A stretch of DNA of 64,000 nt. Origin: Sinohyriopsis cumingii (taxonomy: Eukaryota; Mollusca; Bivalvia; Unionida; Unionidae). Below the pieces are notes generated by a model. That model was not told the origin of the DNA. It saw only the letters and a list, made by a program, of their open reading frames with translations, and did no database searches. A program made the position numbers and the translations under genes. Each line of letters begins with the position of its first letter. The first letter of the stretch is position 1. Location of the stretch: positions 42,901,117-42,965,116 of the forward strand of contig CM068839.1 of assembly GCA_028554795.2 (NCBI GenBank). The letters are read 5' to 3'. Positions 1-64,000 of this stretch are shown here, piece after piece.

Positions 1-704
1 AAATAAGAACTTGAGCAAATTACAATACAATCTAATCTTTCAATATCTCACATATTCCTACACTTGAAAAAGCTGTCTTCATTTGGTGTTTTTTGAAAAC
101 AAATTACAGTTTCTACGAGTATTTGACATGTGCCACGTAAAAAAAACTTTTTGTACAACTTCTGTTCTAAATATAGATTATATACTTTACAATGCTTGAT
201 ACAGGGCAAATTGTAATAACTAAATAAATATCGTAACTAGCAATACAGGACTGTTATGGGTATGAGTGATTACTGCTGCTATTTTGACTTGCGCTTAACG
301 GGATAAAATTTATTTTATTCATGATTTAAGCCTATTGAGAATTCAGGAATTCATTATTTTTGCATGCTGCATGAATCTGTGAATTGCTATACGAGTCCTG
401 AAATTCATGCTAAAAACATGAGGGTTGGCAGGAATGGCACCAGTGAAAACCCCATGTTGAAATATCCACCCATTCAGGAGTAGTAACAAAAACAAAATTT
501 ACAAAATAGCCACTGTGGTGGCCATAATGGATGTGTGAAAAGAAAAGAACCATTTTCATTTAGAACCAACTAGACCATGGGATAAATGTGTGTGTTTAGT
601 TTTGGATAAAAAAACATCATATAAGCTCCTCTGATTTACGACCGGCAGAGCTAAATACTGCTTGATCTATTAAGATTATCTAAACATCCTTACAGACATG
701 CCTA
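1..704. other. AT-rich intron sequence, no gene seen
   Basis: AT-rich sequence left of PHKB exon 9, so it should be the next intron of that minus-strand gene. I see no exon with splice sites, no RNA gene and no clear repeat here. Confidence 0.4.
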
Positions 705-1224
705 CCTGATTTATGGCAAGTGCTTTTTACACAATCCTGAAAATAATGTCTGCACAGTTTCCACCACATAAAATTTATAAATTCATTCAGTTACAACTTT
801 TTTTTAAAAAAATACAGTTTGAATGGAATTTCACTATTAAACAAAATGCCCATTTCAAAAAATGGCAAATATTTAAAATAAAAGGATCGGTTTTAAACAA
901 AATGTCATTATAATAAGCATAGAAATCTCACTCAGTTCTGGTGATTCATATATTGGTTGAATTCCTGATTTATGGCAAGTGCTTTTTACACAATCCTGAA
1001 AATAATGTCTGCACAGTTTCCACCACATAAAATTTATAAATTCATTCAGTTACAACTTTTTTTTAAAAAAATACAGTTTGAATGGAATTTCACTATTAAA
1101 CAAAATGCCCATTTCAAAAAAATGGCAAATATTTAAAATAAAAGGATCGGTTTTAAACAAAATGTCATTACAATAAGCATAGAAATCTCACTCAATTCTG
1201 GTGATTCATATATTGGTTGAATTC
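705..1224. repeat. ~259-bp direct tandem duplication
   Basis: The segment beginning cctgatttatggcaag at 705 starts again at 964 and runs nearly unchanged to the ttggttgaattc at about 1224. The two units differ by an A-run length and a few substitutions, so the duplication is recent. It lies in the intron directly downstream of PHKB exon 9. Confidence 0.9.
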
Positions 1225-1247
1225 AAAAAGTCTAAGTTCATACTCAC

Positions 1248-1305
1248 TATCAAGAATCATGAATACGTAGAACATTGGCCATTCACACTCTATTCCATCA
1301 AAGTT
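1248..1305 (-). CDS. PHKB: PHKB exon 9
   Basis: Acceptor ...attgcag before AACTTTGATGG and donor GTGAGT after the exon. It encodes a [18 protein letters not shown] stretch in phase 0 after exon 8 and leaves one nucleotide over. Last exon visible in the window. Confidence 0.85.
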
Positions 1306-4300
1306 CTGCAATAAAAATTACAACAAAGTAGCTGATGTAACAAACAAAAATGACAGGTAAAATAATCATAAAAAGCATCATTACAGAGCAATGTATGTGG
1401 ATCTTTATCATTGTTTGCTGCTACTCCAATAATGACAGGTGTGATTTGGTGTTTTATGGTAGGGCCACATTCTTAAGTTTATATTATGACTTCAGTAATG
1501 ACTGGTCTGGTTTAGTGTTTGACAGAGGTCCACATTCTGAAGTTTATAGTATGACTTCAATAATGACTGGTCTGGTTTAGTGTTTGACAGAGGTCCACAT
1601 TCTGAAGTTTATAGTGTGACTTCAATAATGACTGGTCTGGTTTAGTGTTTGACAGAGGTCCGCATTCTGAAGTTTATAGTGTGACTTCAGTAATGACTGG
1701 TCTGGTTTAGTGTTTGACAGAGGTCCACATTCTGAAGTTTATAGTGTGACTTCAATAATGACTGGTCTGGTTTAGTGTTTGACAGAGGTCCGCATTCTGA
1801 AGTTTATAGTGTGACTTCAATAATGACTGGTCTGGTTTAGTGTTTGACAGAGGTCCACATTCTGAAGTTTATAGTGTGACTTCAATAATGACTGGTCTGG
1901 TTTAGTGTTTGACAGAGGTCCGCATTCTGAAGTTTATAGTGTGACTTCAATAATGACTGGTCTGGTTTAGTGTTTGACAGAGGTCCACATTCTGAAGTTT
2001 ATAGTATGACTTCAATAATGTGTGTGCGATTTGGATTTTTAACATAGCTTCATACCATTTTTGTAAGTCTATGGTATGACTCGGCCAGGGATTGAACCCA
2101 TGACCTCCCGCATCTGAGGCAGACGCTCTTACCACTAGGCCACCGGAGTCAATAATGACTGGTCTGGTTTAGTGTTTTATGGTAGGGCAATATTCTGAAG
2201 TTTATATTGTCACAAAGTAAATCAAATAAAGTGTCTTGTCCAGAGACACACCATGGTAGCTGATCTGGGCTGATTAGATAAAGTGGGAATCAAACCCACA
2301 TCTTTCTGGTCATGTCTCATTTGTCCAAAGCTTTAACTACTGGACTTCTGCAGCTCAAGCTCCAACAATGAAAGATGATGAACACACAAAGTGTTTGTTT
2401 ATGCAGTGCTAAACTTTTACTGTTTATTTATGCATCTAGGTTTTGGGTACATACTATTTACCATTTCCTACCAGCAACGAACTGACCGTGCTTGTAGAGC
2501 CAATAATCCTTTTAAAGACTTGCAGAATTTAGACAGAAACGTATGCATATTACTGAGGGCTGTTTCATTAAAAGATGCATGGGACCCAGGGAAGGCACTT
2601 TTAAAGTGGGGTACTCACCCATAGATGCAATTTAGAATTGTCTTATCATTTTAATATAAACTGTGTGAAATCAAAGTACCCTGGCATATATTTTTAAAAA
2701 AATGCCCTCTCTGGGTACTATGTATGTTTAAATGGAACAGCCCTGAAGTAATCTACAAGAGCTTTTGAGACTTGAAAGAGGTTTCTCTGGTGCCAAAGTG
2801 GACCTGGGCATGTGACCAAAGGAAGTCAAGTTGCAAAATTGAGAATAAGTTATCTACTAGTCATAGAGGTTTTCTGAAAATGGATGAAAATTAAAAGGAA
2901 ATTAAATGTTGAACAAAAGGAAAACACCTGTTTTCTCTTAAGAAATTAATGTACTGTCAAACAAAACTAGCTTGCAAAGTTTGCATTTTCATCTATCACC
3001 ACAATTCACATAAACAAACACAAAATCACAAAATTACAGACTTAAAACACTAGAAAGAGTGATAATGGAATGTAGATGCCCCACCACAGTGCAAGAAATG
3101 ACATAAACACCAAAATATAACCAAGGTTGATGGAAAAGGTGTTCTTTTGCGTAAAAAAGAAATCTGGTCTAAAAAATTTCACTTTTTCGGTTGCATTTTG
3201 TAACACCAGTAGAACATATATATTAAATTACATCATTGTAAAACTGTCTCAAAATTAAAAGTTTTGTAATTTCTGTGAAGTATAAATCCAAAAATGATCA
3301 AATAATTAAAAAATATTCAGATTCAGTGATGTCAACGATAATCACCCCTCCTGTATTGTCTTGATATACCCAGGAGATTATTTTCAGCGTCACAAAAGAT
3401 GGGGGTAGGAGATAAGCACATCAGATTTAGTATGACTTTGTATTGTCTGAAGGAGTTGTTTATGATTGGCTGTTTCACCTGTGCCTGAGCAGAGGGATAA
3501 AAACTGGACTACTTTTTGAGTGTGGCGTTTGCATATTGAATTCACCTGTTTGTTTGGCATTTGGACTGGTCAGCTTTAAATTTAATGCAATGATGAGTAA
3601 ATACAGACAAAAACTCTGGTTCTGGAACCTGTGACCTTCTGCACAAAAAAGAATCTAAAACATTATGCTCTTTCTGATGTTTTTTTAAAATGTGAATGAA
3701 ACATTTATACTATGTGGCCTCACTATTAACTATTATCTTTTATCTATTTGCTAATAACATACTTCAATCTATCATAAACTGTGATGACATCACACACCTG
3801 GATTAAGGGTATTAACTCATGACACAAAAATGCAGCATTCAGGCTTAATGAATTAACTAGAAGATGCAGCATTCAGGCCTAATGAATCAACTAGAAGATG
3901 CAGCATTCAGGCCTAATGAATTAACTAGAATACGCATCATTTAGTCCTCATGAATTAACTTCAATATGCAGCATTCAGGCCTAATGAATCAACTAGAAGA
4001 TGCAGCATTCAGGCCTAATGAACTAACTTGAATATGCATCATTCAGGCCTAATGAATCAACTAGAAGATGCAGCATTCAGGCCTAATGAACTAACTTGAA
4101 TATGCATCATTCAGGCCTAATGAATCAACTAGAAGATGCAGCATTCAGGCCTAATGAACTAACCTGAATATAAAGCATTCAGGCCTAATGAATTAACTTG
4201 AATATGCATCATTCAGGCCTAATGAATCAACTAGAAGATGCTGCATTCAGGCCTAATGAACAAACCTGAATATAAAGCATTCAGGCCTAATGAATTAACT

Positions 4301-7300
4301 AGAATACGCATCATTCAGTCCTCATGAATTAACTTCAATACGCATCATTCAGTCCTCATGAATTAACTTCAATATGCAGCATTCAGGCCTAATGAATTAA
4401 CTAGAAGATGCAGCATTCAGGCCTAATGAACTAACTTGAATATGCATCATTCAGGCCTAATGAATCAACTAGAAGATGCAGCATTCAGGCCTAATGAACT
4501 AACCTGAATATAAAGCATTCAGGCCTAATGAATTAACTTGAATATGCATCATTCAGGCCTAATGAATCAACTAGAAGATGCTGCATTCAGGCCTAATGAA
4601 CAAACCTGAATATGCTGCATCCAGGTCTAATGAACTAACCTGAATATGCAGCATTCAGGCCTAATGAATTAACTTGAATATGCATCATTCAGTCCTCATG
4701 AATTAACTTCAATATGCAGCATTAAGGCTTAATGAATCAACTAGAAGATGCAGCATTCAGACCTAATGAATGAACCTGAATGTGCAGCATTCAGGCCTCA
4801 TGAATTAACTTCAATATGCAGCATTCAGGCCTAATGAATTAACTAGAAGATGCAGCATTCAGGCTTAATGACATAACTTGAATATCCATCATTCAGGCCT
4901 AATGAATCTACTAGAAGATGCAGCATTCAGGCCTAATGAACTAACCTGAATCTGAAGCATTCAGGCCTAATGAATTAACTTGAATATGCATCATTCAGGC
5001 CTAATGAACTAACCTGAATATGCTGCATTCAGGCCTAATGAACTAACCTGAATATGCAGCATTCAGGCCTCATGAATTAACTTCAATAAGCATCATTCAG
5101 GCCTAATGAATAAGCTAGAAGATGCTGCATTCAGGCCTAATGAACTAACCTGAATATGCTGCATTCAGGCCTAATGAATTAACTAGAAGATGCAGTATTC
5201 AGGCCTAATGAATTAACTTGAATATGCATCATTCAGGCCTAATGAATCAACTAGAAGTGCTGCATTCAGGCCTAATGAACAAACCTGAATATAAAGCATT
5301 CAGGCCTAATGAATTAACTTGAATATGCATCATTCAGGCCTAATGAATCAACTAGAAGATGCTGCATTCAGGCCTAATGAACAAACCTGAATATGCTGCA
5401 TTCAGGCCTAATGAACTAACCTGAATATGCAGCATTCAGGCCTAATGAATTAACTTGAATATGCATCATTCAGTCCTCATGAATTAACTTCAATATGCAG
5501 CATTAAGGCTTAATGAATCAACTAGAAGATGCAGCATTCAGACCTAATGAATGAACCTGAATGTGCAGCATTCAGGCCTCATGAATTAACTTCAACATGC
5601 AGCATTCAGGCCTAATGAATCAACTAGAAGATGCAGCATTCAGGCTTAATGACATAACTTGAATATCCATCATTCAGGCCTAATGAATCAACTAGAAGAT
5701 GCAGCATTCAGGCCTAATGAACTAACCTGAATCTGAAGCATTCAGGCCTAATGAATTAACTTGAATATGCATCATTCAGGCCTAATGAATCAGCTAGAAG
5801 ATGCTGCATTCAGGCCTAATGAACTAACCTGAATATGCTGCATTCAGGCCTAACGAACTAACCTGAATATGCAGCATTCAGGCCTAATGAATTAACCTGA
5901 ATATGCAGCATTTAGGCCTAATGAATTAACCTGAATATGCAACATTCAGGCCTAACGAATTAACTAGAAGATGCAGCATTCAGGCCTAATGAATTCAGAT
6001 GTAATGAAACAGCATTCAGGCCTAATGAATTAACTTGTCAAAGCTGCATTCAGACCTCATGAATTAACTTGTTGAAGTAGCTTTTGCTGTTCTCAATAAT
6101 TCATTGGAAATGTCTGAAGGTGATACACATTTTATTAGTGATCAACTCTGCAAGCAGAAGAGAGTGGATAATAGTTACAGTCTACACATGCATTACTGTG
6201 TAGGGAGTGCCAGATTTGCAATGACCACATTAGTTATCTTACGGGACCTTTACATTCCAGGTGGTAGACATCAGCTGCAATTTAACATTACAATATTGTG
6301 CCTTAAGAAAGAAATCCCACTTTCCTATTGCTCCTATCTTTACCATTCCAACTACCCAATGTTATATACATTTAATTTGTATTGTGTGCTTGACTTTTGT
6401 CCATAACTGAGGGTAGGAGGCTGGGCCTACCTTTAATGTTATTTTCTAAAAGATATTTGAGTTTGAATTTAGACCTAACCTTGATTATGACTTTAGACAG
6501 TTTGAAAAGCAAACCTGTTTACAGTTTGCTATAACTTTCCATTAAGATGATTGAGTTTTTTCTTCAGAAAATAATATTGCAACATTGGTCAATAAGGGGA
6601 TGTACATAAAAGGAAGTTTTGTCCAAAAAAAAATGTTTAATCCTATTTTAATATCAGTCTGGATTTATTTACTGTTGTGTTCAGATAAACTGTGAGGAAT
6701 TATTTATTTAAATTATTCACTGGAATTACAAGCTACTCGTTTGGAATTTAATTCACAACACTGTAAGTTCCTCTTAAACTTTCACTTTATAACTCAGATA
6801 ATTAAATTATTTACTGATTTTATTGAGCTTGTTGGCTTTGCTTCTTTCTGTTACTTAGTTAAAGACCACAGAGTCGTAACACAAAATAATTACAGATTTA
6901 TCATTATGGTATTATGAAGTAAAATCTAACACAATAACCTCTGACAATGAATACAAACTAGCCAATAATCTTTAGCAAAGATGACTTTGACTGTCTCATG
7001 CAAGTGGAACACAGTGTAAAGGTTATATTTTCTTCAACAAGCATCTCCGACTTTCCTAACTTTGAACTAACTGGTATGTTCAAAGTCAGACTAGCAACCA
7101 AAATTCAGGTCAGTAATTTGTAAAATTAAAAAATTAATTAGTGGATGCATTTGTTTATTTCTGACACCACAACCTTTTAATTGCCTCTTTAACAACTAAC
7201 TGTAAGTTGTCTGGGGGTTGATAATATTTCAAAAACATTATGCAAGAAGTTATGAACATCATTAGTTTACTGTTATATTGGCCACAGATCATGAATATAG

Positions 7301-10300
7301 ATCACAAATAAAAAGCAAATTTTTAAGTAAATTATGTTTCTCTGAGAATACTTACCCAATAACATTACATTAGGAATATTGGCCGGCTGCCTCGCAAATC
7401 CAGCCTGACTAAAAGATGACAATGGTCATATACTAGCTTAAATTGACAAAGGGCAGTAACTCTTGCCAATTACCTCCCCTAGAAACGGCTACAGGTCACT
7501 AGTATACATCACAAGCAAAAAAAAAAGGTCCCTCTTTTTTTCCTTCCTATTATTCCACGTTCAACAGGTTTCACAGTAAAAACTTTTTTGTGTGACAAGC
7601 CCTAACATGACATTGATAGTATGTGAAAATTGATTACCTCTTTATCTTTTACCTTAATCTCTGCTGGTTTGTAGTACTTTCTGTTTTTGTCCTCTAATAC
7701 AGTCTTGTAGCCATCCCTTAAAAACCTCTTAATTCCATATTGTCCCTTCAGCTTACGAATGACTTTGTCAATGGTGCGTGACCGCAGAGGTTCCTCATGA
7801 AGAGCAAATGCTGGCCATCCAATTGTAACAAGCAGGGAGGCATCTGTGTTCTGAGACAGACGTAACAAATACTTTGACAATGTACAATAAACTGAAATAT
7901 ATTATTTAGCTCTATCAAACTCTTTCAAATCTAATAAACTATAAATCATATTTTTTTAAACATCAATATCTTTGAAAATGTGCATACTATGTGCATTTGA
8001 TACACAACAATTTTGTGACTTAGTGTTATTCCTTATAAAGTCCCTCTCTATACAATTCCTTATAAAGTCCCTCTCTATACAGACATAACTCATAATATCA
8101 ATGAGAGAAAAATTATATTGCCGCCAGTGGCAATATCACTTTTGGAACTACTTCAGGCAGACTCACTCTCACTCTCTCTCTCTCTCATGGACATAAATCA
8201 ATTAATCTCAATCAATTCCACACCCCAGACATGCAGAGTTACTAAGTAGACATGAAAGTAACCAAGTTTCTTGTCAACATCTCATAAGACATTAGAGTGA
8301 ACATGCACAAAGCGGAAGAAATTGATCAGTGACCTTAATCGTTAAGACAATATCTTGACTTTCATACATGAGATGCCATCAACCATCCCGTAACCTTTAG
8401 AAGGTTCTAAGATATAAACATAAACTATATACCTGCGAACTTGGCCTTGAATATAGGACCCCTTATGTGGAATGGAATACGTGTTCATTTGACATTATAC
8501 CAACGTGTCAAGTTTCATTCATTTCTGTTTGACAGTTAACAAGTTGTACAGCATGCTAATACTGCCTCTGCAGAGACAACTTGCAGATATTAGTCTGGGA
8601 AAAATGGACAAATCTTGTGGTTTATTTAAGTGGATGTGTAAAATTTGTAATTTTGTTTAAAGGTTTGAATTTACACCCAGCACTTTAGATTGATCTTAGT
8701 CAATGCTTAAAGCACCACTGGGGTGTCTCATTATTATTTCACTTAAATTTCTTTTCCCCAGGCCTGGTTTGGCCATCCATTTTATTGTGAAGCAATAAAG
8801 GCTGATGCTAGCTAGCCTTTTGAAAATAAGATCCTGTCTAGGAATGCCATATTTTTATCCTCTCATGTCATTTTACAACAATCAACAGTTCAATCATTTC
8901 TGTTACCTCACGCCATGTACAATTAAAATATATCACACGAAAATTGAACAAAGAAAGCAAAATGGTCGTCATAACTTTCCTCACCTTGGAGTTAGATTCT
9001 CTGGGCAGAATGGACTCAAATATTGTCCGGTTTCTATTGTGAGCATCAAAATCCACAAATATAACTGACCAGGAGGCCCCTTGGTCACCATACAGGTTAA
9101 ACCCATTGACAGTTTCCAGTGCAGCTTTGGCAAATCCAATGGAACTAAAAGAAAAATACAAGTTTAGCATATTATCCATGTCTGATTCAAACATGATTCA
9201 TTTAAAAAATAATGAAAAAAAAATTATCACTCCCACTTTTGTTGATCACAAGTACTATTTATTATTCCAATAAGCAAATGAAACACAAGAGCAAACTGCT
9301 TAATATGTTCCACACATAACTAACTGCTGTATAAACAATCAGCAGATTAGTCCAACTTTCTCAAAGTCCATTTGAATCATCTCGGTCCAAAGTGACACTT
9401 TGTCATGTGAGGAGATAATGTACATGCATGAAGTACCTAATGGGTAGATGTCTTCAAGTCAATTAAAACATTGTCTCATAATACATTTCTACTGCCTTCT
9501 AATAACATCGACTATGGTACGGCTATTCATGTACAGAGTTAAAATGGTATCAGAATCTAGTCGAAAAACAAAGGACTCCAGGTAAGTTTGTAAGGGTAGA
9601 ATTTATTTCCATTTTCCTGCTGTCTGACCACTGTGCTAGTAGTACTGTGATAGTTGAGAGAGTGAAACTCAATTGGTACAAAAGTGTCTGCATATGGAAA
9701 ATATAAAAGCTATTTTTCAGAAAACTTGGCTTGCTCTCATTGGCTTTGTTTCAGCACCTAATCCCTAACTGTCAAGAGATTTACGTTTTGATGTATGTCT
9801 TTAAGAACACTGAAAAAAACTAACTGCTGTCTAAATTGAAGTACGGAAATTAAGATTGCTTTCTGATGAGGGCTGGAACCTATGTAGCCTTGCTTGGCTC
9901 TATTGGTGATTGGGAATGGGTCGGATACTCACCATCATCCAACACACAAGTGAGCATACAATCATGGATTTAGCATTATGAACTTCCAGAGGTCCCCATG
10001 ACTGACTGTGTCAAAGACTAATGTCAGGTCAACAAATGTTGTGTACAGGTTGGAGTTCTGTCCCTATCATTTTTCCTGGAGTTGACAAGCCGCAAACATT
10101 ATATTTGTGGACCCTAGTCCCTTCCTGAAGCCACAATGACTCTCATGCAGGAGAACATGATCAATGTAATGTACAAGGCTTTTGACAGAAAGGATACGTC
10201 TCAATGGCTGTTGCAGGATCATCTGCTGTCTTTCAGCTTATAGATGGATAATGGATGCATCTTTGTATTCCTGGGATATAATTCATAAAGTCAACATTGA

Positions 10301-13300
10301 CTGAAGGAGTTCTGTCAAAGTTTCTGTGCCATGTAAGAGTGACTGCCGATACAGACGTCTTCTGGTTGCTTGTCCAGTTGACATCAGGTCAGTTGCTTTC
10401 TCAGTTTCAGTCAGCAATTCATGTGTTATTTCCACTTGAGGCAGTCGATCAAATGCCTCCTCAGCAACAGATGACTACTGACTGAGGACGATGTTGAAAT
10501 GTTCTGCCCATCTTTGTATTATCTTTTCTTAGTCAATGATCAGAGCTATCAACACTTAGTATTGGAAACATTTCTGATGACTGTATCCGATAGATTGTCT
10601 TGAAAGTATCATAGAAGTTCTTCACGCCAAGCCTTTCTGTGTAGGAATGAATCTCATCTGCCTTGTTGCTTAGCCATGAGTCTTGTAACTCTGAGCTTGC
10701 ACTGGACTGTCCTCTTGATGTTGTTCAAGGCTGCCTTCTTAGATGATGAAGTGCTGTCTTCTAAACACGCCTTTTGAAGCTGATGTTTCTCATTCAATAG
10801 CTTCAGTAAGATAACATCATTCTCATCAAACCAACCTTGATGTTAACATGTGGTGGGCCCCAGGGTTTTGGATGCAGCTGAGAACACAGAGTCTCTGAAG
10901 GATGCCCAGATTTCCTCGAGATTCTCAGAGTTTGCACCAGTTGTTTCTGGTTGGCTGCACAGTTCATTGACAAAGGCCTGTTTCACATTCTCATGTTTCA
11001 ATCTGGACACAATCAGCTTTTGAGGCAGTCTTTTGCCTAGTGGTCTGCTAGGCTGAATCTGTATCCTGAGCTTGGAGCCTGAGGTCAGCCCAGCATAATG
11101 CACTTCTTGGCTCTGACATCCTGCCTGCCTCTTCTCCTATGATGTTGTTGTTGTTGTGGGGTTTAACGCCATTTTTCAGCACATGATAGGCTATGTATAG
11201 CGACCTGTATTAATAGTGGAGGAAGAACCCAGGGAAAACCCAGGGAAGAACCACCGACCCACGAGAAGCTACTGGTAAGCTTTCTCACATACCCACATTG
11301 GTTGAATCCTAGACTCGAACCCACGCAGACAAAGGTGAGATGGCAGTGATCCGTAATGGAGAGTGCTTTAGACCACCCGGCCACTCTCCTATGATGTAGT
11401 TGATGAGATGCAAGTGATTGAAGCATGGATGCATCAAAGATATCTTGTGGTCTGGCAGGTGGATGAATGTATTGATGATTACACTGTGACCCTGCTATAG
11501 CGCACTCCATTATAACACTAATTCGGATATAATGTGGTTGTGGTGTGGCTCCCGAAATTTCATAAACATGTATTTTTCTTGTACACAAAAAAAACTTTCT
11601 TGAAAGTATGAAAAAAAACGTAAAAACTTTATTATCATTTTGGGGAAGAGATCTTGTATGAAAAATACAAGACGATCGTGACGTGGCTCCTGAAATTTTT
11701 TATGTATTTTTCTCGTATACGAAAAAGCAGTTTTTTCTTCTTAAAAGTATGAAAAATAATGCTTACAAAGTTTATTCTGGGATTGTGTAGGTCTTCGCCA
11801 ATGTCGCAAATTTGGATTGTTTTTCCTTATTGGCGGCAAAACATACCATGTGGTGATATTTTTTTATTGGCGACATTGTTGGCTGTTTAAATTTTTATAT
11901 ACAACCAATGGTTTAGAGAGCAGAAATTCAGAAGCCACATGAAAGGAAGCCGCAAACTGGATATAAAATGCACTGAAATTTATATATTGTTACATAAACA
12001 AATTCTTTGTCCATATTGACAAACCATCTAAACAGTGCATTGTTATTTCATAATCCACTCGTCTTGACATCTAGCATGAGTACTGTATGTTGTGAAATAT
12101 ATGCTTTTTTTTGTTGTTGACATTTCTGGTAACGGAGATCAACTGGACAATGTATTATCTCGTAATCTATCTTTCATCAGATTTTCAGTCGCTCGCTAGT
12201 AATTAATTTTATTTACAAAGACTGACATTTGTATGTGGATGGTAAGTAAAATTCCTCTTCTTTTCACTCAGAATTAAATATTTCAGAACACATTTTTCTG
12301 TAATAATCCCTGTCATCAAACCTGAACACCTGCGACTCTATCGTCTGTTGACCCTTCGTTAATTTTCAGACGCATGTGTGGAAGGCAGCATCACGCTGCT
12401 ACCACAAATGTAAAAAAAAAAAAAAAATACATCTTACTTATTGGTTTATTCAACAGGCATGGAGGGACAGTAACTAGAATAGTCCAAACGACAGCCAATT
12501 CCTTTTTAAAAATGTACCCAGACAAAAATAGTTTGCTGAAATTTTAAAGGAAACAAATTACCTTTGAAGCACCAATTGTTATGAAAACATACTCAGCAAA
12601 TGCAGAGAACAAAAATTGGTCTCAATCATGCAATACAATTATTTGATGTTACCACCGCAATAAGAAATGGGCATTTGTTTGGTTTTCCAAAGTTGTCCTT
12701 TAGCGGTGATTTCAATAACGCATGCACCCTTCATCAAAGAAAGCCGACTACAATCTTTCAATAAAACAAAGAACCCTTCATCAAAGAAGTCAGTACCAAA
12801 CTTAAATGAAAGTGATGGAATCTGATGGATTTTTGCATTTTCCAACGTGACTGGAACATGTTAACTGTGCCGTAGGGAAAATGTTTATGCTTACGAAAGC
12901 TACCAAAGGCGGGTTAAAACGCAAACAAACTTTTACTGACTTGGGACGTACTGAAAAGTAAATGTGCTTCGGCATTCGTTACGTGATTATGCTATACTTT
13001 TCCACTGAATTCAGACCAATATGACCTGTGACAAAATTATTGAATATTTTAAAGCTGTGTGTGTGCATATTTTCGATGGAATCACTTGTATTGTGGATTC
13101 AATGTATACGATGAGGTTCGTGGGTGAGTACACGGTGTTGATACTATGCATGCTATACAGTACACATGTATATATAAACAGTATTCGCGTAGATGTAACA
13201 ATTCGTGGTTCTCTAAATAAAGTAAACTATTATATATGTCTTCTCTGTTTTCACTACAGGTGTATTTCTCATTAAATATTCATCGATTTAAGATGGTAAC

Positions 13301-16300
13301 TGTATTGATGAAGCACCTATTTTACCGCCCACATTCATTACCTACACCCCCTCGCCGCAATTTTTTTGGGTACATGCATAATTTTCTTCAGCTAAATGAC
13401 CTGGTTGCTTATAACACGGTTCGGTTTATAACGTGGTCGGGTTCTATGGCTCCCAACTACCATGTTATAGCGGGGTCACAATGTATAATGTTATGTTTAG
13501 AGCATTTCCTTAGTAGGAGGAGTCCATTGTTGTTGTATTACCAAATCCAATTTTGCCAATGACACTTGACCATGTCTGTTCTTTCTCAGCACAACATGTT
13601 TAACTCAGGGCTACTATCTTATTTCTGAATATGGCCAGTTATCTACCAGCCAGAGCTTCTTGCCATGAGCCATTCTTTGTTGTGCCAAAGATGAGATGCT
13701 GCTTCCTTCAAGATCATGATTTGTTGATTAAGCCAACAGGGGTGCAACTGGGATAGCAGGGCCATCTGCAATGTGCACATGAAAAGGTGGCCAAGGAGAA
13801 TCAAATCCACAGCTGCAATGTGCGCATGAAAAGGTGGCCAAGGTGAATCAAATCCACAGCTGCAATGTGCGCATGAAAAGGTGGCCAAGGAGAATCAAAT
13901 CCACAGCTGCAATGTGCGCATGAAAAGGTGGCCAAGGAGAATCATATCCACAGCTGCAATCTGCGCATGAAAAGGTGGCCAAGGAGAATCAAATCCACAG
14001 CTGCAATGAGCAGGCTATAAGTTGCAAAAACTATTTCATCACAATCCATTTCTTGTCAGAAATTGACTCCAAAAGCTCCATAATTCATTCTAAATGCAAT
14101 TAAGGGAGGCAAACATGCACATGCACCTGCCAATATGAAGAAGTTAAAGGACAAACCTCTGTCAAACAAGGGCCATAACTATAAAACTATGTCAGAAAAA
14201 TACAAAATTCAAACTCTAGAATCGGCTACACATTTTCATAATTTACTGAGGGTTTGATTTACAAGAAAAAGAATTTCCATTTCCCTAGTTCTCCTCACTG
14301 GTTATTTAAAAAAGGCCTTGTATATCTTAGGTACTGTTAAAAAATTTTTTAATTCCATTGATTTTTGTTGCATGATTTATGGGTGTAATTTGGGCGACTG
14401 CTCAGCCTTACTAGTTAATCACTTTTCTTTTTACATTTTACAGTTCATTTAGTCCTGTTTCAAAAGTTAGTATCGGCTATCCTGGCCAAAATTAACTTTC
14501 CCTATATCAATAATTGCTTAAGTTAAATTACTTTGGGTAAGATAAAGTTCACTTCTCAAGCAGTGCAGTGATTTTGATCAGTTGTCTGCTTCAGGCAGTG
14601 CATTGTTTCCCTAATACACAAATAAATTTCAATGACAGTAAATGAAAGTAGTAGAGGTATGCCAACATTCGTTTTTGTGTACTTATTGCAAATGCATACA
14701 AACTTCACCTTACACTTGTCCCACTTCATAAGTACTTCACAAATGCACCACAAGTAAAGCCTCTTATAAACTGGTTTAAATTCATGAAATCCTTCAAAGG
14801 TTATTGGACAGATTTGTAATTTGTGACAGAGAAGGTGGAACAGAACTGAAAATATGATGAAGAGACATACACTCTTCCATAAATATGTCAAGCAAATACC
14901 GTTCCTAAAAAATGTACACACCTGGCATGAACTTCAGTAGATCCATTGTTATATTTGCTTCCCTTCTGCCACATCCCAAAATCTGGTGTCCGATATGCCC
15001 TCTCCACATAAAACACAAGATTCTGCACAAAGTTCACCTCATCTGTTGTAAAGATTATCTGGAACATACAAATAATATTTCTGAAGACAAAATTATTTTT
15101 TAAACACAAATTATTTTTTATTCATGAGGGTATATCAGTCATGTTCTGAACTGATTGCTGACAAGTATTTAGTTTACTGAGGTTCATGTACAGTACAACT
15201 CAGTAAATGAGCATGATACCAGATCTTTAGACCCCAGAATCTATAGGCGTCTTTATACTTGTAACAGTGACTCTGACCTAAGACCTTTTCACCCCAAAAT
15301 TAACAACTTCTTTCTTACCCACCATGCAAATCATCCAATAATTTGGTAAAGGTGCATGGTAGACAACCCAAAATTTGTGTGCAGAAACCATTTTTCTAAA
15401 TTCAACCTTCTGATCCCATGAATGATATGCTTTTTCTTTACTCCAGCTGAAAGTCATCCACAAGTCTGGTCCAGGTCTGTGATGCTGAACTAATATTAAT
15501 GTGCAAAAACCATCTTTTTTCCATTCACAGTGACCTTTTAATTTTTGTCCCCAAATCAATAGGCTTCTTCCTTACCCCATGAATCTGCCATCCTTAATTT
15601 GGTAAATGTAGAGAGTGAAGAACTCAAGTTTTTATTCTTTCAGTCAGTGACTCTGATCTCTGACCCTTTGATTCTGAACATTCTTTTCCTTGCCCCAAGT
15701 GCAAGCCATCCACAAAATCTGATAACTGTAGATGGTGGAGAACATAATTTATTGTGCAGAACCATTTATCTTCTGTTAAATCTTGCTCCTATACCATTTT
15801 GTCTCCAAAACTTATATGATTCTTCCTTGCCCCAAGTGCAACACATCCACAGTTTGCTTAATACAGACTGATGATTTCAAGTTATTGTGCAAAAAGAAAT
15901 CAGTCAGACAAATGGAAGGACATCATGATGTATTCCACTGTATGGGAAGCATATAAAACAATGAACAAAGTTAACTGGCAAATGTTCACCTTTAACCACT
16001 TAAGACAACAATAGAAAAAGAAAGTACATGGAATGATTTACAGACAACAAAAGAAAACAAAGTACATGGAATGATTTACAGCCAGCCAAACATTACATTT
16101 TTCCATAATTTTTGTTAAAACTGTTTCATCATCTTTGCTAGCCAAGGTTCTGATAACCCTATCTACATCTTGGTGGATCGAACAGCTATACCAGTGTTTT
16201 GTCCTAGCAACAACTATTGGATTTCATGTGCCGCCTCCCTTGGTATGTAATGCCACCTAATTATAGTGTGGTGCATTGTACATCAGCCAAAAACAGTAGT

Positions 16301-19300
16301 GGCAATTGACCTAAAAAGGATACTTCGTAAGTTTAACATCGAAAGTATGATTATGTACAAGAGCAAAGCCATTACAGGTATATTTGAGTGAAAGGTATGT
16401 GTAAAAACATAGACTGGCACAGGAAAATTGCTTATTTATCAGTCCATTCAAGTTGTGTGCTCCCCTTGTCTCAATCACTTAGGAATGTGAAAACCTAATT
16501 TTGATTGATGTGGTAGCTTGCTGTGCATCCAATTAAATTCACAGACCCAAAGCACAGAAATACCTGCTTGATATGTCAAAATGTAGATAGGGTTATCAGA
16601 ACCTTGGCCAGCAAAGATGCTGTTTCATGTGGTAATGAAAATCTGATGCCAGTTAACATAATTATTACCTGCAGACCTGAGGTTATCATCTGAACCAGGT
16701 ACAACAAGTAAAGTGCCACCACATTTATCTGGAAAAGAGAAAAATGAAGATTGTATTAAGAAAGGACAGCATTATGCGCTGTTAGCATGGCAGTCCTTTT
16801 GGCTCTACTCAACAGCCTACCATCTTGTAGAAATGCTCAACATGGTGGAAAACTGTAGAATTTAGTTTATGTGGCATTTAATTTTATTTAATTTTTTAAC
16901 ATATGCCTATCATAGATAAATAAAGAATGTCTTTAGAAAATGTATAATTAGTCAATATCATCAAACAAACATTAGGTCAATGACATTTAAGGTAAACTGA
17001 CTGCATATTAAGGTTTTATTGTCCTCTTTTTACATGTTTCCTTAGCGAAGCTCATGTGAATGACACAACAAAATCTGCTTGCATTGTTTTTGGCAAGCTA
17101 CCTCTCTTGACAATTAATTTTTGCTTCCCAATGTCATTCACTAGTAGCCTGTACAGTAGGATTATTATCCTAAAACTTGCCTAATGCCTAATTTTAACCT
17201 TTTTGAACACAGCCTATATGTTAATTTTATCAAAGGGAAGCAATTCAGAAAGTGTTGATTCTATGGATATAACTACAGTGGATAATGTTAATTACAAATA
17301 TGTGAAGAATAATTCAATTGTGTCATTTAAAACAAAATTTTTAATAAACAGGGTTAAATCAATAGATTATATCAGCATTAAACCTGACTTTATTCAAAGA
17401 GAATTTGTTTTATTGTATATCCAAAATTCTCCTTTAATTTAAAACCAAATTTTGTCTTCCACATAAATACAAGTAACTAAACAATATGTTTATCTTTGAT
17501 TTAAAGTCCAGTGAAATTAAACTCCCAAAAATGTTAAAGTTGAGGCAAATAAATGGACTATTTGACATATGGATAAACAAATGGATATATATATAAACAA
17601 GAGTCCCTTGAAGGGACTGATGCTCTACTGGGCAAAAGAATTTCCAGGAACGCAAGAAAACACCATTTCTTCTCTGACAATGTCTAACTATTCCATTAAC
17701 TTAGGATCGACAATATAGGGAATTTAATTCTATCCATTACCTGTAAATGCTCATACTCATCATCCTTGTATATGGGGTCACCAGTCAATATATCAAATGC
17801 TGAATGGAGAGCATCTGATGGAAGCTGGTTTCCCTTGAATCTTTCAAGCTGAAAAATATTATAGTTCAAGAATAAATTAAAATGTTAATCAAGGAAGTAC
17901 AAGGACTGCTCTGTTCTATAATATATAAAATAAATTACTATACAAACACATATATTTAAGATGTGGGCAAATATACTATCAACAATAATATAAACAATAA
18001 ACAATCCTACTAACATATTGATTACATAATGTGTTTCTTCAGGCCACTGTGACAGTCATGTATCTATCACATGTCTTTCACTGCTTCAGTTAAGTTAGTA
18101 AACAAATCAAGTAATTCAAGGAATAACAGCATCATATATCTCCAAGTAAAATAAGTTATATCGTGTTATGTATATTTAATTTGTAATTATATGTTTGTCT
18201 ATCTTAATGATTATATGTGAAATACATTTATTTTAAGACCCGACCTTCTCCAACATCAAGTTCACTATGTACCTGACCTGGGACATTTATTTTGTAAACA
18301 ACATAATATATAGCCAAAATTTCTCTCATTGTGGGTTAAATATTCAAATCATAATTAATGTAAACATGTTCACCTGAATCTGAGTTAAAAGATAGTCTAG
18401 ATTTTGAACCTAGTCTAGAATGGAAAATTCCATTAAGTGAAAAAGTATTTTCAGAAAATGGTAAATGTGACCTAGATCAAGCAGAGGGATTAATAATCTT
18501 GTTAATCTAAAAATTACTGATTCTTGTGTTCAGATTTTCATTGGGGTAGAATTATTTATTCAAATTATTATTCACTGGAAATACAAAGTGCTCATCAATA
18601 ATATTCTTGAACAGAATCATTAATTTGGAACTATACTGAATTCAGAAAAGAACATTTTTAGATTATATTATTGTTAACATAGAACTCTTAGCATATCACC
18701 ACAATCCAGGATACTGGCACATTACAATGTTTGAAACTACAAGCACATCAACACATTCAATACTGGAACTTATTTGGAATACCACTGGAATTCAGTTAGA
18801 ACTTTATACATTTGGACTTGTGATAAAACTTATAGGACTATCTGGGATTCAATTCGCAATACAGTAAGTTCTTTTTAAATTTTCACTTTACATTCTAGGG
18901 AAATAAATTATTTGTTTAATTTTACACAAATTGTTGGTTTTCGCTCTTTCCTGTTACTTAGTTTAAGACTATAGAGTTGTAAAAATCCCCTCTGAAGGTC
19001 AAATTAATCCATTTTGAAAGATTAATTCCTACTGCAATTAGACCCATGGCAATAAAGCTTTTAATGTTCTGTTGATGATACTATTGGTGCTGGACAGGTG
19101 TTTCATTGTGTTGTGCTCAGAAGCCTACATTTAAGTTCAGAGGTTCATATAAAATACATAAAAAATTATACTTACACTGACAGTGCAAGTTTATAACAAT
19201 GTAACTTTGTTGTAGTTCTAAATGTTGAGAAAAAGTAGTGATTGCAATCACCTGACTTAAGCAGCCACTTTCTCTTAGGTTCCATTCACTTGATTCATGT

Positions 19301-22300
19301 AGAAATCTCAAGCATCTACCTGTCTTAGAAGCCAAGCTATTTTTCCACTTCCAATATGTGACTGCTAAAGACTGGTTTGACACAGGACTTCAGTTTCCAT
19401 GACAACTAACCCAGACAACTAAAAAATCACTGTTGCCTGCACTAGTGAATGTTTTTTACACACCAGCCTATTGTTACATAGTAAAAGGAACACAAATTTA
19501 AATTCTTACACTGTTTTCCTCAAATTATCTTTGTTTAACTCTCTTGAAATGAATGCCATTCTTAGACTTTACTGTTGATTGTAAAACACTTGAGATGGTT
19601 AAAGTATCTGGGGAACTAAACTGCATATTTGCACAAAACAACATGAATCCAAACAATTTCATCAGGATGCAAGCATAATAATTCATAACATTGACAGCTG
19701 AAAGGCAAACTCATACAAAAAATGAAGAACAATGGAAGCAGGACAAGATGACTTTGTAATCTTACAAGTCAATCATGTCCCTTGTACAAGTCAATCAAGT
19801 CCCATACAAAGTTTTGGGGAGTTTTACCGACAGCAGAAGACAAATCTTTAATATGACCAACAATCATCATGTAGCTTAGTTTTGATTCCACACCCAAGAA
19901 ATTAGAAACTTTTCATATTGTAGAATTTATTTTGTTATACCCAATTCCATTTACTGAATTCACTGACAAAGACAAGGAAAAATGTTTCGATCAATAGAAC
20001 TCACTAATCACTTCAATTTTCATAGATGGTACAAGGTATTGTCTGATTCTGTGTCTGAAAGCTTTATCCACCTGCAAAACTTTTGAAACAGGAAATAATC
20101 AGACCAATATTACACACATGCTGTAAATGGAGCTGGGCTAGGCATTATTAATACATTTCACATTTTTGGGGGTCAAAATAATTATTTTTTCACATTTCTG
20201 CCACAGCCTTGTTCACTGTAGTTGTACATCCTGTTTAGTAATCAATCCATTACTATTTCTTCACCAAAGCAATTTGCCAAATTAAAAGATTATCACCATG
20301 TTATTTATTTCATCATGGAGGGGGGCAATCTATAATCTATAAGTTGACCTTTACTTTGGATGCATTAATACATGTAAGCCTGGGAGGGGGGGTCAATGGG
20401 TTGACTGTTGTAACGGTAGTAGTATTAAGGTTGTCACTTCTATTGTAATAGTAACCTTGTCTGCTTGTCGGATCCAGCAGAAGAGGATTCCTCTCATGCA
20501 CTTCACTGCAACCTGTGCCAGCTCATGTGTTCGGCCCTGGTCATTATCAATTCGCCTGTAAGTAGATTAACGTAAAAACCTGCAAAATTCATATTACATC
20601 TAGGATAACACATTAGTTATATTCTCACTCTGCCCCGCGGCCTTCCGGAGTTAAATCATCATTTCTGGTCAGTCCTAAAGATATAATGTGTATTTCTGCT
20701 TACTAAAATAAAACTTTGTTGCAAGATCTGAATAAGATTCTTCTGTAAGTCATTTTTCCACCTCCATTTTCTGAAAGTGAATCATGGTTGCATGACCTAG
20801 TTTTATTCCTCTGAGAAATAACCATCGGCATTACTCAAAAAGACAATGTTTTACAATAGCAAGATATGTACTCTCAATATAGTTACTTAATTTCTATTTT
20901 ATATAAATTACTCAAATAATTTGTATTTGATATAACTTTCCCTTAACTCTGAAGCTGAGCATGATTACTGAATTATGCTTTTAAGTCCATGGCCAGTAGG
21001 TGCTTAAAATTTGTACTACAAATAGTAAGCATCTGAATAAGTATGACTACTAATTTTATTATTCATGAACAAAACAAAATCTGGACACGTAACAACATTA
21101 AAAAACCTGGAATTGGTTTTTCTTTTTATTATTATTTTACATAAGAATTTTTTTTTAGGGTCAGCAGGCAGAAAATAGGATATTGGCAATCTTGAAATTG
21201 ATATTCTTCTTTCAGACCTGACCAATGCAGGATCAGTGATTTTCCAATTTCTCCAACTTGTTCAGATTCAAGGATCACATCATATCAACATATAAGCCAT
21301 CAAGAAAAACATACCATTTAACAAAAAAACATTTTGGGTAAAACACTTAATTTCAGATGATCTACTTTCAATTTTGGAAAACAGTTTTAATCGTCTCAAA
21401 TGCCCACAAGTTGCTGACTTTATACATCCTGTATCTTTACTCGAGTGACAATTTAAAGGATGCTTGCACTGTGTGGAAGTGACAGAATAATTATTTATAC
21501 CATGATAGGCAAGTATTAAAGAAGACACACAATTTACTAAACAATTTGCTTTCTCTGGCAAGCACACTGCCTGATCACATTACATTTTGGAGAATAATAA
21601 AAGAAGGAAATGCTGAGCAGCCTACCTGTTCCTTTGTCACCCAGTAGGAGCATGATTGCTCTATTAAAAAGATGAAGTTCTCCTAATGTTAGTTCAGTAC
21701 AGCAAGAGACAATTTGTTTATACGTGTGTGGAGGAGATCCCTGTGGGATTCCACACTGGATCAATGTCTCACCATCAAATTTGTCTCATGTGAATCTAGC
21801 AAACGCGGTATGTTAATGTCTGGGTCGAGGTTGTTCTTTCACGAATGAGGAGTGGTCACTGTCTGTGCAGCTACCACTAACAAACAAGATTCAGGTATCT
21901 CTTCAATGAGGCCATTTGACACAAATGGATGCTAGAGAAGGCAGACTGGTCATGTCAGTCAGTTGCCTCTGATATGTCCCAAACTAAGACATTACATTTA
22001 AGGCCAGGCTCATCGAAGTTGCTTATATATCATGATCTGAAAATTTCATTAGTGTACCTGATCCTGTGAGAGTTAAATGAACACTGTTTAAATAACTCCC
22101 TTTCGTTGTCTTGCATTCCTGCATTCAGCGGTAGGAATACTCTTTTACAATTGATGGGGTATGGTCTGTGCATATCGGGTGATATCTGAGGATACAAAGA
22201 GGGTCCTGCAGCTTTGCTTTTCTCAACATATTCATCAAGGAGAGGGAATGAATATTACTGCTGATTGACTTGTGATGGCAAACTGCTCTTAGGAAGAAAC

Positions 22301-25300
22301 CAGGTGGTGTTACTAGAACGACTCAACCATCAGAATGTAACTGCACGTAGTATAAACTTACAAATATCATATGTAGTTCACTTGCTCTGCATGTTGAAGT
22401 AGGTGTTATCATAAATTGTTAGCCATGTATGATATCTGCTTCAGTGAAGGGGGAAGATAATGGTTCAAACTTAGACAGGTTTGGCCCTGTCAAAACCCAG
22501 GAAAGATTCCACTGGGGAATGAGTATGATCTGGATGTCAAAATTAGACAGCAAGTTTGAGATTACCTTGTTGCGGCCAGAATCATCTTTTCCATGAAGTA
22601 TGAACTTGTCTGAGATATGGAACAGTATCCATTGATTCTGATAGGGGCTTACTTCTTGTCTTTAACAGAAAGAGAAAGATGCTCCCCATTGGGGAATGGG
22701 TGCTGCGTGGTGTTACATCATGGATGTGACACCTGTCACTGATATCAAATGATTTCTCCTACATGGGAGATCTTCGCTATTGTGATCCTCTACACGATCG
22801 AAGCCCCAATCTCATTTTCGATCAGGGCATCTCTGAAAAGAATCAGGAATGAAGGAGTTTTCTGGACATGGATAGAATAGTGGTGACTACTATGACTCAT
22901 CTGCGCACATCTGTTGCTAAATCAAGCAGAAGTAAATCCAGGATGTTTCATCATAGCAGGGCAATCAAAGCATGAGAGGTACACGTGTATTGTAGACTGT
23001 CATTTCTTAATTATAAAACCGATGGAGGAAAGGTGTATGTCCACATTCTTACCTCCCAGTTGATTAAAAGAGCAGGTACAGTCCATGCTTCTGGTGTCAG
23101 GGAAAAATGAAAAAGAAAATATCAAGCATCAGGCAGACAACTCTGTATGAAGCAATTGTCCTCCCTTGGTAATATGGCAGCCATAACATCAAGCTGGTGA
23201 GTAATGTGTTGGGCTTGAATATTACCTGATATTGGAAGTACACATATAGGTACTACATTACCATCAAGCAAAGGTCTGGTGACCGTTCCCCCATTGCAGA
23301 GGTATGTCGCCACAACCAAAGTATCCGTCATTATCAGGACAATGTATCTATGAATATCTTCCACCCATGTCTGGAAGGCATTGAGAATGGCTTTCATTTC
23401 CAACTGGAAATGAGCTTTCTCTCAAAGGATCCATATACCAATGACATTGTAAGTAGGCTTAGGAGCTGTAGGAACCTTCCTCGTCTAAAAATGACTTATG
23501 TAATGCTTTCTCAAAAGCATGAGCTATACTTTTGATGTGCTTGGGAGAAAGATGCCAAGTTTATACATGTTATGAGTTCCAAATCTTGATGGACACAGAT
23601 GTGATAAGACCAGACCTCTCTACACTACTTGTCCACCCTGAACTGCAAATGAGGGAAGTAACGTTATTTATTTCAAGAACAAAATACCATGTTATCCGAC
23701 TGTTTTTGTAGTGTGTCACCCTGGAACTGCTGCCTTCTTTGTGGAGGATGTCCTAAACTATGATATGACTTCTCTTGCATATGAACAATTTTTCTATGTG
23801 TTTTGGGATGAAGGTGCCAAGTTATATATGTTACAGTTTCCATACCTGGATGGACCTAAATGTTGAGAAGAGACACGGTCAGACTTCTATACTTAGCATT
23901 TTCACCACACAATAATGAAAGTAAGGTTGCTTATGTCGTGAACCAAAAATAAAATGTACAGAACGTTTTTGTAATGTGTCATGAAGAAATGTCACCATTG
24001 CTACAGCAGCCATCCTGAATTCTTAGTGAAGACCCATTAAGGGCTTAGACTGGGATCATATGAGCCAATATGGAAGTACATAATGTATTTGGTCAAATTG
24101 CAAATCCTCATATTTAGCTTATTTTCTTAATAATTTTGTGCACAGACTGCAATTCCTCACATCTTACAGGCAGGGTAACAGTGTGTGTGTGTGATTTGGA
24201 TTTTTAACAATTTTGCAGTCATATCACTACGATGTATGCAGTGTGGCAGTTTATAGTGATGTCTAGCACTGGGGCATCATGCCACAGACATGTAGCACGA
24301 TGTCCCATCCAGTCACATTATCCTGACACTGTGTCAATCAGTCCTAACACTAACCTCTTAATGCTGAGTGCCTAGCAATGCAGCTGTTAGTACCATTTTT
24401 AAAAGTCTTTGGTATAACTTGGCCATGGTTCAAACCCAAAACCTCCACATCTGTGGCACATGCTCTTACCACTAGGCCAGTGGAGCAGTAAGGGTCATAG
24501 TGAGATTACATGATTTAAACACAATTTCTACTCATCAACATGTCAACAACAAAAACTTTTGAGTTATACAGATGTTATGACTCTATTGTCTTACGCAAAG
24601 TAACAGAAAAGTGCACAAACCATCAAGTTATGTAAAATTCAACAAATAATTCATTTCAAAAGAATATAAAGTGAAAACTTAGAAAGAATTTACAGTATTG
24701 TAAATTAAATCCCAAATAGTCCTGAAGGTTCTATCACAAGTTCAAATGTAAGAAGTTCCAACTGAATTCCAGCAACATTCCAAATATGGTCCAATATTAA
24801 ATGTGTTCATGTACCTGTACTCTTGAATGTATGAATGTGCCAGTGGCCTGGATTGTGGTGATGTGCTAATGTACCAGTGGCTAGGATTGTTGTAATGTCT
24901 TAAAAGTCTTTTCATGTATCACAATATTATAATCCAAAAATGTTCTTGTTTGAATTCACTATAATTCCAAACTTTACGTTCTGTGCCAAGAATATTAATG
25001 ATGAGCACTTCGTATTTCGAGTGAATTTTAATTTGAATTAACAAATCCAACAAACGAAAAACTGAACAAAACAATAAGACTGATTCTGCTTCAAGATGTT
25101 ATGGCAAGAATGAGTAATTTCTCAAACAAACAACATTATGTAAAATAGCTAAGACACAATAACTGAGCCAGGATATTGGACAGTCTCCTCTCTAAAACAT
25201 TAAAAGTTGTCAGCAAGTTTAGGAATTTCCAAGTGGAAATCTGATATCCTAGACCTAGACCCAAATAAACATGTTTACCTCTATTGATAATGATCTGAAT

Positions 25301-28300
25301 ATTTATTCCATAATCATAGAGAAATATTAGCTATGTATTATGTTGACCTAAACGCTAAACTTAACCAAAATGTGATAGATGAACAAATGGGCCTGTGTGG
25401 ACAAGGACACATACCCCTTTATACGCTACTTCCACATCTGGACAAAATACACACAAAAAGAAAACTTAACATTGGATGAATAACAAACATAAACTAATGG
25501 GTAAATTTTCACACAACCCCTGTCAAAAGTTGTTTAACTTATGTAACATTCATCACAAACTAGACAACATTGTGGTCAAATTTGCTGAAATTTTAATTTT
25601 AATACTATTTTCTTAACAGAATGATTAACAGTAAGTATAAAAGAAACAATTCTTATCCACATGTAAACAAAGAGCAAAGAGCTATTTCTATTCATTACTT
25701 GCATGTCTAAAGATTATCTGTTCATGACTCCATACACACATTACAATTTCATACCTATAAGCTTGGGAAAGTGCCCAAGAAGCCACAGCACAGAATATGC
25801 TATCCCACACAAGGGAAACTCTTGATGTTGAACCATTGCTGCCAAACACCGGAAATAATCCCAAGGTTGGGCTCTGATACTGTATAATCTGTCTCTTCAC
25901 TGTAAAAGGATAAATAAATTAAATAAGGTCATGTCTCTCCCTGGGCAGCATGCTGAATCCTGCCTTAGGGGACACACCTGTATAAAGGACATATAATCGT
26001 ACAAAACATTGTTGAATCTTTTTACATTAGTTTACTACCATATATGCTTCTATATAAAGGAATCCTTGAGATGGAGTATTTTGTCGGTGGCACAGATGAA
26101 ATATACTCAACATAAAGAATTAATTCTTGCTGCTAGTTCAAAACAAATGATCATAGTAAATAAGCAATGTTCTACTCGTACCAATATTCATGTTAAGGTG
26201 TTGCTGACCTGTCGAGTCATTTTTTTTAAGTGTGGTAAAGTCCTGTCTGAAGTCACCCTCTAGCTGATAGTGGACATTTTTCTTAATTCCACTCATGCAC
26301 TTTAGATCAAACAGACTAACCTGTCAATGGCAGCCCCAGTTGAAGAAGGCAGTTATAACTCAAATTGTTAAAAGCTACTTTAAAAATTAAAAAAAAAACA
26401 CACACTCAAGAGACTATGCTAAACTGAACTTTAGCTCAAGGTCAGTCATTCTTATTACTGAGTAAACACATTAGCTCCCATGTGTGTTACTGCAGGCTGT
26501 CCCTAATATTCAGGACTGCAGACAGTTGCACATATTCCCTCATCCAATAATGCAAGATGTAGTATCAGTTAATGAGGTGCAGTCATGTGTAATTGGAGAA
26601 TGAGACATGAAAACGCTCACAGCCTTTAAACCATCTAATTAGAATTCATTTACTTACAGAATGCTTGTGATGTACATCATTCATTTACACTCTCCCACCC
26701 TGAAGTTCAGCTGGTGTTGCGCATTCCTTTAATTAACAGGTTTATCTGTATATAATAAGCAGTGATGAAAATATCTTGTGGTTTTTCCAACATACTCACA
26801 CAACACAAGACAACAGTCCAACCATGATATTCTAATCCCATTTTGGATTTATTTGGGCTTATTTTAATGGTTTTGATTGTTCATCCTATTTTTTTTACTT
26901 GTGTTCTAATTATTCACCCTAGATGATGAAAGAAATTAAATACAAAATACCTCACAGTTGAAACATTAAAGAATATTTGTATACCTCACAGTTGAAACAT
27001 TAAAGAATATTTGTGAACTTCCCTCACAGGATCATTTTTCTTCCAAGATTAGGGGTGCCCCCTCCCTCCCATCACTTACTCAAATCTCCTGTGTAAATGA
27101 TTGACAAATTTTATTTTTTCCATTTTTTTCACATTTTGAATTCAACTGTAGTATATTTACGGTAATATTGCCTATAATCATAAGACTGAACCGGAATGGT
27201 CCAACTGTAAGTCTCAGACCTGCATTGGCTGAAGTATGGAAAGACAATGTAGTTGCCAACTTCACCATTTGATCCTGTCTGCAGGGTTGGTTGGCTTTCA
27301 TGTTTTAAGTTTGTCAAGGTGGATTATACTATGTGTGATTAGAAATAATTCCAAAAGGATTAAAGATGTTAACTGGTTAAGGTTGGGTTACTAAAGAGCT
27401 CAGAATAAAACAAGAAAGACTGTTTGATTCTCTCCAAAGTTATTTTCTGTTTTGGTGCTTAAAAAGTTGTCAAGATAGATTAGAGTCCATACTATATATA
27501 ATCAAAAATACTTTGGACAGGATTATCTCCCAATGCCTGAACACCAAACTCCAAGCAACCAAATATCACATAAATTCAGTGATAGCTGGCAATGGGAATT
27601 TCGCTGGTGGCAATCAAATTTAAAGACATGACTATGTATTCTGCTCCTCCTGCAAAACCAATTTTAAAATCTCTGACAAGAATGACATCTCATGTCATGC
27701 AGAAACACCATCTCATAAAAGTATATCAATCACAACAACACCTATACCAACAATAAAATCCATGTTCACTGAATCTGCATCAAATAAAGTTACACATGTG
27801 ATGATACTATTTGCCAACTTTATAGCCTAACATAAACTCCCATTTCTGGTAGCAGTTCATTTTTCAGATCTAATCAAAATACTGTTCAGAACAAGGAAAC
27901 CGCACAAGTTCCCATGCAAACTACTGACATAGTGACTATTTTATTGTTTATAAGAAATAATAATAATAATACTAATAATAATTTATTATATCAATTATAT
28001 CAACCGTCATGAGCAAACACCTGCAGAATGCAACCACCAACAATTTTTTTAAGGTAAAATATTGTTTGACATAACTAAGAATGACCACATTTTAAAAACT
28101 GAAATAAACACCACTGACCTTGAATTAATCCTTTGCAAAAACATGAATGTGAACCAGACCAAAGTACATTTCACTAACTGCCATTGTAATCCATAATGCC
28201 TGGGATGAGTGTGTGTGTGTGTGTGTGTGATTTGGATTTTTAACGTAGCTTAAACAATTTTTCAGTCATATTGCTACGATGTCTGCAGTGTGACAGATTA

Positions 28301-29254
28301 TAGTGATGTCTAGCACTGGGGCATCAAGCCACAGACATGTAGCATGATGTCCCACCCAGTCACATTATCGTGACACCAGGCCGACCAGTCCTAACACTAA
28401 CCTCTTAATGCTGAGCACCAAACGAGCAGCTGTTATTACCATTTTTGTAAGTCTTTGGTATGACTCGACTGGGGATCGATCCCAAGACCTCCCGCATACA
28501 AGGCAGATGCTCTAACCACTAGGCCACCGGAGCAGTGCCTGGGATGAATTAGATCTTGTCTTCATCTGTAACACTAGAAAGTGATATTCATTTTCATGAT
28601 CTGAATGTCATTATTAATGGTGATAATGATGATAATGGTGACAATAAAGGTGTCTACAAATAAGGATGCAAGTCGCAAAGTGTGTGATATTGTGCTTCCT
28701 GTTCTCACACTTACAGACTGTAAAAAACATATTAGAGGCAGACAGTACTAAGCTTTAACAGTTCTGGGAGGCAGTCAGCCATATGAATCTACCCACATGC
28801 TGGAAATATTTTAAACTTCTAATAGTGGAATATGTAGAGTTGTGCTTAGTGGAATATGTAGAGTTGTGTTTTGTACAAACACTGAAAGGACATTTTCTAT
28901 TCTGAGGAAAATTCGGGCCAACTCTAGAGGAAAACTGTCACCAACAATAATCAAGGGAATGATCTAAAAGGTTCTAAAAACACTTGTTGTACTTATAACA
29001 AGAATATGAATGGAAACAAGTTATTGTTAAATGGCTCATTTGATTAGATGATGTACACATTTTAATATTTGCAACAATTTTAATTTTTTCAATAGTTATA
29101 ATATGCTAAAAATAGGGTTGATGAAAGTGGTCTCTTTAGAGGTCATAACTCTTAACTACAATTTAGAAATCTCCTTACTGTGGCATGTACAGGGATTGGG
29201 TTCAAATATAGTTCACTGGACTATGCATAATACATAGTGGTTGTATTGCTTCTT

Positions 29255-29332
<78 letters not shown>

Positions 29333-29734
29333 CATGTATTATTTGCAGGTATAATACAATTATTGTGATTCAAACCCAATAATGCTGATAAAGTATGAAA
29401 GTACAATAACAATATTTATATGTTTCCGCTGGGCTTGCTTTAGAAAGTGTGCCTCACACATGAAAATCAAAATAAATCAATAAAATAGTTCACTTGACGC
29501 TGATGGGAGTGATGCAAGCTGAAATGTCATGCAACTTGTCAAGGTTGTATTGCAGATAGTACCCGAGATACACGGCACGCTAGACAAGTCTGGCTTCGTA
29601 ATGGTTGTACCATTGTGTCCTCGAATTTATTTTTTCGTCTTTTATTACTTTAAATATCTTAAATACAACTTACATAGCCTATACTGCTCGTCTAATTTTT
29701 TCATCAGTTGATCGGAAGAATCGTCTTCCGCCAT
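1248..29734 (-). CDS. PHKB: Phosphorylase b kinase regulatory subunit beta, N-terminal nine exons (partial)
   Basis: Nine minus-strand exons with AG/GT borders and compatible phases encode about 342 residues: 29674-29734, 25755-25899, 20456-20555, 17741-17848, 16669-16728, 14922-15058, 8985-9144, 7653-7850 and 1248-1305. The product is the beta regulatory subunit of the cytosolic phosphorylase kinase complex, which controls glycogen breakdown. Diagnostic stretches are [94 protein letters not shown] and FDGIECEWP. The DAHNRNR and RKLKG segments fit the beta better than the alpha subunit as I remember the family. All exons are free of stops. The C-terminal two thirds lie off the left edge. Splice calls are by eye. 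Confidence 0.9.
1480..2020. repeat. 65-bp minisatellite, about eight units
   Basis: Units of about 65 bp containing gactggtctggtttagtgtt, gacagaggtcc and attctgaagtttatagt repeat head to tail about eight times, with scattered single-base variants. A diverged unit follows the SINE at 2149-2205. It lies in the intron between PHKB exons 8 and 9. Confidence 0.92.
2021..2148 (-). mobile_element. tRNA-headed SINE, family A, internally shortened
   Basis: The right end reads on the minus strand as a tRNA-like head with an A-box-like TGGCCTAGTGG and a B-box-like GGTTCAATCCC. The left end carries the tail gatttggatttttaac shared with the copies at 24181, 28209 and 51727. It is flanked by a 9-bp duplication tcaataatg (2012-2020 and 2149-2157), so it jumped into the minisatellite. 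The middle is deleted relative to the others. Confidence 0.85.
2206..3814. other. Intron sequence, no gene seen
   Basis: AT-rich sequence inside the PHKB exon 8/9 intron. Short open frames here (for example 2391-2624 and 3443-3634 on the plus strand) have no recognisable domain or splice context. I see nothing further. Confidence 0.4.
3815..6065. repeat. ~33-bp satellite-like array, about 2.2 kb
   Basis: About 65 to 70 head-to-tail copies of a unit near 33 bp with the core gcattcaggcctaatgaa followed by ttaact(ag/tg)aa and atatgca. Variants alternate in higher-order blocks; for example, a block containing aagatgctgcattc and caaacctgaatat recurs near 4240, 4580, 5265 and 5360. Most units keep an AGGCCT core. 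It lies in the intron between PHKB exons 8 and 9. Confidence 0.95.
6640..6890 (+). repeat. Dispersed repeat, shortened copy
   Basis: The segment from ggaattatttatttaaattattcactgg through ctttctgttacttagtt to agagtcgtaac matches the copies at 18530-18990 and, inverted, 24570-25060, but lacks their middle. Probably a non-autonomous element of unknown class. Confidence 0.6.
6900..7640. other. Intron sequence, no gene seen
   Basis: AT-rich intron between the repeat copy and PHKB exon 8. No RNA gene or exon is recognisable. Confidence 0.4.
7653..7850 (-). CDS. PHKB: PHKB exon 8
   Basis: Acceptor tctgtctcag, donor GTAAAA, 66 codons in phase 0. It encodes [20 protein letters not shown] and then the strongly conserved [15 protein letters not shown] and KYYKPAEIK segments of phosphorylase kinase regulatory subunits. 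Confidence 0.92.
8985..9144 (-). CDS. PHKB: PHKB exon 7
   Basis: Acceptor ttttcttttag, donor GTGAGG. It encodes [19 protein letters not shown], then [11 protein letters not shown] and LPRESNSK. The phase fits exon 6, which leaves two bases, and exon 8. Confidence 0.92.
9860..11110 (-). pseudogene. Decayed non-LTR retrotransposon (LINE) reverse-transcriptase fragment
   Basis: On the minus strand, broken frames read in order as the linker and reverse-transcriptase region of an RTE-like LINE. 11103-10843 is an open 86-codon linker piece. A short WAEHFN motif lies near 10500. [10 protein letters not shown] near 10110 and [16 protein letters not shown] near 10020 match the RT palm motifs. Several stops and frameshifts interrupt it. 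The SINE at 11146 lies just beyond its edge. The RTE-like subclass is an impression, not a computed result. Confidence 0.75.
11146..11384 (-). mobile_element. tRNA-headed SINE, family B
   Basis: Read on the minus strand, the right end starts with a tRNA-Leu-like head containing GGGTGGTCTAAAGC and a B-box-like GGGTTCGAGTC. The body contains the conserved gggtttaacgccatttttcagca. It is flanked by a 13-bp direct repeat tctcctatgatgt (11133-11145 and 11385-11397). A second copy lies at 52360. Confidence 0.85.
11482..13483. mobile_element. pogo/Tigger-like DNA transposon, probably non-autonomous
   Basis: The ends are imperfect inverted repeats: left CACTGTGACCCTGCTATAGC; right, reverse-complemented, CATTGTGACCCCGCTATAAC. 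A TA dinucleotide flanks each side (11480-11481 and 13484-13485), as expected for Tc1/mariner/pogo target duplication. The 2,002-bp interior has only short frames, the longest being 12639-12845 on the minus strand with no motif I recognise. It sits in the PHKB exon 6/7 intron. Confidence 0.7.
13745..14010. repeat. ~47-bp minisatellite, about five units
   Basis: Tandem units contain cacagctgcaatgtgcgcat and gaaaaggtggccaaggagaa and repeat about five times with few changes. Intronic. Confidence 0.9.
14020..14910. other. Intron sequence, no gene seen
   Basis: AT-rich intron between PHKB exons 6 and 7. The 121-codon minus-strand frame at 14556-14921 shows no domain and overlaps the intron side of exon 6, so I take it as chance. 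Confidence 0.4.
14922..15058 (-). CDS. PHKB: PHKB exon 6
   Basis: Acceptor tgttccag, donor GTGTGT. It encodes [19 protein letters not shown], then [20 protein letters not shown] and VHA, a signature stretch of phosphorylase kinase regulatory subunits. It leaves two bases for exon 7. Confidence 0.92.
15090..16120. other. Intron sequence with low-level internal repetition
   Basis: Between PHKB exons 5 and 6. The 15270-15880 part shows a loose periodic structure (repeated ...gaccttttcaccccaaaat, ccatccacaa, gtgcagaaacc phrases about every 150-180 bp), suggesting an old diverged tandem repeat. No gene is seen. Confidence 0.5.
16130..16619. mobile_element. MITE with ~38-bp inverted repeats and 9-bp target duplication (Mutator-like)
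   Basis: The left end CATCTTTGCTAGCCAAGGTT continues through ctgataaccctatctacat. The right end is its near-perfect reverse complement, ending CCTTGGCCAGCAAAGATG. Flanks are a perfect 9-bp direct repeat ctgtttcat at 16121-16129 and 16620-16628. A 9-bp duplication is typical of Mutator-like elements. The 490-bp interior has no coding capacity. Confidence 0.85.
16669..16728 (-). CDS. PHKB: PHKB exon 5
   Basis: Acceptor cttttccag, donor GTAATA, exactly 20 codons, encoding [20 protein letters not shown]. It follows exon 4 in phase 0. Confidence 0.9.
17741..17848 (-). CDS. PHKB: PHKB exon 4
   Basis: Acceptor atttttcag, donor GTAATG, exactly 36 codons. It contains [17 protein letters not shown] and ends DDEYEHLQ. 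It joins exon 3 (ADK) in phase 0. Confidence 0.9.
18530..18990 (+). repeat. Dispersed repeat, fuller copy
   Basis: About 460 bp beginning near cattggggtagaattattt and ending with tgttacttagtttaagacta. An inverted relative lies at 24570-25060 and a shortened one at 6640-6890. The class is unknown; no open frame is seen. Confidence 0.65.
19000..20440. other. Intron sequence, no gene seen
   Basis: AT-rich sequence of the PHKB exon 3/4 intron. No RNA gene, exon or clear transposon edge is recognised. Confidence 0.4.
20456..20555 (-). CDS. PHKB: PHKB exon 3
   Basis: Acceptor tctacttacag, donor GTTACT (a GT donor of weaker consensus). It encodes [18 protein letters not shown] and [15 protein letters not shown]. 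Confidence 0.92.
20560..21780. other. Intron sequence, no gene seen
   Basis: AT-rich intron between PHKB exons 2 and 3. Short frames at 21016-21567 on the minus strand show no recognisable domain. Confidence 0.4.
21780..23540 (-). pseudogene. DIRS-like retroelement remnant (RNase H region recognisable)
   Basis: The minus-strand frame at 23403-23122 reads [13 protein letters not shown], then [19 protein letters not shown] and [16 protein letters not shown]. That order and spacing match the RNase H domain of DIRS/tyrosine-recombinase retroelements (an LEMKAV-type motif, a D-N-T-T-V-V-type motif, and a HIPG..N..AD.LSR-type motif). A stop lies just upstream in frame. I could not delimit the reverse transcriptase or recombinase, so the outer bounds are approximate. 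Confidence 0.55.
24181..24488 (-). mobile_element. tRNA-headed SINE, family A
   Basis: A roughly 308-bp copy with left-end (GT)n and gatttggatttttaac, a middle containing gtgatgtctagcactggggc, and a right-end tRNA-like head with degraded A and B boxes (minus strand). Flanking duplications are not clear for this copy. Confidence 0.8.
24570..25060 (-). repeat. Dispersed repeat, inverted copy of 18530-18990
   Basis: The reverse complement of this stretch follows the copy at 18530-18990 almost throughout, including the ggaattcagttggaacttc-type and gcacatcaccacaatccagg-type segments. It forms a long inverted pair about 6 kb apart within the same gene. Confidence 0.65.
25755..25899 (-). CDS. PHKB: PHKB exon 2
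   Basis: Acceptor tccttttacag, donor GTATGA. It encodes [19 protein letters not shown] and [17 protein letters not shown]. Two bases before the first full codon complete the codon begun by the single leftover base of exon 1. Confidence 0.92.
25910..28190. other. First intron of PHKB, no gene seen
   Basis: AT-rich sequence. A ~38-bp direct repeat (tacctcacagttgaaacatt...) is present at 26948 and 26983. I see no exon or RNA gene. Confidence 0.4.
28209..28535 (-). mobile_element. tRNA-headed SINE, family A, full-length
   Basis: Flanked by a perfect 12-bp target duplication tgcctgggatga (28197-28208 and 28536-28547). It begins with (GT)n and gatttggatttttaacgtag. It ends with the minus-strand tRNA-like head, with A-box-like TGGCCTAGTGGTTAGAGC and B-box-like GGGATCGATCCC-related sequence. 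About 327 bp. Confidence 0.92.
28550..29250. other. First intron of PHKB, no gene seen
   Basis: AT-rich, with short ATGATGATAATGG-type simple repeats near 28610-28640. Nothing else is recognised. Confidence 0.4.
29259..29329. repeat. (TA)n microsatellite
   Basis: About 35 TA dinucleotides in a row. The open frames across it are an artefact of the repeat. Confidence 0.97.
29674..29734 (-). CDS. PHKB: PHKB exon 1 with start codon
   Basis: ATG at 29734 (minus strand), encoding [20 protein letters not shown], then donor GTAAGT. The LDEQYRL stretch aligns with the segment preceding the conserved YQSPT..LFP block, and the single leftover base plus the first two bases of exon 2 make one codon. No intervening exon is needed. 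The 5' UTR and promoter should lie between about 29,735 and 29,900; I see no convincing TATA box. Confidence 0.85.
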
Positions 29735-30335
29735 AACGACATTGGAAAGCCCTATTCGAGGGTCAGACCTCCGCGGTTCTTCGCTAATACTCCGGTGCAA
29801 ATACATGTTTTACTATGTGCCTTCAGAACGTTGTATTTCACGTAAACACCTTGAATTTATATTCACACCTGGATATTTACATCATTCTAAAAATCCGTTA
29901 GAAGTTGTGTGCATCATCTCAGAGCCAGAACACAATGATCAATTCCTTGCTATATCTCCATCTCATTCCAATTTAACTACACTCTCACTTCCCCGAACAA
30001 AGTACGCAAATACCTAGATCTGTGCACATATGCACCTTTTAAGAGTCTGTATCCGTACGAGTTGCCTTCCCTGACAGTGTGGGTGTATACACCCAGAGAA
30101 ATATTTGCAAATAAGAGAGAATTATCAGAAATTATTTTCCATTAGTAGAAAATTCTTTCCTAATCTCAGAAAAGGTCATTTCTATTATTTTTAAATGTCT
30201 CTAATTTTTTGCTATTAATTTTCTACTATTAACAAAATTATTAATACTATAATTTTTTCCCCTGGTATATTAAAATCAGAGACCGTCATTTTTAAACACG
30301 TTGCAATAATATTATAGCAATAATATTGCCCAGTG
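29735..30335. promoter_or_regulatory. Presumed PHKB promoter and upstream region
   Basis: The sequence upstream of the PHKB start codon, including a locally CpG-containing stretch around 29,720-29,790 (cttccgcc, attcgagg, ctccgcgg) that contrasts with the AT-rich surroundings. No core promoter motif is assigned. The plus-strand frame 29742-30017 shows no domain. Confidence 0.35.
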
Positions 30336-31248
30336 AGCTATTAACTCTTTCGTAGACGTTGGTCTTTCTATTACTCATTAGGGATGCAATATAAGAACCC
30401 TCTTGTACAACACCAACAAAAATTAATGACGATTATCTAGAAAAATGGAAGTTCTTTGTAAGGTACTGGGTCGGGTTGCAACTACGATATTTTAACCCCA
30501 ATTTATGCTCCAGTAAGTGCACACATACATTATATGTACCCCAATTTTACAATTTTACGAAAACTGCACAAAAGTGTTTAAGGAATTTCATGAAAATAAT
30601 CCGTCCCTTATTTTTTGGACAAGCTCCTACTACGATAATCTGTCATTACAACGTAAGAACTTTCTTTTAGAGCCCAAGATTCTAATAATATACGACCTAC
30701 ATTTTCCGAAGATTTGGGAAAATGTGCACAACCAAATTCATACACCCTATCACCAGAGATGTGTGACATTTTACTATACATGACATTTTGCCCGTAAACT
30801 ATGTTTTAGAAAAGGATTGTCAAATCCAAGCGTTGCACCTTTTGTGCCGACATTGAAACTGTAGACCAGTGCTGTAGACCTTTTTTGTTTTGACACCATG
30901 GGCAACTGAAAAATGCTTTTCTTGAAGCCGAGGGCCGCAGCAGAAAACTGAAAAGCAACGACTATATAGGTGCTCGAGCTCTGGCGGGCCATTTAAAATC
31001 GCCCGCGGGCCGCGGGTTGGACAGCACTGCTGTAGACCATCTATTCTTCGAATGCCAACTTGTTTTCCCATTACAACACTTAGTTATTAAATGACTGAAA
31101 AAGCTAAATAGAAACTCTCTTAATATTTTCTACACATTCCTCAAGTTTGGACTCTTTCCATACGAGGTTAAGTTCCCGGAGCCTGAATTCAATGACCTTT
31201 GTCTGTTACTAGCTCCCGAATACAAATATGTCATTTGGAACAAACGTA
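30336..31248 (+). pseudogene. LINE 3' region with RT-type zinc-binding motif, part 1
   Basis: The plus strand carries remnants of the C-terminal part of a LINE ORF2. A DLHFPKIWENVHNQIHT stretch at about 30690 is followed by a CTFCADIETVD...HLFFEC motif. The latter is the C-x2-C...H-x4-C pattern of reverse-transcriptase-associated zinc-binding domains. The motif is split by the small element at 30867-31029. Downstream APEYKYVIWNKRM runs into the Polinton target site at 31249 and resumes at 51028 on the other side. Confidence 0.75.
30867..31029. mobile_element. Non-autonomous hAT-type element with 8-bp target duplication
   Basis: The ends are CAGTGCTGT and its complement ACAGCACTG. The flanks are a perfect 8-bp direct repeat ctgtagac at 30859-30866 and 31030-31037. 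An 8-bp duplication with CAG...CTG ends is the hallmark of hAT transposons. The 163-bp element has a GC-rich right end (cgcccgcgggccgcgggttgg) and no coding capacity. It interrupts the LINE zinc-binding motif between D and H. Confidence 0.9.
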
Positions 31249-31254
31249 TGCGTT
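31249..31254. repeat. Left target-site duplication of Polinton 1
   Basis: TGCGTT immediately left of the terminal AG of the element, identical to 51022-51027. Six-base duplications are characteristic of Maverick/Polinton integration. Confidence 0.95.
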
Positions 31255-31683
31255 AGTAGTGAATGGGGATACCCTGGAGACAATTGGAATTACCATTACA
31301 GGACCCCTTGGGACAATCTGGAGACAATGGAAATTTAACATGGGGAAAAATCATGGGACAATCTGGAGACAATGGAAATTTAACATGGGGAAAAATCATG
31401 GGACAATCTGGAGACAATGGAAATTTAACATGGGGAAAAATCATGGGACAATCTGGGGGCAATGTAAATTTAACATGGGAATAGATTGTGGGTCTGTTGA
31501 GTGACAAAATGGAACAGGGTCGGGACCCTATTTTAATAAGGTCCCGACCTGAGGGGTCTATGGAAAGGGAACAGGGGAGAGGGATAGAACACACACACAC
31601 ACACATATTAAATAAAAAAAGGGGTAGGCAATTGAAAGTCGATCTCTTTTCGAGAAATGTGGGTGGCCCTGAAAAGGGCCTTT
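31255..31683. repeat. Polinton 1 left terminal inverted repeat
   Basis: Matches the reverse complement of 50583-51021. It contains an outer unique part, about 3.5 copies of a ~45-bp minisatellite (gggacaatctggagacaatg plus gaaatttaacatgggg), a 15-bp-arm palindrome around gggtcgggaccctatttta, a short (CA)n, and at its inner edge a histone-type stem-loop on the minus strand. Confidence 0.95.
31665..31680 (-). terminator. Histone-type 3' stem-loop L1 (inside left inverted repeat)
   Basis: The minus strand reads GGCCCTTTTCAGGGCC: a 6-bp stem with a TTTC tetraloop, the form of the metazoan replication-dependent histone mRNA 3' end. It is preceded by AAA and followed by ACCCA, then a purine-rich CGAAAAGAGAT resembling a U7-binding downstream element. 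It lies 25 nt past the stop of the 193-aa gene. Confidence 0.85.
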
Positions 31684-31704
31684 GAGTTTCTTCTTCTTCT
31701 TCTT

Positions 31705-32286
31705 CTAACTCCTCCACTTCTTTATCCATCCCCTTATTTTTTCCATCATTCCTTTCTTCTTCTTCTTTTCATTTTCCGGTATCCAGTCCGGGTGACCCAT
31801 GGCTCGGAACTTCTGTTGGATTTTTATCCAGTTAGCGTTCAGTTTCTCTAGTTCTTCCTTTTTCTTTCTATTTTCTTCTTCTTTTCTATCTTTTGCCCAC
31901 CTGTCCTTTATTTTCTCCACTTCTTCATCTATCACCTTTCTCATCTTTTCTTCCCCTTTTTTCAATCTTTCAACACTCCTTTTGACAAAGGGACACTCTG
32001 ACCTTTTTTCTATCTCTTCCAAAAACCTTCTTACTTCTTCTACCTTCTCCAGGGCCTCTTTTAATGTCCCCACTCTGACATAAGGGGGATTTATTAGCCC
32101 TCTCAGTCTCTTCACTTCTTCTTCAATTAATCCTTCTATCATCTCCCTGGCTAATTTTAGTTCGTTCACGTAGTGCACACTGGTTCTTAACCTCCAATCT
32201 CTTTCAATCCTTTCAACTCCATATTCACCATCCACCATCCAAAAATAAACATGCCTTAAATCATTAAACAGTTGGGACACTTCCAT
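31705..32286 (-). CDS. Terminal-arm gene L1: 193-aa charged helical protein, no known function
   Basis: An intact frame from an ATG that follows a TATA-like CTATAAGA at about 32,333 on the minus strand. The product is highly charged and predicted helical: an N-terminal segment rich in leucine and aromatic residues (MEVSQLFNDLRHVYFWM), a central EEVKRLRG / ALEKVEEVRRFLEEIEK coiled-coil-like part, and a Lys/Glu-rich tail ending in tryptophan-containing IRGWIKKW. No family is recognised. Two copies of a shared ~28-bp upstream element lie 59-153 nt upstream. The gene ends in a histone-type stem-loop inside the terminal repeat. It may belong to one family with L2 and L3. Confidence 0.75.
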   Translation of the reverse strand: MEVSQLFNDLRHVYFWMVDGEYGVERIERDWRLRTSVHYVNELKLAREMIEGLIEEEVKRLRGLINPPYVRVGTLKEALEKVEEVRRFLEEIEKRSECPFVKRSVERLKKGEEKMRKVIDEEVEKIKDRWAKDRKEEENRKKKEELEKLNANWIKIQQKFRAMGHPDWIPENEKKKKKGMMEKIRGWIKKWRS

Positions 32287-32344
32287 CTTCTTTTTTTATT
32301 CCTTAGAATGGTGCGAACGACGAACTTTGTGGGTTCTTATAGTT

Positions 32345-32439
32345 AAAGCGCGGACGTGATGGAAAACATCCCCCTAAAACAAAATTGATCTTACCTAGAT
32401 CATTACTTAAAAAGCGCGGACGTGAAGGAAAACATCCCC
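32345..32439 (-). promoter_or_regulatory. Shared upstream elements of L1 (two copies)
   Basis: On the plus strand, 32345-32374 and 32411-32439 both read aaagcgcggacgtga(a/t)gg followed by aaaacatcccc. Near-identical copies precede L2 and L3. Their position just upstream of the TATA-like boxes suggests a transcription-factor site or viral enhancer. Confidence 0.7.
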
Positions 32440-32752
32440 TACTTTTCTCATTTCATATGATCTACTATTCACATACGCTAACCAACAATAAACTAACCCA
32501 AAATCTACCATCCACACACCCAAATCATTAAAATCAAATCCCAATAATCTACTATCCACACTAACCTATGCTACCGCTTATTAACACACAATCATATACA
32601 TAAACTTATACACTCACACTAGGAAAAAGAGTCAGTGTTTATATTTACACTACTCTACATACACACATTGGCAAATCGATTACTATTTCTTTTCTAGAGT
32701 ATTGGGTAGCCCTGAAAAGGGCTGTTTGTTTTTGAACTCCAGTGACACCTGG
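32440..32752. repeat. Left-arm intergenic module, copy 1
   Basis: About 280 bp of AT-rich sequence containing ctaccatccacac, acacacaatcatatac, gagtcagtgtttatat and acatacacacattggcaaat in that order, matching 33216-33500. With the stem-loop and promoter elements it marks tandem duplication of a whole promoter-gene-3'-end unit. Confidence 0.8.
32708..32723 (-). terminator. Histone-type 3' stem-loop L2
   Basis: The minus strand reads AGCCCTTTTCAGGGCT, then ACCCA and a downstream AGAAAAGAAAT. The outer pair is A-T instead of G-C; loop and flanks match the histone type. It lies 30 nt past the L2 stop. Confidence 0.8.
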
Positions 32753-33061
32753 TTAATGATGGCACCTTCCAGGCCTAGCACCACACACACATCTTCTTCC
32801 CCAGTCTCCTTTTACTTTTTTTCTTGAAAGCTCAGAGGGAGGATGATTGGCTTCAGCACCCCAATCCTCTGTCTCTGGTATCTTGTAAGCCATCCTCTCT
32901 CCTATTTTCTTTTCCTCCTCTTCCCTCTGTCTTCTCTCCTCCTCTTCCTTCTTTATTCTTTCCTCTTCTACTATGACCTCCGCGGCCAGTTCATTTAACA
33001 GGCGTCTGACATATTCCAGATGTATCTGAAGTTCAAGAAGTTTGCTTATTCTGGTATTCAT
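32753..33061 (-). CDS. Terminal-arm gene L2: 102-aa charged helical protein, no known function
   Basis: An intact frame. The start is set by a TATA box (AGTATAAATT, about 33,115 on the minus strand) and short leader. The N-terminus is MNTRISKLLELQIHLEYVRR, followed by a Glu/Lys/Arg-rich helix (about residues 30-55) and a tail with CVCGARPGRCHH. No family is recognised. The gene is flanked upstream by two shared elements (33121-33150 and a diverged 33191-33213) and downstream by its own histone-type stem-loop. Similar length of leader, promoter and 3' module suggests common descent with L1 and L3, though protein similarity is faint. Confidence 0.7.
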   Translation of the reverse strand: MNTRISKLLELQIHLEYVRRLLNELAAEVIVEEERIKKEEEERRQREEEEKKIGERMAYKIPETEDWGAEANHPPSELSRKKVKGDWGRRCVCGARPGRCHH

Positions 33062-33120
33062 TGTCTTGTTAACGAATGAACAGGGTAGCTAGACTGCCAA
33101 GCGAGTTTCAATTTATACTA

Positions 33121-33213
33121 AAAGCGCGGACGTGAAGGAAAACATTCCCCTAAGACCAAAGTTATATTACCTAAATCATGACCAAACAACGCGCGGACCT
33201 AAAAGAAACACTC
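33121..33213 (-). promoter_or_regulatory. Shared upstream elements of L2 (one good, one diverged copy)
   Basis: 33121-33150 reads aaagcgcggacgtgaaggaa then aacattcccc. 33191-33213 keeps gcgcggacct and aaaagaaaca. The arrangement repeats that upstream of L1. Confidence 0.7.
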
Positions 33214-33215
33214 AC

Positions 33216-33500
33216 TTTTTATATTACCGATCACTATTCTAAAAAGTTTTATTAAACAAATAATATACTATCCATATACGCAAAGCAATCCAATCAAACC
33301 CCAAATCTACTCTCTTAATCTACTATCCACACAAACGTACGTGAGCACTTACAAACACACAATCATATACACAAACACATACACTCGCACTATAAAAAAA
33401 GAGTCAGTGTTTATATTCACACTACTCTACATACACACATTGGCAAATGGATTGTTATTTCTTTTCTAGAGTATTGGGTAGCCCTGAAAAGGGCTGGTTT
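33216..33500. repeat. Left-arm intergenic module, copy 2
   Basis: Matches 32440-32727 in order and spacing, ending in the stem-loop at 33480-33495. Confidence 0.8.
33480..33495 (-). terminator. Histone-type 3' stem-loop L3
   Basis: The minus strand reads AGCCCTTTTCAGGGCT, ACCCA, then AGAAAAGAAAT, identical in core to L2. It lies 57 nt past the stop of L3, with a homopolymer-rich spacer between. Confidence 0.8.
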
Positions 33501-33552
33501 TTTTTTGGTTTTTTTTTTTTTGCTTGTGCAAAGTTGAAGCTATGGCAATCTT

Positions 33553-33913
33553 TTAGTTTCTAAGAATGCGATGTCCTCTGACGATAGACTTTCTGACGAT
33601 AGGTCTGCTTCTTCGGAAAGAGAAGAAGAACTTTTTGGTGTCGATACGACAATCGACAAAACCTCTGTCAGGTTCAGGTTGCTGCTGCTGCTGTTGCTGC
33701 TGTTGCTGCTCTCTCTGCTGTTTCTGAAGTCTGTACTTCTCTGTCCATTCTTCTTTCTCCCTGTTCACTTCTTCTCTGAAGAGCTCTTCTAGCAGGTCTT
33801 CAGTGACTTTTAGCATTCTCACATTCTCTATCTCTTCTGGCTTCGGTATCAGACTGTCTCACCCTGTGCAAATTCACGTAGGCTTCGTTTAGCTTAGCTA
33901 GTTTGGAGCACAT
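33553..33913 (-). pseudogene. Terminal-arm gene L3: charged helical protein with poly-Gln, one frameshift
   Basis: Starts at an ATG (33913) with MCSKLAKLNEAYVNLHRVR. That frame closes near 33,806, while an overlapping frame (33822-33553) continues with KVTEDLLEELFREEVNREKE, a Gln run of about ten, and a basic tail. A single-nucleotide shift between about 33,815 and 33,835 would explain this. Splicing is less likely because no intron borders are seen. Upstream lies the shared element at 33976-34004 and a CAGTCTA start-region motif also present before L2. No known domain. Confidence 0.6.
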
Positions 33914-33975
33914 CTTCGTAGGAGGATGAGTCGACAATGGATGGTTAGACTGGAGGCTGCCCCGGCTTTAAAGTC

Positions 33976-34004
33976 AAAGCGCGGACGTGAAGGAAAACAT
34001 CCCT
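33976..34004 (-). promoter_or_regulatory. Shared upstream element of L3
   Basis: aaagcgcggacgtgaaggaa followed by aacatccct, the best match to the L1 and L2 elements. It sits about 60 nt upstream of the L3 start codon. Confidence 0.7.
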
Positions 34005-34131
34005 CCACGGTTTTCGAGCCGGGACGTTCAATGAGTGCCATGAGAGGGATAGTAAGAAGTCAAAGAGCATAAATCAAAATTCTTATAGCCAAACAAAAGA
34101 CAAAGGCATTTTTTTTCAAAACACAACATTT

Positions 34132-34137
34132 TTTATT
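34132..34137 (-). terminator. Polyadenylation signal of the capsid cluster
   Basis: AATAAA on the minus strand about 90 nt past the protease stop, in AT-rich sequence. No histone-type stem-loop occurs here, unlike the terminal-arm genes. Confidence 0.6.
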
Positions 34138-34227
34138 CAAAATCACTTAACACTAACAAACAACTCTAAGATTTTTTAACAATAACTCAACAATATAACA
34201 TCAAACATTTTTTTTTCAATTAACACT

Positions 34228-34788
34228 CTACTTTAAACAGGGCTGACAACGTTGTGAATGAAATTGTGATTTCCACTGTTGGAAGTCATTAGGCCATTGA
34301 CGGACACTACGTTTCCTAGCTTGAGACAAAAGATAAGCATAATGGTCACAAAACCATTGATCTACTTTCACATCATTTCTAGAAGAAGAACGAGGATCAA
34401 AATGAGTCACTAAATGTTCTAAGGAATAGCCCAGGCTGCGATGATGCAGAAAATACACACAGTACTGTCCACACACCAAGGAATCTGTGCCTTGTAATTT
34501 CACATTATTGAATCGGGTGGTCTGAGAATATCTTCTCATAAAGTCAATGATATCGTCTTCCAAAGGGGGCAATCCATACGAATCAAAATATTCCACACAT
34601 CCTTCTTGAGGAAAGTAGACGGCTACCCAGTGGGTTCCTGGGAGATGACTGTCGTCCGTGTTGATGACATAAGCTAGATGGTCTTGAGGTTTGCGATGAG
34701 GGAGTTCATCTTTAGTACAGACGACAGGATTCCAAGAAGCCGTGTACGAACTGTGGTTCAAAAGGTAATAAAGTTCCCAGGTATCCAT
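34228..34788 (-). CDS. Adenain-like cysteine protease (virion maturation)
   Basis: Intact 186 codons. It belongs to the adenovirus-protease/Ulp1 fold used by Polintons to process virion proteins. Visible catalytic residues: His53 in GTHWVAVYF, Asp69 in VEYFDSYG, Gln99 in VKLQG, and Cys106 in VCGQYC, all in the expected order and spacing. It is the last gene of the capsid cluster, starting 22 nt after the 167-aa gene, with no TATA box between. A Lys/Arg-rich C-terminal tail follows the fold. Polinton 2 carries the same gene with a stop at codon 4. Confidence 0.95.
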   Translation of the reverse strand: MDTWELYYLLNHSSYTASWNPVVCTKDELPHRKPQDHLAYVINTDDSHLPGTHWVAVYFPQEGCVEYFDSYGLPPLEDDIIDFMRRYSQTTRFNNVKLQGTDSLVCGQYCVYFLHHRSLGYSLEHLVTHFDPRSSSRNDVKVDQWFCDHYAYLLSQARKRSVRQWPNDFQQWKSQFHSQRCQPCLK

Positions 34789-34810
34789 GTTTTGTGTGTT
34801 TTTTTCTTCT

Positions 34811-35314
34811 TCACAGGTAATAATAAGTCATCAATTCGATCCTGACTTTTTGCTTGAAAATATCTGACAAATAACGGTTTCTTCGCTTCGTTTCCCCACT
34901 CTGATTCAGGAGAGCTTCGATACGATGGATCTCTTGAGTGGTTAATGGTGGACAAGAATGTTCACGCAAGTCTTTATACCACTGATGCAACACGACTTCG
35001 TCCGAGATGAGACTCCAAGCTTCGTCTAGATACTCGTCCAATTTTTCTTCTTGACTCAGCATTAGGCATTTATCATGTTGAATTTGACTGGGATGATCGT
35101 TTTGACATCCACAGCAATCTTTCTTGATCAATTCCGTCATTTTTTCGACCAAGTGTTTGACAAAACAGGAGACTAAATGGGCTTCTTGTTCTGGCCATCT
35201 TGACTTCATCATGATAACTTCTTCGTCTTTGTCTTGAGATTCTTCTTCTCCGGTCTCCTCACATTCCATCTCCAAAGTTTCTCCACTAGGTAAAGAGGGA
35301 TAACAGTCTTCCAT
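34811..35314 (-). CDS. Conserved Polinton protein, 167 aa, unknown function
   Basis: Intact frame starting 5 nt after the major capsid stop. An acidic N-terminus (residues 5-32) is followed by a helical part with a Cys/His cluster, CCGCQNDHPSQIQHDKC (about residues 67-83), which could bind zinc, and a C-terminal helical region. Polinton 2 retains it intact (63171-63674) with mostly conservative changes, so it was probably under selection. The position between major capsid and protease suggests a virion or assembly role (inference). Confidence 0.8.
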   Translation of the reverse strand: MEDCYPSLPSGETLEMECEETGEEESQDKDEEVIMMKSRWPEQEAHLVSCFVKHLVEKMTELIKKDCCGCQNDHPSQIQHDKCLMLSQEEKLDEYLDEAWSLISDEVVLHQWYKDLREHSCPPLTTQEIHRIEALLNQSGETKRRNRYLSDIFKQKVRIELMTYYYL

Positions 35315-35319
35315 GGCTT

Positions 35320-36645
35320 CTAATAGTCTAGAATGACTTCTCTCAAACTGTTGATTTCTATGGTATTGTCAAATTCTGCATACAGGAGGACGTTCACTGT
35401 GTGATCTGGAGGTGGATTTGCAAACTGAAGTTCCACACGAATCTGACCCGATTTTATAGGGTGGAAATGTCCCTCGTCGCTGCCTTGTTCTGGAGTGAAA
35501 TCAAAACCCCACAAAGCATAGCCTCCTGCATAATCGTCGTACGAAATACCGTGACTGGTGTTGGTTCCTAACTGTCCCGGGGCTTCGTACAGGGACAAGT
35601 ACGATCTCAAATAATTCTTCGCGACACCAAAGTTGGGCTCAAAGGGTCGGGTACACAAGGTCTTGCCGTCGCGACTGACTTCGATCTTGGACACATTGTA
35701 ATGTTGAAACTCAAAAGGATTTTGATCGTGGGTTCCGTTGAAAGCTGAATTCCTGACGATACCAACAATCAAACGTTTGGGTAACTGTCCTTGGAACAGA
35801 TGATCTTCGATCATAGATCGCTGTCCAGCGGGAATGGTGAACGTTTTCACTTCTACGCGTCGTATCAGATACTTGGCGGTCGTTCTGCTCAACGTCTGAC
35901 TGACGTCGTTTCCCACTTTAGGTAACACTTCCACACGATGCACGTAAAGTCGGGCTTCTTGAATGATAGTTTTGTATTCATTGGCATGGGCCATCAAATG
36001 GAAAGCGGCACTGCAACGATTCAGTCTCAGACGGGTATCCACCCCGTTCAGCAAATACTTTTCTTGTAACCACATGTCCAAATGCAAACGATCCATCAGT
36101 TCTAAACTTCGCCCTTGCAGAATTTTCTTACGACGGTCGTTAAACCCCACATTGTGAGGATTGTCATCTTCTGTCAGGACTGTGTCGATAAACGTGCCTA
36201 CACCTGCCGTGTCAGGTTTCCATACCACGCAAGCATCCAGATGAGTATTCTTGGCTTCTTTTCCGTACGTCAAGAGATTTTCCAGGTAGGCACGATATGG
36301 GTAAGTATCCATGCTGCTGCTGACCAGTTTGTTATTCAAGTACAAGTCCACTTCGCTGCACAAGGAATGCATGAAATTGTTGACAGGAGCTACTCTAGCA
36401 TCGCCTCCTGGATTGGTGTTGTCCGTTTTGATAACTTTCACTTTCAAATACAGGTAACTGCTATTCAGATCGATGTAATCTTCGGGTTGTCCTTTGATTT
36501 CAAACTCGATGGGAGCGGAATCCGTCAAAGAGGAGACGGGATAAAATTCCACCCACTGGGATTCTTGCATGGTCATCATGGTCGGGGGCATGGCAAACAG
36601 ATCCAGTTCCGACTTGGAACAGGCGCAAGACTCTCGGTGCATCAT
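35320..36645 (-). CDS. Major capsid protein, double jelly-roll (hexon-like)
   Basis: Intact 441 codons. The N-terminal block SLTDSAPIEFEIKGQPEDYI followed by DLNSSYLYLKVKV is the typical first strand region of Polinton/adintovirus major capsid proteins. The middle contains FMHSLCSEVDLYLNNKLVS and AYLENLLTYG, the C-terminus LRVELQFANPP-type and VLLYAEFDNTIEI strands. It forms the trimeric capsomer. It begins 13 nt after the pVI-like gene and ends 5 nt before the 167-aa gene. The upstream in-frame ATG-ATG gives two possible starts one codon apart. The copy in Polinton 2 is broken. Confidence 0.95.
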   Translation of the reverse strand: MMHRESCACSKSELDLFAMPPTMMTMQESQWVEFYPVSSLTDSAPIEFEIKGQPEDYIDLNSSYLYLKVKVIKTDNTNPGGDARVAPVNNFMHSLCSEVDLYLNNKLVSSSMDTYPYRAYLENLLTYGKEAKNTHLDACVVWKPDTAGVGTFIDTVLTEDDNPHNVGFNDRRKKILQGRSLELMDRLHLDMWLQEKYLLNGVDTRLRLNRCSAAFHLMAHANEYKTIIQEARLYVHRVEVLPKVGNDVSQTLSRTTAKYLIRRVEVKTFTIPAGQRSMIEDHLFQGQLPKRLIVGIVRNSAFNGTHDQNPFEFQHYNVSKIEVSRDGKTLCTRPFEPNFGVAKNYLRSYLSLYEAPGQLGTNTSHGISYDDYAGGYALWGFDFTPEQGSDEGHFHPIKSGQIRVELQFANPPPDHTVNVLLYAEFDNTIEINSLREVILDY

Positions 36646-36658
36646 TTTTTTCTCTTTC

Positions 36659-37083
36659 TCAATAATCGAAAACGTCTAAGTCTCGAACGGTTCTTCTTTT
36701 CTTTGCCTTTCTAGCTTTAGACGTGTGAAGTCTGGTGAAAGGGTGTTTTCTTCGTCGTCTCTTTCTGCCTTGTCCTTGCTGAATGCTTGACTCTGTAGCG
36801 TGCAGGACATTTATATGTGTGTCTCGTCGGCCCAAAAGGTCTTTGCCCGTTTTCAGCAAGACATTTTTGCCTGCCCTCATGAAGGCTTCTTTAGGATTTT
36901 GTTTGTCGATGATGACATTTTGGAGAAATTCTTTGCCTTGTGTCAGTACCGCATCTTTCAAGGCGTGCAATCCGCGTGTCACCATCGGTTTCAACACCGG
37001 GGCCACCGAACGAAGGCCGATTTCTGCATATCTCCTAAACCGTGTCCTCGCTGTCGAGCAACCCCTCGGTACACTGGATACAT
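36659..37083 (-). pseudogene. pVI/pX-like basic minor virion protein, one 1-nt deletion
   Basis: The gene starts with ATG at 37083 (MYPVYRGVARQRGHGLGDM), three bases after the minor capsid stop. This start form is common to a small Polinton virion protein. Near 37,013 one T is missing relative to Polinton 2, which breaks the frame. The remaining 115 codons (37006-36659) encode LKPMVTRGLHALKDAVLTQG, then a Lys/Arg-rich RKRRRRKHPF and a basic C-terminus ending FDY. A membrane-active or core-cementing role as in adenovirus pVI or pX is a family-level inference. It overlaps nothing and sits 13 nt before the major capsid gene. Confidence 0.75.
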
Positions 37084-37086
37084 GAC

Positions 37087-38019
37087 TTACGAGTCGTGAG
37101 AGAACCGTTTTCGAAAATGGAGTTTCACCGTGACTTTTCCTTTGGTGAATGAAATATTTTGTTCCAGATCTCCTTTTATAGCAATGTTGACCGTGTCCAA
37201 ATAAGACTTACTGACAGGCAAATAGTGAGGATGTAAAAATTCGCGGTGAACGTGGTAAGTGTTTCCACCTTCCTCGTCAGCGGTCGTGGCAGAATCCACT
37301 TTGAAAGGAATGACACGCAGTAACGGCACAGAGGTGTGTCCCACCACGTTGTACTCCACCACATCGGAGTACACAAACATCAAATTCAGTCCTTGGTTCA
37401 GTTCTACCGGGGCACGAAATAACTTGCTAAAAGACTCGTTGTCGTAAGTGATTCGTAATTCGTTTTTCTTGAGCATGGCCTTTCTCATGTCCATGTCTCC
37501 GCCCAACATGTCAAACAATTCAGGACAAAATAAAATGGACACGATTTTACTCCCGTCAAATTTCATCAAGAAGCGACGAGCTGCTTTGTGGTATTCCATG
37601 GTGACACTTTTTTTGACACTTTCCAAAGCTTTCAGAAAAACGATATTAAACCTGGAGGTTATGGTGCTCACCAAGTGTTGACCACTAAAATAATAGCCTG
37701 GGGAAACGAACAAGTGATAGGTGATGTACTTTTGATTTTTTGTGCCAGGGGTTTTCTTGTCATATTTGACATGGGTATCCAAGTACTGTTGCAATTGTTC
37801 GTCATGAACTTCCACATCAAAAAAATTTTGATTGGGAAGGACATTGAGGACTTGAGTCGGGTGAATGATTTCTACTAAAGCCACTTCCCAATGGGCTTCG
37901 TGATCTAATGGGATGGTCTGAGGTAATTTGGCCGTGTAACAGCACAACGTGTTCTTGGGAAACACCTCCATGGAACTGTCACTGGGTAAGGTTAAGTAAA
38001 ATTGGTTTTGGTGACTCAT
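37087..38019 (-). CDS. Minor capsid protein (penton base, single jelly-roll)
   Basis: Intact 310 codons. N-terminal QFYLTLPSDSSMEVFPKNTL and HWEVALVEIIHPTQVLN are the recognisable signature of Polinton penton-like proteins, which form the capsid vertices. The C-terminus, RPVLHPHY-type and VTVKLHFRKR, is strand-rich. It starts 78 nt after a small leader frame (38098-38277) and ends 3 nt before the pVI-like start. The Polinton 2 copy is nearly identical but has an in-frame TGA. Confidence 0.92.
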   Translation of the reverse strand: MSHQNQFYLTLPSDSSMEVFPKNTLCCYTAKLPQTIPLDHEAHWEVALVEIIHPTQVLNVLPNQNFFDVEVHDEQLQQYLDTHVKYDKKTPGTKNQKYITYHLFVSPGYYFSGQHLVSTITSRFNIVFLKALESVKKSVTMEYHKAARRFLMKFDGSKIVSILFCPELFDMLGGDMDMRKAMLKKNELRITYDNESFSKLFRAPVELNQGLNLMFVYSDVVEYNVVGHTSVPLLRVIPFKVDSATTADEEGGNTYHVHREFLHPHYLPVSKSYLDTVNIAIKGDLEQNISFTKGKVTVKLHFRKRFSHDS

Positions 38020-38097
38020 AATTCCAGAGTTCTGTGGCTGTCCGAGGGGTTACTGGACGTCAGAGGCGTGTCTCCGCCCAAAATAGGGTTGTTGTTG

Positions 38098-38277
38098 TTA
38101 TTGGAGTGGTGACTGACACTGGCACTGGACACAAGGTTCCCGTGGTTCCCGTTCGAGGAGAATTTCAGTGAGGGATTGGGAAGCACACCACACCCACAAG
38201 GGTTGTTTTTGTAAATCTTGCGGAGAAGAACTATGTGAAGGAGTGGTCGACGTAGCTGCGTCTGTGTGAAAGGGCAT
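38098..38277 (-). CDS. Small leader ORF of the capsid cluster, 59 aa
   Basis: The first ATG (38277) after the TATA box at 38292-38299. It encodes a 59-residue peptide with a Ser/Thr/Pro-rich N-terminus and a CVQCQCQSP C-terminus. No family is recognised. Polinton 2 preserves only its 3' half, because the big deletion ends inside it. It could be a short structural protein or an upstream ORF that tunes translation of the minor capsid gene. Confidence 0.45.
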   Translation of the reverse strand: MPFHTDAATSTTPSHSSSPQDLQKQPLWVWCASQSLTEILLEREPREPCVQCQCQSPLQ

Positions 38278-38282
38278 GATGG

Positions 38283-39390
38283 TCACTTCTTTTTATAGTC
38301 GATGACTTGTGAAGCGTCGATCCAAGAATCAAAACTGGGTGGATATCCTTTCCAACGTACTTTGACTTCTTTGACACGTCGTTTGCCCACTTTACTGGTT
38401 CTGCGTTCGAGAATGCTTTCGATGTCGTACAAGTTGTCTTTTTTTTTTGACACGTTGTAACTCGGGTAAGTAAAACGTTCCTTTGAGCACTTCTCCGTTC
38501 ATGTCTTCCAATTTATAGACGGCAGGATGACGGCCATGCACTCGTCCAGTGACACGAAACAATTCCGTCGTCCAGTTAGGTAAGTAGCCTTTGTCGAAAG
38601 TGCGTTTGGTTTTGCCAATGCGTACCCAATCTCCTACGGCCAACACTCCACTTTTCTTGGGGACAGCCCTCGTCGGGGACGTACCAAACAGGAGCTCAAA
38701 CACCAACACTTCGTTCTCGGGAGTCACTTCTTGCGGGGCACTTCCAATGCTTCGATGGTAAGATTGGTTGTACGCTTGCACCAGGTGCGGTAAGATGTCG
38801 ATGTACTTCAGAGTGTGGTGATGCGTGAAATATTTCCACATGCGTTCTTTCAAAGTGCGTTGAAAACGTTCCACGATGCTGGCTTTGGTTTCAGGATTCT
38901 CGGTGGTAAAAAAATGAATGTCACGTTTCTTTAATTCTTTTTGGAAAGCTTGGTTCAGAAATTCGGTATCTTTGTCCGTTTGCCATCGAGGAGGGTGACG
39001 ACCACTTTGTTTCAACACTCGTTGCAGGGCTCGCACTAACTCGCTGCTCGATTTGGAAGTCAAGGGTACGACCCAGGCAAATTTGGAAAAGACGTCGACG
39101 ACACAAAACAAATATTTGTAGCCACGATTGTAGCTGGCCAAATGAGAGACATCGGCTAAATCGGCTTGCCATTGATGATCGATGCCTTCCACTCGGGTGC
39201 GACTTCTGGAAAACTTGCGTCGAATGGGTTTGTGTAAAGTGTAAGTAGCTTGTTCTTGTGACCATCGTTGCACTTGAGGTAAACGGAGACTTTTCAGTTG
39301 CGTTTTGGCAGCACGATAGAATTTTTGAACTCTTGCGTAATCTGCAGGATGCGAGGGATCGTAGTAAATCCTGGCTAACACTTTTTCCAT
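38283..39390 (-). pseudogene. DDE integrase with C-terminal chromodomain, frameshift at an A10 run
   Basis: Retrovirus-type integrase that inserts the element. From the ATG at 39390 (MEKVLARIYYD), the core carries Asp77 in WQADLADVS, Asp129 in QTDKDTEF and Glu164 in SIVERFQRTLKER. It is followed by the SH3-like part (VGDWVRIGK, GRVHGRHPAVYKLED). The frame shifts at a run of ten A (plus-strand T, 38439-38448). Beyond it, another frame down to the stop at 38283 encodes a chromodomain: YDIESILERR, VRWKGYPPSFDSWI. Chromodomains on Polinton integrases guide insertion to marked chromatin. The ten-A run may be a sequencing or replication slip, or a translational slippage site. Polinton 2 lacks the gene. 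Confidence 0.92.
38290..38299 (-). promoter_or_regulatory. TATA box of the capsid cluster, embedded in the integrase stop region
   Basis: The minus strand reads GACTATAAAAAG. It overlaps the last codons of the chromodomain frame and lies about 15 nt before the leader ATG. No other TATA-like box is seen between here and the protease. Confidence 0.65.
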
Positions 39391-39404
39391 TTTGTGTTTG
39401 TGTG

Positions 39405-40031
39405 TTAATAAGGCACCCACTCTTGGAAGATGCTACTCTTTTTCACTTGGGGTACTTTCTTGGATTGCAATGCTTTGCTTGTGCGACCGGCAATAGGTGT
39501 TGAAGAGGAGGATGTCTGAGCGGGGGATATCGGTTCTTGTTTCACTTCTGTCTTCACTTCTGTCTTCACTTTCTTTTTCTCTTGTGATGAAGAAGGGGTG
39601 GTCATCATCTTTTTAATCCATCCAATTCTGGAGGTAGGTGGTGTTGTTAACTTGCGTAATTTTTCTGGTGGAGTTTGAAACCCTTCTTCTTCTTCTTCTT
39701 TTTCTGTCTTGGCCACTGGTAGTGGTGGTGGTACTGGTGATGGTGCTGGACTTTTCATCAAGGTCTTAAAATCTTTCAGAGTGGGAAGAGCTGTTTCGTC
39801 TAAAGCTTTCTGGTGAAAGAGTTGCAGTCGTTGAAAGAGTTGACCGTACTTTTGCGATTTTTCTGTTTCGGACAAATCTTGGCGATCCATCAAGGACTGC
39901 AATTCGTGTTGTAACTGGGGCATCTCGCTCAAATGGGGATTGGGAGGTAAATGCGGGGTGTGTTGTTCTTGCCAACGATGGTATTCCATCCATCGTTTGT
40001 AAGGCACTAAAGCTAGTTTTCGTCCTTCCAT
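39405..40031 (-). CDS. Proline/serine-rich putative virion protein, 208 aa
   Basis: Intact frame starting MEGRKLALVPYKRWMEYHRW; an N-terminal (K)LVLVPY-type motif recurs in a Polinton virion protein. A helical Gln/Leu-rich middle is followed by Pro-rich (PAPSPVPPPLP), acidic and Ser/Thr/Lys-rich segments and the end FQEWVPY. Function unknown. The stop precedes the integrase ATG by 12 nt. A TATA-like GATAAAAAGG overlaps the stop of the preceding gene. Confidence 0.65.
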   Translation of the reverse strand: MEGRKLALVPYKRWMEYHRWQEQHTPHLPPNPHLSEMPQLQHELQSLMDRQDLSETEKSQKYGQLFQRLQLFHQKALDETALPTLKDFKTLMKSPAPSPVPPPLPVAKTEKEEEEEGFQTPPEKLRKLTTPPTSRIGWIKKMMTTPSSSQEKKKVKTEVKTEVKQEPISPAQTSSSSTPIAGRTSKALQSKKVPQVKKSSIFQEWVPY

Positions 40032-40080
40032 GGGGTTGTCAAGGGTCGATTCTGAGATCTTGGAACTTCCGAGGGCCTTT

Positions 40081-40485
40081 TTATCTTGCTCCCACCAGTC
40101 CTCCCAACATGGTTCCCAAGACTCCTTTCAGCAAGGGGCCTAACAAGAGGGGTAAAATGCCTCCACGTTGGACCAACATCTTCTTCTTTTGACGAATGGG
40201 AAATTTCTTTTGAACCTTTTGGCGAAGAACGTGACGATGTTTGCCTAAGCATTGTTTCTGGTGTTTGGACAAAGGGATCGTGCCTTTCAAAACGTTCAAA
40301 CAACATTCGCACACGGTATCGATGACCTCTTTGGAAGCTGATTGAATGAGTTTTTTTCGTAGGGGTGGAGAAGCTTTGGACAGGACAGATAACATGTCCC
40401 CATGTTTGACTAAACGTGGTGGCAGTCCTTTCCTTTTCTTTCCTTGGGGTTGTTTAGAAGAAGGATGTTTTTTGGAAGGTGACAT
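40081..40485 (-). CDS. Small basic Polinton protein with glycine-rich hydrophobic C-terminus (pX-like)
   Basis: ATG at 40485 (MSPSKKHPSS) after a TATA box. 134 residues: Lys-rich start, a helical part with KEVIDTVCECCLNVLKGTIP, HKQCLGKHRHVLR, and a C-terminal RGGILPLLLGPLLKGVLG segment. This order (conserved Cys helix, basic stretch, GG plus hydrophobic tail) recurs in metazoan Polintons and has been compared to adenovirus pX/pVI-type peptides; the exact homology is uncertain. Cleavage by the protease at a Gly-Gly near the C-terminus is plausible (inference). Confidence 0.7.
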   Translation of the reverse strand: MSPSKKHPSSKQPQGKKRKGLPPRLVKHGDMLSVLSKASPPLRKKLIQSASKEVIDTVCECCLNVLKGTIPLSKHQKQCLGKHRHVLRQKVQKKFPIRQKKKMLVQRGGILPLLLGPLLKGVLGTMLGGLVGAR

Positions 40486-40530
40486 CTTCAGGAGCACCAA
40501 AAACACTGATACCGTACTTGGTCACACACC

Positions 40531-40539
40531 TTTTTTATA
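40531..40539 (-). promoter_or_regulatory. TATA box overlapping the stop codon of the preceding gene
   Basis: The minus strand reads CCAGTATAAAAAAGG. The TAA stop of the 314-aa gene is part of the TATA box, about 45 nt before the next ATG. Confidence 0.6.
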
Positions 40540-41479
40540 CTGGAACGCGCCGCCACTGATTGTCTTTACGTCGTATCAACTTCAGGACAGGCATGACACG
40601 TCGTGCAGGGGTACGCAACGGACTAAATCGAGCCAGTTCTTGCTTGAACAAATCCAGTAAACTTTGTAACATGCCCGATCTTTCTTGGACTTTGATTTTG
40701 GGAGAAGGTACTTTGTGAGCAGCAGCCACTGTCACTAAATTGGAGGGTCCTGCCACTGGGAAAGTTCTTGGGGTCATCAACGGAGAAGTTCTTGTTGTGA
40801 TCAACGTCTCCAAGTACTCTTCAGTTCTTGGTGTCATCAACAGAGAAGTGGATGAACTTGAGGCTGCCGGAGACACGGTCACCGCCGTGGTAGGTCGTGG
40901 TTTGCGAGTGTAAGGTTGCGTCCTGGCCGAAGTGCCTCTCTTGCGACTAGTTTTCTTCTGTGGACTTTTCTTTTTCTGGGGACTTTTTCTCTGTTTCTTT
41001 TTCTGGGGGCTTCTTTTCTTTTTCCGGGGTGGTGTCTGGTAAGAGGAGGGTCCCGCCACTGGAGAAGTTCTCCTTGGGGACCTGGTCTTTTTCTTCTTCT
41101 TGGAACTTCGTTTGACCTTTTTCTTGGGGAGAACATTGGGGCCATTAGGATCCCATCTTAAGAGAGAGTGAATGATGACACCTCCTAGAGTACCGCTCCC
41201 TCCAGGTTTCAAAATGATCTGTTTTTTGGTTTGAGTGTCAATGCGGGGATCGGCCAGTTGGGTCAAAGCGACTTTGTTTCGATCAAAAAAGCGTTTGGTT
41301 TCATGAGGAATCTGAATGATCCCTTGTAGTAATTGACGTGCTGTCACCGTGAACCATCGTAAGACTTCTTTGAGACTAGCTTCTAAGACACGAGCTCGTG
41401 GTTGTGGATTTTTTTCTCGACTGATGCCATACAAGGCACGAATCAATTTGACGGGAAGATGCGACTGAAGTGACGTCAT
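40535..41479 (-). CDS. Lys/Arg-rich putative core protein, 314 aa
   Basis: I choose the inner ATG at 41479 (MTSLQSHLPVKLIRALYGI) because a TATA box (41517-41523) lies just before it. The longer frame from 41629 overlaps the ATPase 3' end. The N-terminal ~120 residues look folded and contain GGSGTLGGVIIHSLLRW. The middle is a run of KKK, SPQKKK and RK repeats (about residues 130-200), then Ser/Thr/Pro-rich repeats with LMTPRT occurring twice or more, and a C-terminal helical part. Such a basic, repetitive protein is suited to packaging DNA like adenovirus core proteins (inference). Confidence 0.7.
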   Translation of the reverse strand: MTSLQSHLPVKLIRALYGISREKNPQPRARVLEASLKEVLRWFTVTARQLLQGIIQIPHETKRFFDRNKVALTQLADPRIDTQTKKQIILKPGGSGTLGGVIIHSLLRWDPNGPNVLPKKKVKRSSKKKKKTRSPRRTSPVAGPSSYQTPPRKKKRSPQKKKQRKSPQKKKSPQKKTSRKRGTSARTQPYTRKPRPTTAVTVSPAASSSSTSLLMTPRTEEYLETLITTRTSPLMTPRTFPVAGPSNLVTVAAAHKVPSPKIKVQERSGMLQSLLDLFKQELARFSPLRTPARRVMPVLKLIRRKDNQWRRVPV

Positions 41480-41543
41480 GTTGACGTTGTGTGAGACAGA
41501 CGATAAGTGTCTGAGGTTTTTATAGATTTTTTGTGGAATGAAG

Positions 41544-42272
41544 TTAAGTCGAGGACGGAGACGTGTACAGGACAGGCCCTCCGTCTTGGCACCAGTGGTG
41601 AAACAAGTGGGTACGAAATCGCAAATCATCGGGGGTCGTAGGTTTCAAATCGACGAGTAAATAGGCGTGTGGAGTTTGAGTGGAATCGTCGTACGCCTGA
41701 GTCAGCCAAGGCGTTCCTAACTGTTTGGCTAAGACTTGCACTTGCGATTTATCTCGAGGGCTTTTAAACAAGACCACGTAATGCGCATTGAGACTGATGG
41801 TGCGATGGGCCTTACTTTGTTGAAACAAATTTTGAGTGATGTAAACGACACTGGCATTACGATGATGCCCTTTGCGCGTGAACCACAGTTTAATTTCTTC
41901 TTCGTCTTCTCCTATCATGTCGTCGAAAATGACCAAATGGGTTTGACGGGAGTCAGAGACGATGCCGTCGTCTTCTTTAGGAATGCCTTCCACAAACACG
42001 ATGGAATCGCCTTGACTTTCTCGCAAGAGGCTCTACGCCGATTTCCACTCTTTGTAACACCACACGATGCGTTGAGGTGGACGATCGATCAAATGATGTT
42101 TGTGTTCGATCAAACGTTTGACGAATTCGGTTTTGCCTGAACCGCTAGGTCCAGCAATGAGCATGTTAAAGGGATGGCGAAGATACAAAGCCTCCCAACT
42201 GGCACGATCTAAGTGTTCGTCGATGACTTTGACAGTAGAGGAAGAGGGAGTAGAGACAGTAGAGGTAGCCAT
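41544..42272 (-). pseudogene. FtsK/HerA-family genome-packaging ATPase with an in-frame TAG
   Basis: One continuous frame of 243 codons interrupted only by TAG at 42033-42035 (codon 80). Walker A GPSGSGKT lies at residues 41-48, Walker B LVIFDD at about 113-118, and a sensor-type YITQN at about 145. It is the motor that packages DNA into the capsid in Polintons and related viruses. A TATATAAA box (42319-42327) sits about 50 nt upstream. The stop lies where related ATPases commonly have an aromatic residue after the W-x-x motif (family memory), so a one-base change would explain it. Confidence 0.9.
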
Positions 42273-42285
42273 AGTGTTAGAAATG

Positions 42286-43095
42286 TCACTTGTGACACGA
42301 AAACAAACAAGACGAGAGTTTATATACTTTCTTCAGGACACGTTTATTGAATGTTTCAAATATGAACAACACGAAAGACAAAAATACATAAAACCAAATA
42401 GTTATGTACAGGAATAAAAAACACATCAAAACGATCAAAGTGGAATATAAACAAGTCTCTGTACAACATGTTTTGGGTAATGTTCTGACCAGTTCTATAG
42501 GGGGTATTGTCACACAAGTGTCCTCCCGGAATAACCTTTCAGGAACGTCCATGACAGTCCTGTCCTGAAGCGAGTGTTTGTTCTCGGTGACGGGCTCTTC
42601 TGGCACTGTCACTAACACAGGTTGAAAAGTAACTTTTTTCCTTGAGAAACTCTTGTGCATACTGGGCCACTTCTTGGGTCCAAGCCTCAAAACCCCCCTT
42701 TTTCCAGTCACGAACATCTGTTCAATGGGGGTGTAAGTCACAAGCGACACACACATCGTCATACACGTCTTCGGTAGCTAAAAGTTGACGAATCTTTTTT
42801 TCCTGTTGAGGTCGAGAAGTATCCAGATGAAAACGCAAGGCTTTGAGCAAAAGGAGTCTTTCGTGACCATTTAAGGCCATTGGGGTGGTAAGTACTGTTC
42901 GTAAAGAGTCCACAAGGAATCGGCTGGTAAACGAAATCCCAGAAAACAAGTCACTAAGACACACACTATGCGTCGTCCCAAATTGATTGGATACAGTTCT
43001 TGTAATAATTGATGGTAATGATCCACGGTTTAAATATGGTCAGTGAGTTCCTTCCACGGAATCTGTTCAATCACATGTGATAAAAACCTCGGCAT
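42286..43095 (-). pseudogene. Broken small-gene locus: possible Bcl-2-like membrane protein
   Basis: After a TATA box (about 43,105-43,111), an ATG at 43095 opens MPRFLSHVIEQIPWKELTDH. In-frame TAA follows at 43030, then 52 more open codons in the same frame, containing INLGRRIVCVLVTCF, to TAA at 42871. A shifted frame continues from about 42,880 (LLLLKALRFHL..., TGA at 42722), then DWKKGGFEAWTQEV. A third frame ends in a strongly hydrophobic segment with LIVLMCFLFLYITIWF, probably a tail anchor. The N-x-GR, GGFxxW and tail-anchor order recalls Bcl-2 BH1, BH2 and C-terminal anchor, but spacing is long and similarity weak. It could equally be an unrelated membrane protein. Confidence 0.4.
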
Positions 43096-43227
43096 GACAG
43101 ACTGTTTTTATACTCTCTTTTTTCGGATGCAATACAAGTACTTTCTAGCCAGACATCTTCGTTCTCCAGTAGGAAATCTAAATCTTGCATACTGTAACCT
43201 ACACTTCAGAGTTCGTTTAGGAGTTTC

Positions 43228-43557
43228 CTATTCCGCTAAGTAGATTCCACGTAAAATATGTTGGTAATCCTTTAACTTGTCTTCCTCAATGCGTTGCTCT
43301 AGGTGAATCTCGAAGTAACCAAAATTATGAACATGTCGATCATTGGCGACCTCAAAGTTTTGAACAATGTCTGACCACTGAAACAATTTCTGACGAATCA
43401 GTTCTCTTATACCATTCAGGTACCAGTGGTCAAAGATCTGGTGACGTAACGGATGCAACTGTTCTTTACGTTTGACATGTATTTTGACCAGCTCTCGGTA
43501 AATGCGTTCTCTCAACTCCACAGGCAAAGCACGAATGTTCTCTTGTAAAGTATCCAT
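43228..43557 (-). CDS. Small helical protein, 109 aa, LPVELRERIY type
   Basis: Intact frame MDTLQENIRALPVELRERIY..., predicted mostly helical, with RELIRQKLFQWSDIVQNF in the middle and HILRGIYLAE at the end. No family is recognised. It appears paralogous to the broken gene directly upstream (43592-43971), sharing the LP-x-EL..IY..V pattern and an FQWS(D/E)I motif. The LP-x-EL start loosely recalls an F-box-like helix, but evidence is too thin for a call. It lies between the BIR gene and the Bcl-2-like locus, in the part of the element that carries accessory genes. Confidence 0.6.
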   Translation of the reverse strand: MDTLQENIRALPVELRERIYRELVKIHVKRKEQLHPLRHQIFDHWYLNGIRELIRQKLFQWSDIVQNFEVANDRHVHNFGYFEIHLEQRIEEDKLKDYQHILRGIYLAE

Positions 43558-43591
43558 GAATAGGTCAGTCCGTACAATTCACAATCTTCTC

Positions 43592-43971
43592 CTAGAGCAA
43601 AAAGTAATCCACATAGTGAGTAATTTCTGACCACTGAAATTCAGGGTAACGTCCAAGAATCTCACTGAACTCTTTTGATGTAAACGGTCTAGAGTGATAC
43701 AATAGGACGAATGCACACTTGACCCAAAGAAATCTAACACACTGGTTGACTTTTTTCACTTTCCTCTTGTGAATTTCTCGGCACAAAAGTTCTACAGTCA
43801 CCCATTGAGATTTCACTCTGGCAAGTCCCTGCCAAACTTCCTTGTAAATCTCACTTGCAGTTCTTTAGGTAATGATTCAATATCGTTTTTGAAATGAAGT
43901 TTAAATACCGGTCTCGGTGATGTCCAACATTTCACTCCTAGCCAATCTGGTTTCTTCTTCGTCAACGACAT
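43592..43971 (-). pseudogene. Paralogue of the 109-aa protein, broken by one frameshift
   Basis: ATG at 43971 (MSLTKKKPDWLGVKCWTSP) runs to DIESLPKELQV. The related frame then continues from about 43,853 with EIYKEVWQGLARVKSQW to FQWSEITHYVDYFLL. A one-base loss near 43,853 separates the parts. Motif order matches the intact gene at 43228-43557, so this is a tandem duplicate. Confidence 0.55.
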
Positions 43972-43982
43972 GGTAAGTTACT

Positions 43983-44622
43983 TCAATGTCTCGGTCCCAC
44001 TAAGGGTAAGTAATGACAATTCGGTGACCATCTAGCATGTTCTACGTAGGCCGAATCTTGCGGTTCCCAGTGGTGAAGTGACACACTGCAACTAAAGCAC
44101 ATGACTTTATCTCCTTCGCCCAAGTAGAAAAATCCGGCTCTGGCTAATTCTTCGGGGGTCGGGCCTCCCAGATACTTAGGCCATTTTCCTTTGAACGATT
44201 GAAGACGATTTTCAAAGTCGCAGTATTCCGACAAACGCACAGGAAACGAATATTCGTCTTTCACAGGTTCGTTTCGATGAGGGTTGGGTGACATAGACAG
44301 GAGTTTGCTCAGGGCTGGATGACATCCGTAGGGGGGGGGGTAGACGTGAAAGTGAACATCCACCTTTAAAACGAAACTCAGTAAAGTGTCCAAGAGGACG
44401 AGCAGCATCGCTTTCGCATCCCTCAGGTTTGACACGCACAGCATCACTTTCCATGATAGGGGTAGTGAGAACAAAGTTCCCATGATGCTTTACGGCATCG
44501 CTAAGGTCACAGCGTACAGCATCGTTCCCATCGCAAGGCTCACAATCGCATTCCACTTCAGAAGCCCCACACTTGAAATGTGCCTTTCAAAACTTGTTTT
44601 GTGTTTCTCTGAAAGTATTCAT
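43983..44622 (-). pseudogene. BIR-domain inhibitor-of-apoptosis-like protein, with a stop and a G/C-run frameshift
   Basis: The C-terminal frame (44483-43983) contains one full baculoviral IAP repeat: RLQSFKGKWP, LARAGFFYLG, then Cys119, Cys122, His139 and Cys146 (numbering in that frame) with exact C-x2-C-x16-H-x6-C spacing. BIR domains bind caspases or IAP-binding motifs; here it would block host apoptosis (inference). The likely start is ATG 44622 after a TATATAAAAAGG box (44686-44698). A TGA at 44587 and a frame change at a ten-G run (plus strand 44331-44340) interrupt the N-terminal part, which is Cys- and Asp-rich. No RING domain is seen. PolB lies just upstream. Confidence 0.85.
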
Positions 44623-44654
44623 CTTGTTCGCTTGGTCTTGGTAGTCACAATGAA

Positions 44655-47600
44655 CTATCGATCTTGCCTAGGGTTCCTTTTTATATACAGACCAATACCG
44701 ACGTGTCCATACAGTAAGGTGAAATGATTGGGAAGTCGCACTCGCTTCTGGTACACGATTTGATAGACTTTTTCCAAGGGTCGACTGACGATGTGGTGAT
44801 TGGGTAAACGTACAATCTTGTTGGGTTGATAGGTGGTCACTTTAAAGTGTTCATCCTCTCCAGATTGCAAGGCTTCTTTCAATACCCCAAAGTTGACCAC
44901 ACGACTGGTACGATAATTCAGAGTCAATCCTTTCACTTTACACTTCGTGTGCACTTCTCCTTGTGGGACCCGGTATTCGTAGCCGTAATTTTTTGGACCG
45001 CCACTGACGAAACTTAGAATCTTGTCGTCGGGATGCTCGTCTGTCCAGGCTCCTAAACGGTCTCCTTCGATGTCAGGGTGCTGTTGACTCGGGTGATGGA
45101 TGTAAATGCAACTGTCGGTGTCAAAGTACAGGACGCGTTCCCCTAACAGTTCTAAAGCTTCGTACAATTTTAAGCGAGCATGAGCTGTCACGTAAGCCGC
45201 AATGATGACATTTCCAAAAGGGTCGTCTTGTACAAAGTCCAGATCTTCTTCATAATTGACCAAGATCAAATCCTCGCGAACGACGTCCACGTGTTTCATG
45301 AATTTGGTTTTGTCGTGAATCATCTGAAAGTAGCGGGAAGGTTCTGTCAAATACTCCGTCTTGGGTAAACACGGACGTTGTGCCATTTTACCCCACAAGC
45401 AATTTAACATCACTTTGGCAAACGATCGCCTGCCTTCGTTTTTCTCGATGTGATCTAAAGAGATGCCTTCTTGTGCCCAGTATTTCTCTTTGAATGTCTT
45501 TTGGTCTTCGGGAGTGTGACACCAGGAAGGATAGCCACTGGCTTCTTGTTTCAGTTTCAAAAAGGCATCCACGTAGTCAGCGAAAATGCCTTTCTGCATG
45601 GGGTCACCCATGTGGTATTGTTGTGTCTTGGGAAAGTGACAAATTTCGTACACTTCTAACAGTTGATATCCGATGTCCAGAGCTTTGAACAATTCTACGC
45701 TGACCCAGGTTCCCGTCAAGGCCCGTTCTTCCTGGGTGTGCTGACAAGGTTGGTCTTGGTTGCACGTTTCGGCACAAGTACGGCACAAAGGAAACATCAG
45801 TTTGCCTTGGCAATGGTGAGGTAAGACGGGATGGTACAAGTCCGTGGGAGGCAAAACTTTGCACTTGATCAAGCCTTCGTATTGTCGAATGTTTTTCAGG
45901 TCGATGTGTTCCGTGAACAATTGTGGGTGTCCTGCAGGAAAGCGACAATATTTGCACACGTAGGGATACAGCGAACACACGTCCAAGTATTTGATTTCTT
46001 CTCCTTTCTCTTCGTCGGCTTGGTACAGCAAACAGGTGGCATTGGTCCTTCCTCCTTACAAACTATCCCTCGGGTTCAGCGGGTCCATGAACTGGTAACT
46101 TTCCACGAGGCGTTTAAACTCGGGATCGGTTTTCAAACGGTGATCGTACTCGTGTTCCCACATTTCCACCACTTGGTATCCTTCCTGTTCTAACTTTAGG
46201 CGTCGCTGACAAGTGGCCTGGTACAAGTCTTCCATGGTTCGTTGTAAAACTGATTTTTAGTGCCACGGTCAGGGTAACAGACGGGACATCCGTGAAATAA
46301 GTAACCGTTAAACTCGTACACGATCTCGGGGTTTTCTAAGTCCCAGCCATCGACCGAATACGTTCCGATGGTCTTTTCGCCTCCACCGTTGCGGGCATGC
46401 TGAATCCATTTGTCTTCCTTGTCGCACAAGTAATGTAACCAGCGTAGGGCTTTGACCGAGTATTGACGTTTGACATAGTTGGTCGTTTGAGGACTGATGA
46501 CAGCCACGGTGTTTTCAGGCATGAATCGTTGCCGGTACACTAAGGAACACGCTTTGGCAATGGCGCAAGCTTCTTTCAAAGGATTGACCCCTCCGTGTTC
46601 CATGAACAGTTCTCGAAATTTTCCACAGCAACGTCGTAAAATGTCCACGTCGGAACGACAATACTTTAACATTTCTTCCTGAAAGTCGAAAGGGTCGGAG
46701 GCGTGAGCCTGGTACCAAGCGTAGAAAGCTTCTCGTTGTTCGAAACGCATGTTGTCAGGGTCGTAATATTGAGCCTCAGGTAAATCGGGTAGAACGGCGT
46801 GTTGATTGGCTTCCGTATTGAAAAAGTGTGGAAAGTACCCTTTAGCCATTTCTGTCATTCCAAACGTTTTAGGCATTCGACTCAAAGGCATGGCTAAGTA
46901 ACTCATCGAATCTTTAAACTGCACTTGTCCCACTTGCATGAAAATGATTTTGGCTCCGTTCAAAGTGACTTTAGGACGCTCGGTGCCTTGTTCCGTATAG
47001 TATCTCAAAAGAAACTGTCCATCGTATCCGGAGAAATTGTGAGCCATCACTGTGGCATGACGATGACAATCTCCGTAACGTTCGATGTCCTCTTGCTCCA
47101 CGTCTTGTCGATGGGATCTAAGACCCATTGGGCAAAATCGGCTAGCGTGTTCGGTCCCCGAAAGATTTTTTCACGTCCTCCAGGAATCTTGCTGCAGTGA
47201 GGGCAATGACTGAAGGTAGGTTCTTGAATGCACTTCTCGTACGCTCGATGAGCCACGCAGAAATTAGGAACGTGAATGGCAGTCTCTTGCATGCATTCGA
47301 AATCGAAAAAGATGAAATTGCCTTTCTTCTTGTGACCATCCTTTTTCTCTGGTGGGGGTTGGTATTTTTGCACGTAGCATTGGTGTTCCAAGTCCACGAT
47401 GTGGTGACAAATGTGACATTTTTTCTTTCCTGAACATACGTGTGCCTTTGCACTGTTGGTACGTATGCCTTGTCCACAAGTAGGGCACAATCTCAGCAGT
47501 TGACAAGCACATTTCTGCTGTGAACCTTGCGTCTTGAGATGTTGCTGGTAACAGGCAGGGCTGACAAACGTGCGCAGACAAGCTGGACAATGCACTGGTC

Positions 47601-48711
47601 CTTCGCTCAGACAGGGTGGAGAGGCCAAACATCCTGAGCATTTCGATCCGCAATGCTTGTGTTGCTCTCGATTGTTATAACCATAGTCACATTTCTCGCA
47701 GTAATAACCGTCTCCCAGGAATGCAGTGATACTGGTAATGGTATCGAAATGGTCATCGTGATAATAGACATGAATGTATTTTCCGTCCTTAAAGTCTTTC
47801 CCTCGAAACAACAGAGGTCCGCGCACTACTTGAAGGTAGACTTTCAAGGTGTATCGTGGAGCTAGGACATCTTGCAATTTTTGCATTTCAGGAATGCCAC
47901 AGGGTTTGTCTTTGGGCAAGTCGGCTTGTTGCAACAGGAGTTCTGCTTCACTTTGTTGTTTGGCTCGGTCCGATTTTTCAATAGTTTTCCAGGCTCTTTT
48001 CCATTCTACCGTGTCGTTTTTGTTGGCATAGGTTCCTCCCACCACGATAGCCCTGACTAAACACATCTGGTCTTGAGGGTTGTGAATTCGGACGAGACTT
48101 GTTTTGGTGCTGCAAAGCTCGTCCACCAATAACATCTTTTTGCGTCCAGTCCCTTGAGGAGGAGAGACGTGGGTCATGTCCAGTGTGGCTTTTCCATCGG
48201 TGATGTCAAACTGGTCATTGGATTGTTGTACGTGTTGAATCTTGTCCATGAATTTGGAAGCGGTCAATTTTGCAGGGGTGCTAAACTCGATCCAAACAGG
48301 GGATTTCAAACCGTCGTGTTGTATGGAAAGTCTCAAGCGATCGTCTTCTTTGGGTTGACATTGTCGCTTGAGTGTGGTGAGTAAAGAATCCCACACCCCG
48401 GTGATGAACCCTTCTGCTTTCTCTAACGGTACTTCGGACTTGAAATCTTTAAATTTCACCCTGTATTTGTAAGCCGTGGTTCTAAATTTTCTAGAGGAGA
48501 GCTTTTCTGTCTCTCGAATGGAATAGTACTTTTCAGGGTTTTCTAAGGGTGGTGAACTTTGTTTAGAGGGTTCGGATTCTGGTTCACTCATGTCCTCTTC
48601 AAAATCACTGGCATGAATTTGTGCCAAGACTTCAGCTCTGGTACGAGGCGATAGATCACGTTTCTGCCTCTTACTTTCTTCTTTCTTCTCAAATGAATTG
48701 GATCGTTTCAT
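44655..48711 (-). pseudogene. Protein-primed type-B DNA polymerase (PolB), three interruptions
   Basis: Replicates the element. From ATG 48711: a basic N-terminus, a DQMCLVRAIVVGG motif near residue 215, several Cys-pair zinc ribbons (residues about 338-455), Exo I FFDFE at about 470, Exo II NFSGYD and Exo III YCRSDVD. Then come the palm motifs YLDVCSLYP, KVMLNCLWGKMAQ and FDTDS, ending near 44655. Breaks: a one-base deletion near 47,098, another in a T run near 46,247 (both relative to Polinton 2), and an in-frame TAA at 46056-46058 next to the GG of the linker motif equivalent to Y-x-GG, which Polinton 2 shares. It is divergent from the zinc-knuckle gene across a 134-bp promoter. Confidence 0.95.
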
Positions 48712-48845
48712 CTTGAGTGAAAAACGTCAAATGACTAAAATTTAAACAGCATGGACTAATTTATAGTCATGGCAGACCAGCGTATATAAAAGGGTGTGTG
48801 TCTTGTCCTTTCACTATTTATTTCACTCTCTAAACGAGCACAACG
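48712..48845. promoter_or_regulatory. Bidirectional promoter PolB / zinc-knuckle gene
   Basis: Contains GTATATAAAAGGG at 48782-48794 for the plus-strand gene and, on the minus strand, GACTATAAATTAG near 48,752-48,765 for PolB. Both have short leaders. The same arrangement is kept in Polinton 2 at 56820-56955. Confidence 0.75.
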
Positions 48846-49286
48846 ATGGAAGAGACTAGCCAAATCGTACGTTTCATCAGAGCTTTGCGAGGGGTCATTA
48901 GAAAATTTTCTTCAGACCAGCCGTCGGACTACTCTCCTTCTTTTCGAGTTAAAAGTGAAGGTACTTGCTATATCTGTGAGAAGAAAGGGCATTGGTCTTC
49001 AGAGTGTCCAGACCGTCAAAAAAGAAAAACAGGGGTTAAAAGAGACAAAAGTCAAGATACCTGTTATTATTGTCAAGAAAAAGGACATTGGTCTCCAGAT
49101 TGCCCAAAAAAGAAACAAGAGGAGTCAGAAGAAGAGAGGGATTCTTCAGAGGAAGAAGAAGAGGAGGAAGATAGCAGACAGGTGAAGAAAAAGAAACAGA
49201 AGAAGAAAAGAAGAAGGGAAGAAAGTGAGGAGGAAGAGGAGGAAAAGACTGTGACGGTGAAGAAATTTAAAAAACAGAGAGACTAA
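48846..49286 (+). CDS. Two-CCHC zinc-knuckle protein with acidic/basic tail, 146 aa
   Basis: Intact. A helical N-terminus (MEETSQIVRFIRALRGVIRK) is followed by two CCHC knuckles with C-x2-C-x4-H-x4-C spacing: Cys41-Cys44-His49-Cys54 and Cys73-Cys76-His81-Cys86. The tail alternates Glu/Ser-rich and Lys/Arg-rich stretches. It likely binds single-stranded nucleic acid, as in retroviral nucleocapsid or cellular CNBP proteins (inference). It is transcribed divergently from PolB and followed by AATAAA at 49368-49373. The Polinton 2 copy keeps only the first knuckle. Confidence 0.85.
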   Translation: MEETSQIVRFIRALRGVIRKFSSDQPSDYSPSFRVKSEGTCYICEKKGHWSSECPDRQKRKTGVKRDKSQDTCYYCQEKGHWSPDCPKKKQEESEEERDSSEEEEEEEDSRQVKKKKQKKKRRREESEEEEEEKTVTVKKFKKQRD

Positions 49287-49367
49287 ACAGGGAGACAGAA
49301 GAAGTGAATGTACTTTTTAAAGTGCTCTGTTGTGAATTGTGAATTGGATTGTAACTATCTATAAAAG

Positions 49368-49373
49368 AATAAA
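49368..49373 (+). terminator. Polyadenylation signal after the zinc-knuckle gene
   Basis: AATAAA 82 nt past the stop codon in an AT-rich stretch. Together with 34132 it shows that core genes use ordinary polyadenylation. Confidence 0.6.
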
Positions 49374-49531
49374 TTAGGGATAAAAAGGTAAGTGTCTTTG
49401 AGTTTTGATTTTAAATAAGAAGCTACACTCACGCACTCATATACACGTAATATAGGGGTAAAATGTTTTTTTTGTTGGTTTTTTTGAGTTATTGGCAATT
49501 GAAAGTCTATCTCTTTTCGAGAGAAGTGGGT

Positions 49532-49547
49532 GGCCCTGAAAAGGGCC
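49532..49547 (-). terminator. Histone-type 3' stem-loop R1
   Basis: The minus strand reads GGCCCTTTTCAGGGCC, preceded by CCAAA and followed by ACCCA and a downstream CTCGAAAAGAGAT. It lies 25 nt past the second stop (49573) of the R1 gene, the usual spacing for such ends. Confidence 0.88.
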
Positions 49548-49572
49548 TTTGGTTTTTGGTGTAGGGGTGAGT

Positions 49573-50115
49573 TTAAGCAATCAACTTTAACTGCCTTAAG
49601 CCTTTGCCACGGCCGAGGCCTACTTCTGATGATGATGATTTGGTTGAAATCACTAAGGGTGGTACGGTAGGCTTAGTCACAGGGTTGGCGTGTTTAGCTC
49701 GGGAAGGTCGTATTCTCTTCGGTCGTGATAAAGAAGTCTGATACATTTGTTTCAGACTTCTTAACTCCGCTAAAATGTCTAACAGTACCGTGACCGTTTG
49801 ATTTTCACCCTCTTGTTTCTTTGCTGCTTCTTCTTCTTGTTTTTTTCTTACCTCTTCTTACTGTTGTTGCTGTAAAAGAAAAGCTTGTTCCGCTTCCTTT
49901 TGTCGTTGTATAAATTTCTCCAATTCTTCTTTCTGTCTCTGTCTAAAATTCTCCACGTGCGGTAATGAAGGTGACGAAGGTTCCGGAACAAATTCTTGCG
50001 AGGTAAGAAAATCCACAAAATCCCAATGTACCTCTTCTGAAAGTAAGTCCGGGTTCCCTTGGGTGGTCTCCACTGCTGGTGCACCCCAATGGATCGTTTT
50101 CTGAGTTTCCGTCAT
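49573..50115 (-). CDS. Terminal-arm gene R1: Gln/Glu-rich protein, 85 aa or 180 aa across an in-frame TAA
   Basis: ATG at 50115 opens MTETQKTIHWGAPAVETTQG. A Glu/Gln/Lys-rich helix ends QQQQ at TAA 49858-49860. The same frame then stays open for 94 more codons with protein-like content (VTVLLDILAELRSLKQMY, a Pro/Arg-rich part, a Gly/Lys-rich end) to TAA 49573. The second stop is 25 nt before the stem-loop, matching the other terminal genes, so the long form is probably the original product. Polinton 2 has the same TAA, plus an extra TAG at codon 5. Either an old nonsense mutation or stop-codon readthrough would fit. Confidence 0.65.
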
Positions 50116-50334
50116 GTTGAATCACTGTCGCATAGATCGACTGCACACAGGCGCTAGCGAATCTATATAGACCACGTGACGTCACAGACTGTTCTCTTCG
50201 GATTGGATGCGGGCTGACTGAATTTTGTAACGCGTGTTTGGATTGGTGAATGAACTCAATCCGTTTCAATCCTTCCTCTACCTATAAATAAGCGCAGTTC
50301 ACTGTATTGATTCACCTGTTCTCGGCGCCTCAAG
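50116..50334. promoter_or_regulatory. Bidirectional promoter R1/R2 with E-box and CRE-type sites
   Basis: Contains CACGTGACGTCA (50173-50184), an E-box CACGTG overlapping a CRE TGACGTCA, plus TATATAG on the R1 side (near 50,163-50,170) and TATAAATA at 50282-50289 on the R2 side. Polinton 2 keeps both in the inverted region 55654-55866. Confidence 0.75.
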
Positions 50335-50565
50335 ATGTGGACCACAGTCGAATCATCAACCCTTGTGTCTTCGATGATGTTCAGGACGGACATACCGATG
50401 TATGTCCGATCCGAATGGACAGTTGTCCATAGGACCGCCAGCAACCTATGGATTCGTAGGATTTACGTGGAGAGGCAAGGATGCCTCAAAAGAGTCCTGA
50501 TTTACGGTCCTACAGTGAGACGAAGCCTAAGGACAAGAAGAAGTCACAGATGCCCTTCATGTTAA
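50335..50565 (+). CDS. Terminal-arm gene R2: 76-aa Arg-rich protein, no known function
   Basis: Intact frame MWTTVESSTLVSSMMFRTD... with a basic C-terminus ending RRSHRCPSC. TATAAATA lies about 50 nt upstream and a histone-type stem-loop 22 nt past the stop. Polinton 2 retains it intact (55653-55423). By eye the two copies differ at several synonymous third positions and at only a few residues, consistent with past selection on the protein. The coding sequence also holds two conserved inverted repeats (50387-50408 and 50415-50430), so the DNA or RNA may have its own role. Confidence 0.65.
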   Translation: MWTTVESSTLVSSMMFRTDIPMYVRSEWTVVHRTASNLWIRRIYVERQGCLKRVLIYGPTVRRSLRTRRSHRCPSC

Positions 50566-50582
50566 GGGCATATATATATACC

Positions 50583-51021
50583 CAAAGGCCCTTTTCAGGG
50601 CCACCCACATTTCTCGAAAAGAGATCGACTTTCAATTGCCTAAGCCTTTTTTATTTAATGTGTGTGTGTGTGTGTGTGTGTGTGTGTTCTATCCCTCTCC
50701 CCTGTTCCCTTTCCATAGACCCCTCAGGTCGAGACCTTATTAAAATAGGGTCCCGACCCTGTTCCATTTTGTCACTCAACAGACCCACAATCTATTCCCA
50801 TGTTAAATTTGCATTGCACCCAGATTGTCCCATGATTTTTCCCCATGTTAAATTTCCATTGTCTCCAGATTGTCCCATGATTTTTCCCCATGTTAAATTT
50901 CCATTGTCTCCAGATTGTCCCATGATTTGTCCCCATGTTAAATTTCCATTGTCTCCAGATTGTCCCAAGGGGTCCTGTAATGGTAATTCCAATTGTCTCC
51001 AGGGTATCCCCATTCACTACT
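50583..51021. repeat. Polinton 1 right terminal inverted repeat
   Basis: Reverse complement of 31255-31683 with small differences: a longer (GT)n and minor substitutions in one minisatellite unit. It ends CACTACT against the target duplication. Confidence 0.95.
50587..50602 (+). terminator. Histone-type 3' stem-loop R2 (inside right inverted repeat)
   Basis: GGCCCTTTTCAGGGCC with CCAAA before it and ACCCA after, then CTCGAAAAGAGAT. It is the inverted-repeat partner of L1, so the repeat supplies the same 3' end to both outermost genes, each reading outward. Confidence 0.88.
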
Positions 51022-51027
51022 TGCGTT
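51022..51027. repeat. Right target-site duplication of Polinton 1
   Basis: TGCGTT, identical to 31249-31254. Confidence 0.95.
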
Positions 51028-51537
51028 CATACTACCATAAAGAAGTGGTCACGAGTAAAACCCTGTTATCCTTCTTTCTCTCTCATTTAAAATGTAGAAT
51101 TAGACCGACTTCTCCAGACTCCACCTCTTCGCTTCATCGATAAGTAGTGTCTTGCTGGACTTTTCTGCTCTTTTATTAATTTCGAACTACAAATAGATAT
51201 CCTCCTTCAATAGATACTCACCCCCTTACAATTTCACCTGTACATACCGTACCGCGTTATTTGTTTCAACCGCATAATAGAACATATATATCAATATCGT
51301 ATGTTTTAGATTGTATGTAATGAGTGTGCGTTTGTAGTCACCTTTGTATAACACATTTTTCAGCTATGTAATACCTTACAAAATGATGTTTATCTTACCA
51401 TGACAATATAATTGTCATTTTTGCAGACTGAGCATTTCATATTCGTAGTACGTTGTGCTCGCCAATATTCTCATACGTTTTTGATATTTTCGTGTATACT
51501 GTACTGTAATGAGTGCACTCCTGCAATCGTGACATTT

Positions 51538-51634
<97 letters not shown>

Positions 51635-51660
51635 TGCAAATATTAAATAAAGATTTTTAT
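51028..51660 (+). pseudogene. LINE 3' region, part 2 (end of ORF and 3' UTR)
   Basis: Continues the LINE frame interrupted by Polinton 1. Directly after one copy of the target site it reads YYHKEVVTSKTLLSFFLSHL and ends at TAG 51143. An AT-rich 3' UTR runs through a long (TA)n tract to ATTAAATAAAG at about 51,645. The open frame across the empty site shows the Polinton jumped into a LINE copy. Confidence 0.65.
51541..51628. repeat. (TA)n microsatellite
   Basis: About 44 TA dinucleotides within the presumed LINE 3' UTR. Confidence 0.97.
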
Positions 51661-51726
51661 GAAAAAAGAGCAATTTCTTTCCTTCTCCGCTGTGGCATAA
51701 AACAATGAAAATGTCAGTGATATACC

Positions 51727-52041
51727 ATGTGTGTGTGTGTGATTTGGATTTTTAATGTTGCTTTAACAATTTTTCAGTCATATCGTTACGATGTCTGCAG
51801 TGTGGCAGTTTATAGTGATGTCTAGCACTGGGGCATCATGCTGCAGACATGTAGCATGATGTCCCACCCAGTCATATTATCCTGGCACCAGGCCGACCAG
51901 TCCTAACACTAACCTCTCTTAATGCTGAGCGCCGAGCAAGGCAGCTGTTAGTACCATTTGTATAAGTATTTGGTACGACTCGGCTGGGAATCGAACCCAC
52001 GACCTCCCGCATCCGAGGCGGACGCTTTAACCACTAGGCCA
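51727..52041 (-). mobile_element. tRNA-headed SINE, family A, full-length
   Basis: Flanked by a perfect 12-bp duplication cagtgatatacc (51715-51726 and 52042-52053). The minus-strand head has TGGCCTAGTGG (A box) and GGTTCGATTCC (B box), nearly ideal pol III promoter boxes. This is the best preserved copy in the window, about 315 bp. Confidence 0.95.
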
Positions 52042-52359
52042 CAGTGATATACCTATCAGATTAAAATCTGATCTTCACGATGCTACGTGAAGAACTGACT
52101 GCGACCGCTTAGGAGTCTTGTTCTTCATGTAGAACAGTGGAGATCTGATTGTAATCAGATTGAGTGACATACCGTTAGTATACGTGAATATTGGTCCTGA
52201 AACAGAATGCCCCCCCCCAAAAAAAATAATCATAACAGTACAAGCAGCAGGGTGTGTGAAACAGAGCTGAATCCGGGAACTCAAAGTAATCAATAGAGCG
52301 TGAACACTAGTAATATGAGCCAATTTTTTTTTTTTTTTTTTTTTTGGGGGGGGTCATAC

Positions 52360-52613
52360 AATTTTTTTTGTTGTAGAGGGTTCAACGCCATTTTTCAGCA
52401 CACGATAGGCTATACATGGCGGCCAGTGTTAATGGTGGAGGAAGAACCCGGGAAATCACCGGAAAGAACCAACGACCCTCGAGAAGCTACTGGCAAGCTT
52501 TCTCGCATACCCACAATGGCCGTATCCGAGACTCGAGCCTACTCAGACAGAGGTGAGATGGCAGTGATCCGGAACGGAGAGCGCTTTAGACCACTCGGTC
52601 ACTGGGGGCCCCT
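52360..52613 (-). mobile_element. tRNA-headed SINE, family B
   Basis: Second copy of the element at 11146, flanked by gggtcatac (52351-52359 and 52614-52622). A long T/G run lies just outside its left duplication. Confidence 0.85.
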
Positions 52614-52624
52614 GGGTCATACGA

Positions 52625-54997
52625 TCCTTAACAAGTAGGAGCCTCAGTCGGGTCATAACATTATAGGGACAACAAAAGATTATAGGATAAGAAATGTATA
52701 TGCTTAAGACAAATTGATTGGGTAAAAATGTATAATATTAAACATACAATGCAACACAAACTGATTGTATGTAACGAAATTGGTTGGAGTGTTTATACAC
52801 ACATTATGCTAACATACACACACTTGTTACAACAACAGAAGGTGTAGAATGTAAAAGAAAGGGGATATGTTACGTATATTTGATTGAATTTATATTTTAT
52901 TTAATTTTGTGTTTGATTTGATTTAATTTGATTGTTTGAGGGTTTTGGAGTCTTTTTTATTTTCTTTACATGTCAATGTAATGTAATTTTTTTTACTAGG
53001 AATTTTATATTTTCCAGAAAATTCAGTTTGACCTGAGTTTTTCCTTAGATACCTAATAACAGAAAAAAACAGTTTCGATTTTTTTACTTAGTTCCTTGCT
53101 TTGATTGAGGGTCAAATAAACAACTTTTTCTCGGAGTAAAATGATTAGTTCTTATCAAGGACACACAGGAGCTATGTGTTTTTTACATGTAAATATGAAC
53201 ACGTGGTCCTCTATTTCGCAATTAGGCATTTCCAAAATTGCAAAATACTTAGTGTTAATAGTGATGTTGAGAGAGAGAGATCGAGAGAGAGAGAGAGAGA
53301 TCTTAGAGTCCGGGCTTTTAAACACTTGATGTCGGGCACCATTGACAGCACATTTTTTTAAGCCAAGTTCTCTCGGCATATATCATGACCGTCTTTGCAT
53401 TGACGGTTGGCCATTATTCTTTTGCACACGATTACCGATGAATGTCAAGACCGATGAGGATGGATTAGAGACGCTGACCATCATTCGGTCATTTATGTCT
53501 AATTACTCTACGCACATAGCATTATTTAATTAGTAGTTAAATGGGTACTAGGACCCCTTCGACGCCTTAATGTGTGTCCTGCACGCTTCATAATTGTTCA
53601 AGTCCGGGCGAGGCAAAAGCGGAGAAGGCACAGATTTTATTGCCACAAGTAAATAATGTCGTCTCACACCTGGATCATTTTTAAACGAAACATTTTGTAC
53701 TTGTGGCTGTTTGTTAGTAAATGTTCGCAGAGTATAGCTTGTTATTTTTGTAGATCGGGTCATGTCAAGGTGTGACGTGACGGGTTGTTATGCCATTACT
53801 GTGGTAGGTGTGGGGTGGGGTGCTTCCAATATTTTATTTAAATTATTATAGAAGTCCCATCCAGGCTCGATTTGGTTGGGAGTTAAATTAGTGAAAGACA
53901 GATGTAAAGCTCCCAGTCAGCAGTGCTGACGGTTAAATGAATGAATATACAAAAAAGTGAAATTCAACAAATAACAATTTAATGACAATTCAACAGTCAA
54001 CTGATTAAAATTTCCCAAGTACTCTCCTTCCGCTCGACCCTGTGATAGCCTATTGCATCATTTGATTAGTAGTGAGAGATAGCTTTCCACCTGTCCTTGT
54101 ATCATACTCATCTGTGTATTTTTCTCTCCTATTCATCCAATTCATTCTCCTCTTTCTCCAGACTTTCTCCAAATTCATTCTCCTCTTCGACTTCTCTGTA
54201 CTCCTCCTCTTCCACTTTCTCCTCCTTGACTCCTTTTCTCCTCCTCTTCAACTCTCTATACCGACTAGACTTGTCGACTCCGATTGCTCCGTTAGTCTCA
54301 TTTCCGTCCCCCTCTTTGAGAATCGGGACTTAACTGAACTGGAAATTGTATCCCCCTAAAAGCTTCCTGTGAAAACACAAGTACGGTACAATATTTTCCT
54401 TAGCCCTCTCATCTCACACTACACCCAGCCTATCATCAGATAAGGGCTATTGAATTTCTTCGGTCACGCATTCATTCACATCGAAATACTCATATGTTCT
54501 TGTATGGTAAAACAACTTCGTAATAAAAGAACGGTATCAATTACTTTCCATACATCAATAAATTGCGTCACATCAGTACATATTCCTAATCCCATTATAC
54601 TAACAATATCACAGCAATCAGACGCATTTCATTACATTACAACTCATACAAAGAATACAAATATTCAAATATCCATGCTCTGATATATCCATACATCTTT
54701 ATTAACTAATGTTACACACTTCAACCATTTTCCAAATTCACAATTCAAGCATGTGTAAAATCTTACATATCACATGAATAGATGCAGATGCACTAGTTTA
54801 CTACGAAGTAACCTAATAGCGAATTCCAAAATTAATTCTGACCACAAGCTAACAATCTACATAATTCTCTACATAATATTCAAACTCATTTCTCAAATAC
54901 GCATGTAAATTAAACACTACAAAGGTAATTATACGTATTAAACGATCCTAATAATTAAGGAAATCATACTACACATAATTGCAATTACAAAGCCGTA
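52625..54997. other. Host spacer between the two Polintons
   Basis: AT-rich DNA with a (GA)n tract at about 53271-53300 and a pyrimidine-rich stretch at 54110-54260 that leaves a charged open frame on the minus strand (54129-54330). No recognisable gene, RNA or transposon edge. Confidence 0.4.
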
Positions 54998-55403
54998 AGT
55001 AGTTAAGTGGGTCACTTTAGCGTCAAGGGGAATTAGCATTAAAAAACACCCTGGGTCACTTTGGCGTCAATGGGAAATTTAACATTACGAAAACCCCTGG
55101 GTCACTTTGGCGTCAAGGGAAATTTAACATTACGAAAACCCCTGGGTCGCTTTGGCGTCAATGGGAAATTAACATGGGAATAAATCGTGGGTCTGTTGAG
55201 CGACAAGGGAAATTGAACATGGGAATAAATCGTGGGCCTGTTTAGCGACAAGGGGAATTTAACATGGGAGAAAAAAAGCAATTCTAGGGACAAGGGGAAT
55301 TGAACATGGGATTTTTTTTTTTTTTTTAAAATAAAAAACAAAAGGGGTAGGCAATTAAAAGTCGATCTCTTTTCGAGAAATTGGAGTGGCCCTGAAAAGG
55401 GCC
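54998..55403. repeat. Polinton 2 left terminal repeat with diverged minisatellite
   Basis: Four ~45-bp units of gggtcactttggcgtcaatg plus ggaaatttaacattacgaaa, then three further diverged units containing ttgagcgacaaggg, a T/A run and the aggcaatt...gatctcttttcgagaaa block shared with Polinton 1. The inner part is conserved; the outer repeat units have changed, though they keep the gaaatttaacat core. Confidence 0.85.
55388..55403 (-). terminator. Histone-type 3' stem-loop of Polinton 2 R2
   Basis: GGCCCTTTTCAGGGCC on the minus strand, 20 nt past the R2 stop. The 3' flank is ACTCCA instead of ACCCA, a small decay. Confidence 0.8.
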
Positions 55404-55422
55404 TTTGGATTTATATATGCCC

Positions 55423-55653
55423 TTAACATGAAGGGCATCTGTGACTTCTTCTTGTCCTTAGGCTTCGTCTCACTGTAGGACCGTAAATCAGGACTCTTTT
55501 GAGGCATCCTTGCCTCTCCACGTAAATCCTACGCATCCATAGGTTGCTGGCGGTCCTATGGACAACTGTCCATTCGGATCGGACATACATCGGTATGTCC
55601 GTCCTGAACATCATCGTTGACACAAGGGTGGAAGATTCAACGTCAGTCCACAT
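55423..55653 (-). CDS. Polinton 2 copy of terminal-arm gene R2, 76 aa
   Basis: Full-length frame equal in length to 50335-50565, with about four amino-acid changes (for example D4 for T, M for I near residue 44) and several silent ones. One of the few intact frames of this copy. Confidence 0.65.
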   Translation of the reverse strand: MWTDVESSTLVSTMMFRTDIPMYVRSEWTVVHRTASNLWMRRIYVERQGCLKRVLIYGPTVRRSLRTRRSHRCPSC

Positions 55654-55866
55654 GCTGAGGCGACGAGAACAGGTAAATCAACGCAGTGAACTGCGCTTAT
55701 TTATAGGTAGAGGAAGGATTGAAATGGATTGAGTTCATTCACCAATCCAAACACGCGTTACAAAATTCAGTCAGCTCGCATCCAAGAGAACAGTCTGTGA
55801 CGTCACGTGGTCTATATAGATTCGCTAGTGCCTGTGCGCTGTCAATCCATGCGACAGTGATTCAAC
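55654..55866. promoter_or_regulatory. Polinton 2 bidirectional R1/R2 promoter
   Basis: TGACGTCACGTGG (about 55798-55810) keeps the joined CRE and E-box. TATATAG lies on the R1 side and TATAAATA (reverse) on the R2 side. Confidence 0.7.
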
Positions 55867-56409
55867 ATGACGGAAACTTAGAAAACGATCCATTGGGGTG
55901 CACCAGCAGTCGAGACCACCCAAGGGAACCCGGACTTACTTTCAGAAGAGGTACATTGGGATTTTGTGGATTTTCTTACCTCGCAAGAATTTGTTCCGGA
56001 ACCTTCGTCACCTTCATTACCGCACGTGGAGAATTTTAGACAGAGACAGAAAGAAGAATTGGAGAAATTTATACAACGACAAAAGGAAGCGGAACAAGCT
56101 TTTCTTTTACAGCAACAACAGTAAGAAGAGGTAAGAAAAAAACAAGAAGAAGAAGCAGCAAAGAAACAAGAGGGTGAAAATCAAACGGTCACGGTACTGT
56201 TAGACATTTTAGCGGAGTTAAGAAGTCTGAAACAAATGTATCAGACTTCTTTATCACGACCGAAGAGAATGCGACCTTCCCGAGCTAAACACGCCAACCC
56301 TTTGACTAAGCCTACCGTACCACCCTTAGTGATTTCAACCAAATCATCATCATCAGAAGTAGGCCTCGGCCGTGGCAAAGGCTTAAGGCAGTTAAAGTTG
56401 ATTGCTTAA
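55867..56409 (+). pseudogene. Polinton 2 copy of terminal-arm gene R1
   Basis: Same length and frame as 50115-49573. TAG at codon 5 (55879-55881) replaces the Gln codon of Polinton 1. The shared TAA at 56122-56124 and final TAA at 56407-56409 are kept, the latter 25 nt before a stem-loop. Confidence 0.7.
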
Positions 56410-56434
56410 ACTCACCCCTACACCAAAAACCAAA

Positions 56435-56450
56435 GGCCCTTTTCAGGGCC
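56435..56450 (+). terminator. Histone-type 3' stem-loop of Polinton 2 R1
   Basis: GGCCCTTTTCAGGGCC with CCAAA before and ACCCA after, then CTCGAAAAGAGAT. Identical to the Polinton 1 counterpart. Confidence 0.88.
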
Positions 56451-56618
56451 ACCCACTTCTCTCGAAAAGAGATAGACTTTCAATTGCCAATAACTCAAAC
56501 CGCCCCCCCCCCCCCATTTTACCCCTATATTACGTGTATATGAGTGCGTGAGTGTAGCTTCTTATTTAAAATCAAAACTCAAAGACACTTACCTTTATAT
56601 ACCTAATTTATTCTTTTA

Positions 56619-56819
56619 TCAATAGTTACAATCCAATTCACAATTCACAACGTCTGGACACTCTGAAGACCAATGCCCTTTCTTTTGACAGATATAGCAA
56701 GTATCTTCACTTTTATCTCGAAAAGAAGGAGAGTAGTCCGAAGGCTGGTCTGAAGAAAATTTTCTAATGACCCCTCGCAAAGCTCTGATGAAACGTTCGA
56801 TTTGGCTAGTCTCTTCCAT
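56619..56819 (-). pseudogene. Polinton 2 zinc-knuckle gene, truncated by internal deletion
   Basis: Begins like 48846 and keeps the first knuckle (CYICQKKGHWSSEC). It then jumps to sequence downstream of the Polinton 1 stop, so about 315 bp with the second knuckle and charged tail are lost. Confidence 0.8.
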
Positions 56820-56955
56820 CGTTGTCCTCGGTTTGAGAGTGAAATGAATAGTGAAAGGACAAGACACACACCCTTTTATATACGCTGGTCTGCCATGACT
56901 ATAAATTAGTCTATGGTGTTTAAACTTGAGTCATTTGACGTTTTGCACTCAAGAC

Positions 56956-59900
56956 GAAACGATCCAATTCATTTGAGAAGAAAGAAGAAGAAAGTAAGAG
57001 GCAGAAACGTGATCTATCGCCTCGTACCAGGGCTGACGTCTTGGCACAAATTCATGCCAGTGATTTTAAAGAGGACATGAGTGAACCAGAATCCGAACCC
57101 TCTAAACAAAGTTCACCACCCTCAGTCAACCCTGAAAAGTACTATTCCATTCGAGAGACGGAAAAGCTCTCCTCTAGAAAATTTAGAACCACGGCTTACA
57201 AATACACGGTGAAGTTTAAAGATTTCAAGTCCGAAGTACCGTTAGAGAAAGCAGAAGGGTTCATCACCGGGGTGTGGGATTCTTTACTCACCACACTCAA
57301 GCGACAATGTCAACCCAAAGAAGACGATCGCTTGAGACTTTCCATACAACACGACGGTTTGAAATCCCCTGTTTGGATCGAGTTTAGCAGCCCTGCAGAA
57401 TTGACTGCTTCCAAAGTCATGGACAAGATTCAACACGTACAACAATCCAATGACCAGTTTGACATCACCGATGGAAAAGCCACACTGGACATGACCCACG
57501 TCTCTCCTCCTCAAGGGACTGGACGCAAAAAAGTCTTATTGGTGAATGACCTTCGCAGCACCAAAAAGAGTCTCGTCCGAATTCACAACCCTCAAGACCA
57601 GATGTGATTAGCCAGGGCTATCGTGGTGGGACGAACCTATGCCAACAAGAATGACACGGTAGAATGGAAAAGAGCCTGGAAAACTATTCAACAATCCGAC
57701 CGAGCCAAACAACAAAGTGAAGCAGAACTCCTGTTACAACAAGCCGGACTGTCCAAAGACACACCCTGTGGCATTCCTGAAATGCAAAAATTGCAAGATG
57801 CCCTAGCTCCACGCTACACCTTGAAAGTGCACCCTCAAGAAATGCGTGGGCCTCTGTTGTTTCGAGGGAAAGACTTTAAGGATGGAAAATACATTCATGT
57901 CTATTATCACGATGACCATTTCGATACCATTACCAGTATCACCGGATTCCTGGGATATGTTTATTACTGTGAGAAATGTGACTATGGCTATAAAAATCGA
58001 GAGCAACACAAACATTGCGGATCGAAATGCTCAGGATGTTTGGCCTCTCCACCCTGTCTGAGCGAAGGACCAGTGCATTGTTCAACTTGTCTGCGCACGT
58101 TTGTCAGCCCTACCTGTTAGCAACAACATTTGAAGACGCAAGGTTCACATCAGAAATGTGCTTGTCAACTGCCGAGATTGTGCCCTACGTGTGGACAAGG
58201 CATACGTACCAATAATTCCAAGGCACACGTATGTTCAGGAAAGAAAAAATGTCACATTTGTCACCACATCGTGGACTTGGAACACCAATGCTACGTGCAA
58301 AAATACCAACCCCCACCAGAGAAAGAGGATGGTCACAAGAAGAAAGGCAATTTCATCTTTTTCGATTTCGAATGCATGCAAGAGACCGGTAATCACATTC
58401 CTAATTTCTGCGTGGCTCATCGAGCGTGCGAGAAGTGCATTCAGGAACATATCTTCAGTCATTTCCCTCACTGCAGCAAGATTCATGGAGGACGTGAAAA
58501 AATCTTTCGGGGACCGAACACGCTAGCCGATTTTGCACAATGGGTCTTAGATCCCATCGACAAGACGTGGAGCCAAGAGGACATCGAACGTTACGGAGAT
58601 TGTCATCGTCATGCCACAGTGATGGCTCACAATTTCTCCGGATACGATGGACAGTTTCTATTGAGGTACTATTCGGAACAAGGCACCGAGCGTCCTAAAG
58701 TCACTTTGAACGGAGCCAAAATCATTTTCATGCAAGTGGGACAAGTGCAGTTTAAAGATCCGATGAGTTACTTGGCAATGTCTTTGAGCCGAATGCCTAA
58801 AACGTTTGGAATGACAGAAATGGCTAAAGGGTACTTTCCACACTTTTTCAATACGGAAGCCAATCAACACGCCGTTCTACCCCATTTACCTGAGGCTCAA
58901 TATTACGACCCTGACAATATGCGTACCGAACAACGAGAAGCTTTCTACGCTTGGTACCAGGCTCACGCCTCCGACCCTTTCGACTTTCAGGAAGAAATGT
59001 TAAAGTATTGTCGTTCCGACGTGGACATTTTACGACGTTGCTGTGGAAAATTTCGAGAACTGTTCATGGAACACGGAGGGATCAATCCTTTGAAAGAAGC
59101 TTGCGCCATTGCCAAAGCGTGTTCCTTAGTGTACCGCCAACGATTCATGCCTGAAAACACCGTGGCTGTCATCAGTCCTCAAACGACCAACTATGTCAAA
59201 CGTCAATACTCGGTCAAAGCCCTACGCTGGTTACATTACTTGTGCGACAAGGAAGACAAATGGATTCAGCATGCCCGCAACGGAGGAGGCGAAAAGACCA
59301 TCGGAACGGATTCGGTCGATGGCTGGGACTTAGAAAACCCCAAGATCGTGTACGAGTTTAACGGTTACTTATTTCACGGATGTCCCGTCTGTTACCCTGA
59401 CCGTGGCACTAAAAATCAGTTTTTACAACGAACCATGGAAGACTTGTACCAGGCCACTTGTCAGCGACGCCTAAAGTTAGAACAGGAAGGATACCAAGTG
59501 GTGGAAATGTGGGAACACGAGTACGATCACCGTTTGAAAACCGATCTCGAGTTTAAACGCCTCGTGGAAAGTTACCAGTTCATGGACCCGCTGAACCCGA
59601 GGGATAGTTTGTAAGGAGGAAGGACCAATGCCACCTGTTTGCTGTACCAAGCCGACGAAGAGAAAGGAGAAGAAATCAAATACTTGGACGTGTGTTCGCT
59701 GTATCCCTACGTGTGCAAATATTGTCGCTTTCCTGCAAGGCACCCACAATTGTTCACGGAACACATCGACCTGAAAAACATTCGACAATACGAAGGTCTG
59801 ATCAAGTGCAAAGTCTTGCCTCCCAATAACTTGTACCATCCCGTGCAACCTGACCATTGCCAAGGCAAACTGATGTTTCCTTTGTGCCGTACTTGTGCCG

Positions 59901-60310
59901 AAACGTGCAACCAAGACCAACCTTGTCAGCACACCCAGGAAGAACGGGCCTTGACGGGAACCTGGGTCAGCGTAGAATTGTTCAAAGCTCTGGACATGGG
60001 ATACCAACTGTTAGAAGTGTACGAAATTTGTCACTTTCCCAAGACACAACAATACCACAAGGGTGACCCCATGCAGAAAGGCATTTTCGCCGACTACGTG
60101 GATGCCTTTTTGAAACTGAAACAAGAAGCCAGTGGCTATCCTTCCTGGTGTCACACTCCCGAAGACCAAAAGGCATTCAGAGAGAAATACTGGGCACAAG
60201 AAGGCATCTCTTTAGATCACATCGAGAAAAACGAAGGCAGGCGATCGTTTGCCAAAGTGATGTTAAATTGCTTGTGGGGTAAAATGGCACAAGGAGACAA
60301 ACAATTGTGA
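56956..60310 (+). pseudogene. Polinton 2 PolB, start lost, three stops, 3' truncated
   Basis: One reading frame throughout, without the two one-base deletions of Polinton 1. The first codon is ACG at 56956 instead of ATG. In-frame stops: TGA at 57605-57607 (at the Cys of the DQMC motif), TAG at 58118-58120 (a Tyr codon in Polinton 1), and the shared TAA at 59612-59614. Exo motifs, YLDVCSLYP and LNCLWGKMAQ are present, but the frame ends at 60310 in foreign sequence, so the FDTDS motif and beyond are gone. Confidence 0.92.
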
Positions 60311-60340
60311 ACCATTTTATTGAGCAGCTGCATCGGTTAC
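60292..60340. other. Deletion junction of Polinton 2 with ~48-bp filler
   Basis: PolB matches Polinton 1 up to about 60,291 (equivalent to about 45,385). The match resumes at about 60,341 inside the leader ORF (equivalent to about 38,185). The 48 bp between match neither flank. Roughly 7.2 kb of Polinton 1-type sequence is missing. Confidence 0.85.
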
Positions 60341-60507
60341 CTGCTTCCCAATCCCTCACTGAAATTCTCCTCGAACGGGAACCACGGGAACCTTGTGTCC
60401 AGTGCCAGTGTCAGTCACCACTCCAATAACAACAACAACCCTATTTTGGGCGGAGACACGCCTCTGACGTCCAGTAACCCCTCGGACAGCCACAGAACTC
60501 TGGAATT

Positions 60508-61440
60508 ATGAGTCACCAAAACCAATTTTACTTAACCTTACCCAGTGACAGTTCCATGGAGGTGTTTCCCAAGAACACGTTGTGCTGTTACACGGCCAAA
60601 TTACCTCAGACCATCCCATTAGATCACGAAGCCCATTGGGAAGTGGCTTTAGTAGAAATCATTCACCCGACTCAAGTCCTCAATGTCCTTCCCAATCAAA
60701 ATTTTTTTGATGTGGAAGTTCATGACGAACAATTGCAACAGTACTTGGATACCCATGTCAAATATGACAAGAAAACCCCTGGCACAAAAAATCAAAAGTA
60801 CACCACCTATCACTTGTTCGTTCCCCCAGGCTATTATTTTAGTGGTCAACATTTGGTGAGCACCATAACCTCCAGGTTTAATATCGTTTTTCTGAAAGCT
60901 TTGGAAAGTGTCAAAAAAAGTGTCACCATGGAATACCACAAAGCAGCTCGTCGCTTCTTGATGAAATTTGACGGGAGTAAAATCGTGTCCATTTTATTTT
61001 GTCCTGAATTGTTTGACATGTTGGGCGGAGACATGGACATGAGAAAGGCCATGCTCAAGAAAAACGAATTATGAATCACTTACGACAACGAGTCTTTTAG
61101 CAAGTTATTTCGTGCCCCGGTAGAACTGAACCAAGGACTGAATTTGATGTTTGTGTACTCCGATGTGGTGGAGTACAACGTGGTGGGACACACCTCTGTG
61201 CCGTTACTGCGTGTCATTCCTTTCAAAGTGGATTCTGCCACGACCGCTGACGAGGAAGGTGGAAACACTTACCACGTTCACCGCGAATTTTTACATCCTC
61301 ACTATTTGCATGTCAGTAAGTCTTATTTGGACACGGTCAACATTGCTATAAAAGGAGATCTGGGACAAAATATTCCATTCACCAAAGGAAAAGTCACGGT
61401 GAAACTCCATTTTCGAAAACGGTTCTCTCACGACTCGTAA
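60508..61440 (+). pseudogene. Polinton 2 minor capsid protein with one TGA
   Basis: 310 codons in one frame, nearly identical to 38019-37087. TGA at 61072-61074 sits where Polinton 1 has Arg (CGA to TGA). Confidence 0.92.
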
Positions 61441-61443
61441 GTC

Positions 61444-61869
61444 ATGTATCCAGTGTACCGAGGGGTTGCTCGACAGTGAGGACACGGTTTAGGAGATATG
61501 CAGAAATCGGCCTTTCGTTCGGTGGCCCCGGTGTTGAAACCGATGGTGACACGCGGATTGCACGCCTTGAAAGATGCGGCACTGACACAAGGCAAAGAAT
61601 TTCTCCAAAATGTCATCATCGACAAACAAAATCCTAAAGAAGCCTTCATGAGGGCAGGCAAAAATGTCTTGCTGCAAACGGGCAAAGACCTTTTGGGCCG
61701 ACGAGACACACATATAAATGTCCTGCACGCTACAGAGTCAAGCATTCAGCAAGGACAAGGCAGAAAGAGACGACGAAGAAAACACCCTTTCACCAGACTT
61801 CACACGTCTAAAGCTAGAAAGGCAAAGAAAAGAAGAACCGTTCGAGACTTAGACGTTTTCGATTATTGA
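61444..61869 (+). pseudogene. Polinton 2 pVI/pX-like protein with one TGA
   Basis: MYPVYRGVARQ then TGA at 61477-61479. An ATG at 61498 could restart and gives 123 open codons to 61869. This copy retains the T lost in Polinton 1. Confidence 0.8.
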
Positions 61870-61883
61870 GAAAGAGAAAAAAA

Positions 61884-63165
61884 ATGATGCACCGAGAGTC
61901 TTGCGCCTGTTCCAAGTCGGAACTGGATCTGTTTGCCATGCCCCCGACCATGATGACCATGCAAGAATCCCAGTGGGTGGAATTTCATCCCGTCTCCTCT
62001 TTGACGGATTCCGCTCCCATCGAGTTTGAAATCAAAGGACAACCCGAAGATTACATCGATCTGAATAGCAGTTACCTGTATTTGAAAGTGAAAGTTATCA
62101 AAACGGACAACACCAATCCAGGAGGCGATGCTAGAGTAGCTCCTGTCAACAATTTCATGCATTCCTTCCAGCATGGATACTTACCCATATCGTGCCTACC
62201 TGGAAAATCTCTTGACGTACGGAAAAGAAGCCAAGAATACTCATCTGGATGCTTGCGTGGTATGGAAACCTGACACGGCAGGTGAAGGCACGTTTAGCGA
62301 CATAGTCCTGACAGAAGATGACAATCCTCACAATGTGGGGTTTAACGACCGTCGTAAGAAAATTCTGCAAGGGCGAAGTTTAGAACTGATGGATCGTTTG
62401 CATTTGGACATGTGGTTACAAGAAAAGTATTTGCTGAACGGGGTGGATATCCGTCTGAGACTGAATCGTAGCAGTGCCGCTTTCCATTTGATGGCCCATG
62501 CCAATGAATACAAAACTATCATTCAAGAAGCCCGACTTTACGTGCGTCGTGTGGAAGTGTTACCTAAAGTGGGAAACGACGTCAGTCAGACGTTGAGCAG
62601 AACGACCGCCAAGTATCCGATGTGACGCGTAGAAGTGAAAACGTTCACCATTCTCGCTGAACAGCGATCCATGATCGAAGATCATCTGTTCCAAGGACAG
62701 TTACCCAAACGTTTGATTGTTGGTATCGTCAGGAATTCAGCCTTCAACGGAACCCACGATCAAAATCCTTTTGAGTTTCAACATTACAATGTATCCAAGA
62801 TCGAAGTCAGTCGCGACGGCAAGACCTTGTGTACCCGACCCTTTGAGCCCAACTTTGGTGTCGCGAAGAATTATTTGAGATCGTACTTGTCCCTGTACGA
62901 AGCCACCGGACAATTAGGAACCAACACCAGTCACGGTATTTCGTACGACGAGTATGCAGGAGGCTATGCTTTGTGGGGTTTTGATTTCACTCCAGACCAA
63001 GGCAGCGACGAGGGACATTTCCACCCTGTAAAATCGGGTCAGATTCGTGTGGAACTTCACTTTGCAAATCCACCTCCAGATCACACAGTGAACGTCCTCC
63101 TGTATGCAGAATTTGACAATACCATAGAAATCAACAGTTTGAGAGAAGTCATTCTAGACTATTAG
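61884..63165 (+). pseudogene. Polinton 2 major capsid protein, deletion and TGA
   Basis: Starts at ATG 61884. A ~44-bp deletion near 62,165 shifts the frame; the rest stays open from 62,173 apart from TGA at 62623-62625 (an Arg codon in Polinton 1). It ends with the same C-terminus as Polinton 1. Confidence 0.92.
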
Positions 63166-63170
63166 AAGCC

Positions 63171-63674
63171 ATGGAAGACTGTTATCCCTCTTTACCTAGT
63201 GGAGAAACTTTGGAGATGGAATGTGAGGAGACCGGGGAAGAAGAAGAAGAATCCCAAGACGAAGAAGTTATCATGATGAAGTCAAGATGGCCAGAACAAG
63301 AAGCCCATTTAGTCTCCTGTTTTGCCAAACACTTGGTCGAAAAAATGACGGAATTGATCAAGAAAGAGTGCTATGGATGTCAAAACGATCATCCCAGTCA
63401 AATTCAACACGATAAATGCCTGATGCTGAGTCAAGAAGAAAAATTGAACGAGTATCTGGACGAAGCTTGGAGTCTCATCTCGGACGAAGTCGTGTTGCAT
63501 CAGTGGTATAAAGACTTGCGTGAACATTCTTGTCCACCATTAACCACTCAAGAGGTTCATCGTATCGAAGCTCTTCTGAATCAGAGTGGGGAGACGAAGC
63601 TAAACGCCTTTTACTTGTCAGACATTTTCAAGCAAAAAGTCAGTATCGAATTGGTCACTTATCATTACCTGTGA
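63171..63674 (+). CDS. Polinton 2 copy of the 167-aa conserved protein
   Basis: Intact 167 codons. It keeps the Cys/His cluster with changes (CYGCQNDHPSQIQHDKC), so the second Cys of CCGC is not essential or this copy is drifting. It begins 5 nt after the capsid stop. Confidence 0.8.
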   Translation: MEDCYPSLPSGETLEMECEETGEEEEESQDEEVIMMKSRWPEQEAHLVSCFAKHLVEKMTELIKKECYGCQNDHPSQIQHDKCLMLSQEEKLNEYLDEAWSLISDEVVLHQWYKDLREHSCPPLTTQEVHRIEALLNQSGETKLNAFYLSDIFKQKVSIELVTYHYL

Positions 63675-63695
63675 AGAAGAAAACCACACAAATCA

Positions 63696-64000
63696 ATGGA
63701 TACCTGAGAACTTTATTACCTTTTGAACCACAGTTCGTACACGGCTTCTTGGAATCCTGTCGTCTGTACTAAAGATGAACTCCCTCATCGCAAACCTCAA
63801 GACCATCTAGCTTATGTCATCAACACGGACGACAGTCATCTCCCAGGAACCCACTGGGTAGCGGTTTACTTTCCTCAAGAAGGATGTGTGGAATATTTTG
63901 ATTCGTATGGATTGCCCCCTTTGGAAGACGATATCATCGACTTTATGAGAAGAAATGCTCAGACCACCCGATTCAATAATGTGAATTTACAAGGCACAGA
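63696..64000 (+). pseudogene. Polinton 2 protease, stop at codon 4, cut by the window edge
   Basis: ATG at 63696, then TGA at 63705-63707 replacing a Trp codon. The frame then continues like Polinton 1 with GTHWVAVYF and VEYFDSYG to the end of the window. Confidence 0.85.

Follow-up and report, generated by a model that had tools for sequence, protein, structure and literature searches.

Putative histone-type 3′ ends behind the terminal-arm genes of a bivalve Polinton

The 64,000-nt stretch of DNA analysed here (the window) holds two Polintons. The first, Polinton 1 (Table 1), has a DNA polymerase B and an rve integrase by Pfam, the relatives of this integrase frequently carrying a chromodomain, together with terminal inverted repeats (TIRs; 95.7% identical, left against right, over 442 aligned columns) and a 6-bp target duplication. 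These features are shared with the Polintons/Mavericks, the adintovirus-like elements of animals, as may be the protease-like gene (Table 1). The second Polinton is inverted and holds two further stem-loops of the kind described below. No Pfam match to a capsid or packaging ATPase family was found among the window frames; there was one weak match to a phage head protein (E 0.12).

Table 1. Coordinates of the features in the window
Feature	Position	Strand	Remarks
Target site duplication TGCGTT, 6 bp	31249-31254 and 51022-51027		flanks Polinton 1
Polinton 1	31255..51021	.	19,767 bp; ends AGTAGTGAATGGGG; delimited by junctions and terminal inverted repeats
Left terminal inverted repeat	31255..31687		inner edge is the stem-loop cassette
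Stem-loop GGCCCTTTTCAGGGCC	31665..31680	-	tail ACCCA; purine block 31642-31651; 40.8 bits
Arm gene, 193 aa, K/E-rich	31705..32286	-	3 metagenome-protein relatives, 56-59% identity
Upstream element ATGTTTTCC(A/T)TCACGTCCGCGCTTT, four copies	32345..34000 (33976-34000, 33121-33145, 32411-32435, 32345-32369)	-	before the three left-arm genes
A-U-closed stem-loop AGCCCTTTTCAGGGCT	32708..32723	-	purine block 32685-32694; 33.5 bits (cut-off 34)
Arm gene, 102 aa	32753..33061	-	
A-U-closed stem-loop	33480..33495	-	purine block 33457-33466; 29.9 bits (cut-off 34)
Arm reading frame, 87 aa	33553..33816	-	
Protease-like gene	34228..34788	-	PF00770 E 0.022, below cut-off; AATAAA 90 nt past stop; no stem-loop
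Integrase	38392..39390	-	PF00665 E 5.6e-13
DNA polymerase B region	44655..48711	-	several reading frames; PF03175 in 2/3 pieces
Zinc-knuckle gene	48846..49286	+	PF00098; AATAAA 81 nt past stop; no stem-loop
Stem-loop GGCCCTTTTCAGGGCC	49532..49547	-	purine block 49509-49518; 39.2 bits
Arm reading frame, 57 aa	49573..49746	-	85-aa frame 49858-50115 before it
Arm gene, 76 aa	50335..50565	+	
Right terminal inverted repeat	50580..51021		
Stem-loop GGCCCTTTTCAGGGCC	50587..50602	+	purine block 50616-50625; 41.8 bits
Stem-loop, second element	55388..55403	-	purine block 55365-55374; 36.9 bits
76-aa arm gene, second element	55423..55653	-	
57-aa arm frame, second element	56236..56409	+	
Stem-loop, second element	56435..56450	+	purine block 56464-56473; 39.2 bits

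The genes of the terminal arms are small, and some of their frames are interrupted. None of the five arm frames run against Pfam, a set that excludes the 57-aa frame, matched a histone family. The structure model of the 193-aa protein is all-helical and of low confidence (mean pLDDT 57). Between Polinton 1 and the second element, the 76-aa gene has five silent codon differences and three amino-acid changes.

Seven stem-loops lie behind these genes, each of 16 nt with six pairs and a four-base loop, as judged from the Rfam model and from folding. When scored with the Rfam Histone3 model (RF00032, cut-off 34 bits), five of the seven were above the cut-off and the two A-U-closed ones slightly under it. 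The preliminary description had reported five stem-loops in Polinton 1, and all were found at its positions and on its strands. Also borne out were the ACCCA tail after each of the five (6/7 overall, with ACTCC at 55388) and the downstream purine block GAAAAGA(G/A)AT, which starts 13 nt past the stem-loop in all seven copies. The CCAAA said to precede several of them is exact in only two of the five (49532 and 50587), with TCAAA at 31665; both copies in the second element have it, giving 4/7. A count of seven independent events was rejected, the TIR pair and the A-U-closed pair being duplicates: the 31665 and 50587 copies are a single cassette at the inner TIR edge, and those at 32708 and 33480 have a 192-nt 3′ stretch in common. 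In the second element, identity drops sharply past the cassette.

All seven stem-loops are in sense (antisense 0/7), 19–57 nt past a stop. The earlier claim that they follow small arm genes at 22–57 nt thus stands for orientation and placement, with the range corrected to 21–57 nt for the Polinton 1 copies, with distances of 19 and 25 nt for the two copies of the second element, and with the frames before 33480 and 49532 being short or interrupted. With frames of at least 57 aa, 9% of position-strand choices would place likewise by chance, and the count depends on small frames, since 5/7 fit at a minimum of 75 aa and 2/7 at 100 aa.

The host genome (2.9 Gb) contains histone arrays. In the one unit that was read, H1, H2A, H2B, H3 and H4 all end in a stem-loop, 27–38 nt past the stop, and all five have GAAAAG 13–14 nt past the stem-loop, matching the spacing in the element. 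The H2B stem-loop is the same 16 nt as that of the element. The arm genes are like animal replication-dependent histone genes, which use the SLBP and U7 snRNP route, in the 16-nt stem-loop, the purine element at 13–14 nt, the short stop distance and the sense orientation. They differ in lying within a virus-like mobile element and in having no histone domain in five frames. The loop is UUUC in the arm genes, whereas it is UUUU in host H3 and H4 and UUUA in H2A; the tail is ACCCA, whereas host histone genes have ACACA, ACAAA, ATACA or ACTTT. A search of the host with the Rfam U7 model gave no matches, as did its controls, and a U7 sequence pattern stayed at background, with 41 matches against 53; neither search was informative. 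Mouse U7 is described as pairing with AAAGAG (PMC7026596), a motif contained in the purine block of five of the seven window copies.

Genome-wide, 75 Histone3 places were scored, all away from the listed histone genes. Among the 78 intact stem-loops at these places, 68 follow an arm gene in the sense direction at no more than 250 nt by tblastn, against 13.6% for random positions. Both the 13-nt spacing and the ACCCA tail recur in 76/78, and the CCAAA flank in 53/78.

The match to the host histone unit, the sense copies across the genome and the conservation at unselected sites (below) support the histone-type reading proposed earlier. We consider it likely, with a probability of roughly 0.85, that 3′-end maturation of the arm mRNAs depends on host SLBP and U7 snRNP, by way of a portable histone-type 3′ cassette. 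Such a cassette would copy the processing signal of host replication-dependent histone pre-mRNAs. Its parts are the stem-loop with its UUUC loop, the ACCCA tail, the purine block 13 nt on, which shares its core with the downstream element of host histone genes, and a further box near +32. Arm genes would be transcribed by the RNA polymerase II of the host. The stem-loop of the transcript would then be recognised by host SLBP and its purine block by U7 snRNP, with cleavage by the CPSF73 complex about 5 nt past the stem; the resulting arm mRNAs would be short and lack poly(A). Since processing by U7 belongs to S phase, arm expression would be coupled to DNA replication. The arm mRNAs thus probably lack poly(A) and peak in S phase.

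At least two non-arm genes have AATAAA ends of the ordinary kind. AATAAA follows the stop in two of the ten non-arm genes tested (zinc-knuckle and protease-like; Table 1), and neither AATAAA nor ATTAAA was found within 400 nt of the stop in the other eight. Past the stem-loops, AATAAA is absent within 400 nt in six of the seven window copies. It would be about an even bet that this is a mobile animal virus lineage with a two-class 3′-end code. In that case the arm genes, with a cassette from a host-type histone gene, would owe 3′ ends that lack poly(A) to SLBP and U7 and be expressed in replicating cells only, core genes would be polyadenylated, and the histone locus body may be the place where the cassette transcripts are synthesised or processed. 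The split falls short of clean, because hexamers lie past three of the seven stem-loops and none was found for eight of the ten non-arm genes. These hexamers (AATAAA 226 nt past 33480; ATTAAA 127 and 136 nt past 31665 and 50587) could also mean that the histone-type signal works while downstream poly(A) signals are used as well, so that outside S phase some of the arm mRNA would receive poly(A) tails, as happens with certain histone genes; human H2AC18 is reported to be processed by either route (PMC9756948). We regard such mixed ends as rather unlikely, since four of the seven stem-loops have neither hexamer within 400 nt downstream.

Another potential explanation is that a histone 3′ end was once acquired and is now copied along without function. 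The cassettes are indeed mutually related, two of them through the inverted repeat, and some arm frames are broken. The analysis covered 26 sites chosen without regard to the stem-loop, in sets of 18 and 8 (2 of 20 pieces were unaligned and excluded). All six pairs are intact in 14/18 and 5/8 of these sites, and the stem is damaged in 4/18 and 3/8. However, cassette substitutions were 14/662 against 147/1347 in the non-coding DNA past the stem-loop in one set, and 7/239 against 66/487 in the other; stem, loop, tail, purine block and third box thus show about fivefold fewer changes than the non-coding DNA compared. The Fisher test did not include the 5′ flank (14/77 and 3/39) or, in the 57-aa gene, the 3′UTR ahead of the stem-loop (13/365), and its values are over-optimistic because the copies are related. 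The CCAAA flank is not conserved at these sites (the 14/77 changed, plus 13 gaps). In the 57-aa gene, substitutions are more frequent in the 5′ stem (6/108) than in the coding part (91/3111), and conservation of the 3′UTR ahead of the stem-loop comes close to that of the cassette. In rows picked by hand, stem pair 1 has a compensated change from G-C to A-U on both sides. Moreover, gene units compared by blastn have their 3′ blocks and left-arm upstream repeats in common, while the coding parts show no similarity. Taken against the low substitution rate, the compensated pair and this pattern of shared ends, loss of function is improbable.

Still less probable is a DNA-level signal at the element ends, for replication, packaging or integration, that merely resembles a histone end. 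Two of the five Polinton 1 copies do form the inner TIR edge, but the other three lie outside the TIR, strand tracks the gene in 7/7, and the purine block and its spacing are the same as in the histone genes of the host. Least probable of all is a chance match or a generic terminator hairpin: looser stem-loop patterns matched exactly at 16 viral-contig loci (0, 4 and 12 contigs by pattern), none reaching the Histone3 cut-off, whereas the window stem-loops have E-values as low as 3.1e-9, none of 100 shuffles of the window reached the seven observed pattern matches, and host histone ends match.

Among the IMG/VR viral contigs, we could not detect any relative with the window integrase, an integrase alignment or an arm-protein alignment, and the TIR read-through frame as a protein query for cassette relatives gave no match. 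Unlike the window elements, none of seven relatives from other records (integrase loci in bacterial MAG records, taken for contaminants) carries histone-type ends, which is weak evidence of absence as five of the seven are shorter than 8 kb. Because 0/7 of these Polinton pieces carry it, the cassette, and with it histone-type ends, may not be general among Polintons. The view that such ends had not been described in Polintons holds for the literature searched, with the qualification that a 2025 survey by ncRNA scan counts six histone 3′UTR stem-loops among genomes of the related polinton-like viruses and virophages (PMC12220804). The section concerned gives the count alone and is silent on place, strand, downstream element and function.

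Apart from those of the replication-dependent histones, no protein-coding mRNAs of animals are reported to end in a 3′ stem-loop rather than a poly(A) tail (PMC6303110). If the histone-type reading is true, the signal behind several unrelated genes of a virus-like element would end this exclusivity, and a parasite would be exploiting the gate by which the cell cycle controls histone supply. Such genes could then be overlooked in poly(A)-selected RNA-seq, and they would also offer a natural set of substrates other than histone mRNAs on which SLBP and U7 could be tested.

The ten genomic stem-loops that tblastn did not match to window arm proteins or their metagenome relatives are not uniform. 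Seven have an upstream K/E-rich frame of 54–132 aa with a KIRSWWRNRRN-like tail 15–18 nt before the stem-loop, and three do not. Separately, three stem-loops lie 247–250 nt from an opposite-strand zinc-knuckle match, in agreement with the window, where the genes are likewise arranged tail to tail.

The preliminary description placed five histone-type stem-loops in Polinton 1, a virus-like mobile element, and a pattern search found all five at the coordinates and on the strands claimed, along with two others belonging to a second, inverted Polinton copy (see table). Seven matches were not reached in any of 100 shuffles of the window. Folding gave six pairs and a four-base loop in 7/7 stem-loops. 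At the Rfam Histone3 gathering cut-off of 34 bits, the entire window yielded five matches, at 36.9–41.8 bits, all among these stem-loops. A looser scan of positions 30500–64000 also picked up the two A-U-closed copies, one at 33.5 bits (E 3.7e-6) and the other at 29.9 bits (E 8.8e-5).

Polinton elements, histone-type stem-loops and other features in the window
Feature	Position	Strand	Remarks
Polinton 1	31255–51021		terminal inverted repeats; 6-bp target duplication TGCGTT
Second element, inverted copy	start near 55000, continues past window edge		
Stem-loop	31665	-	terminal-repeat pair
Stem-loop	32708	-	A-U-closed; after 102-aa frame
Stem-loop	33480	-	A-U-closed
Stem-loop	49532	-	after 57-aa frame
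Stem-loop	50587	+	terminal-repeat pair
Stem-loop	55388	-	second element
Stem-loop	56435	+	second element; after 57-aa frame
BIR (inhibitor of apoptosis) domain gene	43983–44483	-	within Polinton; E 8.1e-24
Upstream element ATGTTTTCC(A/T)TCACGTCCGCGCTTT	32345–34000	-	four copies
tRNA-like match	28461–28533	-	33.9 bits; perhaps a short interspersed repeat
tRNA-like match	51981–52043	-	33.9 bits; perhaps a short interspersed repeat

Every one of the seven lies in sense past the stop of a small gene of the terminal arms (arm gene), as had been described for five, and none fits on the opposite strand (0/7); the distance, previously put at 22–57 nt, becomes 19–57 nt over seven. Taking frames of 57 aa or longer, 9% of all position-strand choices in both elements would give such a placement; the number of fitting stem-loops is 5/7 if frames must reach 75 aa and 2/7 if they must reach 100 aa. 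In the 400 nt that follow the stem-loop, AATAAA was present in 1/7 cases (at 226 nt) and ATTAAA in 2/7 (at 127 and 136 nt). Among other genes of the element, AATAAA stands 81 nt past the stop of the zinc-knuckle gene and 90 nt past that of the protease-like gene. Eight of ten tested non-arm genes had neither hexamer within 400 nt past the stop, which is compatible with a closely packed gene run.

The host's own histone genes provide the natural comparison. A Histone-domain search of the 2.9-Gb genome (1138 contigs), in which 150 of 662 candidates were scored, showed tandem arrays with a unit of ~8.3 kb on contigs C14, C310, C531 and others, among the matches listed. In one such unit (locus L074), H3, H4, H2B, H2A and H1 share one strand, H1 being linked with the four core histone genes, and all five genes have a stem-loop 27–38 nt past the stop. 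GAAAAG follows the stem-loop by 13 nt in H3, H4 and H2B and by 14 nt in H2A and H1; the H4 value was read by eye, since an earlier A run caused the script to return 2. Across 30 loci (L024–L053, two overlapping the L074 unit), the H3 end was found 30 times and the H4 end 29 times. All 16 nt of the host H2B stem-loop are the same as the element's, whereas the element's ACCCA tail is unlike every one of the five host histone tails. The element thus agrees with the host signal at the expected place of U7 pairing, and its loop and tail are near the Rfam consensus; among the genome copies, the best score 44–46 bits, versus 35.9 for the host H3 end and 37.7 for the H4 end. At +32, the site of the element's third box, ATT(T)GCC, host H2A has ATTTTGCC (around position 5137 of L074). 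By eye, other host histone genes carry letters related to this box.

A Histone3 search of the host genome gave 589,472 first-look candidates, of which 75 were scored, all above the cut-off; the count is thus a minimum, taken from a non-random sample. None of the 75 places was at a histone gene among the histone matches listed, the only contigs in common being C14 and C2, with separations of 31 Mb and nearly 4 Mb. When all places were taken as 2-kb pieces, the stem-loop was intact at 72/75, and six more elsewhere in the pieces brought the total to 78 (70 GGCCCTTTTCAGGGCC, 4 AGCCCTTTTCAGGGCT, 3 GGCTCTTTTCAGGGCC and 1 AGCCCTTTTAAGGGCT). A sense arm gene lies within 250 nt upstream of 68/78 intact stem-loops, versus 13.6% of random places in the same pieces, and 7 of the remaining 10 come after another K/E-rich frame in sense. 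The purine block (GAAAAGA(G/A)AT in the window copies) stands at 13 nt in 76/78 and the ACCCA tail is present in 76/78. These copies were found via the stem-loop, so its conservation among them is no proof; the third box, outside the span of the Rfam model, is present at ~+32 in 73/78, versus 3% in shuffles.

To avoid this selection bias, neighbouring arm genes were reached via another gene's stem-loop. The sample for the 57-aa gene comprised 20 of 28 possible places, 18 of which aligned; six standard pairs are kept in 14, and 13 are letter-perfect. Counted against the window copy, substitutions were 0/72 in the loop, 1/108 in the 3' stem, 6/108 in the 5' stem, 3/90 in the tail, 2/176 in the purine block and 2/108 in the box. 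The non-coding positions (spacer, between blocks and beyond) had 147/1347, the coding sequence 91/3111, the 3'UTR ahead of the stem-loop 13/365, and the CCAAA flank 14/77 plus 13 gaps. Of 22 places for the 102-aa gene, 8 were taken and all of these aligned; six pairs are kept at 5/8 sites, and the cassette of stem-loop, tail, purine block and box had 7/239 substitutions, versus 66/487 in non-coding positions and 211/1204 in the -200 to -27 stretch. The cassette is therefore about five times as conserved as the DNA after it and, at the 57-aa gene, roughly as conserved as the coding sequence and the short 3'UTR ahead. The Fisher values, 8e-14 and 1.5e-6, are overstated because the copies are not independent. 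In a hand-chosen set of 13 rows (12 distinct), stem pair 1 changes from G-C to A-U on both sides in 3/12; the count of stem pairs altered on both sides, 2, was equalled in 32/500 shuffles, and the covariation score in 0/500.

Histone pre-mRNA is described as bound by SLBP at the stem-loop and paired with U7 snRNP at the downstream element, CPSF73 cutting between (PMC7026596), and the active holo-U7 machinery as S-phase machinery (PMC9756948). In sequence, the element carries the cis signals of this pathway at the host spacing. Arm mRNAs would then be processed by SLBP and U7; the element might be tied to S phase, have its mRNAs exported and translated without a poly(A) tail, or gain a compact terminator near its end.

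Beyond this host, 0/7 Polinton integrase loci from MAG records carried a histone-type signal, and all 16 viral contigs that fit more permissive stem-loop patterns scored below the Histone3 cut-off. In the literature searched, no description of Polinton genes with histone-type ends was found, as the preliminary description had supposed; however, a 2025 survey counts 6 histone 3'UTR stem-loops in genomes of related viruses, namely polinton-like viruses and virophages, the count standing there with no further comment (PMC12220804).

The terminal inverted repeats of Polinton 1 are 95.7% identical over 442 aligned columns, and its genes include an rve integrase, a PolB split over several reading frames, and the BIR-domain, zinc-knuckle and protease-like genes. 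Named oyster and amphioxus proteins are among the best 120 of 2077 integrase relatives. The cassette itself makes up the inner border of the terminal repeat, so the stem-loops at 31665 and 50587 represent one cassette, found at both ends of the element. By blastn, gene units share 3' blocks of 36–68 nt in most pairs and 192 nt in the A-U pair, the end pair has the entire terminal repeat in common, and left-arm units also share upstream repeats; coding parts gave no blastn match between units. One or two copies of the upstream element stand ahead of each of the three left-arm genes, with no other copy in the scanned stretch, which covered the window past 30500, and the stretch between the two right-arm genes has CACGTGACGTCA in its place. 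The outer terminal repeats differ strongly between the elements (55000–55360 versus 50671–51021), while the adjoining arms are 95–99% identical.
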